DNA from: Asterochloris sp. CNOR1
Lineage: Eukaryota; Chlorophyta; Trebouxiophyceae; Trebouxiales; Trebouxiaceae
DNA: 64,000 nt
Assembly (NCBI GenBank): GCA_963969365.1
Contig: OZ017758.1
Span: 992,001 to 1,056,000, forward strand
Reading direction: 5' to 3'
Part shown: one piece after another, positions 1-64,000 of the stretch
Layout of the letters: each line of letters opens with the position of its first letter
Position numbering within the stretch: the first letter of the stretch is position 1
Position numbers and translations under genes: made by a program
The notes under the pieces: generated by a model
The model's input: only the letters and a program-made list of their open reading frames with translations
Databases searched by the model: none
Told to the model about the DNA's origin: nothing

Positions 1-3000
1 GGTGGCAGACAGACAGACAACAAGGATTCCCAAAGGTACACGTCTGGCAGGGCACTTGCCACCAAGCAGCACTGCCCCTCACCAGCCACAAAGGTGCCGT
101 GCCCATTCTGGTCCTGGGGGTTGCCGCTGACAGCTCCATTCACAAAGCTGGCACCATAGATGTCATCGACAACACCTGCAGGCGGCAATCACCAACACAT
201 CTGGTCATATCTTGTGCTATGCAACAAGAAACAACTGTTTGAGCTATGGCAGGGCAACACACCTGCCGCCAGGGAGCACCACCAGACGAGGCAGCAGTGC
301 AGTAGACGGAGTGCTTCTGCAGACAGAACTTGCAGTGCTGTGCAGGTGCAGGTGCGGGATACAGTGCCCCAGCAAGGGAGTCTAAAAGAAGCAACTGCCA
401 CTGTGTAGGAACACCCAGCAGGTGAGCCAGCCTCATCATGACTGACATGGAGGTCTGACACTCTGTTAAAGTTCTGCAGTGATCAGCAGATGCTGGCCTG
501 CAAAGCACCGGCCCAGCTGCAGGCAATGTGATCTGCACAGGCTGGCTCAGCAAGGGACACAATGCTCACCATTGTTGTCATCATCCACTCCAGGCTTGCC
601 ATTGAGCTCTGCCTGGTTCTGCCAAAGGTTGCTCATGATGTCAGGGTGGGTGAGGTCGGTGCCAGTGTCAATCATGCAGACTCTGACACTCTGCAGGGCA
701 CATGACATGTGATGGTTGTCAAACTTGGAGCATGTCCTGTGCTTGCTGGACACGTTGCTGCTGTCTGAACAAGAATGGGAGTCCCCGCCCAAGTTCTGGT
801 CGCAGAGCAATCGACGGGCACTCAACGCTTCTGCAGACAGCTGTGCAATGACGCCTCAGGCGCTTGAGTGCTGTGATCACATATGCAGCTGCTTCCCAGG
901 CATGGAGCAGGGGTTCAGTGCAGCAGCTCAGACCACCTGGGCTCCAGCAAGCCCTGCCTGCCTGTCATGTGCAGCAGCGACTGCATGTACCGCATGCCCA
1001 CCTGTGTCCCCGTGAACCCGGCCTGCCACGTTGGCACCACATCAACGCGCTGCATGTTCCACTGCTGCGCATACAGGGCATCGTTGGGCGTGGCCGATGT
1101 GCCATTGGCGCCTGTGCTGCTGGAGCTTGTCTGGAGCAGCTTCCTGCCAGCAGCCAGCTCAGCGACCAGCTCCTTCTCTGCAGCCATGACGGAGCCATAA
1201 TGTGAGGATGCTGGTCTGCGTCCTCCCATCAGCCTTGTGGGGAGTGGTAGAGCCTTCACTGCTAGCAGCAGACTGCAGGACCCTTCTGCCAGCAACCAGC
1301 CCAGCAAGAAGCTCATACGCTGCAGCCAGAAGGGGTCAAGATGTCGGATGCTGCTCTGCATCCTGCTAATCGTCAGATTGGGCAGGTTCCTGCCTGCAGC
1401 AATCAGCTGCGCCTCTGCAGCAAGGCCACAAGCTGAGGAGTGCTGAGTATTGCGAAGACCTGTGCTGCTGGAGGGCATCTGCAGGGAACTAAATGCAGAT
1501 TGCAAGTTTTGACAGTAGCTTAGGAGCAGAGTGCCGATGCGCTGGCAGGCGGCTGCAGTATCAGCAGAGAAAGTTGTCCAGCAGCCCCCAGGCCCCCTGA
1601 CACAAGGAAATTGCAGGCTGCACCCGTGAGCTGAGGGCTGAAAGCTGCCCTGCCACCCAGTAAGAGCAGGGGATCTGTAGCCAGGTTGCACCTTCTTGAG
1701 TAGGCCAATGCATGCAGGTGCCTTTTTCTTAGCGGGCCATGGACACAGCTGCTCTCCGCATTGCATGAGACTGGCTCACACATTCAGGCAGATAGCTACC
1801 TTGGGCAGGCAGAGCTACTGCACCGCCTGCATGCCCTTCACAGAGGCATGGGGTCTCACGACGAACATGGCCCGCACCTGTGTAATGCCGAGCCTTGGAG
1901 ATGTCTGTGAGGACGTCTGTGTGCACCTGGGAGTCGGGCTCACAGAAATTGACACCTGTGCAGCAGAGGGATCATGTCTGACTAGGGTTGGCGCAAGGGA
2001 GACCTGAGAGAGTAGGCTGCAGCTGGCCACAGTTGTTCAGCATGCTAACGGCACTATGTGGGGGACCAAGAGCTGACGAGGCAGCCTTTGGCTAGCTACT
2101 GCACTCCGCGGCCTGACAGATGCGTGCACTGCCTCTCAAGCTGGCAGGCTTACCTTGAGTGGCATTCTGAAGGGCATTACACAGGTTTGTGGCATTGATG
2201 CCTTGCGTTGTGTTGACATTGAAGACCTGCAGGGCAATGAGACCTGTGACACTGGTGTGAACGGGATTGCAGCAATGAACTTACAGGCCACTGTCTCGAA
2301 CGATCTTTTGTTGCGATGGTGCAGCAAATGTCTGTTTCAGCATGATGCACAGTCAACTCTGCAGCACAACAGTCAATGGCAGAGCGACACTTGCTGCTGC
2401 CTCTGACCACGCAGCACATGCACCTAATTCATCCCCATACCCTCCAGCAGAGGTGCTGTTCAGCAAGACTGCTCTGCACCAGAGTCACTCCCACAGGCAG
2501 CGGTTCTGCCTCACCTGCACTCCCGTCTGTGCGCCAGCATATGTCCTGTTCAGGGTGGCCACGGGCGCGGCAGCGGTGGCGTTGGTGCTGTTGCTAGTGC
2601 CATTGCTGGTGAAGTCTGAAGAGAAGAGGGATAAGCCACCCCCAGCGTTCTGAGTCAGCAGGCCGCCCAGCCCTCCAATGGCACCTGGGGCGGGATCAGG
2701 CAGCAACATCAGAGCCTGCTCGGCAGATTGCCCAGCCCTCCGCCAGCAACTCAGCAGCAGCAGGCAGCAGTGCATGAGGCGCTGTGCAGCCCTGCTGAAC
2801 AGGCCGCCCCTGTTATGGCACCTGGAGCAACAGGTTATGGCTGCGGAGAGCCACAAGAGCAGGACTTGCTGTGCTGCAGGAGGGCAACTAAAATGTCATG
2901 GAATAACCTTGGCAACATGGGCTGAATGCGGGCCAGGGTGGACTGGCACAAAAAAGGCATGACAGGGTGTCTGCAGGTGTGCAGGCCAACTGCAGCTGCA

Positions 3001-4009
3001 GCATGTGTGATGCTCTCATTTCCTGGCAGAAGGAATGTGCAGAGGGTTGCATGGCACGCTGTAAATGAGGTCGTTGGGGGCACCTGATGCTGCTGCATTG
3101 CCTCCGAAATCGGGGGACAAAGGGGTGAATGCGGCCTTCTGGTTGGTGGCTAGGATGACGCGATACTGGCTGTTGTCAGTGGTTCGCCCAGCTATCTGCA
3201 GGCAACAGCAGGCTGGGTGGAAGGTGCAGTGGTTTTGAGAGCTTGTGTTGGGGACTGTGTGCTGTTGTGCAGCCCATGTGGGGTTGGCGGGCCGACAGCA
3301 GCCACGCCGCTCAGCTGTCTACCTGCATCCAACATGAGTCTCTGCGGAGCGCCGGGGCTCTGACTCTCCCTGCAGCCCAAGTGAAGGGGCTTGCTGATGG
3401 CAGTGTGCACAGCCTGCGGCGCTGACTGCCTGCTGACAGGCACACCAGCTGCATCATTTCAGGGATTAGAAAGGGATGACACCAGATTCTGTTGTTGCGG
3501 TCCCAGTGGGTCCATGGGCAGCTGTCGAAGCATGCTGCCCACAGCATGCCTGTCCCCCAGCGGCCACTGCCAGCCAAACACCAGCTGCTGTCGTAATACA
3601 GCTGGCGGTGGTGCTGGTCGCCCGCTGCCTGTAACGCTGCCCTGAACGTGCATACAAGGCTGCACCACCAGCCTGCGATGACTTCTGAAGTGTGGGAGTG
3701 CAGGGACTTGCCAGCTGCTCATCATGGTCAGCTGATACCTCTGTTGCGCTGCACATGGGCTGCCTTCAGCCCTGGCTCACTGAGGCACAGGGCGCAATTG
3801 CTCCTAGACACACTACCCATGCACTCTGCTTAAACGTGAGATGACCCAGAGCAGAGCACATGACACATTAAAGGAGACTGGATCAGAATGTGCATCGAAG
3901 GAGGCAGCGCTGGCCTACAGCACATCAGCCCCTTTGTACGCACCGTCTGGCCAATTGCCGGCGAGAGGCTCCAGCAAAAGCAGAACGCCAGCACCGTGCT
4001 CCACTGCAT
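1..4009 (-). CDS. Secreted subtilisin-like serine protease (S8), C-terminal part off the left edge
   Basis: Eight exons read on the minus strand: 3944-4009, 3058-3195, 2515-2715, 2154-2226, 1878-1955, 1002-1177, 570-690 and 83-175. All join in consistent codon phase. Exon 1 (ATG at 4009) encodes a hydrophobic signal peptide starting MQWSTVLAFCFCWS. A long N-terminal region follows, with an NGT/NST-rich stretch carrying several N-glycosylation sequons, then RKLLQ and the linker ALYAQQWNMQRVDVVPTW that in subtilases comes just before the catalytic domain. Exon 570-690 carries the catalytic Asp (VRVCMIDTGTDLTHPDI). Exon 83-175 carries the catalytic His (NGHGTFVAG). The Ser motif must lie beyond position 1. 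Peptide-bond hydrolysis in the secretory route, cell wall or outside the cell is inferred from the family and the signal peptide. Two things are unusual: the long, Asn-rich region ahead of the protease domain, and an intron holding copies of the exon edge (1131-1435). Confidence 0.88.
1131..1435 (-). repeat. Decayed tandem copies of an exon start inside a subtilase intron
   Basis: The 5' edge of the exon that starts at 1177 recurs in the intron before it. On the plus strand the pattern 'cttcctgccagca...ctctgcagc' appears at 1139-1185, about 1280-1325 and about 1388-1422. Each copy is diverged and still carries a CTGCAG-like acceptor. Confidence 0.7.
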
Positions 4010-4333
4010 GTTGTATCTCACGGCCAGCTGCGTGGTGATTAGTGTCGGATGACGGTCCTTGAATGCTCCTGCCGGAAATCGAAACTGCTGACCTATGCTG
4101 AGCCCAGGGCCTGTTGCTTTGCCTGCCGAGTCATCCAGTCTGGTACCATGGGCGGAAGGCATCAGAAAGGCATCCTCTGACGATTGATTGTATTCCGCCA
4201 TTGCAGTGGCCGTAAGCGCCTTACAGCCATGCCTGCACAGACTACATGCCTAGTGCTGGAGGACTTGGCACAGGTAGTCTAGCAGTGCTTCTGGCACCCT
4301 ACTGCAGGTACTGCCGCGCTGTGATCAGGTGCA
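4010..4333. promoter_or_regulatory. Head-to-head gap between subtilase and coiled-coil gene
   Basis: These 324 bases separate two divergent start codons, so both 5' leaders and probably both promoters lie here. I see no clear TATA box or operator. An open frame in the minus direction up to 4201 is most likely subtilase 5' leader. Confidence 0.4.
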
Positions 4334-7300
4334 ATGCTTCTGAGACATTATATTGTCGTCTTGCGACAGGGCTCCCATGAATGGCGCAACATCCAGCCAG
4401 TTCTGCGCCACGCCTTCAGAGCAGTGCTGGAGCTGGTCAGGTCCCAGGGGCAGCAGATAGACACACTGGAGCAGCAGCTGGCGCAGGGGGTCACCCGGGA
4501 CGAGCTGTCGTCCGCGCTCACCCAGAGAGTGTCCAGCAAGGAGTTCACTGCCAGGATGCGCAAGGTGAAAGGTGCAGGGTCGTGGTTCCGCAAGACGGGG
4601 CGGATGTAGCGGCATCCTCCAGGGTGCAGGCATGTGTGCTGAGTGCCAGTGCTGTCTGGCCGGTGTCTGCTTTGCAGGGACTGCATTGGGAGTGGGCGCT
4701 GTGCAATAGCACCTGCTGCTCTCCAGGGTTCAGCCAAACCTGCTCTGTGCGCAAGGTCCTGTTCTGAGCGACTCTGGCTGAGGTTAGCTGCTGACAGCAG
4801 GGCCAATGGTGCAGCCTCTTTGTTGCATCTGAACTGCAGCGCCCTTTGGGCCTAGCAGGCAGGCTGGCAGCTCTGCTGCACAGCAGCCCTAACAACAAGG
4901 AGCGCAACCTTGCTTCCCTGTCCGCCACCACGAGCAGCAGCGGCTGTGGAGGGTAGTACAGACGTTGCAGACCTGCGCCAGCTGCTTGAGCACTGCATGA
5001 GCACTACGTTTGACTGCAGACCTGTCCTGCCGGCTGCTTTCCGCCCCTCAGGTCGGTCATGCCTTCCTCACAGCCGGCAGCGGCCAGGGAGGGCAGGGCA
5101 GATGTTACAGACTCTGCGCCAGACATACCCTGCCAGCACCTCTCGGCCACCACACAATGCATCACAGGTAGAAGCAGCCATGCAGGGCACGGCAGAGAGT
5201 GCACACCTGCACCAGCTGCGGCACTGCGTCTGAGAGGCTGGCCCTGTCCTGCCAGCTGTTCTCTGCCGCCCAGGCCTGCCCTGCATGCCTCACAGGTGGA
5301 GGCAGCCATGGAGGGCCAGGCAAACCCGCGCCAGCTACAGCAGCATGCAGACCAGCAGAACGCACTGGCCACAGCTGCGCTGGCCGACAAGGCAGATGCG
5401 GCAGCCCTGCAGCGCCTGCAGCGGGAGATGCAGCAGAGCACAGCTGACCTGCAGAGGCAGGTGGAAGCGGTGCTGGTCCAGGGGCGGCAGCTGCAGGCTG
5501 CACAAGACCAGCTGCAGGTGCGCAAGGCTTGGTGTGACAAAGTCTGAGCTATACACATCTGTGAGCAGGAGTGTGATGGGACAGCCTCAGCCTGTGCAAC
5601 TGTGAGACCCTGGCAAGCTTTGAACAAACGCCTGGACCATGGACATCATTGGCGGTTCTGACCTGAACAAGGCCTGGCAGGCTGCACAGAACCAGCTGCA
5701 GAACAGGAGGTCAGGTCTGCGCTGGGTGGGGCGTTTCAGACTCGCTGAAGGTGCACGGCCGATGGAACGTGCCGGGGCACAGAAACCGGCTGGACTCATG
5801 CACAGGCCTGCATGAAAGGTGCCTGCGCAGCACGTGGGAGTCGCCTGCGTTACCTGGTGGAGCAAAAGGGTGGCAGTGCCTCAGCTGCCTGCTGAGCATG
5901 CGGTGCCAGGAGCAAGGTCGACTTCTGCGGTACGCTTAGGCTCAAGGATGCACTGGGGTCACCATCAGGCGTGGGGACACAGGAAGGAGGCCTTATAGTC
6001 ACAGCGCTGCTCCCTGGTGCAGGGTGCGATGGAGGAGCAGCAGGGACGCCAGCACAGGGAGCTGTCGCGCGGGCTGCACAAGTTGGAGGGAGCAGTGGAT
6101 GACCTGAGGGGCACAGTGGAGGACAAGGTGGGCTGGCTGCCTCAGACACTCTGAGACAGGCACAGGTGGCCCTGGCACTAGCTGAGTCCGCTCTTGCCCA
6201 GTGCTATCAAGCAGAGGTTGCTGCTGCCTGTGCTGCGTGCCTGCGCAGAGTCTCAATGCCTGCCTGTGCCCCTCTCTGAAGCTCTGCGTGCTCCTCACCT
6301 GCTCACTGATCAAACCTGGCTGCAGGTGAATGTGGAGGACTTCCTGCGCCTGGAGCAGGCAGCTGCCAGCGCAGCCAGCCTAGAATCCATGGCCAGCGAC
6401 CTCAGGGCAGACCTGTCTGCGCTGAACAGTGCCCAGGCCCGCAGGCATGGCACGGCTGAATCAATGGACCGCAGGCTTGAGGAGGTGCAACGACGTCAGG
6501 AGGCACAGGGGCATCACACAGCTGAAGCCCTGAAGGCTCTCAGGTGAGCAGGTGCCTGACAGGGCCACGCGTCTACATGCTGGAGCTTCCGGGCATGAGG
6601 ACAGCATCAGCAGCAGACACAGGACCCTGGGTGGGAGGGACCAGCACACCACGGCAGGTGAGGCAGCAACACGAGGCACCTTGAGCTGCATACTGAGGTG
6701 CAGCGCTGGCAGCAGGTGCAAGGGCTGCACATGGCGGGAGCCTGAGGTGCTACAGGTGAGGCAGCAACACACCTCGTACAAGCCGCTCAAGGTTTGCTGA
6801 GGAGACGCAGAAACGAAACGGGTGGCTGTAGATGTCGGCCTGCAGAGTGACAGTGCATCATGTGCAGCTGGGCGGGCATTATGCACTGGCGGCACATATC
6901 TCATTCAGCATGCGTATGCAGCCTGTCCAGTGCGGCAGCCCCTTGCCCCACCATGGTCTGCGGAGCCAGGTTCCTAATTCATGGTCATGCTGCAGCCGCA
7001 CCTTTGACAACACCATCGTGGCGATCCAGGACCAGGCAGCCTCCCTGCAGGCAGCCCAGCAGCGATCGCAGGACCAGGCCCAGCTGGCTCAGGAGCAGCT
7101 GCAGCGCCTTCACTCTGCACGCACCACCGACCTCGCTGAGGTGTGGCAGCAGCTGGACGGCAAGGCAGACATGGACATTGTGCGGAAGGCCACGTCAGGG
7201 CTGACCTCGGGCAGCCTGGTTCAGCAGGTGGGTCAGGGAAGGCTGGGTGGCCCACGCTGAGGCTGCATCCGGCTGCAGCGCTGCGCAGTGTGCTGATATG

Positions 7301-8584
7301 GCCGATGACCTGTCAGAGGCAGTGTCGCTGCTGCACATGTGGGGATCAGGCAGCGCAGCAGGCGTGCTGCAGCGTGCCTTAGACCTGTGCTGCCTGCTGC
7401 CCTCAGGCTTTAGTGTGGGTGGCGGCACCTGCTGCAGGTGGTGGAGGCTGTGCAGGCGGACCTGGCAGACAAGGTGGATGCCGGGGAGCTGCGCCGCCTG
7501 CTGGAGGGCAAGGCAGGCGTCGAGGACGTCAACGCTGCTCTACTTGAGGTCCGCCACCTGTCCTGTCAGGGCTGGGGCCCCTTTGCTTTCTCCTCTGCTG
7601 GTCTTCTTTGAGGGGCTGGGCAACCCTCCCGCTGCTAGTCTGGTGTTCTCTGCTGGGCTGGAATTGCTGGGAGCTAACGGCCCTTGACTGCTGGAAGCAT
7701 GCCGACGCTTTCTGGGCTGGGGCCAGTGCTGCCTTCTGGCGTTCAGCAGACATGTGACGCAGCTTGCTGTGGCCTGCCTTGTACGTTGGGTGAGGTGAGG
7801 CCTGCTGAGCTCCATTTCATGACGTTCAGGTCAGCCGCGAGCTGGAAGCCAAGGCTCCCTCAGCAGAGCTGGTACGGGTGATCAAGATGCAGCAGGCCAA
7901 GGCTGTCCCCCTGGACGCCGGCACGGCTCGCTGGATCTGGCGCAGCGGACGCACACGCAGCAGCGCTGTGCCGTGGAACGTGGAGGTTCTGAACACAGAT
8001 CCAGACAACTTCATCTGGGAGCAGGACAAGGTGTGTGGCCACGCGATGTGTTTAATGTGGGCACTGCATGCGCAAAGGGTTCAGCCTCGCCTGCTAGCTC
8101 TTTTGAGGCAGGAAAGGCAAGGTGCCGGCCTGTGTCAGCAGCGTCCCTCCCGGCAGGTGACGCTGCTGGGGAGCAGGGCGCTGTCAGCGCAGGTTGCAGA
8201 GCACCCGCAATGCTGCGCATAGCAGCATCAACATTGGCATGCCACACAGAGCTCCTGCTGCAGACGCGATCCACTGTCTTGCAGGTGAGCATCATGGTGG
8301 TGGCGCCAGGGCTGTATGAGGTGACCTTTGGCTTCTACACCCGCAAGAGGCCCACTGTGCAGCTCCTGGTGAATGGGGAGCCGGTGCTCTCAGCGGTCAA
8401 CTCTGGCTCCTATGTGACCCACCACTCCTCAGCCCGCCTGACCTCTGTTGATGGCCACCCGGCGGGCAACATTGCCGGCCTTACAATGCTGGACTTCCTG
8501 GCGCTCCCTGCAGAGGCCTGCTTGACCCTGACATACCAATGTGACCTCAAAGGGCAGGGCTTCCTGGGCCTGCGCAAACTCTGA
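4334..8584 (+). CDS. Coiled-coil protein with C-terminal beta-sandwich-like (C1q/TNF-like) domain
   Basis: Eight exons (4334-4564, 5296-5517, 6023-6127, 6326-6543, 6996-7227, 7438-7548, 7830-8030, 8285-8584) join in phase to about 539 residues. Residues 1 to about 380 are Gln/Ala/Leu/Glu-rich heptad-like sequence (for example LQRLQREMQQSTADLQRQV) with no Pro-breaks, typical of a long coiled coil. A conserved-looking bridge follows (RWIWRSGRTRSSAVPWNVEV). The last about 95 residues have alternating hydrophobic strands (GLYEVTFGFYTRK, VQLLVNGEPVLSA) and end GFLGLRKL, resembling the C1q/TNF-like fold. The architecture suggests an oligomeric scaffold or cytoskeletal protein; I do not recognise a named orthologue. 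The start is uncertain: an acceptor-like 'cgacag' at about 4365-4370 could mean an earlier exon. Introns 4565-5295 and 5518-6022 hold copies of exon edges. Confidence 0.72.
4930..5345 (+). repeat. Tandem copies of exon 2 start in intron 1 of the coiled-coil gene
   Basis: The exon edge at 5296 (gtggaggcagccatggaggg...gcgccagctacag) is preceded by diverged copies at about 4937-4990, 5081-5130 and 5167-5225, for example 'gtagaagcagccatgcaggg'. At least one copy contains an in-frame stop (the TGA after GCGTC at 5231), so they are not extra exons. Confidence 0.75.
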
Positions 8585-8649
8585 CGATGAATGGCTGCCC
8601 AACAGATGCAACATAGGTGGTTCTGCTATCACTCGCTGTCAGAGGCAGC

Positions 8650-9700
8650 TACGTCGATGGCAATTTTCGATTACTGCAATGCAATATCATGATCAGTAGC
8701 AGCATACCCATAGGCCAACGCTGAGCATGAGGTGAGGCATGAGCACAACGGCTGATATGGTTGGAGACTTCGACATTCAATGTGCTGGCAGGGTTTAGCC
8801 AGTCCAAGGCCCCTTCAGTGAGGACTTGGATGAGAACCCAGCGGAATCCCATCAAGAGCCGGGGACTCACAATACGCAGCTTTGCAGCTCGTGGGCACTG
8901 GGTCAGCCACTGATGTGCGGGGCCAGAGGAAGCAGATTTGAAGCAGTGTGACCTGTTGGACTTGCTTGCCATTTGCGCTCTAAGCCTGGCTTGCATTGTG
9001 GCCGCCTATGTAGCTGAAAGTCAGCACAAAGTCACCAGGCTATCCATGAGATTGCCATGACCCTGGCTGTGTGCTCCAGGTGCACACAGGAAGCCTCAGA
9101 TGTTTTACAATGGCTTTGCCATAAAAGGCCATCGCGCAGAACAATAGGTTGTCAGTTGCAGTGCGCATAGGATCGCAGACGTGCTGCTCAAAGCGTGCAC
9201 AGCAAGCAAGCATCTTCCAAACTCAGGCAGGACAATGAAGTTGTGCGTGGTGCGTCTCACGCTCAGCAGGACCCACAGGATTTGTTAGTGAAATAAGCTC
9301 CAGTAATTGGGTGACCATGAAGGTGGCTCTCAGATGCCAAACCCAGACCTCACAGCCATAGCTGAAAATGGTAGCACCAGTGCATTGGAACAGGCTGTAC
9401 ATGCAATGGGGTCCCAATCGGCCAACTGTAAGCATCTGCGGCGCATGGCGTGCATGGCCTTGTGAATGTAAAACCAGCGGGATGCCCACAGCCTCTGCTA
9501 CTTGAGGTTTTCCTTGCGGGCGAGCACCCTCTGCCATGCGTGATACGCATTGCCTGAGATGTCGCCTGCACGAATGTAAGGTAGGACCACATAGGTTGCA
9601 CAGCGACAGCTGCCACGCTGGCTGATTGCTGTACACATCACTGCATGTCTCCCACTGAGCTGAAGGCATGACAAGCACCCTCAGAGACTTCCATTGCTGG
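8650..9700 (-). mobile_element. Decayed 3' fragment of a non-LTR retrotransposon (LINE)
   Basis: Reading the minus strand, several broken frames carry pieces typical of the end of a LINE reverse-transcriptase protein. Near 9350-9480 there are AMHAMRRRCLQLADWDP, NALVLPF and then YGCEVWVW in a neighbouring frame; the consensus in these elements is 'lfdalvlPilsYGcEvW'. Near 8780-8960 there is SGPAHQWLTQCPRAAKLRI, like the region after the RT domain. The frame shifts several times and no polymerase core, endonuclease, poly-A tail or target-site duplication could be identified. It fills most of the 1.1 kb gap between the coiled-coil gene and RPOT. It is probably an old insertion. Confidence 0.72.
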
Positions 9701-9721
9701 CATAGCCATCGTCAGATCTGA

Positions 9722-12700
9722 ATGGGCTTGGCTCCTCTGCTTTTAGAACATTGCAGCCTGCGATTCTCCCCATCATTGAGGAAGCATTGCCTTGCTGCTA
9801 AAGCAGATTTGTGGACTAAGTGTACCTGGCGCAGCTTTAGTGCTCAGCCAGTACCTCAGGAGCATGGCGGCGGCTCAGGTACCACAGCTCAGCAGCATGA
9901 GCGCTCACAGTCACCATTTGCAAGCTTTGAGGACACGCTCATATCATCCTTTCACTCTCATCATCAGCAAGCTGCCGGCATATGGCAGAGCCAGGAGTGG
10001 CCATGTGCGTGCCCTGCTCTTGTCAGATGTATTACTCTCTTGATTGCCTCCAAGCTCTGTGTGGTCCTGCTGTGCAGACGCTGAGGCCGCTGTGGCAGCA
10101 CCAGCCGACGCCCTGCAGCAGTCAGAGCTACAGGCGCAGGAGTCCAAGTACAAGCGTCAGCAGGAGCTCAGTGCGTCACGCAATCTGTTGGATCTGCTGA
10201 ATGCAGCCAGCCAGCGAGCGTATGGCCCGCTCTTTTCAGGCAACGTGAGGCAGTCTTGCGCTGCCCCACACCCCTACCCCTTGCGCGACACGCCTGCTGG
10301 TCTTCAGCACATGCTGAGCTGCCTGACCTGCCAGATTGCTTGCACAATGCGACCCCCCTCAGCAAGGCCTGCCCCACCATGACCTCCCTCACGTCTTTTG
10401 TCTCTTCAAGAGTGCGCAGCTGCAGAGCCCAGAGGCAGGTTGTTGGTTGCAAATGGTGTCTGCAACTGCTTATGCCTTTGTCCGTGTGTTGCAGATCACC
10501 AAGGGCACGGCCAAACGTGGCGCGGAGGTGCTGCTGCAATTTGCCCCCCTGCGCCTGCTGCTGTCCCAGTACAGCCACCATGGGCAGTTTCCGGCCACTC
10601 AGGAGATGCTGGGAAAATGGGAGCGCCAGCTGCGCCTGGAGTGGGATGCTTTGCAGAAGCTGGTGGAGACCTACAACCGCAGCCGGACTCAGGTACACGA
10701 CTCTCATTGTCGGTGAACAATGCTCAAACAGCAGCCAGGTCGGCCTGGCTCCTTGAGTGGCTGGGACGACTGGTTGTGTTCAAGCTCTACTTTGTAGAGG
10801 CCACAGCCTGGGTCAATAATGCTTTTGTGTTGTGCTGAGGGTGCTGCATCCCAGTAATGCAGCCCCAGGTTGCACACTGCTGACATCTGCATTGGGGTGA
10901 CGCGCCTGAATGCTGCTGTGCGTCACCAGCCTACTCCTGCTGCCCGTCACAGGGAGTGGTGCGCACATGGACTGGCACATGCAACTCTGGAAGTGGACCC
11001 ACGGAGCCTTTCTTCCTGAGACATGCATCACCTGCGAACTTCCTGCTGCAGGTCATGAAGGCGGGGGCGGGGGCAGATCTGCCTGCAGCAGACTACTTCC
11101 TGCGACGCTGGGTGCCGCGCTTCAGCGAGGGGGTCATTGAGGAGGTTCGCAAGGTGGGCGTGGGGCTGGTTGGGCAAGCTGGGTGTCCATTGAGAGCTGA
11201 GGCCCCATCAAGAAGGCTTGCCAGTCTCTCATGCCAGCGATGCACACACTTTAATGACTGATGAGGTCCCAGGGAACCATGGGCTGGGCTGAAGCCACGG
11301 GGCTTGGCTTGGAGCACAGCCAGGTGGAGAGGCACGGGTTGATGGCTGGCGCTCAGATCATTTGGCGCTGGCTGGCTGGGGGCGAATCGTGAAGGGAGAA
11401 CCAGCCAGCATGCCTACACTCTGTGCTAATCAGCAAGCAAGTGGCTGCTGCCATTGTCTGATGTGGCATCACCTTGGCTGCGGTACAGGCAGAGGCTGGC
11501 GAGTATGGCAAGGGAGACTGGCTGACGTACGCGCCTTACGTCTCATTGCTCCCGCCAGATGCCATTTGCGTCCTGGCTGTCCACAGTGAGTCTCATCAAA
11601 CTGTATGAGTGTACCTTGCTGCCCACACGCGTGCCTGGCCTCTTGCTGCCACCAGCAGCAGCCCTCTGGGTGCCAGCTGTTCACAGTGCTTGAAGATGGA
11701 GCACCACTGCGTTCCACGCTCCGCGTCTGGCTTGCAGCCAGGTCAGGAGAGCAGCCAACATGGACATCTGACGTGCCTCATGCTGTGCAGCCACCATGAG
11801 CACCATGCTGGGCGAGTCAGAGGCCGGCTCCTGCAAGTTTGTGACTGTCTCTTCAGCCATCGGCAAGGTGTGTTTCTTTGTCAAGTTCTCAGCCTCACTG
11901 GGTGATGCTTGCAGCATGGGCAGGCCTGTGAGCCTGCTCAAGATGACTGCGGCATTGTGCGCACATGCTGTTCAGTTAGCCCCCAGGCACGCTGTCAGAT
12001 CAATCATCAGGCCACTCTGCGAGCAAAGCACATATGCTGCAGGCCATCAACCAGCAGGTGGCAATAGAGCTGCTGAAGAAGGGTGTGCGCACTGAGACCA
12101 AGCGGCACAAGGCGCTGGTCAACAGCAAGAAGGCTGCCTGGAAGGCAAGGCAGGCGGTGAGCGCTGAGGCCCCTCCTGTCTGCTGCGGCCGCGGCCATGC
12201 CAAAAGTCCATGCAAGGAGGTTGTGGCAGTGTTCCAACAATCAAGCTCGGCAGCAAGACTGCCGGGTTTGCGTACCCGAGGGAGGGCAGGGCAGGCAGCA
12301 TTCCTGTTGACCTAAATGGTCAGCAGCAAGGGAACACTCTGTTTGGTTTCTCTGTGCATGTTAGGTCTCTCTGCAAGGTGACAGCAGCTGCCAAGAGGGC
12401 TGCCAGCATGCAGGCCAAGGAGAGGTCTTGAGCGCCTGGACAGCAGCAGCTGTTGCCTTGCACTGACCCCCTGAGCTCACTTGTGATGTACCTTTGACAA
12501 TCTGCTCCAGCCACTCCAGGCCAAGGAAGGTTCTCCTCAGCGCTGCCTATCCCACGCCCTGCTATGGTATGTCTTTGACAACCATAGGCACCGCCTCATG
12601 TCATCACCTTGCGTGCAGGCTAAACTGGATAGCCTTTCCAGTGTACATGGCTGATCCAGCTCATGGTGGTGCAGGCCAAAGAACGAGGGGAGCTGCCCGA

Positions 12701-15700
12701 CAAGCGGCGTCTGTCCCAAATCCTGTCCAAGTACCAGCACAAGGTGGAAGAGCACACTGCCAGCGAGAGGGGGGCCGATGCGCTGCCCTCCTTCCATCCA
12801 GCAGGGGACGCTGTCAACGAGGCCTTCTTGCGCGAGCAGGAACGCTTCACCTCGCGCATCAGCCTCCTGGCCAGCGACTGTGGCATCACTGAGGAGGAAT
12901 GGTTTCAGGTGGGGTTGCTATTGCTATCTTGGCGTGTGAGGGCGCTAGCAGGTTGCATCACAAGGGGCTGGATCTTGTGTGCTGTCCAGGGATGTGCTGT
13001 TCTAGGTTGCGGTCAACGATTTTGTGGAGCCCCAGTGCTCTACCCTGCGCATCAGCCTGCTGGCCAACGACTGTGGCTTACTGAAGGAGGCTTTGCTTCA
13101 TGCGGGGCATCTAGTGCTATTTTGGCTGGTGAAGGGACAAACAGGGTGCACAAGGCTGCATCGTGTGGTGCGCTGGGAATGCAGTCAACTTTGCTCCTTG
13201 AGCAGGAGCGCATGTTTGACAAGGTGACATAGCTGAGAGGGACTGCTTCCGTGTTGAGCATTGGGGCATTTGCTGGGGTTGTGTTGAACTTGTTGGGTGA
13301 AGGCAAGTGTCATCGCGCAGGCAAGCATCCTTCTGTGGGAAGGGCTGCAGCTGCAGAGAGGCAGGCTGGAAGTGAGCGGCCAGCCGGCGAACTGCTGTGG
13401 CATCAGTGAGGAGGACCAGGTGGCAATGTGGGGTCGCTCCGGGAGGGGGGGGGGGAAGGGGGGGGGGGGGGGGCAGCCACACCCATTGTGCTGGTTACCA
13501 CTGTGCAGGGGGACCCCGAGTATGAGTCCTGCCTGACAGACCTGCGCGACAAGTTTAAGCACGCCCTGCGGCCCCGCAAGCAAGCGGCCGCTCTGGACAA
13601 CCACCTGCGCAATGAGCTCACGGTGCCCACCTGGTCCAATGCCGTACTTGCCAAGGTGCGCAGCATGACAGGGTCAGTCAGGTTCCCACTGTGTAGCATG
13701 TTGGCGGGCTGTTTCGCTGAGGTGCCTTTCCCAGCTGCAATTGCGATGTTTGCTGGGCCAAGGTCAGCTTGCAGAGTCTCTGATGCCGTCTGCTGGGTGC
13801 ACCAACCGCTTGTGCACTTGCCAGGGGCTGTCCTCTTCGCGCAGTACTGGGACTGACCAAACTCTGTATGCCTTGCCAGTGAACAGTGCACCTCATCAGC
13901 AGTCAACTGTTGTCATGGTCCAGGCTGTGCTTGCCAATGTGCACAGCCATCTGGGGTGCTCTCAGCAACTGAGTGCAGCAGTGTCAGGATACGGCACCTG
14001 TGCATGCTGTCTGTCTCTGCTGCCTTTTGCGCCGAGAGCAGAGGGTCACAGTTGCTAGAGGGCCTGTGCTTCGATGACTGGACTGCTGCCTGACTGATCC
14101 TGCCACTTTGCCAGAACTTCTTTTGCCTGCAGCTTGGCGCCATGATGCTTCAAGTCCTCATCCGCACCGCCATGGTAGAGGTGCCTGCCAAAGATGACTT
14201 TAATAGGTGGGCTGCCACGGAAGCCTCCCTTTGGACATCTGCTGATTGCTCCATGACACAGCCCTGCATATACCCTCTTCATCACCATCAGATGAGCTGC
14301 CAGCACCCTGTTCCTCGGCCTTTACCCATGTCTCATATGCAGCCTGCATGAAGCGCTGCGGCAGCTGCTGTGCCAAGCATTAGAATGGCCCTGTCCTCAG
14401 CACTGTGCGGTGTGAGTGGCACCTGCAGCCTGCGCCCCCTCATCTGGGGTGCAATGCCTGGGCCTCATGCTGACAGCCCCTGCTGTGACGCTCGGCCCTC
14501 CTGCTGCAGGACTATCCCTGGCCGCACCCTCGAGCAGCCTGCCTTTGAGCATGCCATTCTGCGCGGCCTGGACAAGCATGGCCATGCGGGCGACAAGAAG
14601 ACCTCCAAGGGGTGGTGGAAGCGCTATGGCGTGGTCACCATGCATGACGCTGTGGTGGCCCGCCTGCGCAATAATAATTTTGAGGTGGGCTCCCTGCCTT
14701 TTGCTGTTGAACATCCTCTCTCCGGCGCTTTGTCCTCTGAGAATCCTTGCGGCATAGTGTGCCTGCCACTGCACAACTAACGGCGCCTGCTAGACAGGCG
14801 AGTGTGGCATTGGTGCAGCTCGCCCAGGTTCTCCGGTCAGCATTCACGATGCTGTGCTGGCCTGCCGGCGCAACAACAAGTTGCATGTAGATCTTCCAGC
14901 CAGATCTGTGTGGGGAGACTTGCCTGCAGGGCATGCTTGCTGTCATGTAGCACCAATATGCTAACTGCAGAAGTCGACATATAGGGCACAGCCTGGCTGG
15001 CAGCACATCACCCCACCTGTGTAGCTGTCAGCTGGCCATGCTTCGTTTGTGCTTAGGCAGCAGCAGCATGCCGAATGCATGGTGATGCGCAGGAGTAGGA
15101 AGCAGAAACATGCTTGAGCACAATGCTTGCGCCAATTGATGGTGCAAGAATGCTTGCTGCTGGCCCACTCTGCTACTACAGCAGCCTGGGAGCCTCTTTC
15201 CCAAGTACTTGCTGCAGCCCCAGGACATTTGCCCATCTTGCTGCTGCAGTGGCATGACGGCTTCCTGCCCAAGTATATGCCCATGATCATTCCTCCCATT
15301 CCATGGTCAGGCGTCTACCAGGGGGGCTACCTCACACACAGCACCTGCATCATGCGCGCACGTGGCAGCCACAGGCAGATCGATCTGCTCAAGGAGGCCG
15401 ACCGCACCGGGCAGCTGAACAGGGTGAGTGCCTGCTGCTGTGAGGCTCATCTGCTGTGTGGTCTGAAGCTGAGCCACATGGCTGCCAACACATGTTTACA
15501 TCCGCCTAATGAGCTGCTACCTGTGTGGCCTGATCGCTTGGTAGACAGGGCCTCTATACGTACGAAGGTGCGGCGAGGTGCTTGCTCACTGTGGCTTGAT
15601 CAGGGTTGTTCTGCATGATACACAGGGGGCTCCTGAGACGGCAGCCCGACCCTGGCCCCCATGACCAGCCTCAAAGAGAAGATTTTGCTGAAGCCTGCTC

Positions 15701-18700
15701 AGTCCCTTGGGGATGATCGTCTTCAGTGTCATCAAGATATTCCTCTGCAGCTTCTTTGAGGCAACGAGTGCCCTGGGAGGGAGAGACTGCTACAGGGAAT
15801 CTCGACTTGGCATGCGCTACTGTCTGTGCTCTCTGAGCAATCCCTAGCATAGGAGATGCTATCTCCTGGAGGGTGAAAGGGGGCTGTCTGGAAAAGGTGA
15901 CAGGACTTGTGCCTCACGTACCTCCTCGCCAGCCCTGTCGCTTAGCAGCCAGGTGATCGCAGGCTGTGAATGGTACATGAAGCGAATTGAAAAGGGCACG
16001 AGGCATGGTTCAGCTGTACGTGAAGCTCATGTCAGCGCTCTCCCACTGCAGGTCTATGAGGCGCTGAATGCCCTGGGGGAGACTGCCTGGAGCATCAATG
16101 ATGACGTGCTGGAGGCAGTGGAGTATGCATATCAAGTTGAGGGGGGCGGCATGGCAGGCCTGCCCCTGCACTCCAGCAAGGGGGAGCCTGCCCTGGTGCC
16201 TGAGCGCCCCCCTCTCCGATACAGGACAGAGGCCAAGCATGGGCGCATGATAGCTGCAGTGAGCTGGAGCAAGCCTGCAGCCTGTGCCTAAAGGGCAGCT
16301 GGGCTGGCCTGTCGCGCATGCTGGCGCATAGATTGAGGCTGATGGTCTTTTGTCCTCTGAGCAAGCTCTGGGCATGTTGGACTTGCCGTGTGGGAGGTAC
16401 TGGCTGCCTACGGTCCACCCTGCACACGAGGTACCCCACAGTGGGCCTTGACCCTTGCAGAACCGCTTGCTTGATCCGTGGCTGTGCAGGTGCTGCCGCC
16501 ATCTGGCCCTGAGCTCCAGAGCTGGAAGCATCAGGCCGCTGCTGCCCGCAAGCTGTGCAGAGAGATGCACTCTCTCAGATGCGACATGAACTACAAACTT
16601 GCGGTGAGGCTCCTGCATTAATGCTTCCCAATCTAAGACTGCACACTCAGCGCAGGGCTTGCATTGTGACCATGACGCCTGCGCCCTGCTGTGCTGCTGG
16701 CGGCCCGGGGCCTGCAGTGTGGCCTTGAGAGTTGCATCTGGACAGCTGGACACAGAGATCTGTCGAGCCAAGCAAGCGCTCCACTCACAAAGGCGGAATG
16801 CTGCATGTGACTGCCCTGTGTGCGCTCCATCTGGTTTCGCAGGACTGATCACTGGCATTCACTTGATGCTTATGCTCTTGACCATGCTGCTGGCCTGCGC
16901 AAGTTAAGCGGGGGAGTCCATCTCCATCTGCTTTGCAGCCTGGATGCTGCTATCGTAGGCCGCCTCATCGCCTTGTCCTGCCTCCTGTGGGCTGGTCCCT
17001 GTATTTTATCTCTGCCTCCTTGTTGCGAAGGTGGCCCAGCTTGCAAATGGCGGTCCATCTCTTGTGTGCCTGCTGGTGCTTGGAAAGGCGCGGCCTCCTT
17101 CCAACCGACTTCATTGCCTGTGCAGTTTGTCTGGGTTCATTCCATTGCATTCAGGCAACCTTTTGTCTGTGCAGGTCGCTCAGGCCTTCCGCAAGGAGGA
17201 CTCTATGTACTTCCCTCACAACCTGGACTTCCGGGGGCGAGCCTACCCCATGCACCCCCACCTGAATCACCTGGGGGGGGACGTCAACCGGGGGCTGCTT
17301 CAGTTTGCGGATGCCAAGCCCCTGGGCCCCTCTGGCCTCAAGTGGCTGAAAGTCAGCGTGAGTGCGGCCTCGCACCGCGTGTCTGTGGTGCTCCTGCTTG
17401 TGCTGCAGGAGTGCACCAGCAGGCAGAGGGCACCTGGGGAGTCAGCACGCAGCCATACTTGTGAAGTCTCAGCATTCACATGTGAAGCAGCCTGGGTGAC
17501 TCCTCACTGTCACAGCTCTCCTGGCTCTGTTCCTCTCTGTATCATCCCCCTGCTACATGTTGCACTCTGCTGTGTGGTTTGCAGGTGGCCAATTTGTTTG
17601 GCAGGGGCGCTGACAAGCTGGCCTTCTCAGGGGAGAATGGGCGGGAACAATTTGCTGATGACCACCTCGGGCAGATCATGGACTCAGCTGATGATCCCTT
17701 TGGTGGGGAGAGGTGAGGCTAGAATGCCTGTCATTGTTGTGCGGCTGCACTTGCTGGGTGCTCGTGGGGCTGCCAGAGCGTGCCGTTCCCATACAAAGCT
17801 GCTGACACATATGTGAGCCCTTTTCTGAGATGCTGCAGGCGCCAGTGCCCCACTCATGCCCCTCTTGCGTGCATGGGAAGGCTTCAGGGAGAGTCCTGTT
17901 GTCAAGTGCTGGCTGTGTGCAAGGACCACTGCACCGTCCATCCACCTGCCACCTCAACTCATATGCCAATGTTTTATGCAGGTGGTGGCGTCAGGGACAG
18001 TTCCCCTGGCAGCTGCTGGCAGTCTGCAAGTGATGGTGGTCCGCCTCATTGTACAGGTTGTGACAACGCAGCGTCACTGTCAGTACCTGCAGACTTCCAG
18101 CTTTCACTCAGCCTGCCATCCCCCTGCGTGCCTGATGTGGCTGCAGGCAGAGTCCTCCTGACAGCTGCTGGCGCTTTACTGACATGCTACTGCTCCATGC
18201 ACGTGGTGGCCACAGGGAGAGTCCCCTTGGCAGCTGCTTGGCAGACTGCATGGCCTCTTGCAAGGCGTCGGCCATTAAATTCTGGGTGCAGGTTGTGCCC
18301 AGGCAATGTTTGTTGAATACGCCGACCTGCAACCTCCCCGCTGATTCTGCCATCCCCGTGCGCGCAGGTGGTGGCTGCAGGGGGACTCCCCCTGGCAGCT
18401 GCTGGCAGTGTGCAAGGACCTGCGCAAAGCCCTGGCCTGCGCCTGCCCTGAGGCCTACCTCTCCCGCCTACCCGTCCACCAGGATGGCAGCTGCAACGGC
18501 CTGCAGCACTATGCTGCGCTGTCCCGGGACGAGAGCGGGGGGCGGGCTGTCAACCTGGCGCCTGTCGACCGCCCTCAGGTGGGCTGACCAGCCATGGTGC
18601 ACACAGGGGCAAGCAGCCGCCTCCGACTACACGAGGGACGTGCTCGTGCTGTCAAGTTGTCGTCTGTCTCAAACACAGCTCCAAGCGCGCTGTGGGGTTG

Positions 18701-20950
18701 CGTCGGTACAGCTGGCTGCCCAGCTGCCAGTCAAGTGTGCAGGAGCCAGTGGTGGTGCAGTGACTGCTGAGGGCCTGAGTCCCCGAGACAATCCTCAGGT
18801 TGAGCACCTTTGCCCATTGTTTGTGTCCCAATGGTGGCTGATGTTGCCCACCTGCAGGATGTTTATACGGCCATTGCAATCCGCGTGAGGCAGAAGATGC
18901 AGGAGGATGCTGACAATGGGCATCCCTTGGCAGCGCGCCTCGTTGACGCTGTTGATCGCAAGCTGGTCAAACAGGTAGGCCACCAAGTGCTCTTGTGCCC
19001 TGTGCTGCGCATGCACAGTCTGTAGTGCTTATGCCATGTCCTCTGCCTGCCTGAGCTGTGGCCGCTGGGGTAGCAGGAGATGCCTGCTGCAGTCAGACCA
19101 ATGCGTCCCTTGGCTGCCAAGCACAGATAGCGGTCAACACTGTCTGGCAGGCTGGCCCAGGTCAGAAAGTGCTGGACTCTGAGCCGGCCTTGCCTCTTGA
19201 CTGCGCAATCTAAGAAACACAGCAAGTTTTGCTTGGTTTGTAGGCCACGGTGAAGAATGCTGCACAGCTTGCGTCTTTGTGACGCTTGTCTGGCAGGCTG
19301 TTCAGGTGCAGATCATGAGGCTGCATATCTCAGGATACATCTCTCTGCCCAGCTCTTCAAGTTCTTGGGCGCAGCTCCTCAACATTCCTGTCCCGGTCTT
19401 TGCTGCAGACGGTGATGACCAGTGTGTATGGAGTGACCTTCATTGGGGCGCGTGAGCAGATTGCCAGTCGCCTGCGTGAGCGGGGCTTCCCCTGGCAGGA
19501 CTGGGCAGAGCTGTGCAAGCTATCCACCTATGCAGCCCAGGTACACAGATTTCACCTGGCAAAGCCTCTGAGGAGCCTTGCCCCCTGGTTGCGTCAAGTC
19601 TTACATACATGTAATGCCAGCTGCACCCCTCGTGCGCTTGCACTCAAGCCATCCCTCATTGGCATGGCGCATAGTGGGGCACCAGCGCGCTGTCAACATG
19701 CAGGGGCCTGACTGATTGACACGCACGTGGGAGGTGCTACTGCTTCTGCTGCCCCACCCGCTGAACCTTGTTCATGCCCTGGGACTGTGAATCTGGCAAG
19801 CCTCCACCAGGTCAGTCCCCTGACTCATGGGCTGCTCACTGAGTGAGCACGACATTGCTGTGTGCAGGTGACCCTGGCAGGCCTCCACGAGACCTTTTCA
19901 GACGCCAAGGACATCATGAAGTGGCTGGGCACCTGTGCTAAATTGATTGCCTCCCACAACGAGGCAGTGCAGTGGAGCACCCCCCTGGGACTGCCAGTGG
20001 TGCAACCCTACCGCCAGGTGGTGAGTAAAGGGGGTGATGCTGGGCCTTGGGTATTGAAAGTGCACGGGAGCAGGGGCTGGCTACTTTGGGGACAGGGACA
20101 ATTGGCAGATGTAGGCCCAGGGTCACTGATGCAGAGGTGTGTCTCTGGTGGTTTGATTAGACCAGCCACAGGCTTGGGCAGCTCTTGCCACATGGTGGAT
20201 GGGGCCCTGCTGCCTGTTCACCAGGGGGTTGGGGGGACCTGCCTGCAACCACCAGCACCTGCTGGCTCCACCTGCACAGCAACCCAAGCTGCCCTCCCTC
20301 TGCAGTCGCGGGCGCTGGTGGCCACTCTGCTGCAGCGGGTGATCCTGGTGACTGCGGACGACTCCCTGCCCATCCTGAAGAGCCGGCAGCGCACCGCCTT
20401 CCCGCCCAACTACATCCACTCCCTTGACTCCTCCCACATGCTGATGACTGCCGTGGCCTGCAAGCGAGCAGGTGGGCACTCCTGTTTGCCTGTGTGCTTT
20501 GGGGGTGGGGGTCATGGGGTGCCTGCTGAGGTGGCCAGGTGACTGGCTCCCATGAGACTGCAACCCTGCCTGCCTGTGCCTTCACACCAGGACTGTGCTT
20601 GCCTCTTGCCCTCGATGTGGAGCAAGCAGGGTTGACATCAACTGCAGAAGCAGCAAACCTGTTGTGCAGCTGTGCAATGCTGAAGCAGGCCCCACTTGCC
20701 TGCAGGCCTTGACTTTGCGGGCGTGCATGATTCCTTTTGGAGCCATGCTGGCAGTGTAGACACCATGAACAGCATACTGCGGGAGAAATTTCTGGAGCTC
20801 CACTCCCAGCCTCTCCTGGAGAATTTGATGGAAGATTTCCTGACAAACCCTGCATATCACAAGATTAAAGCAGAGGACTATCCTGAGATGCCTCGCCAGG
20901 GCCGGCTCAATCTGGACCAAGTCAGAGATGCCCGCTACTTCTTCTCATAG
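9722..20950 (+). CDS. RPOT: Phage-type (T7-like) organellar DNA-directed RNA polymerase
   Basis: Exon 1 (9722-10004) encodes a basic, Ser/Arg-rich leader ([18 protein letters not shown]...WRSFSAQP) fitting a mitochondrial transit peptide. Confident exons follow at 10078-10244, 10495-10692, 11052-11153, 12043-12156, 12675-12908, 13509-13655, 14115-14206, 14510-14684, 15250-15423, 16052-16258, 16490-16603, 17175-17357, 17585-17712, 18368-18578, 18858-18974, 19409-19540, 19868-20020, 20306-20471 and 20706-20950, all in phase. Family motifs: [20 protein letters not shown]; motif [16 protein letters not shown]-like ([19 protein letters not shown]) with the catalytic Asp; motif [18 protein letters not shown] with the Lys/Tyr; motif [13 protein letters not shown] with the second catalytic Asp. 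It transcribes organelle genes, most likely mitochondrial. The stretch 11154-12042 is unresolved: likely small exons are 11559-11585 and one ending at 11867 ([19 protein letters not shown]). Confidence 0.95.
12830..13425 (+). repeat. Three copies of an RPOT exon end, two decayed in the following intron
   Basis: The end of exon 12675-12908 (cgcatcagcctcctggccag...gactgtggcatcactgagg) recurs at about 13047-13090 (cgcatcagcctgctggccaacgactgtggctt) and in shorter form at about 13378-13425 (ggccagccggcgaactgctgtggcatcagtgagg). The intronic copies shift frame and meet stops, so they look like by-products of tandem duplication, not alternative exons. Confidence 0.8.
13441..13473 (+). repeat. Poly-G tract with one AA and one A interruption
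   Basis: A nearly pure guanine run of 33 bases lies in the intron before RPOT exon 13509-13655. Such a run could form a G-quadruplex in the RNA and is prone to length variation and sequencing error. Confidence 0.9.
17826..18420 (+). repeat. Four decayed copies of an RPOT exon start upstream of the real exon
   Basis: The exon edge at 18368 (caggtggtggctgcaggggg...cctggcagctgctggcagtgtgcaagg) is echoed in the preceding intron at about 17838-17930, 17979-18032, 18136-18175 and 18202-18260. The copy at 17979 keeps 'gcaggtggtggcgtcaggga' and 'cctggcagctgctggcagtc', including the acceptor AG. The spacing is irregular, roughly 65-160 bases. Confidence 0.85.
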
Positions 20951-21265
20951 AGTCACCTGGCAAGGAGAATATACGTCTCCTTGAGCTTGTATTGACTTGC
21001 TGTGATTGGCGGACCCCTATGTGCCTGCTGTTGGCAGGGTAGACTTGCTATTGTCAGGTTCAATTTGTTGACAGCCCACGCTGATTCATTTTATTGCTTT
21101 CATTCCAGGACTGCAGGTGTCCCCTGACTTTGAGCATGCACTTTGCAAGTTCATGCTGTCTGCTGCATGCTATCTATCAAAATGAATTGACTGAGTATTG
21201 CAATGACATGATGAAATATGCTGACAAAGACCGTGCGTTTGAGGGGATGCAGCAGTCTGGCATCA
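20951..21265. other. Convergent gap between RPOT and DPH2
   Basis: The two genes end towards each other here, so these 315 bases hold both 3' ends. I see no further gene and no convincing terminator or poly-A signal. Confidence 0.5.
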
Positions 21266-24200
21266 TCAGGATGTGGCATTGTTCTCATCTTCATGTTTGT
21301 AGTGGGCAGCACGACCTGTCTGTCCTGCAACTGCGCTGATGACGGGCTGTTTAGGCGCGCCGACCATGGGAGCTTCCAAGCCCTTGTAAGTCCGGCGGGC
21401 GATCAAATACTCAGATGCATTGCTGACAGCCACCATCTGGCCCTGACTGCCTACATGGCAGCAGAACAAGCTTTAGCACAGCATACAGCGCTACGGCCAC
21501 AGTGTGCATGGATGCAGCTGCTGCTTGCTTGTGAGATTCATACTTTCGATTGTGACTGGTGGGCTGTACCTGAGGGCTTCCCTGTGCACCCTGAGCCTTT
21601 TTGAGCAGTCTGCATGGTGAGCTCCTTCGAAGGTCATGGCCAGGCTCGCCATGCAGCCAAAGGGCTTGTTCAGCCTGGATATGGATCGCATCTGGGATCA
21701 TGGTTGCCACAGGGCATGGCGATGCTCACCATGCAGCTGCAGGGCACTCTCAGGTCTGACAGCCAGCGCCTCGGAGGCCCCGTCATCTGCACTGTCTGTA
21801 GGCAACCCTGCATGGTACCCGCCATCCAGCAGCGAGAAGCGCGGCTCCTGCGCAGTGCCACCCCGGGTTGCAGGCTGCTGAGCGTTGTCCTGCAGCAGCA
21901 GCAGCAGGAAGGTAGGTCAAGTATCCCTGGCCTGAGCTAGCGCAGCTCCTGGGCTGCATGAGGCTGACTTTCAGCTGTTGCGCTCCGTTGTTATTTGGCT
22001 TGCAAGGCGCTGAGCATTGCCCTGCAGCAGTACCAGGAAGGCAGATCAGACATCTTTGACCTCCGCCAGAGCGGCTCGTGGGCTGTATGCATGACAAGAT
22101 CACGTAACTTCGTCACCTTGACATCACCAGGCTCACCAGCACCGCGGCAAAGTCTAGGTGGTACTCCCCCGTCCACTCTGCCCCGCCAGCAAAGGCCAGG
22201 TGGGCCTCAAAGGGGGTGATGATGGGGGCATAGTACTCCTTGCTGTCCAGGATCATGCCTTGAGGGTCAGCCACCATCACAAACACCTGCGGGGCACCCG
22301 CAGCACACGTGGGGCGGCATGTCAAGGTTCTGAGCCAAGCAGGTGGCTGAAGCTGGAGCAGACCCTGAGAGGCCAGAGGGCTACACCATCACAAACGCAT
22401 GCAGAGGCAGTCAAGCGTGCAGGAGACACAGAACCACATCACGGTGTGGCTATCATCACAGAGGGCAGCGGGTAACCACAGTAAGTCATGCAGGACCAAG
22501 TGTGGCCACAATCACAGATTGCTGCAGGCAAAGCCTGTGTTTCAGTGCGCAAGCCCATGCAGAGTTGCCCTGAGGGCCAGTGTGCCTCTGCGGACAGCCT
22601 CAACACATGGTTTGGGGAGCACCATGCTCTGATGGCTGCGGCAGCCACCCCCTGTCTCTGCAGTGCCTCCCCAACGAGCTGTTCCTCTGATCAAAGCAGA
22701 AGCGCACAGCAGAAGGTCTTTGAAGAAGGCCTCAGCTTGCCTCAATCTCAGGAAAGTTGGCCAGCTTCACAGGGCTGGGCTTGCCCATGAGCAGGGTGTA
22801 TGTCTTCTTGCCGGCCCGCTGCGCCAGCTCCCGCACAGCTGCAATTGCCTGCTGGTAGCCTGCCACCCCCAGCGTCCCCACCAGGATGCCTACAGGGCGG
22901 GGCAGGGGTGTGGGGTTGATGATGAAGAATGTCCAGGATCACTGCCCAGCCGGATGAGCTGCGGCTCAGCACACAGGGCACCTACCAAGTCAGCCTGCTG
23001 TACGCAGATGTTGCTGGCAATAGGCGGCACACTTGAGCTGCAGCGTAGCCTGTGTGGCCCTCACAGGCAGCGACAGCGCACTGAGACTGCAGCAGAGGCC
23101 ATGCAGCATAATGCGCCAGCAGCGCATGTTGCAGTGCAGCACAGTTCAACTGCCAGCAGGTATGCCTGTCCTTCTCGAAACCCCACAGGGGTGCAGCACT
23201 GGCAGAGATGCTGCCATCCACCTTTTCCCGTGGCGTGCTGGATATCGGCTTTCAGGCACTGTGCCATCCAACACGGGCCACTCACCAATGATGCTGGCAT
23301 TCTTGGCTTTCTCGACGAGGTAGTAGCGTTTCCTGAGGGTCTTGCTGACTTCCATTGGAATGCCCTCCTGCCAGCGTTGCTCCTCTGGCTCATACATGGC
23401 CCAGTGGCAACTGCAGCAGCAGGCGAGTCCTCTTTCGAAGCCAGCACCCCGGCATGCAGCATTGCCAGCCACAGGGGTCAAAGGCAATTATGCCTGCCCT
23501 GCAGCATCTCATTAGTCCAAAGGCCTGGCTGCAGGGTCATATGCAGGCTCTGCCTGAGGCAGCAGGCAGGCCGCGCCTTGCCTGTTGAGGGTCATCTGAA
23601 GATGGGCCAGCCCTGCCACCTCATCTGGGCCCACCCAGACCCATGCGCAGTCTGTCTCAGACAGCCCAAGGGGTAGCTGCCAGTGGTACCCTGCCAGGCA
23701 GCCTGCCTTGCCTGCCACAGCCTGCATGTGCTGAGCTGGCTGGTCGGCAGTGACCCCAGGGTCTGAGAGTACCTTCACTGGAGCACTGCCTGCCTCCTGC
23801 AGGCCGACTGCTGACCGCTCAGTGGTGCCTGCTGAGTGTCTCTGCTCTTGAGGGCCTGGCTGCCAAGATGCAGCTGCGTCTCTGGGTGCTGCTGCTGGAG
23901 GCCCCTCTGGCCTGGAGACTGCTGGATGCTGCCCTGCCTTAACAGCATTGCTGGGCTGCTCAGCGTGGCTGGAGGCAGGTATGACTGTCACATAAGGCGG
24001 CCCTGCCTCAGGCAGCTGGTCCTGCCTGCAGCAGCCAGAAGCAGCAGGAGACCCTGCCTGGGGCATGGCAGGCTGCTGGTGGCCAGCACCCAGCGCAGCG
24101 GTGCAGCTCGTACAGGGTGGTGCACCACCTGGGGTTTGCTTCGGCGCTGTGTCTGGAGTCGGAGTAAGACTTCGAGCTTGGATGTTGCTGAACACGGTAG

Positions 24201-25541
24201 GGACTGCCTTGCTATGGCTCTGCAGTCAACATGGCCCACACGTCAAGAGTGCAATTTAGATGCTAAGGCAGCGTCACAGCTGTGCGCGGGCAGACACCCG
24301 CAACAGCAGCCCTCTTCACAAGGAGCAGGGCTATACAGGTTGCGCTGGCATCTGACAAACTGAGGTTTGTCGGGGAGAGCAATGCTTGACTACCTGGTGC
24401 TCCTGAGCTGTTGCTAGCCGCAGGGCAGGAAGTGCATGAAGGTAGGGCTGGTCCAGCAGAATCACCAGCGCCTTAGGCTTGTCTTGGGTGGCAGCAAGCT
24501 CTGCTGCGTAGACGGCCAAGCGCTGGGCTGCCGCCGCCACAGGCAGCGGCTTGCAGCCAAACACAAAGTAGGCTGGCAGGCGGGACAGGGGGCTGAGGGA
24601 TGCTCTGCCGTAGTGTATCTGCAGGCAGCTGGCAGGCATGGAGGGACAGCCCTGCTGCAGCTGTGGGTGACTGAATGCCGCTGGCGGTGTGCAGGCACGG
24701 GGCTGGGTGCATACAGCTGCCCCAGGGAGCAGCCTGGATCAGCAATCGTTGCAAGGCAGGCCAGCGGTGTGCCTGATGCCTGGGCACTGCAGAGCCCTGC
24801 AGGGGTCTCCTGGACCCCAGGTGAATGACCCAGAGCTGCTCCCACATATCAGCATGATGCAGCTCACCACACACTGTGCATCTGCATGCTGTGCCGCCAC
24901 CTCGTCCACGCCGAGGGGATGGTAGGATGTGTCTGCCATCACCATGACCTGCAGCAGGAAGCAGCTTGTTCTGCTACACACCTGAGACATGCACTTGGCT
25001 CCAGCAGCAGCCTACATGCCATGCTTTAAGGCTGTTCATGCGCATCTGAAGCTCTTCGGACTGCAGCCGCAGGGCGGGCTGTCGGCTGGAGGTGCAGCAA
25101 TTGGCTGCTCTATGTGCTTTCACATGGTGTGCACGTACCTGAGCTGTGTGCCCAGACGCAGCCAGCTCCTGCTGCAGGGCTCCGGCGACCTCACTGGCAT
25201 CAATGAGAAGCTCATCAGGGAATTGCAGCGCCACCCGCACATAGCCTTGGCTGAGGATGAACGCTGCTGTGGCCGGGAGGTCCCAGAAGCAGCGCCAAGT
25301 GCTGTCTTGTCTGCAGATGCACATCTGGGAGTCACAAAGACCAGCAACAGAGCAGCAGACTATAGGAGACTTGCCTGTTGACAAGATGAGACATGCTGCC
25401 CAGTCAGGGAATGTGCAATTGTGCGCAAGCTGCAAGTCAGCCTGTTGTGACATACGCATGAAATCTAACTTCGATCTAAAATAAAGATATTGCTGTCCAC
25501 AACCTTTGAGGGCTGCTGCTGTGATGGACGGGACTGACCAT
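21266..25541 (-). CDS. DPH2: Diphthamide biosynthesis protein 2, lacking the usual cluster cysteines
   Basis: Ten exons join in phase to about 640 residues: 25504-25541, 25139-25310, 24868-24948, 24394-24618, 23582-24219, 23286-23410, 22741-22889, 22137-22286, 21730-21889 and 21266-21450. Family signatures: YVRVALQFPDELLIDASEV, DTSYHPLGVDEVAAQHADA, IHYGRASLSPLSRLPAYFVF, KRYYLVEKAKNASIIG, GKPSPVKLANFPEIE, DSKEYYAPIITPFEAHLAF, EWTGEYHLDF and the tail YLIARRTYKGLE. DPH2 partners DPH1 in the first step of diphthamide formation on elongation factor 2 in the cytosol. In family members I recall, cysteines lie in SCCVDE, RACLSP and ACPE; here these read HPLGVDE, RASLSP and ADPQG. Exon 23582-24219 adds a low-complexity insert of about 130 residues, making the protein longer than the usual roughly 500. 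Introns after 23582 and after 22741 begin with GC (CAG|GCAAGG, GAG|GCAAGC). The ATG at 25541 is chosen on phase; 25564 does not fit. Confidence 0.92.
21630..22060 (-). repeat. Copies of both edges of DPH2 exon 21730-21889 in the flanking introns
   Basis: The exon's 5' edge on the plus strand, 'agcgttgtcctgcagcagca' (21881), recurs as 'agcattgccctgcagcagta' at 22013. Its 3' edge, 'ggcatggcgatgctcaccatgcagc' region at 21715-21740, recurs as 'catggccaggctcgccatgc' at about 21633. Each copy is diverged and includes the splice-site neighbourhood. Confidence 0.7.
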
Positions 25542-26063
25542 TTGAGCTGCTCGATGGTGAACATGCTGCTGCTCCTTGACCTCCTTGAATATCACACAAT
25601 TATGCTTCAGACATGCCAGATGATGCATGGCAGCAGCAGCTTAGAGGAAGAAGGCTGTTTGCAAGACGTAGCATGACATGGGAGAAGGCTGGTGCAGCTT
25701 TAGGCAGCAGCCAGGGCAGTGCGCACATTCTTCAGCAGCACAGGCAGCAGTCAAACTCAGTCAGCTATGCAAAGCATTCTCCAGCACCACAACGCAGCTG
25801 CCAGCCTGAGCTGGCCATGGAGGCTGCAATAACGTGTGTTGCATCAATTATCACAGCCTATGACCAGTGGAACCGTCTGCACGCGTTGCATGTGTGGGGC
25901 TGCAAAGCAGGTTGGGCAAGTCTGAGACTGAGATGTTACACAGCCCAGTGCAGGACTCCACGAATAGCAGCTTCAAAAGACTGTCCACCACCATGTGGAG
26001 TGTGTCATGCGCCTGAAACAAAGGCATTCACATAGACAGCAGAAAGGGACGATCGGAGAGGAG
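25542..26063. other. Gap between DPH2 start and phototropin 3' end
   Basis: About 520 bases lie between two same-strand genes and should hold the phototropin 3' end and the DPH2 promoter. A plus-strand open frame of 140 codons starts with ATG at 25613, but its composition (CQ/S/A-rich, no recognisable domain) matches many chance frames here, so I do not call it a gene. Confidence 0.4.
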
Positions 26064-35316
<9,253 letters not shown>

Positions 35317-36208
35317 ATGAAGAGTCAGGCCTTCCTGCTGGCACTGTTTGCACTGTGCTTTGGACCTGCATAGCTCAGGCACCAGGCAGCATAGTGAGGG
35401 TGGTGTATACAAGAAGGGTACTGCGAGCAGCAGCAAGACTGGAGTGCCAGCTGGCTGACAAGACTTCTGCCCTGTTGCAAGAAAGCTCCTCTGCCCGCAA
35501 ACTGCTGCAGACTGGAGGTGAGGGGAACCTCATGGACTGTTCTGCCACTGTGCAGATATGCTCTCACTCACTGCCAACAGCTCTACTGGATCTGTGCAGC
35601 TTCATACGCGACAGGGTTGTCTTCCTTCACCGGCGCATGCCCCCAAGACACCTTTGGAAAGCTCACCCCTGACAATCAGAATTTCTTGAACACTGCAGCA
35701 CAAGAAGCAGGATCTTCTGCCTCCAACACAGGCGATTTCCTTGAGAGCTCTTCCAGATCCTATCCAACAAGCATTCCACTTCAAAGGTCCTTGTGAGTGG
35801 CCTCATTGCAACGGAGCCTGTCTGCCTGTTTGAGCACTGCAAGCTTTGACACCACATCACATGCAGGTCTTGCAGCCTGCCTGCGCTGGGACTGGCAGCC
35901 TCTCAGGCGGCCCAAACAATGGTGGCATGGTTCAGTACCAGACAAGCTGGAAGGCAAGCTCTTCGTCTCTCATGACTTTCTTCAAACAGTCATGCCGCAA
36001 TGCTGTGCCAACCTTTACTGGCAATGGCATCGGAGTGGCCATTGCAGCATGCACCTTGGCTGCATGTGGGCTTCAAGCTTGTGTGACTGGAGTGCAGGGA
36101 AGCAATTTTCAGGCCTTGGCCTTTGCCAGTGGGCAGTATGATGTTTGCAATGCAACCAACTACATTGTCACAGACTGGCCTGGCAGCTGCATGCTGAATT
36201 ATGCTTAG
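35317..36208 (+). CDS. Small secreted cysteine-rich protein of unknown function
   Basis: Three exons, 35317-35354, 35556-35792 and 35899-36208, join in phase to 194 residues. The protein starts with a clear signal peptide (MKSQAFLLALFALYALT). The mature part has about nine cysteines spread through it (THCQQLYWICAASYATG, GACPQDTF, QSCRNAVP, IAACTLAACGLQACV, YDVCNATNY, GSCMLNYA) and one NAT glycosylation sequon, as expected of a disulfide-stabilised extracellular or cell-wall protein. I do not recognise the family. An overlapping frame with ESSSARKLLQT at about 35480-35515 looks like the RKLLQ motif of algal secreted proteins, but using it breaks codon phase and would need a 38-base intron, so I left it out. 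The first donor (ACT|GTGCTT) is weak, which is the main doubt. Confidence 0.6.
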
Positions 36209-36406
36209 TCTCTGCATTGCTGTTGGCAACAGACATCCAGCACAAGACGGCTCACGTTTGGGCAAGTCTTCTTTCCCTTGTTTGTTGCATTCAAAGAGGG
36301 CTCCGGCCTTCATGATCAGCAGACAACAAGATGCCGCACAGCATTCAATTGTCACAGCATTCAGGGAGGGTGTGTTCTGTCGCAATGTTGTGCACTGTCT
36401 GGCAAG

Positions 36407-39400
36407 TCAGTAGGGTGCTGCTCTTCTGCCGCCATAAGGGCCGCCCCCGCGTCCTCGCCTGTCTGCTCCATAGCCGCCACTTGGTGCACCGCCAGAGCCT
36501 TGTACCATAAAGCCCATCTGCAGACAACAGAAAGCTTCTTCAAACATCACGAAACAGGTATACGAGTACCAGGAGGCAGCAGGGTAGGAGCAGCATGCGC
36601 AACAGACCCTCATGTGCCACAGTCACAGCAACCAGCAATAGAAACAAGAGGCACCAGCACTGCAATGCTGCAGGAGCTGACAAGCGGCAATGCCACAGCA
36701 GCTCACCTGACCAGTGGGCAGCATCATCGGCACCATTTGCATGGGCTGCGCGGGGTAGCCGCTGGCACCATAGCCTGGGGAGGCATTGTAGCCACCCGCA
36801 GCCCCACTGCCATAGCTGTTGTAGCCATAGCCTCCAGCAGCTTGGCCATAGCCCCCGCCACCAGCGCCATACTGCTGGCCATAGGCCCCCTGGCCATACC
36901 CCTGCCCATAGGCAGGTGAGTTGTAGCCGCCGGGGCTAGAGTACCCCCCTCTGCTGCCCCTGCCTGCCCCATAGCCCTGGCTGTAAGCCCCGCCACGGCC
37001 ACCCTGCTGGGTTTGCGTCTGGATCTGGGGGCGCGCCATTTTGATCTGCAGCCACGGGGCGGCAGCACGCTGTCAGAGCAGGCACTTAAGACTGCCATAG
37101 AAGTAGGCAGCCCAGCCAACTCATCCCTCTCAGGTGCTCCAGCTTGCTGCACGAGAGCCATGCTGCAGGAGGTCTGCAGGCACTGCCTTGCAGCTGGTGG
37201 CTCAGAAGCACAAGGTAGCAGGCGGAGGGAGCATGGCATGGTGGGCCGGTGGAGAGACCTGCATTCGAGGCAGTGGCTGCAGGCTTGAGCAATGCTGCCC
37301 GCTGGCAGGCAGCCTCTCGCAGCCTGGAGGGCAGCAGGCTTCAGCAGCGGCCAGAGGGACCCACAGCACTGACAGGAAACCCTGCAAAAAGGCCCTGAAG
37401 CGATGGCTTCATGCAGCCTGGACGGCTGCACACCTGCAATACATTCTCCGTGCCCTCCGGGAACTTGAGGATCAGGGGGTCTTGTGCCCGCTCGGCAGCC
37501 TCCACCAGTGTGACAGCTGCCTGGCGCTCCTCAAAGTGCACAAATCCATAGTCTGCGTGAGTCCGGTCTGCCTTCTTGGTGGGGACTACCACCTTGACAA
37601 TCTGCAGGCAGGCAGTGTGAGGCTTTGTAACTAGCATTAGATGGTAGCTCATGCTCTGCCCGCAGGGCTGGCTTTACTGGACAGGCACAGCTTACCAGCG
37701 TCCATATGCCCTGCCCCAGAGTTGCACAGACAAAGTCAGCATATCAGAAAGGCTGCAGGCAAGGCCAAGGACCCGCCCACGTCAGCTTGAAGTGCAGCCC
37801 CACAAGACAGGCTCTTCCTTCTGGGCTGCACCCGGCTCCTCTTCAGCCGCAGAGGGCAGCAGTGTGCAGCCAGGGCAAGGCAGGTTGATGTTGCCCACCT
37901 TGCCCATCTCCAGCTTTTCAAAGTAGGTGCGCAGAGAGTCCTCGCTGGTGTGCTCCGGCAGGTTGCCCACGTACACCGACTTCACCTGGTCTTGGTTCAT
38001 CTCGCTTTGCTTGGGCTCTGCATATGAGATCGTCAGTGGCCGCTCCCCCAGGCTGCATGGGCATGGCCAAGACTTAGCCAAGCAGCACAGAGGATGCCCG
38101 TGTGCGAGCGCATGCTGCAGGTGCAGGCAGCTGCTGCAGATTGTTGGCGCCTCCTGCCCCACGCTGCATGGAGGCTGCCAGAATTGCAGGCCAAAAAGGC
38201 TGAACGCCCTGGCAGGTGCCAGTTGGAGCGTGACAGGAGCCCATGACAGACAGCAGAGTTGTTCGAACAGCAGGCAAGAGAATAGTCCACCTGAAGTCGG
38301 GCGCACTGAGTGCATTCTTGGCTGCCGCAGCGGCAGCATGGTTGTAGAACTCCGCAAAGCAGAAGCCCCGGCTGAGGCCTGGGTTCTCCTTTGACATGAC
38401 CATCTCCACCTTAGTCAGCCCTGCAGCAGGGTTGAGCGAGGCAGGGGCATTGAGCCTGCCAGCCAGTGCCGGACTACATGGGAAGTGTCGACAGCAGCAG
38501 GCGCTGGGGTGTGAGTGCATGAGACGCTGCGATGCGGCCGAGGCTACCTTTGACATGCTCGTTCAGTTTGCCCTCCAGAGCTGACTGCGACATGTCCTTG
38601 GGAATGTTGCCGATATAGAGCTTGTGCTTGGACTGGGAGGGCTGGAATCGCAACTGTGGCGGCAGGCGGCGAGCGGAGGCTTAGCATCGAGCAGGCTGCT
38701 GCATTGGCTTGCCCAACGAGGCTGCAGTGCTGGTGGTGCTGCAGTGCAAGGTGCTTGGCAGCATGCAGCCCACCTTCATGCCAGGAAACTCTGCCATCTC
38801 TGACTGGTTCAGGTCATTGATGGCCTTCTGGCCAGACTCCCGAGTGGTGAACTTGACAAAGCCATACCTGCAGGTGCAGGCGCCAGCACTGAGCATGAGC
38901 AGTACTGCAGGTGTAGCATTGAGCAGATGTAGCAAGGACAGGTCCAGCATTGAGCAGGTTCAGCAAGGACAGGTGCAGCATTGACCAGGTGCATTGTGTA
39001 CTTGCAGCACTGGGAAGCTGAAGCTCTGTTCGGGCAGCGCCTGAGCCCACAAGGAAGTGCTTGAGATGTGCAGCTATGTGGTTGGCTGCTGCCTGCGCAG
39101 CTGACTGCAGCATGTGCCAACAGGCAGCACCGCCAAAACCCACCCGCGATTCTGGCCGCCGCTATTTGGCTCCCTCACCAAAGTGACCGAATGCACAGGG
39201 CCAACCTTCTCTGCAAAGGCCTTCAGCTGAACCTCGGTAGCCATCCTGGGGACACCACCCACAAACACCTGGCGGGCAGAGCTTGGCTTTCAGTGCACCG
39301 CTTGCAAGCGCTTGACTGGCAAAGCATGAGCTTCTACAAACCAAACAACGCCTGGCGGTGCCTAGCTTTGAGCAGAGCCCGCAGCTTGTTGGGCCATTGC

Positions 39401-39989
39401 TGGGCACTGAATGCTCTGTGAGTGCCCTGCGCAGAATGAAGGCAGATGATACTTCACAGCATGGCCACCAAGCCGCACCTCTGCACCGTGAGGTGGCTCC
39501 TGCATGAAGTCGGGCAGATCACCTGCTGGCCTGTAGAGCAGTTGCGAACCTTCAGACATGACTTAAGCATGCTGAATAACGGCTCCATGATCTCAGCAGC
39601 AAGCAGCTCACTCCTCCGCCACCTTCTCCTCAGCCCCCTTTGCCGCAGCTGGCGTCGGCTCAGCTGTCTCTGCCATGGTGGGCTCAGCCACCGCTGGCTC
39701 TGCCACCTGCAGGCATCATATGGCTTGCTGCATGTCAACCTGCTCTATTTAGCACATCACAGCAGTGCATTGAGGTCTGACTCACCTGCTCCTCAGCTGG
39801 AGCCACGATAGCTGCCTCAGCTGTAGCCTCCTCCCCCGTCTGTGCAGTGTCCCCAGCGGGCTCTGCCACATCAGTCACAACATCAGCCACAGCTGCATGC
39901 TCAGGAGCTGCAGCTGGCTCAGGAGCTGCTGGCTCCTCAGCTGGGGCATCTCCGCCCATGACAGCCTCTACCATGGGCTCGGCGTTCAT
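36407..39989 (-). CDS. hnRNP Q/R-like RNA-binding protein, three RRMs and Gly/Tyr-rich tail
   Basis: Eleven exons, fully in phase, give 525 residues: 39786-39989, 39612-39706, 39479-39530, 39144-39268, 38774-38867, 38548-38653, 38291-38420, 37899-38052, 37434-37601, 36707-37045 and 36407-36517. Residues 1 to about 105 are acidic and Ala/Glu/Pro-rich. Next comes DLPDFMQEPPHGAE, the lead-in typical of hnRNP Q/R. RRM1 has VFVGGVPRMATE and YGFVKF; RRM2 has LYIGNIPKDMSQ and GFCFAEF; RRM3 has VYVGNLPEHTSE and YGFVHF. The tail (about 150 residues) is rich in GGY, YGQG and RGG-like repeats and ends GGPYGGRRAAPY, suited to phase separation and RNA contact. Animal relatives (SYNCRIP, HNRNPR) act in splicing, mRNA transport and decay, and Arabidopsis LIF2 has a related layout. 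ATG 39989 is the first Met after an acceptor-like site, so a 5' non-coding exon is likely. Confidence 0.9.
38890..38995 (-). repeat. Minisatellite, about 32-base unit, 2.5-3 copies
   Basis: In an intron of the RRM gene, 'agcattgagcagatgtagca', 'agcattgagcaggttcagca' and 'agcattgaccaggtgcat' follow one another, joined by 'aggacaggtcc' and 'aggacaggtgc'. Confidence 0.9.
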
Positions 39990-40492
39990 GGGAGTCTGCA
40001 GAACATGCAGTACATTCTCAGCTTGGCTCACTGCTGGCAAGCATGGGCATGAACTGGCTGCAGCATAGGCTTCATGCCACCAGGCTTCCAGCTTTCACCC
40101 CTGTTTTCACATCTGCCATGGATCAAGAGAAGCTTTCCAGGACTGTGTACTGAGCCTTCAACCCGGCTTTGATATTAGTCTTCTCGATCCTTGTTCAGTG
40201 CTCCCAAATTCCCAGGCCTAGGGCTCAGCTGAGGTTAACTTCAATGTTGGCCAGCCATTTGCTGCACCTTCAGCGTCCCGCCCAGCTTCTCGCCACCTGG
40301 CAGACAAGGTCGCCAGACCCAGGCCCTAGTCAAACCAGACATTTTGCATACTCTGCCATCTCGGCCCCTGGAGACTGCAGGGCGGTGCGGGGCTGAGTTT
40401 GTGCATTGCCAACAGGTACAGCCGCGTTTGCAAGAATGAGCTTGACATGACATGCCACGCCATGCAGCAAGGTTGACTCCAGCTGATCTGGC
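39990..40492. promoter_or_regulatory. Head-to-head gap between RRM gene and RRSAR-motif gene
   Basis: About 500 bases separate two divergent starts. There is a CTGCAG acceptor-like site just before 39989, so part of this stretch may be a 5' leader intron of the RRM gene. Nothing else is recognisable. Confidence 0.4.
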
Positions 40493-43400
40493 ATGGCGAC
40501 GCCTCGCCAACAGCAGCATGACACAGGACAGGCAGTTGATCAGCCTCCAGGTCTGCAACTGCCTGGCTGGAGCTCAGCATTCAACATTTCCACACCAATC
40601 AAGCAGGCAGGCGGAGGCACGCCTCGCCAGACCAACTGGAGGCTGGGGGCGCCACAGGTGCATGGTTTCAGCAACACTAGAGAGCAATGTGAAGGCACTG
40701 CATCCTGTCTGGCATCATGCATAGTCTGTCGGCTCTGCTGCTCTGCCAGCATCTTCTCTCTGTCTTTGCAGAGGACTTCTCAAGGCCACTGCAAAGGCCA
40801 TGCCAGCAGCCTGACGCCTGTCATGGCATCAGCCAGGCGTGTCCAGCAGGGTGAGCTCCTTTCTCAGATGTGTTATGTGCCTCTGCACGATGACTCAATG
40901 ACCTTGCTTGAGCCGTGTGGTGTCACGCTGCAGTCTGACAATAGCTTGCAATCCCTGACTGGTGCAGGGTCGACGCCTGCTAAAACTTCGGGGGTGGTTG
41001 GGCAGCGTGTGCTGATGGGCAGCAAGGCGCCCGACCTGGTGGCGACCTCACTCAGCCGGCTGCCTAATGCCCTGAGTGCAGAGTACTGGATCAGCAAGGC
41101 TGCGCAGGAGGAGGATCAGGGGGACTGTGAGGTCCGCCACAGCAAGTGACCACCTTACCTGTGGGCCGCTGCCTGCCGCAAGCATTGGCTGCACCTGCCA
41201 GTGGCCTCATGAGACCAATTTTGTTTAAACTGTCATTCCACTGACTGCCTGCCTCAGATGATTGTCGGCACCAGGCAAGCCACCGCCCCACTATATGAGT
41301 ACCTGCGTGCAGGCTGCCGAGAAGACATTTCAGCAGGCTCTGAAGCGGGATGTCAGGCCAGCCACAGACTTGATGAGGGCACATCAGGCTTTCCAGCAGC
41401 GGCAGCCAGCACAGCAGGGTGCTGCAGGGAGCAGCCGCGCCCAAGGTGACCTGTCGAGCCCAGCATAGTGCCATTGCAAGGGATGGCATTTACATGATTA
41501 CTTTGCATAACTTGGCACCATGATGAAAGATCTGCACCCATTTCTCACAATACAGGGCCTGATGTTGAGGATGCTGCACCACCAGCAGCAGTGCCTGTCG
41601 ACGTGTTGTCGCCCAAAGGGATCCACCAACCCCGCGCGGCCCACTTGAGGAGCCCTCTCAGGGGCCCAGCATCACGCACAGGTGCAGCCCCTTATAGGCG
41701 TCCCTGCTGCCGTGGGCCACCCTGAAACATAGCTCATCTTGGAAGCCATGCAGCCGCAACTGACACCACCTGCTTCCCTGCAGGGTCTGTGGACCAGGAA
41801 AATATGCAGCCCAGGAGCCATGTCACCGGTCAAATTAGCAGCAGCGTTATCAAGGTGTCCTCTTTGCTGACGCACTGCTACTCGCTTGGTCTGGCAGAAC
41901 ACTGCTTGCTGGGGCGCCAGTCACACTGCAGCGCTGAGCATAGTGAGCGCTGAGGCAACACTGTGATGCTGTGCAGAGCCCTAAGTATAGCACAAAGACT
42001 GGCAGGTCACAGCAGCTGCAGCTGCAGAGTCAGCCCAGTCATGCTGCAGCCCTGCCTGATGCTCAGGCTGCAAGCCAGGATAGCGATCGTGCCAGGTGCA
42101 GCACAAAGCGCCAGGTGTCATTTGCATCCATGCTGGCAGCAGACCACCACCAGGACTCTCTGGCTGGCTCAACTGGAGATCAGACTGCAGAGTCAGGGTC
42201 GGCTGATGAAAGGGCAGCCAGCATGCAGCGGCAGGCACTTGCCAGCACCCGCCGCAGCTTCAGGCAGAGTGATGCTGGGTGCACCCCCATGCCCAGAAGG
42301 CGGTCAGAGGAACAGTGGCCTGCAGCAGATGGGGAGGCTGCAGCACCCACCAGGATGCCAGACTGTGAGGCGCTGGCACACAGGCTGAGGTCCCTGCTCT
42401 CAACTGAGGAGGTCACCCCACAGACCAGCGCCAGCTTCAAGAGGTGCACGGCTTTCTCTGCCGTGCCTTGCTCACCACTGGTATCCCTGCTGTGTGAGAC
42501 TTGATGGCCCCCTGTTCCTGGTGCAGGCCTGAGCCTGAGGACAAGGCACAGCCTGGTGACTTTGAGCCCTCAGCTGCTTACTCAGGTGCGTCTGGGCCCC
42601 ACACACTTCTTTGCTCATGACTTGTGATGGGGGCTGCCGTCTGATGGTGTTCATGCCATCTGATGGGCGATGCTGCTGGCTGCAGGCATGGAGGACCAGG
42701 GCGAGACTCCTCAGCAGTCATCTCTGGCAGCTGTAACGCCGCTCTGCTTTGGTCTGAGGCGCCTGGATCTGCAGTGCAGCAGCAGGGGAGCGGACGGGTC
42801 ACAGCATATTGGAGCTTTCAGCTTTGGTGCGGCCTCTCAAGCCTCGGCACTGAGTGGCGCAGAGTCAACGCCTGACATGCAGCCATCGATGGGCACCTTC
42901 ACAGGGCAGGAAGGAGGTGTGTGCCCTCCCCAGAGACAGCCACATAAGTGCTCAGCACTCTGGCAGACATGACTTTCACTGCAGGAGAGCCCGAGGCCGG
43001 TCTTGAGACACCTAGCTTAGATGGCCTCACCCCCTTGGCCATCCATCGTCTGAGCATGGGCACCGGCCAGTTGTTTGCATCTGGTGAGTCGTTGGTGCGG
43101 GCCACCATCTGCCTGCTTGACCACGCAACGGTGGTGCGAGGGTGCACCAGTGTTGAACATCGCCCGCCTGGTCGCTGGCCCCTTTTGAGACTGGCATCTC
43201 GGCTGGCTTGTGCTTCCAGGATTGTGAGGGCTGTGCCGGTACATCCCGCATCAGGGTCAAGCCAGTGGCAGCAGCCGCTGCACAGCATACTGGATGCATG
43301 TGACCTGCAGCAGTATGAGGCCACAGGCCCCCGCACCGTATTGCCGCAACAGGCTTAACATCAGAGTGCTCCCTGCCTCCGGTTGCTCCCTGCTCAGTTT

Positions 43401-45152
43401 GGGTGCGTCATTCAGGATCAAGCCTGGCTGGCTACCAGATGAGCCCCGAGCTGCTGGGCAGCAGCGAGCAGCAGCAGTGTTGTGGAGATCATACCCCTGC
43501 AGCTGTTCCTGCCAGTGCACAGAGGCTGCCAGCCAGTCGCCTGCGCACTGCTCCCCGCTCTGCCTTCAAGAGCAGGCTGCAGTACTCAGACGGGGATGAG
43601 GTGCCAGCGTCTCTGATCAAGGCGGAGCGGGTGCCACAATCAGCCAGGTGTGCCTGCCAGCAGCTTGCTGGCCTTTCACACCAATGTTGTGACAAAACAG
43701 CGACACAGCTGGCTAATGACTGCTTGGCCTCACTCCCAGTCAAGAGGTTGTCGGTGCTGCCGGGTGGAATGCTTCCCAGATAATGTTTGCATGTTACTGA
43801 GGAGGTAGCCAGTGCTGCCAGGTAGCATACTTTGCCAGACCATGTTTGCATGTGCTGCTGACTGGTGCCCAACGTTGCACCGTGTGCTGTGCAGCCACCC
43901 TGCCAGGGGCCAGCGGGAGGTGATGGGGCTCAGGAGCGAGGTCAAGATGAGGCCGGGCATTGAGCTGGGCAGCATTGCCCTGCTGAGCCCTGTGCGTGCC
44001 ACCACCAGGCTGAGGGAGGAGCTGGGCGTTTCCAAGGTGGGCCTGCGCCTTGTGCACAGCTGGAACATTGCCACACAGGATGTGGCAGCCTCACCCCCCG
44101 GGCCCTTATCCCACCCTGGGAGGCTGCTGCTGTGACACAGGGGTGGGCGGGTGACGGCCTAGTTGGCTGCTGAGCATGTGCATCATAGCAGCCAGCAGTC
44201 TTGTATAGCATCTGGAGCTACATTGGAAGTTGCACTCCTCCAGGCCCGCCGCTGCGGTCTTTTCTGTTACTAGACGTCATCTTGGCTGATGTTTGCATTG
44301 CTTTGCATCAAACAGAGGCGCTTCAGCTGCTTGCATCGTCTCTGCGCAGGTGCTGGTGGATGCTTTCCAGCAGTTGCACACACAGTGAGATGCACAGGGC
44401 TGCTCTGGCTGCAGGTCATCACCCCTGTGCGGCGTTCAGCACGCAAGTCGCTTGGGGGTGCCCTGGCAGCCTCCATGTTGGAGGAGCATGGCTATGCCTA
44501 TGCACCCAATGAGGCCCTTGGTCCCAGACGTGCAGCGCTCTTTGACCATGTGGACATGGCCGGCCCACCAGCTGAAGATCGCCCTGACGGGCTGGTGCAG
44601 CAGGGCAGTCATGCATCACTGTCGCCTGGTTCAGCGACAGGCATTGACATCTCAGATGGGCAGTCAGTGCCCTCCAGTTCTCCTGAGGCAGCGCCATGGC
44701 TGGCAGCTACTCAGAGGCAGGCCCAGAGATGCTTCAGCATTGCTGCAGAGGCACCAGAGGCTGAGGCCTCGGTAGCTGATGCTGTCCCGCCGTTCAGCCC
44801 TCTGCACGTGCCGGCACCCCAAGCTGCTGCTAGCTCAGCTGCAACAGGCCCCGCAGTATCCCCGCTGGAGCCTGAGGCGCCACCTAAGCCACAGAGAACC
44901 CGCCTTGGTGCCAGTTCCAGTGGAAGGTTGTCTGCAAAGGTGGGCTGCTTCCTTGCAAGTAAGTGCAGCTGGAAACACCCGGTGCCTGTGGACTGATGTG
45001 AAAGCTGGTTTGTGCAGAGGACACGTGGAAGCGATGCTCTTAGCGCCTCCGGCAATGATTCCCCATCTCTCAGCCCCACTGAGGCAGGCATCCGCTCTGG
45101 ACTGCGTCGCTCCGCCCGGCTGATCAACAAGACCCAGTCCAGGCTGTGCTGA
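40493..45152 (+). CDS. Large disordered basic protein with repeated RRSAR motifs, possibly cell-division related
   Basis: Thirteen exons join in phase to about 914 residues: 40493-40657, 40772-41131, 41313-41445, 41556-41681, 41784-41854, 41977-42443, 42527-42585, 42686-42916, 42985-43083, 43416-43647, 43895-44036, 44415-44939 and 45018-45152. It is Ser/Ala/Gln/Pro-rich and probably mostly unstructured. Three short related basic motifs stand out near the C-terminus: LLSPVRATTRLREELGVSK, VITPVRRSARKSLGG and GLRRSARLINKTQ. Proline-directed (S/T)P-x-R-R-S-x-R sites of this kind occur in mitotic microtubule proteins of the CKAP2 type, so a cell-cycle role with CDK phosphorylation is possible, but that is a weak inference and no domain is certain. 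AATAAA at 45157 follows the stop. Confidence 0.7.
43735..43868 (+). repeat. 66-base tandem duplication in an intron
   Basis: Two adjacent copies: 'tgtcggtgctgccgggtgga' to 'ataatgtttgcatgttactg', then 'agccagtgctgccaggtagc' to 'accatgtttgcatgtgctgc'. Confidence 0.8.
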
Positions 45153-45457
45153 CACCAATAAAATCTGCAGCTGGGGGACCTTTGCCATGAAGCCAGGAGC
45201 CATGAGTGGGAAGTGCTCTGAAGTGTCTTTCTTACCCATGAAAAGCCACTGCTTGTCATAACAACAGGGCTGGGCAGATCTGCACACCATATGCGACAGA
45301 TGGCAGCAGTTAAGGAAGTTCTGAAGCAGGATTGGGGGTCCAGAAAATCGCAACAGGCAAACGCTCTGCCATGCTCAGCTTTATCGTGACATGATGCCTA
45401 GCTGTGCCTCATTCGGCTTCACGCTGGGGCAATGCTACGCTGTGGTGGCCCAGCAGC

Positions 45458-46031
45458 ATGACTATCAGGCTCAGCAGACACTTTACCAGGCTGCTGAGGA
45501 GGGGCATGTGCGCCGTACTGCTGGCTTGCTGCCAACTTTGCTACGCACAGCTGCTGGGCTCCACGAGCAGCCAGGTCCTTGCTCTGTGTGGTGCTGCCAT
45601 GGCGCTGTCCATCTCACAGCCAACAGTTGACAGCATCACACTGAGAAGACTCTGCAGCACTGCGCTTGAAATGGATTATGGGGGCATCAGCTGAGCCTGA
45701 TGTTGACATATGTTGCATGCAGTGCAAAGGGACATTTAGACAGCTAGTCAAGCTTTTCTGCTGTAAGTGGCGGGGGCTGCCAGTCATGTGGAGCATCTGC
45801 TTCCATGAGTAAAAGTTCAACTCTGTACTCTATTTGCAGCAAATCCTCCAGCTCTGCTCTAGTCAGGACCCAAGAGAGATCCTCAAAATCTGCTGCGGCC
45901 CCAACATTGCACATGAGCTCTGGTACCTCATTCTTCTGCTCAGCCAGGATCTGCAGTTCATACGGACTGCAGTCACTTCAGGCAAAGACATACCGCAAAG
46001 CTCAGAGCTAGCTCAAGGCTTGCAGACGTGA
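45458..46031 (+). CDS. Possible small gene or gene remnant, unknown
   Basis: A two-exon model, 45458-45574 and 45840-46031, joins in phase to 102 residues. The second part is the more protein-like: LCSSQDPREILKICCGPN, ELWYLILLLSQDLQFIRTAV, amphipathic and helical. The first part (RRGMCAVLLACCQLCYAQLL) is hydrophobic. No family is recognised. The second exon could be the 3' end of a gene whose other exons have decayed. The rest of 45153-46189 shows nothing further. Confidence 0.3.
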
Positions 46032-46189
46032 AGGTCTGGCACGGAGGTGCACAGGATAATGTGTGTGCACAGGTTCTGCAGACCATCCAGAGGTGATTTC
46101 AGCTGCAAAAGACAAAGCCCTGCCTGCAGTGCACACTGCGGGCTACAATATGCAGGTATGTGAAGTTGACTTCTGCAACTGGGCAGCAT

Positions 46190-49100
46190 TCAGGACCTGA
46201 ATCTCACCAAGACCCTCCCCACAGACCACAACACAAGGCGTGTGCATCGCACCTCGCGAAGGTGTGCGCAGCGCAGGATCAGCTGCGCCCACACCGTGCT
46301 GGCCGCCAGCAGCCCAAGGGCCAGGTCTGGCCCAGCCATATCCACCACAGCCAGGGGCCCAGCGGCTGTGCAGCCCTTGAGCGCTGCTGCCAGCAGCAGG
46401 GGCCCAGCCTCCACCAGCCGCTCGTCCTCACTGGCTGGCATCTGCAGCGCCACCTCGACCAGGCCATCCTCTGGCAGAGCTTTGACCTGCACGTACAGGA
46501 CACAGCTTGAGGATTTTCTGGGGGTGCAACAGCAGGAGCGCCCCTACGCCAAGCACAAATCTGGCAGGGCCTTGACCACTACATGCCAGAGGGTTCACAG
46601 GCCAAGCACATGAAACAAAGCCACAGCCCTGCAACATGCGCAAAATTGAACACAACAGCATCCAGGCCATCCTGCGCTGCTTTTGACAAAGCCACTACAC
46701 CGGCAGTGGGACGCAGCTGCAGCTATGACCTCATGTTGCTATGACCTCATGAGGTCTGCCTTGCTAACATCTTGAACAGCATGCTCACCTGGCACAACTC
46801 CTGACCTGCTCGTGACTCACGCTCCAGAAGCAGTGCTCTCTCCTGAGGCCACATGCATGCAGTCCCCAGTGTTCCGTTGCAGACCTGCCCAGCATCAGTG
46901 CTCGCTTTGCGGGAACACTCACATTGAGCTGCGCCCCAGGAAGCTGCTGAAGTGGCTCCTGTAGCCCCTCCTGCAGCTGCTGCACCACCCCCTGCAGCTC
47001 GGCCTGTGGAGCTTTGGGGAACCCAGTGCTGGCCACACAGCCAGCAGTCACTGTGACGGTCGCCTCATCACCCCTGCAGACACAGATGTGTGGCTTGCCT
47101 ACAGGGTCCTGGCTGCACTCTGGGGACACAAACATACCCAGCAGAGCATGGCTGGCAAAGCATCAGACTATCCAGTGCTTCCAGCAGGCGGCAAACATGC
47201 TCTTGAACTTTGCCACTATCCAGCTGGCATCACAAAACCCACCTGTTGGCCTGCACAACATCAGCGTAGGGGAGCGGCAACCGCGGAGCCACCCGCAGAG
47301 TCAGCGTGAAAGCCTGGAAGCTGCCGCCATCTGAACCTGGCACCACCAGATCTTCCCCTTGCCCATTGAAAATCAGGTCCAAGGCGCGGCACTGCAGCAT
47401 CTCGATGTGCTGCTCCAGCAGCTGACCTGCCATGTCCAGCAGCCCCTTGCGGCATTCCTCATCTGCCTGGCCGGCTGCCGCCTCCCATCCAGCGTGCCAG
47501 CCTGCAAACTCGCTGCAGTGGCAGAGACCTTTCAGTGAGCGTGCCGGCAGCCGACGTGTCCCATGAGGATGCATGCCAGTCTGTGCAGCCCGGGCTTCCT
47601 GGATTGGGTGCTGGTCTGCACATCACTGCAGCTCAGCGCTATCCAGGGTGCTTGCTGGCGGGGCCCCTCCAGCACAGCAGGGACCGAGGAGACCCCGCCG
47701 TATCAGCGGATGTGAGGGCTGCTGGGTGCACAGGTTTTCAAGTGCTAGTGAACCCGACCCACTGTAGCCGGCGTGGACCAAGGCAGGAGGCAGGGAGTTG
47801 CAGAGAGCCCTGCGCTGTGACAGAGCCTGCCTGCAGGCACTTGCGGTTGCGCTCAAGCCTCGGAGCAGCTCATCCTAAGCTGGCAGCCCTGCCTCACCTG
47901 GTCATGGCAAAATGCTTCTGGACCAGACCCTCTGGGGGAACACGGCAGGAGTGCCCTGACTTGGGCATTCATGTACTGCTGGGCAAACGGAGACCCAGCC
48001 ACTCACACTGCCACCGCCCCCCATGCACAATGTGCTCTGACACTGCTGTCTCACCTGGTCCTTTCAAAGTACTTCTTCCAGGCCACCGCCTCGTCCACAT
48101 CCCTGTCTGCCTCTGGGTGGACAGCGTGCAGCTCGCCCTGGGCGGCCTCTTCTGTCAGGATGGCGCCCAGCCAGGAGTGCTGCGGCTGCCCCTGCCCCTC
48201 CCCAAGCAGCTGCAGCAGAGGGTAAGCTACGTGGGTCAGCCCATAACCAAAAGTTTGACTGGGGTTCGACTATCCAGGCGCATGAGGAGTGCTGCGGCTG
48301 CTGCTGCCCCCATCCCCCAGCAGCTGCAGTAATGGTGAGGGTGAGTAGCCAGGCAAACATGCAAGCTAAATGGTCACACGCAAAACGCATTGCCTACAAG
48401 CAACCTTGCAGCTGCTGCTGTCCCTCCTGCGGCGGTGGCAGCAGCAGCAACAGGGGTGACGCCATCTTAAGCGTTGCAAGGCTACGACGGCTGCTGCTCC
48501 TCCCTAGCAGCTGCAGCAGCACCAGGTGCCAAGTGCCAGAGAGCCACACCTTGAACAGACCTGATGCAGGGGTGATGGTATCTTCCTACGCCCTGCTGCA
48601 GCAGCCGAAGTGGCCACATGACGCTGGTGGCCATGCTCTGGGCAGCCTGGTCAGGATGCAGGGTGCTGGCAACACTTGGGGGCTCTGCCTGACATGCAGC
48701 TTACTAAACTTGTTCTGCCTTGCAGTCTTGCCGCACAGCCTGCCGCCACTCCTGTCCATCGCCTGAACAGTGCTGCTGCAAGAGGCAGCGCCTTCCAACA
48801 AGTATGCACCACCAGCATTGTAGTGCCTGCAGACCAGCTGCAACAGGAGGGCACATCATCGACCGCCCCCTGCAACCTGACCTGAGCAAACAGGTGTGCG
48901 CCGCCCGCCAGGCCCTGGGCGTCCCCCAGAGCGAACTGGCGGCTCAGGCGGTTGAGGTGCTGCACTGCGCGGACCATGGTGGCGGGCTGCTGCGAGAAGG
49001 ACATCCACCTGGAGGCCTGCACGCGCGCAAGGGGGCCGCCCTCCAGGCGCGAGGCAGACTCATCAGCCACCTGCACCGGGACAGTGACAGCCTAGGCATT

Positions 49101-52100
49101 GCAAGCAGCTGACCCAGCCTTTTCTTGGAGACGAATTGGAGGCCACTGGTCGTGCTATGGTCACCACAAGGCAGCCATTTACACCTTCTCAGAAGGCTGC
49201 GTCTTGACGCCCGCCGGTGATCAGCCTGATTAGACGGGATGTCTTGCTGGGGGCAGGCATCCTGTGCAAGGCATGCATCGGCTGACTTGCAGCGGCTGCA
49301 CCGGCCAGGCAGTGCAGGCCTCAGGAGCCACAGGCAGGCGGCCTGACACACGGTGGCCATGCCACCTGCTCTTGCAGTGTAGCAGTCTGGATGCGGATCC
49401 CAAGGTCTGTCACGAGCAACACCTGCACGGCAATCCTTTCCACATGCAGGCACTGACCCTCCCTCCCAGGTGCCTGCTCGTGCCCAGTGCCTGTGCAGGC
49501 CCACCTGCATCGAGATCTCCTCCACCTCCAGGCACCACCCCTCCTCCCCGGGCGCGTGCTCCACGTCCCCGCAGTGCCACGCGCTGAAGTCGTCGACGGC
49601 ACAGTCCCAGATGGCCTGGCACTCCTGCAGGCCAAACCCGGCCGCCAGCTGCAGCCAGAAGCGCACCAGCAGCGGGCGCCGGCGGCTGCGGCACAGCAGA
49701 CGAGCATAGCTGCCCACCGCTGCCTGGTCCATGCTCTGGTCTCTGATCAGCTGCTCGCAGTAGGCCTCCAGCAGCCCGTTCATGCACTCCTGCAGCACAT
49801 GTACCGTGCAAGCTGTCCACCAGCTGTGCATGCTGCAGCTGCTCAAGGTAGCTGAATATTTTCCACACAGCAAAGACATGGTGATCATGCAAGATCATGG
49901 GGGACAAGAGCACTCAGAGTACCATTGCACCAGAGGGCCACGATGATGGAAGGCAGCCTGGAAAATAAGGCAGGACTTGGTCCGACTCCCGTGGAGCTTG
50001 GCCTCTGCAGCATTCTTGAGGGCCAAGCCATAGGAGCTTCAGTGGCGAAAGGCGCAGCTTCTGGCAGGGCCTGCCAGATATCAACACGCAGACTCACATG
50101 AACCTCAGCATCTGCGGCATCAGGGGTGCCCCAGGGCTTTGGAGCCCCAGTGGGCAGCTGCGCAATCATGACTGCCAGGTGGGCCGCCACGCGCCGACGA
50201 GTGTCGCAGTCACACTCTGGTGCAGCCTGCATGCAAAGTTGCACCCTGAGCGACAGCATCGAGCATCATGTTGCCTGCAGACTTGCCTGCTGAACAAAGT
50301 CATGCAGGCCCGGCGCGTCTCCTCACACCATCCACTCCCTTACCATCTTTGTGATGCCTGGGGGACCTCCACCCTACCACATACATGCGCTCAGATGTAG
50401 CAGCAAGATGTATGCTGCTTGGAGTGCATGCACATGCGTCATATACCTGTCTGGGACCCAGCAGTTTGCTGCTGACTGGCCTACCACAGCTGCAGCTTAA
50501 GCCAGGGGGCTGACGCTTTACCTGCGCCCTGATCATTGACAGTCCATGTCCTGCAAGCTCGCCACACGAACCCAGGCACAAACGCTGCTGCCGTAAATTC
50601 AGGAGCATGGTCTCACTGGTCAGTGAGAGCTCAGTCCTGTGAGGCCACCGCACAGACCAAAGCATGCATGGCTGCTGTAACACTTGTGGGATCTCGGCCC
50701 CACCTGCACCCATGCCGGCATTGTCTCTGCCAACAGGGTTCTCCAGCGCTCTGCAATTATGTCCTTGAGCACCTGCCAGTCAGAGGGCAGGTGGACTCCT
50801 GCCTGGGTGCAGTCTTGCTCCACAGTCTCCAGCAGCCCAGTAACATCTTGGGGCCTTCCCTCACCCTGCAGGGCATTGTAGTGCCACGAGATGGTGCCTC
50901 CCTCATGCTGCACACGGCAGGGACATTCCCTGATGCCAGACATACACTCGAGCCCAGTGCATGCTCAGCCAAGGGCGGTAGCCTGGGAACACCTCAGTGG
51001 CGGCAGCAGGCAGCCTGGAAGCAGTCTGTTGTCTCAGCCATCCTGCCCCATAACCTAATCAGAAGCAGGGAGTAGTGGCAGCAATCATGCAGAAGTAGAG
51101 GTCCAGTAACAAAGCAAGGATGGCAGCAGCACGTGCCTGCCTAGTAGTAGGCAGCTCACCATGGCAGCTTGCTGCACGGCGGCGCCATCATGAATGGCAA
51201 CCCCAAGCTGCCGTGCACGCTCAGGGTCATCTAGGAGCGCCTGAGAGGCGCTCAGTGCGTCGATGCCCTACACAGAAGTCACTGGTCTCTGTCAGAGCAT
51301 CTGAAGACGCAGTCAAGTTGAGCATGGCCGCCCAACCAGGGGTGGGAGAGGGCCTTGCACAGAAGGTGAGCAGGGAGGTGCCTCCCTGTCAAGGCCGCTG
51401 TCCAGGGAGCTGGGCGGTGCACCAATGTCAGTGCAGCCTTTGATGTGGTATGTGGATCAGCCTAGCGGCCAAGCTGTAGGCATTGGAACTGCGTTTGCAC
51501 AGTGGACAGCAGCATGCTTGTCGTGCAGGCATGCCCCCCCACCCAAGCGACAGCACTGCTGGCCCTGCTCTGTTCCAGCAGGGCTGCATCTATGCGCCTC
51601 TCAAGCCAGCAGCGTGTGTGGGCCCAGGCCATGTCCATCCACCCCTCACAAGCCTGCAGAGAATGACAGAGTAGGTGAAAGCCTGCAGATGCGCCTTGAG
51701 GAATTCTTTGGCGCTGACAGGTGCCAGTCAATATTGCTGCTGGCTGGCCTTGGGTCATCTCGTATCAGCAGGCGCCACTGGGGCTCAGGTGAGAATCTTG
51801 AAAGAGGCAGCTGGCAGCGTTCTGCCAATGCGAGGCTGAGGCAGTGAAGATATTGGACTGCAAACAGAGCGTCCTTCAATACTGTGCTCAAATGGTGCGG
51901 TGGGTGGCAAGCGCCATCCGCCGCCTGCCAGTGGGCACTGCCTCATCAAAGCTGAAGGTGTCTAACTGCTTCTTCTTGCGCACAACACCTGTCAGAGCTG
52001 TGCAGCCACAGCAGCATGTTGAGAGAAGCCTCACCGGCAGCATTCCTGGCAGCTGGGCGCCCAGGAAAGCATAGATGGCGCATTCCATGCGGGCAGCCTC

Positions 52101-55100
52101 ACTGTTGCTGCCGTTGCTGTGCCTGCTGATGCCACGCTGCTCTGAAATCGTTTTATACGCCTGCACAGGCAGGCTGGCAATCGAAATGGTTGTGGAGACC
52201 AAACAGGAAGGTGCACCTCAGCTGCTGTGAACAGTCAAGCCACATGGTGCAGTCCACATGTGGACCAGGAGGAGGGGAGGGCGGGGGCCCACTCCCATGA
52301 AGAATCCCAACAGCAGCGAGGCTCAGACACCAGACTGTGAGCTCTGCTCTGACAGATGAGCACAGGGAACCTCTTGTGACGGAGCTGTGGGGATCATGTG
52401 GCCTAGTGCCAGCTCTGGCCCACCTGGCAGCAAGCCCAGCGCCAGAGGAAGCGTGAACCATGCCCCTGTGCCTCCAGCCCCATGCTGAGCCCCTCCAGGT
52501 CCTCCGCAGCGGTCTGCTGCTGCGCTGAGAAGCCTGTAAACATGACATGCCACTCGTCTGCCTCTGAATGTCCAGGACCTGGAGCATGGCCAGGGATGCA
52601 ATCACACTTGCACCAGACAGACAGCGGAGTGTCAGGAAGAGACGCTACCATTTTCGGGGTGTTTGGCACAACTCCTACAAAGGAGGCCGATGGCCAGCGT
52701 CCATGTGCATGCAGCCATGGCCACAAGTGTCCTCGGTGCACACGGCCATCAGGCACAGTCCCAGTACAAGGCATTCCCTCAGCCATTGGAAATGAGCTCT
52801 CAATGCAAGGCTGTTGCTGCAGGTCAGGTGGTCGGGCACTTGGTGCACCATGGAAGGGTGTCTTGCAGCCGCTGCAGGGCCAGTCTGAAGCTCAGCTGCC
52901 GGAGCTCACCAAGTGGTGTGGGACCCCACTGCCCAGCACCTCCCAGGGAGGCCGCCCGCCAGTGCTGGTTGCAACGGGCGCACAGCTGACAGGCATCGTC
53001 CACGCGCCCGGCCCTCAGGCGCCGCCACACGTGGCGCAGCAGACGCGCCTCATTGGCAGCATCCAGATCAGCCAGGCAGGCTTCAGTCCTGTACAGCAGC
53101 AGTCCAGGATGCGGAGCTCACTGGATGGGTATGCTGCCCCTGCATTGCAGGTTGACCAGACCAAGATGCACCGCTGTGAGGCACCATTCAGGACAGCAAG
53201 GCAGGCCCTGGGCCTGAAGCGCAGCAACACCTGGCGGGCACCTCGATTGATAGGCATGCCGCCCCTACGTCGCAAGGCGCCCTGCACAGGACATACTCCC
53301 GTGCGGGTCACGGCCTTCAGCCATGCTGGGGGTGGGCACTAGTGCCAGGCAGGCAACGAACCTGCACGGCCCGACTTAGTGAAGCCGACCATCCCAGTAC
53401 AGCCTCCTGGTAGGCTGCTGCAGCCAGTCAGTCTGTGCCGCCTGTCTTCCTGCCTTGCTAGTCATGCTCCCTAGCATGGCTGGCTGGCCGCAGCAGCTTA
53501 CATCTGCAAGCCTTGTTATGGCTGAGAGCTGTTCGCGTACCTGGATGCCGCATCTGGATCCAGCTTCTGCACCAGGTGCCCGTCAGACTGCACGGCGGTG
53601 TCCAGCTCGCGCCGCGTGTTGCGCCAGAGGCCTGCGTCCTGGCTCAGCCCATCTGCAAGGCGGGCAGGGCTGCTTCACGATGGCAGTGGGCAGGCTGTCA
53701 TGTAGTGCACTGGGGCTGCACCATCCTCATCAACCCCCCGTTGTTGCACAGGCAGTACACATGCACAGGCATCACCTTTGCAGAGGCAGTCAACAAGGTG
53801 CCACGCCCAATCGATTGGACTTGACAGTCACCTTGCTGCATGTTGGCAAGGCTCTGCGCGGCCAGCGTCTCCAGCCAGGCAACCACCCTGGCAGCCTTGT
53901 TCAGCTTGAAATCTGTGCCAATGCAGTCGGCCACCTGCAGAGCAAAGGTGCAACGCTTACACAGAATGCCTCTGCTACCTGCCTGCAGCAAACAGACATG
54001 CCACAGCTGCCCACCTGCCTGTGAATCTGGCTGCATGCCTTGCCCTTGCTGTGGCCTCCAGGCCAGTCCTTGGAGGTCTCAGCGTGCACCTGCAGCATGA
54101 GCTGCCAGAGGGCTGCCTCCTGATCCAGCGCATCAGCCTTGTTGTCAAGGTCCTGGCGCTCAAAAGGACCCCCAGCCCAAGCCTGCCTGCAGGCACAGGG
54201 CTTGTGATGGCCATGGCGCTCTGGCTGAGGCCAGCATAGGGCACAGACTGTCAACATGGTGGCTGGCATGTAGACACCATCACTGCCTGAATATGGGAGC
54301 CCCTACTGAGCAGGCACCTGCCATGGTGGGTTGACCTGAGCTGGTGGTGTCATGCCTGCCTGTGCTGCCTGAGCCTGCAACCGCCAGCAGGAAGGCTACC
54401 ACCAGATAGCAGCTTGCCCAGTGCCTGGCCGCCTCCTGCTCGCCGGCTTGGCCAGTGCAGCGACCCAGTGCACTATGGCATTATGGAGGGGAGCTATGCC
54501 TCCATTTCTGATGGGCCTGCCAGGATACAAGAGCACATGGCCAGGGTGCAGTCGCTACGCAAGCAGGGCCTGCAAGTTGTGCCGGACGCTGTCTACGACA
54601 GCACATCTCCGGCAGGTGTGCGGCTCCACACTTTCACTAGCATGAAGTGTGCGTGAACATGAAGGCCGGTGGCAAGATGGGAAGAGAGCACTGCTGGGGG
54701 CTTTCGTAAGCCCTGGGTGAACAGCCAGTGCTGCCTGAAGTAGCACCTGGAAATGTTGGGGACAGCAGCAGCCCCACTGGCAGCACAGCAGGAAGGCTTG
54801 TCCCTTCACCATCTCCCAGCCCAGGCTGGACCATCTTGAGACAGTAACAGGACAGCCTGACACATCTGCGCTGCAGGCATGCTGTCCCCAGCTGAGCTGC
54901 ATGCAAGCTGCAGCATGCCCGGCCTCTTACCTGAGCTCCCCTGCCTGCTGAAGACAGATGTCTGAGAACGCGCTCAGGCAGCCCTTGATGCTGCTGTTGG
55001 ATGGGTCCTGTGCATCCGAGGCGGCCATCGTGTCCATCAACTCCACAGCCACATCTGCAAACTGCTGCACCAGCGTCTCTGGGGCGTCTGTTGCCATGGG

Positions 55101-55525
55101 CTCGTCATCACCTGCAGCCGGCACAACCCATGCTGCCATCAATGCTGATGCGCCACTTTGCCAATAGCATGCTGTGCAGCCATGTTGGCATCAGAAGGAC
55201 CATCAGATTGCAGCGCACCAAGCCAAAGCGCCTCTGAGGGCAGCTGGAACCTGTTCTGCTCTGGCTGTGCTACCACCGCCATTTCCCTTTGGTTGTGCTG
55301 CGCGCCATGGCTGCTGCTGCTGTTGCTGACATGTGGGGAAAACGCAGCATTGTCTTGAGCTGCCCACAGGCCCACTGCAGGGGACTGCGGATCTGGGTGG
55401 TAGCCAGCCTGGAAGAGGGGATTGGCAAGGCCTGCAGGTCCAGCAAGCGGCTCTGACCCCCTGTGATGTGATTGTTGCATTGAAGCCTGTTCACAGCAGC
55501 TCATCATCATGCCTGCAGGCTCCAT
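46190..55525 (-). CDS. NUP107: Nuclear pore protein Nup107
   Basis: Eighteen exons join in phase to about 1,017 residues: 55219-55525, 54931-55111, 54015-54186, 53832-53934, 53541-53652, 52910-53088, 52424-52533, 52035-52160, 51543-51653, 51160-51267, 50704-50772, 50098-50226, 49505-49789, 48882-49070, 48055-48209, 47243-47512, 46923-47073 and 46190-46486. Diagnostic Nup107 segments are KAARVVAWLETLAAQSL, SQDAGLWRNTRRELD, VWRRLRAGRVDDACQLCARC, NQHWRAASLGG, GSRFLWRWACC, ECAIYAFLGAQLPGMLP and CEGWMDMAWAHTRCWLERR. It is an alpha-helical member of the Nup107-160 Y complex scaffold. The final residues (VGRVLVRFRS) do not look like the family's C-terminus. A donor CGCGAG|GTGCGA near 46250 suggests one or more small last exons that I could not find. 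The start is the first ATG of an Asn/Gln/Ser-rich region. Confidence 0.92.
48165..48530 (-). repeat. Copies of a NUP107 exon start in the preceding intron
   Basis: The exon edge at 48209 (plus strand: gaggagtgctgcggctgccc-like 'gagtgctgcggctgcccctg' ... 'agcagctgcagcag') recurs at 48286-48330 (gagtgctgcggctgctgctg ... cagcagctgcagtaa) and about 48487-48525 (ggctgctgctcctccctagc, agctgcagcagcacc). Copies keep the acceptor CTGCAG on the minus strand. Confidence 0.75.
54414..54656 (+). other. Antisense open frame of protein-like character inside a NUP107 intron
   Basis: Within the intron 54187-54930, the opposite strand carries an 80-codon frame reading SDPVHYGIMEGSYASISD, PARIQEHMARVQSLRKQG, LQVVPDAVYDSTSPAGVR and ending LHTFTSMKCA. 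It starts after an acceptor-like GTGCAG at 54459. Unlike most chance frames here it has balanced, non-repetitive composition. I do not recognise it. It may be a processed fragment of another gene or an exon of a nested gene. Confidence 0.4.
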
Positions 55526-55924
55526 GATCAAGGACTCATGCTTTGGTCTTCCAATTTCATACTTTACTTCCACAAACAGCTTGGGCAGCAGGCCTCATGA
55601 AGTCAAAGTCAACCATTAGGTCAAACCGAATCTGAACAGCATGGAGCCTTCAGCACGGGGCCTAGGAAGATGACAGATGGGGCTGTGGATTGTGTGCAAC
55701 AAGGCAAAGTTTGTTCCCTGCACCAGTTGTCTTGCCAGGGGCAAAGCTGGGAAGGGGCAGGCCGCCCCACACGCCATCACTCACTGGTGCACTGTCAGAA
55801 GAGGCTCCAGATCCGATGAGGTTGGTGTTGAGAGTCCGGATAGATTGTACTCATCACTTGGCTTTCCACCTGGCAGCTTGACACCTGCCTAGGCACATGG
55901 TGTCTGTACGGAATCCATCTAGCA
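55526..55924. promoter_or_regulatory. Head-to-head gap between NUP107 and chorismate mutase
   Basis: About 400 bases hold both 5' ends. No motif is clear. A first exon with a plastid-targeting peptide for the chorismate mutase might also lie here, but I could not support one. Confidence 0.4.
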
Positions 55925-57825
55925 ATGCACAGCATTGCAGAGGCCCTGCAGGTGGGGGTGGTCTGCGCTGCACACACTATCAGCGACGCTGCAGCTGGCG
56001 TGATGCACCCCGACTTGGGGCCCTCAGCGGACCTCAGCAAGGTCCTCTCCTTGGACAACATCCGGCAGACGCTCATTCGCCAGGAGGACACCATCATCTT
56101 CAGCCTGATCGAGCGGGCACAGTTTGCCAAAAATGCTGCAGTGTATGAGCCAGATGCCATCCCAGTGCCAGGCTTCGATGCCTCAGGGCAGCGGTACAGC
56201 CTGCTGGAGTACCTGCTCAGGGAGACCGAGCAGGTGCACGGTAAAATCAGGTAGGCAGGGTGGCTGCCCTGTTGAGCTGGGTTCTTCTTCATCTTGCAGG
56301 ATGCCTGTGTTCTTCATGCCAGGCACATGGCGATGGTGGGCAGGCAGGCTGCTTAGCTCCCCCTTCGCCAGTAGGGCCCCATGTGTGCAGTAGGCTTGTT
56401 ATTGCTGTTGCTGGCTGGCTGCTGCTCGACCCACGCCGACCCAGGCAGGCTGAGCCCACACCACCACCAGCGTGAGCTGGTCACTCTGTGCTGCAGGAGG
56501 TTCACCAGTCCAGATGAGCAGGCCTTCTTCCCAAATGATGTGCCGCCGCTGGTCCTGCCACCCATCCAATATGCTCAGGTGGAGCATTTCAACAGAGCTT
56601 TGAGAGCCTGCTGCCAGTGCTTGTTGCTGCCTCTTTGCTCCGCTGCTCTATGGAGCAGACAGCATGCTCCTCCCAGGTACCTGCAGCTCCTGCTGGATCT
56701 GCTGACAGTTCAAGCAAAGGAGCGCTCCCCTCTGTAGGTGCTGGCTCCAGGCTCCAAAGCCATCAACGTCAATGAGCGTATCATGGACCTGTACCTGCAA
56801 AGACTGCTGCCAGGCATCACAGAGCCAGGGGATGACAACAACTATGGTTCCTCAGCCATGGGCGACGTGCTGTGCCTGCAAGCCCTGTCCAAGCGCATTC
56901 ACTACGGGAAGTTTGTGGCTGAGGCCAAGTTCAGGTGGGTGGGGGCTGACCTGGGCACCAGAGTGAGTGTGTGCACTGCGCGCTGCAGACTGGCCACTCC
57001 AAGCTGCCGGGAAGCGATGGTTGCCAAATGTGGCTGCACTTGGCGGCGCACATGGTGGCTGGGCACAGACTGGCCACTGTGACGCAGTGTGGTGCATGGT
57101 CCTGCCCCAGGGACTGTGTCACCAGGTGCATGATCTGCTGCCAGTGTGCAGCGCAGCCTGGGCTCAGACAGCTGGGCTGCAAGCCACTCTGATGGCCACC
57201 ATGTCCCGCTCAGCCGCAGGGCGCAGGGAGCAGACTACATGGAGCTCATACGGAAGCAGGACCGAGATGGCCTCATGGCGCTGCTTACCGACCGTGCCGT
57301 GGAGCGCAAGGTGCAAACCGCTGCTTCCCAGCCACCGTGCAGTGCCAGCTTTGCCAGGCGCAACCTGCAGCAGGGTCTGATATCTGGTGATGGCTTTGCC
57401 CGCTGCGCGCAATGCCTTCCTTCAGAGTTTGATCTGGCAGCAATGTCCTCCGCCTGATGCAGATGCGGCAAGGGTTGATGCATGCTAGTGGCATTGCTCC
57501 GCAGCTGCATCTGGGACTCCTGTGCAGGACCAGGTCTGGTCAAGACTTCAAGTGCAGCGGCTTGCTGGGCATCAGTAATGGAACTCCTGGCTTGCAGGTG
57601 GTGGATCGGGTGCGCCGCAAGGCCGCCATGTACGGTCAGGATGAAGTGAACGACGATCACTTCAATCCCTTCAGCAGCAACGGGGCGGAGTCACCCAGTT
57701 ACAAAGTGGAGCCCGAAACCGTAGCGCAGCTCTATGAGCAATTTGTGATGCCCCTCACCAAGGAGGTGCAGCTGACATACCTGCTGCACAGGCTTGACCA
57801 TGAAATGCGGCCTCAACTTCAATAA
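55925..57825 (+). CDS. CM: Chorismate mutase, plant/fungal AroQ type
   Basis: Five exons (55925-56250, 56497-56578, 56738-56934, 57220-57310, 57598-57825) join in phase to 307 residues. It converts chorismate to prephenate, the branch point to Phe and Tyr. Family landmarks: [20 protein letters not shown] near residue 42 with the N-terminal active-site Arg; [20 protein letters not shown] with the active-site Arg; [10 protein letters not shown] with the active-site Lys; and the C-terminal [19 protein letters not shown] with the Thr/Glu of the active site. The NYGS glycine region that forms part of the effector site in plant and yeast enzymes is kept, so control by Trp/Tyr is plausible. About 40 residues precede the conserved core ([20 protein letters not shown]...). 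This is between the cytosolic and the plastid plant forms in length and does not look like a clear transit peptide. The family usually has 250-340 residues. Confidence 0.93.
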
Positions 57826-58275
57826 AGGTGGCCTAGCTGCCAGCTCGCGGAACATCTTTTGTTCCATGGTGGCAAAGTCCATTTGACTTCAGCCACCTCG
57901 ACATCAAGTGCACATTTCCCCAATTTCACTGCATGGCAAAATGTGATGTCATGATGTGACCTCGCTGCTTTCAGTCTATCCTGTTCTGACGAAACACGGT
58001 CTGAGTTTTTGTGGGCGCCCATCTCTCCTTCCTCTCCTCCCAGTACATCATTGGAACCATCCAGTACAAAGCGTGGCTTCTGCAGCCAAGTACATTGCTA
58101 GACTTTGCTGAGCGCAGTGACAGACAATTTGTTCATCAATCTACGGCGAGGACAGCAGTGCTGGTGTGTATAATATGTTTGAATTCTCGTGGGTCCGAAG
58201 CAGAGCATCTCTTATGACAGGCTCAAGCCTGCAGTGTCTTGCCACAGAGATCATTGTGGCCCCTCCTGGCTGCTC
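57826..58275. other. Gap between chorismate mutase and bZIP gene
   Basis: These 450 bases hold the chorismate mutase 3' end and the bZIP promoter and leader. The bZIP frame is open upstream to 58189 but with no ATG. No other feature is seen. Confidence 0.4.
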
Positions 58276-61200
58276 ATGGAGAGTGGCAATGACAGCGACA
58301 GCCCCTCAGGGCAGGTCAGTGGCAGCAAGCATGGCAAGGCGCAGCGCAATGAGGGCTTGCAGGCCAAGAATCGGGAGGCGCAGAGGCGGTTTCGGGAGCG
58401 TCAGCGGGTGAGCAGCAGTCCTGCCTTCATCCCCTGAATTTACAGGAGCATCTTGCTGGTCTGCCCCCATAAGTGGCCCTTAGATGACCTGGCAGGTCTA
58501 TGTATCCTCCCCTGCAGTCACACCTCTAGCCCCCATTGCGCTGCAGAACAAGGTGTCAGAGCTGGAGAGCAAAGTGTCGGAGCAGAACCAGCGCATCTCG
58601 CAGCTGCTGCAGGACAAAGCCTCTTTGGAGAGCCGCTGCAGCATCCTGATCAGGGTGGTACAGATGCGCAACGAGCAGCTGGAGCAGATGCCCCAGGCGT
58701 CTGCAGTGAGCTGACAACCCGCTCGTCACCCGATTCTGCCTGACAATGATGCATCCTCCTCTTAGTCGTAGGGATCGCTGCTCTGCCAAAGCATGTGGCA
58801 CCTGACTCTTGCCGCGCTGACTTCAGTGTCTGACACACCTTGACGCACAGCACAGCGGCAATTGTGCCCTTGTGCCACCCTGGCATGCAGGTATGGGCTG
58901 TGGCAAACCCTGGCAGGGTTTGCCTTTGTGTCTGTGGGCAAATATCTCGCGTCCATGCCATCAGTTTCTGCCCAAGGGACCAACAGCAGCTGTCTGTCCT
59001 GCAGGGTCTGGCAACTGCAGTTGATGACGACTTGGCCGGCACATTCAAGGATGACCTGACCCTGACTGTGCGGGATGGGACCCCCATGAAGCTTAGCCCT
59101 GCGCAGGTCAAACAGATGTCTCGGGAGGATCTGGTCAAGATCTGGAAGGTGAAGACAGGCCTGCACCTCATCTCATGCAAAGACATATGCAGCGAAGCGA
59201 TAGATTGATTCCAACCCAATCCGGCCTGTTGATGGCACCCTGCACACATACAGTTCTGCATGGTCAGTTGGTGCCTTGCAATGCTTGTGAAGGAGATTGC
59301 AAGTGGCAACCTCAGGCTGGATTGTGCTGCAGCCCTCAGGCTTCCTCTGCAGCAGCGAGGTGGCTGAGTTTACTCCAGCTCATCTAACTTAAATGATACA
59401 TTGAGGAGATCGATGTTTGCGCCCCCTGCATGCACTGTGCACTCAGCGCAGGCAGCTGTGGTGGCTCTGCACCTGCTCTGGCAGCAATGCAGACTTGAAG
59501 CATGCCAGTCTTGCGGACCATCAGCTTTGTCTCAGCCCCCTCAAGTTGGGTCATGCCTGCAGGAGTACGTGACACAGCTGGCCATGGCATTGCTGGAGCA
59601 GGGTAGGAAGCCTGATAATGAGGGTGTCACTGAGCGCATCAAGCGCCTGGTGAATGAGGCGGTGAGGGCCAGTGCTGCTGCTCAGTCAGCAGCTGCTGTG
59701 TGACAGAATGGCTCAGCCGCTTGCTTGCTGTCTGGCACCTGAGAAGCGTCTGCCGAAACGGCTGGTGACCTACTGCTGCTAAGCTGCTGTGGAAAGCAGG
59801 CAGTCAAGTGATGTCCGATGGCATAAATGCACTAACCCAACCTGTGACCTGGAGACTGTGGCCGCCTGCAGCCCGCGCCAGATTCGCAGCAGCATCATTG
59901 CGCCACTTGCTTGCCTGACCTCCCCACAACAGCATGGACACCCTTGTGTCACTGGTTGCCTGCAGACCGTCTTGAGCATGAGGGTAGCCATCAGCAGCCC
60001 TCTGGTGACCAAGTCTTTTGTGGCCTTCAAGATGGAGGACACCACGGCTGCACCCTCCCAGGAGAACCCAGAGATGTGGCTGCAACTGGCGGTGAGGCTG
60101 CTTGCATTACCTGGTGGCATGGCAAGCTAGGCTGCACATCAGCCATCAGCCTTCCGTGGTAATGGTGGTGCCCCTGCATCCGTTCAATTCCAGCTGATCC
60201 TGCCTCCTTGAACACCTTGTTGGCACAATGCAAATTATTGCAGTCAATGTGTGCTCAAGTTTCTGGCCTCCAGCAGATGCTGCATGCCGCTGCAGTTTGG
60301 TGACCCCTGCCTGTGGTACTGTTGCAGAGGAGCTTGGGTCTGTCACAGGAGCAGCGCAAGGAGCTGGCGCAGCTGCGGCAGCTGTTCATTGTCAAGCTAA
60401 ATGTCATCATGGAGCAGCGCAGGGAAATTCACCACACGCTCATGGTGAGCACCCGCCTGCAACACACAGGTGTGAAAGATGTTGGGCCCCCCGTGCTGGC
60501 TTTCACAGGCCTCAGGCTGGACCCTGCATGCCTGCAGTTGTGGTGGGGCAGCACAGAGCTACAGCGCTCTGACTCTGGACGTCATGGGCTCCAGCTTTGA
60601 TGCCGTGCTTTGTTGGCTGGGCCCCTGCATATCCTCGCAGCCGCATCTCTTGAGGTTGTGCTGCCATACAGGACGCCATGCCCTCAGCCATTGGGGCACG
60701 CCACAGTGCAATTCAGTTTTTGAAAACCCAAGAGAACATAGATAGGCTGAAGCGCAACATGAGGGAGGAGCACGTGCTGAAGCTGGACTGGATATCCACT
60801 CTGTTCAAACATGTGAGACTGCTGCTCAGCTATGGGTGTCCAGACAGCCCCCATAGTGCTTGTTCCTCATGCACTGTGTCACCTTGCATCCTGCACCTTA
60901 TGACCTCAAACTCTTGCAGTTCTGTTCATGCCAACCTGGTCTGTGTGTCACCGTCCATCGAGCACAGGGTGGCTACCTAGCTGAATCAGCTGTGCTCTGT
61001 GCAGATGCTGTCGCCCACCCAAGTGGCCAAGTGCATAGTTCAGGCCTACCCGTACACACCCGACACCCTGGCCATGTGCTCCTGGATCGCAGCAGAAGAT
61101 GGCGACCAGAGTAAGCAACAGGCCTGCATTGTGCATGTCATTGTTCATGCAGCCACAACCTGACCCTGAACCCTCTAGCGCCTGCCAGGCGTAGCTGCAA

Positions 61201-61914
61201 GTCAGATGTCGCTGTCATGATGTTTGCACACAATGAGCTTGAGCTGTCCTTCTTTGGCCTGACTTAAGACCCCTGGTGCCTGCAGGTGCACTGGCGTCCC
61301 TCACCTCTACCAACAGCGGCATTGTGCCACCTGCACTGACAGATGCACCACCCAATCAGGACTTTGGAAGCCTGATGGCTTTAGGAGCGGGATCCAGCGG
61401 CCTGTCAGGCATGCCAGGGGACCTGGGTGAGTCTGGACTGTGACAGATGCTTGCTGCTGACATGCTGTGTACTGGCCGCCGGGCCCCTGCGTGCTGCTGT
61501 ATGGTGCCCTGCCCTCTGTGATCATCATGCACAAGCCGGAAGCGGTGTCTGCAGCGGCCACAGCTCTGGTGCATGGGCACTGTCCTGCTCCCCCCACAGG
61601 GTATGTCACACTGTCTGAGACAGCATTACTCAATCATTGCCTGCTGCGCTGTTCCAGGTGAAGTGCCAGGCAGCATGGGCTTGGGGACGTCAGGGTCAGG
61701 CAGCAGCCTGGCCAGCATGGGGCGGGCCCAGCTGAACAACCTGTCCAGCAGCTTACTGATGCCGCCAGGGGGCTCCATGGCCATGCACTCCCTGCAAACC
61801 CACGACACCACGATGCGCCGGTCTTATCCCCTCTCCCCCAGCTCAGGTCCCTCCAGCAGCAGGCAGCAGGATCGTTATGCACTACCCGGCCTGAACGCAG
61901 AGCTTGGCATCTGA
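58276..61914 (+). CDS. bZIP transcription factor with long C-terminal region
   Basis: Ten exons join in phase to 473 residues: 58276-58407, 58547-58705, 59005-59148, 59563-59661, 59966-60091, 60328-60444, 60672-60812, 61005-61110, 61286-61426 and 61658-61914. The basic region KNREAQRRFRERQR matches N-x7-R. The first zipper Leu lies ten residues after that Arg, and heptad positions read L, Q, L, L, L through ELESKVSEQNQRIS and LLQDKASLESRCSIL. A long helical C-terminal part (LSPAQVKQMSREDLVKIWK, SQEQRKELAQLRQLFIVKL, LSPTQVAKCIVQAYPYTPD) resembles that of bZIP proteins I know from other green algae. The last about 100 residues are Ser/Gly/Met-rich and disordered. It is expected to bind DNA as a dimer in the nucleus; targets are unknown. 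An intron splits the basic region from the zipper at ERQR|NKVSEL. Confidence 0.88.
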
Positions 61915-62346
61915 ACAGGCACCAACAGACCCTCAACACCTCAACAAAGAGGTAGCTGGATCCCCCCATATTGATCCTTGTCTCTAGTCCCCCCCCCGGG
62001 AATTGCAAAACACATGTGCCCTCTCATAAAACAAACCCCAGTCGCCACCCTTGCTTAGAGATTCAAACGATTATGCATGCCACAGGTTGGTGGAGGCCGC
62101 CTGTGCTGCAAGGACTGGGCATGATTGCACAGCACTGAGGACTTCCCTATCTGCTTGTCATGTTGACTTGCTCTCCTTTTAGACCCTAACAAGTTCTTTT
62201 GAATTGATAGAGGCTGCTTTTGCACAGAACTGTTAAGCACTGGGATAGCAAGTCTCTTCGTACAGGGTCAAGGTCTGACAGGCGGATTTCCGTTGACTTG
62301 CCGCCAAACTTATTGCACACTGCATGTCAAGTTTGATCTCTTCAGC
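61915..62346. other. Gap between bZIP and POLE2
   Basis: These 432 bases have no supported gene. A C-run (gtcccccccccggg, about 61987-62000) and lower-GC stretches occur. They probably hold the bZIP 3' UTR and the POLE2 promoter. Confidence 0.4.
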
Positions 62347-64000
62347 ATGGCTCACATGCTGAGGCATGAGATCATAGCAGAGTTCAGGACCGAACAGCTG
62401 TCCCTTGACCCGGCTGCCATCAAGCTACTTCAGACTCGCATCGAGGAGAGCAATGCTGGCAGGGACATGGTCATGGCTGTAGTAGCAGCTGTGAAGGAGG
62501 CAATGGGGTCAGCAGGCATGCCTTCTGAAGTGTGCAACCAGGTCACAACAGACCTGTCATAAGAGCCCCTCATTGCTGGGTGCAGAGGAACCGGTGAAAG
62601 TCACAGCACCCATGGTGGAGCAGGCGCTGGCCAGTTGGGGTGGGGAGCCCTCCCAGCTGGAGCTCATGGAAGTGATCTCAGCCTTTGAGACGCCCCGTGT
62701 AAAGTTTGATGTCATCAGGCAGCACTTCTACCCCTGCAAGGAGGCCCCCACCCTGCACGGCAGCGCTCAGGTGCATCCTGCAGCAGATGTGCTGGCAGCC
62801 TGGCCGCACTTGGCTTCCCCGCTGCACAGGGCTGCCTGTGGTTGTACAAAGCTACAGCCCACCTGATGCTTGCTTGAGAGTGGGTCCCTGCAGCAGCATC
62901 CTGGCTTCATTGCTGCCAGCCTTGCAGCGGCCAGTCTCACTGCCCCACATCTGCAGCACACTTGAACGTCACCACCTGCAGGACAAGCTCCAGCTGTACC
63001 TGGACAGGTTGCTCATCTTGCAGCAGCGTCTGCGGCGGCACCCCCTGTTCAACAAGCCTGCTCTGAGTGGGATGGGAGGCAGCCACCAGGACTACTGCGA
63101 GGTGAGCCAGGCACTAAATCAGTGGGACTGCCGCTGTTGCCAGATGGGCCTGACTCATTGCTACAGCACTGTTCCAGGCGCTGTGTTCAGCAGGAGCTGT
63201 GCCATGTCCAGATGGGTCAGCCTTTGCTTGAAACCATGCTTGTTGAAAGCAGATTGCTGGCAGGCGCTGCACTGACAGCTCTCTGCTAGGATGGGCTGCT
63301 GGCTGAGGGCCCTGCTGTGTATGCTAAAGAGAACCGTGCTGTCAATGATGTGCTGCTGGCAGTTTCTTTATGTGGGGCCCCTGCATTCAGGGGCAGCCAA
63401 CATTGGAGCAGAGCAGTGGGCATGTAAGAAGCCCAGCCCATTACAGTTTATGCCCCTGGCCGGCCATCTTGGCTTTGCTGGTTGCAAGTCAGGCAGCATC
63501 ATGTCACGAAAGCTGCCTATCCCAGCTCTCCCCTGGGCAGCCACCTACCTCCACCACAGCGCCTGGCCTTTCAGACAACGCTGGGTGCCATGCAGCTTTC
63601 AAAGACCAAGACTCTGCTGGGCTGGGCTGGGATTAGGTACTGCAACGTGGACTTCATGCCACCACCGAGACACTTTTGTGAATTGACGGATAGCACGCCC
63701 CACTATTGCACCTGCCACGCAAGGTGCAAAGACTCAGGCCCTGCTGGCTGCGTCGAGTGCTGCCGCTGCCGTGGCCACACCATCCTGCGTGCCATGCAGA
63801 TGTCGGAGATCAAGGCCCTGCTGGGTTGCGCGGGAGAGCGGCGCTATGTGATGGGATGCATCAGCCAGCTGGAGGATGGCAAGTACTTCCTGGAGGACCT
63901 TTCTGGGCGCTTGCAGCTTGACCTGACCCATGCAGAGACCACGGAAGGCTTTTACACAGGTCTGCCATGAGCACGGTTCCCGAGCCATTTGGTGTCGGTG
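62347..64000 (+). CDS. POLE2: DNA polymerase epsilon subunit 2, 3' part off the right edge
   Basis: Four exons seen (62347-62541, 62588-62770, 62982-63101, 63800-63959), in phase, about 219 residues; the rest lies beyond the window. N-terminal FRTEQLSLDPAAIKLLQTRI matches the family's small helical N-terminal domain. VTAPMVEQALASWGGEP, LEVISAFETPRVKFDVIRQ-like text (LMEVISAFETPRVKFDVIR) and LYLDRLLILQQRLRRHPLF follow. Exon 4 has IKALLGCAGERRYVMGCISQ and KYFLEDLSGRLQLDLTHAE with GFYTG, the OB-fold segment of POLE2/Dpb2. It is the essential non-catalytic subunit of the leading-strand replicative polymerase in the nucleus. The phosphodiesterase-like C-terminal domain is not in view. Intron 1 is only 46 bases, so the acceptor at 62586-62587 should be treated with some care; an upstream non-coding exon is possible. 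Confidence 0.9.
63575..63850 (+). repeat. Two decayed copies of a POLE2 exon start in the preceding intron
   Basis: The exon edge at 63800 (gtgccatgcagatgtcggag, atcaaggccctgctggg) is echoed at 63587-63625 (gtgccatgcagctttcaaag, accaagactctgctggg) and more weakly at 63715-63755 (cacgcaaggtgcaaagactc, aggccctgctggc). Confidence 0.85.

Follow-up and report, generated by a model that had tools for sequence, protein, structure and literature searches.

The introns of a 64-kb stretch of Asterochloris sp. CNOR1 DNA, here called the window (64,000 nucleotides), raise the question of why sequence resembling the edge of an exon recurs inside the neighboring intron. A preliminary description of the window had attributed such copies to repeated tandem duplication across exon-intron junctions, a process that would lengthen introns and leave decoy splice sites. 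We analyzed the window together with 18 stretches of 10 kb each, picked systematically from the same genome; across this set a self-trained gene finder predicted 190 introns. All exons are gene-finder predictions from sequence. In about one in six predicted introns, adjoining coding sequence recurs as a decayed, locally duplicated copy. Evidence for this pattern and for its probable origin is described below.

Exon edges match their own introns

From each exon edge a flank of at most 80 coding bases, with the splice site excluded, was aligned with the body of its own intron at a score of at least 28, leaving out flanks shorter than 30 bases and short intron bodies. This comparison of introns and flanks, proposed in the preliminary description as a check, gave matches for 15 of 184 upstream edges and 18 of 180 downstream edges, where at most 0.7 were expected. 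The upstream and downstream values were 0.3 and 0.4 with non-neighbor introns, 0.7 and 0.2 with shuffled introns, and zero on both sides with the reverse complement.

The pattern also extends beyond the window to unrelated genes on both strands, as had been anticipated. At the same score, coding-only flanks match their own intron in 10 of 75 introns in the window (0.1 expected from other introns) and in 23 of 113 introns in the unseen stretches (0.15 expected); the latter test took in 113 of the 115 introns of the 18 loci. Reverse-complement introns gave no match to coding-only flanks in either set. Copies were found in most of the sampled stretches that bear genes. Own-intron matching is limited to the exon edge: at a score of at least 34, the 40 exon bases nearest the junction match in 7 of 182 upstream and 9 of 178 downstream cases, the next 40 bases in 1 of 169 and 2 of 162, and the two bins further from the junction in none.

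Repeats in the window

At E≤1e-3, comparison of the window with itself yielded 12 pairs of repeats, each in direct orientation and 62–493 bases apart. Pairs at this threshold bear out the reported exon-edge copies in the subtilase, coiled-coil, RPOT, phototropin and NUP107 genes and on the DPH2 side. Pfam supports the identities subtilase, RNA polymerase, PAS plus kinase (phototropin), diphthamide synthesis, RRM and Nup84/107, and PDB alignments support the kinase, subtilase and RPOT. Pfam searches with the coiled-coil protein and with the latter half of the predicted NUP107 protein returned no match.

In the subtilase gene (minus strand), the start of predicted coding exon 1002–1187 is repeated 142 bases upstream (1131–1224 and 1273–1364; 76% over 94 bases, E 7e-9). 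The upstream copy may lie in a 5' intron or untranslated region, because the gene finder begins the gene there. The coiled-coil gene (plus strand) has repeats at its first predicted exon, 5308–5517 (5021–5100 with 5243–5322, and 5157–5194 with 5285–5322), and the end of this exon (5493–5517) is copied at 5677–5701, within intron 5518–6022, at 23 of 25 bases.

RPOT (plus strand) carries echoes on both sides of its introns. On the donor side, a segment comprising exon end, donor and intron head (12854–12979) has copies at 13047–13167 and 13379–13415 in intron 12909–13445, with intron-side homology at p 0.01. The end of exon 14510–14684 is copied at about 14835–14882 in intron 14685–15249 (region 14633–14882; 79% over 48 bases). 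On the acceptor side, the acceptor and start of exon 18368–18578 (region 17861–18420) are accompanied by four decayed intronic copies, at approximately 17861–17927, 17978–18030, 18120–18186 and 18199–18253. In a PDB alignment, the match to mitochondrial RNA polymerase continues through this exon. On the DPH2 side (minus strand), an acceptor-like sequence, CTGCTGCAG, ending near 21890, is copied with its following bases near 22022 (pair 21865–21960 and 21997–22089; 73% over 96 bases). The exon start at this sequence is putative, as it lies outside the gene-finder exons.

Three regions of the phototropin gene (minus strand) contain repeats. A head-to-tail pair with a period of 62–65 bases occupies 26653–26790 within intron 26587–26881. 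The near-end part of exon 27775–27894 (region 27476–27836) has copies at about 27476–27505 and 27598–27627 in intron 27218–27774 (scores 35 and 30). The acceptor and exon start at junction 32089/32090 (32051–32102) recur at 32149–32200 and, more weakly (67%), at 32224–32275. In the NUP107 gene (minus strand), the acceptor and exon start at junction 48209/48210 (48173–48215) are copied at 48285–48329 in intron 48210–48881 (89% over 45 bases), and the end of exon 49505–49789 (region 49439–49561) at about 49439–49479 in intron 49071–49504 (76% over 41 bases, score 32).

The copy reported in a gene labeled POLE2 (plus strand) was recovered, but the label was not supported. An acceptor and exon start at junction 63799/63800 (region 63572–63834) have a copy at 63572–63630 in intron 63102–63799; the pair (63581–63630 and 63785–63834) was detected on a more lenient E-value scale than the other window pairs. 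In Pfam the prediction matched chorismate mutase rather than supporting a POLE2 identity, and bZIP fell below its cut-off. The prediction at this locus is probably a fusion of neighbors.

The repeats are local and direct

Local matches in the 25 pieces compared are direct in 76 cases and inverted in 2. Spacings, previously put at 65–205 bases, actually range from 62 to more than 400 bases and are mostly below 300, with a peak at 91–120 bases beyond microsatellite-like periods. A word count (L011 and L012 dropped, L006 kept) places the excess of direct-repeat spacings at 60–280 bases. Beyond 500 bases the same count has more inverted than direct words, probably because of a long inverted repeat in L006. 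When introns were compared with their own reverse complement at a score of at least 32, 15 of 179 gave matches, which comprised 14 self-overlapping hairpins and one separated pair.

A dispersed element was rejected as the source of the copies. Non-neighbor introns match at chance level, 25 comparisons between pieces gave three matches, one of which is a clear dispersed repeat, and three query regions each match only their own genomic place among the matches reported. Introner elements (PMC9860276) likewise affect introns of many genes. However, introners derive from one element copied to dispersed places, whereas the copies described here resemble only their own neighbor.

Direct repeats are also present within introns, in 21 of 179 against 0.5 expected from mosaics drawn without replacement (drawing with replacement inflated the expectation to 15), and 8 of these 21 introns also bear an exon-edge copy. 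In a set of 69 pairs, from which pairs more than 700 bases apart were dropped, 18 fall outside predicted genes, although missed genes are possible there. Homology covers at least 90% of the period in 17 of the 69.

A probable preservation effect of local duplication

We consider it probable that the exon-edge echo is mainly a preservation effect of general local duplication and not the product of a process aimed at junctions. Segments of approximately 60–300 bases would be duplicated beside themselves at many places in the genome. Duplications inside coding sequence would mostly be purged by selection, while those within introns or across one exon-intron junction would be tolerated, because splicing at the outer site still yields the old mRNA. 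The extra copy would then sit in a lengthened intron and decay under little or no constraint. Where both copies are intronic, both would decay and the trace would soon fade. At an exon edge the trace should stay readable longer, since one of its two copies is slowed by coding constraint. Head-to-tail duplication is the likely birth event of most pairs, with full-length adjacency seen in a minority, and decay of the copies appears neutral, with an apparent age of about 0.2 changes per site in each copy. A plausible molecular cause is the repair of staggered breaks or nicks.

Simulations of this scheme covered the acceptor side only, except in the run on detection. In the detection run, duplications were placed at random, exonic ones were removed, and copies decayed neutrally with coding constraint on one of them. 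Exon-intron and intron-intron pairs were detected at 0.38 versus 0.35 (n=0.2) and 0.35 versus 0.15 (n=0.25). The observed traces occur in 26 versus 21 introns, and random placement gives about this ratio. Thus the earlier proposal of tandem duplication across junctions holds as local direct duplication, but the junctions need not be targets.

The alternative is a duplication aimed at exon-intron junctions, for instance at nicks linked to transcription or splicing or at RNA-DNA hybrids, with a unit approximating the exon edge plus splice site. We judge this unlikely. The repeats within introns and outside predicted genes argue against it, as does the roughly correct exon-intron to intron-intron ratio obtained from random placement with neutral decay. 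However, the shape of the copies is in its favor: 18 of 29 junction-crossing rows reach at most 15 bases into the intron and cover mostly 20–70 exon bases, and intron-side homology past the splice site reaches significance in no more than 11 of 33. An indel-rich simulation at n=0.2, with an exon part of up to 90 bases, comes near the observed copies in score (43.8; 41.9 observed), length (40.8; 37.7), identity (0.860; 0.854) and intron-side fraction (0.32; 0.33), a four-measure fit that depends on the chosen settings. The same indel-rich decay, which would explain the missing intron-side homology, overpredicts gapped copies (approximately 0.5 versus 12 of 38) and net frameshifts (approximately 0.4 versus 8 of 38). 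With fewer indels at the observed identity, simulated intron-side homology is about 0.4–0.8 versus the 0.33 seen. Some copies may therefore have been confined to the exon edge from birth or may be decaying less than neutrally. The gap mismatch makes the preservation reading less probable, and the junction-aimed and alternative-exon readings more probable, than the four-measure fit by itself would suggest.

Two other simulations were rejected. One with uniform ages predicted intron-side homology of 0.69–0.84, a misfit, and one with a fixed age, in which the exon part could extend over the entire period, produced segments that were too long and less identical than observed. A scarcity of young copies counts against the preservation reading: simulated copies at n≤0.1 average scores of 94–114, and a score above 80 is seen in only 1 of the 38 copies.

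State of the copies

The copies might instead be present or long-time former alternative or regulatory decoy exons, partly kept by selection. Over a mean of 38 aligned bases, 28 of the 38 copies are free of a net frameshift or in-frame stop, and gaps are fewer than in the indel-rich simulation. Stops occur in 3 of 442 codons versus 7.3 expected, a shortfall that 9 of 100 random runs also reached. Mismatches between exon and copy at codon positions 1, 2 and 3 are 0.121, 0.131 and 0.229, a third-position ratio of 1.81 (bootstrap 1.47–2.23) that is at the high end for one-sided constraint. Exon rates of 0.12 and 0.7, used in the uniform-age, fixed-age, detection and indel-rich simulations, give a ratio of 1.40, and only 0.9% of samples of 38 attain the observed value. 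However, when the exon evolves at 0.05 of the neutral rate at positions 1 and 2 and at 0.9 of it at position 3, the ratio is 1.70 (1.40–2.10) and matches that observed, so constraint on the exon alone can reach it. Moreover, all 16 single gaps have lengths that are not multiples of three, and 10 of 38 copies are disrupted (8 by a net frameshift, 3 by a stop). The gene finder, although free to use both copies, called both as exons in only 1 of the 69 pairs.

The supposed decoy splice sites are partly retained. AG is kept in 7 of 13 acceptor copies, and GT or GC in 3 of 7 donor copies, aligned to within three bases of the junction; the others have lost it. Splice dinucleotides thus appear no better kept than decay would leave them, or than the rest of the copy. 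The alternative-exon reading is disfavored, and we regard it as improbable.

Relation to known duplications and to intron growth

Another route is intron gain of the Rogers type, in which an exonic AGGT segment is duplicated and one unit becomes a whole intron that grows later. The splice contexts of the predicted introns, CAG|GTGAG at donors and CTGCAG|G at acceptors, make AG|G common at both sides, which speaks for this route. The geometry was nevertheless rejected for the detectable copies: in none of 38 does the copied junction come within 15 bases of the opposite splice site, and in 30 it lies nearer its own edge. We therefore consider such an origin very improbable.

General local duplication has parallels in the literature. 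Passages of PMC8355091, which cites Vaughn & Bennetzen 2014 on rice, attribute small tandem duplications to repair of staggered breaks or nicks; these are short, local, direct, head-to-tail copies, and the copies in this genome are likewise short, local and direct and probably arose head to tail. However, those are fresh events, whereas the units described here are mostly 60–300 bases, old, and recognized in introns through the copied exon. Excerpts on tandem duplications that include exon and splice-site sequence (the ATP2A1 case and the potato paper, which also mentions an 83-base duplication inside an intron) present a similar duplicated content. Unlike those cases, the copies in Asterochloris imply no new intron position: the copied site falls within an intron that is already there, and none of the 38 copies sits at its far end. 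Among the titles and abstract openings found in searches of open-access literature, none describes exon edges echoed throughout the introns of a single genome.

Introns are longer where copies occur, as had been proposed, with a median of 509.5 bases (n=26) versus 339.5 bases without a copy (n=164; p=0.0011). In portions of PMC8226300, a comparative Chlamydomonas study, six green-alga species are described as having conspicuously long introns, the advantage of keeping them long is called unknown, and the driving mechanism is left open. Since the exon copy changes more slowly under coding constraint, exon-edge echoes provide a count, from a single genome, of past duplications that lengthened introns. 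It is conceivable, though less likely than not, that introns in this algal lineage have grown chiefly by local tandem duplication; they would then consist largely of decayed layers copied from themselves and from neighboring exon edges, with the exon edges as dated fossils and the rate measurable genome-wide. The echoes also show that spare splice sites and near-exon sequence are available as raw material for possible new isoforms.

Sampling and gene models

The preliminary description concerned the introns of one 64-kb window. We compared this window with itself and then with 18 loci unseen when that description was made, one 10-kb piece each from position 500001 of all 18 large contigs, with positions set in advance. 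Gene models are predictions of a hidden-Markov gene finder that was seeded with 728 codons of recognisable peptides and self-trained on the data; adjacent genes are fused at times, and one window prediction holds a stop. Across the 244 kb of window and loci, 215 exons and 190 introns (median 389.5 bases) are predicted, with donor context (C)AG/GTGAG and acceptor context CTGCAG/G. Five of the seven window proteins or protein pieces match Pfam families, including subtilase, RNA polymerase, PAS, kinase, diphthamide synthesis, RRM and Nup84, and PDB chains align to three window regions. An alignment to mitochondrial RNA polymerase spans the exon at 18368, and the intron preceding this exon holds four decayed copies of its start.

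Copies of exon edges in adjoining introns

Introns do carry copies of neighbouring exon edges, as had been claimed for the window: 10 of 75 window introns have a match scoring at least 28 (0.1 expected), and the pattern reaches beyond it to 23 of 113 introns in the unseen loci (0.15 expected). For this test, exon flanks were restricted to coding bases, and introns were trimmed of their splice signals. Own-intron matches scoring at least 28 were found for 15 of 184 upstream edges and 18 of 180 downstream edges. Controls with shuffled or non-neighbour introns or with reverse complements gave at most 0.7, so that the excess which the preliminary description set as its check is present. At least one intron match scoring 30 or more occurs in 10 of the 13 loci having predicted introns. 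Matches scoring at least 34 are concentrated at the exon border, with 16 in the first 40 bases, three in the next 40 and none deeper.

Local direct repeats

Self-comparison of the window gave 12 repeat pairs at E ≤ 1e-3, all direct and spaced 62–493 bases apart. When 25 pieces (seven from the window and the 18 loci) were matched to themselves, 76 direct and two inverted matches were found; 25 between-piece comparisons gave three matches, including one true dispersed repeat common to loci L001 and L006. Shared 11-base words were also counted by distance in the window and 16 loci, leaving out the array-rich L011 and L012. Direct word pairs per base reach 4.4 at 91–100 bases and 3.7 at 101–120, versus 0.20–0.27 beyond 700. 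Distances below 40 bases are also rich (3.3–6.3 per base) and microsatellite-like, and the shallow dip at 41–60 bases (1.0–1.4), between these periods and the 60–280 class, hints at two separate duplication processes. Among 69 pairs less than 700 bases apart, 36 are exon-intron (30 crossing a junction), nine lie within introns, 18 outside predicted genes and five at gene ends, and one is exon-exon.

Several other repeats were observed. L012 holds a diverged multi-copy tandem array (2108–3721), and L011 a 404-base tandem pair of 82% identity (6184–6987). L006 contains a 1208-base inverted repeat of 100% identity (7057–8264 and 8793–10000), and its positions 1079–1756 have 687 aligned bases in common with L001 9327–10000 (88%); together these are possibly a recent mobile element. 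The sole separated inverted pair among 15 inverted intron matches inspected is in L008 (7812–7854 and 7993–8036; 89% identity, arms 138 bases apart).

State of the copies

Altogether, 38 copies score at least 30. They occupy 30 of the 190 introns, five introns holding two and one holding four. Mismatches at the three codon positions are 12.1, 13.1 and 22.9%, a third-position excess of 1.81 (1.47–2.23). None of the 16 single gaps, spread over 12 copies, is a multiple of three. There is a net frameshift in eight copies and a stop in three; counting both kinds of defect, 10 of the 38 are affected within their short alignments, and the other 28 are intact over theirs. Stop codons number three in 442, versus 7.3 expected under random changes (9 of 100 runs were as low). 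Simulation of a free copy against a well constrained exon gives a third-position excess of 1.70–1.77, and the exon rates of our other simulations yield 1.40, below that observed. We therefore take free decay as the simplest account, although the copies may be under a degree of constraint.

Of 13 acceptors in the copies, 7 retain the splice dinucleotide, and 3 of 7 donors do so. Most copies (30 of 38) are nearer their own edge than the far intron end, and a copied junction at that far end was found in none of the 38. Therefore the AGGT route, in which a duplicated exonic AGGT segment yields a whole intron, is excluded for these copies.

Placement relative to the junction

The match reaches at most 15 bases into the intron in 18 of 29 junction-crossing rows, and only 11 of 33 show significant homology deeper on the intron side, which would suggest duplication targeted at the exon-intron junction. 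However, introns also repeat internally (21 of 179, versus 0.5 expected), and eight of these 21 also hold an exon-edge copy. Of the tandem duplication across junctions proposed earlier, local direct copying stands, and specific targeting of the junction is the less likely reading.

Random duplications were simulated on these gene structures and left to decay; those confined to one exon or covering an entire intron were discarded. At 0.2 changes per site, the chance of leaving a trace was 0.38 for exon-intron and 0.35 for intron-intron duplications, and at 0.25 it was 0.35 and 0.15, respectively; observed introns with traces number 26 and 21, which also argues against targeting. We read the exon-edge pattern as mainly preservation, by coding constraint, of random local duplications. 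The one-third of copies with intron-side homology is reproduced in simulation with many, sometimes long, indels, and few indels do not suffice. Under such settings, however, half of all detected copies should contain gaps, whereas 12 of 38 have them. Copying limited to the exon, or slower decay of the copies than of their surroundings, may therefore well contribute.

Age, amount and intron length

Simulated and observed scores agree when each copy has undergone about 0.2 changes per site. Almost no exon-intron copies are young; only the best, at L007 6918–7157, scores above 80, being 88% identical over its full 119-base period. A few young repeats do exist elsewhere than in predicted genes, for example the three tandem 68-base units of 93–96% identity at L012 545–748. 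This points either to a fallen rate of duplication or to rare retention of new copies. From a trace probability of about 0.38, 26 of 190 introns with traces and a typical 130-base unit, we infer about 0.36 duplications of visible age per intron, which would make up roughly 50 of the bases in an intron of 390, a lower bound because older copies are not visible. Introns with a trace are longer, with a median of 509.5 bases versus 339.5 (a difference of 170; p=0.0011).

Relation to known processes and other genomic features

Small tandem duplications are described as a recognised mutation class, produced by the fill-in and joining of staggered breaks (PMC8355091). As a source of new introns, tandem duplication is recognised and rarely proven (PMC4974935, PMC2891723); the part of PMC3488318 considered here holds little on it. 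Long introns are noted in Chlamydomonas relatives, with the driving mechanism left open in the portion of that account considered (PMC8226300). No description of an exon-edge echo counted across a genome was found in the titles and abstract openings of the open-access literature searched.

The assembly comprises 56.38 Mb in 21 contigs. Contig C20 (110,056 bases) carries COX1 and is mitochondrial; COX1 probably contains an intron, since its match falls in two pieces. C21 (215,390 bases, obtained by subtraction) carries two Photo_RC genes and is the plastid contig. These sizes are near those of the 110,932-base mitochondrial and 217,546-base chloroplast genomes of Asterochloris glomerata, for which a 56 Mb genome, nine introns per gene and a low-GC viral remnant are reported (PMC6652019). 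L013 (G000:C13:500001-510000) has the lowest GC of the 18 loci, 0.523 versus 0.538–0.591 in the others. It holds an intron-poor 692-aa prediction, which, judged by eye, presumably resembles a large-DNA-virus primase-helicase.
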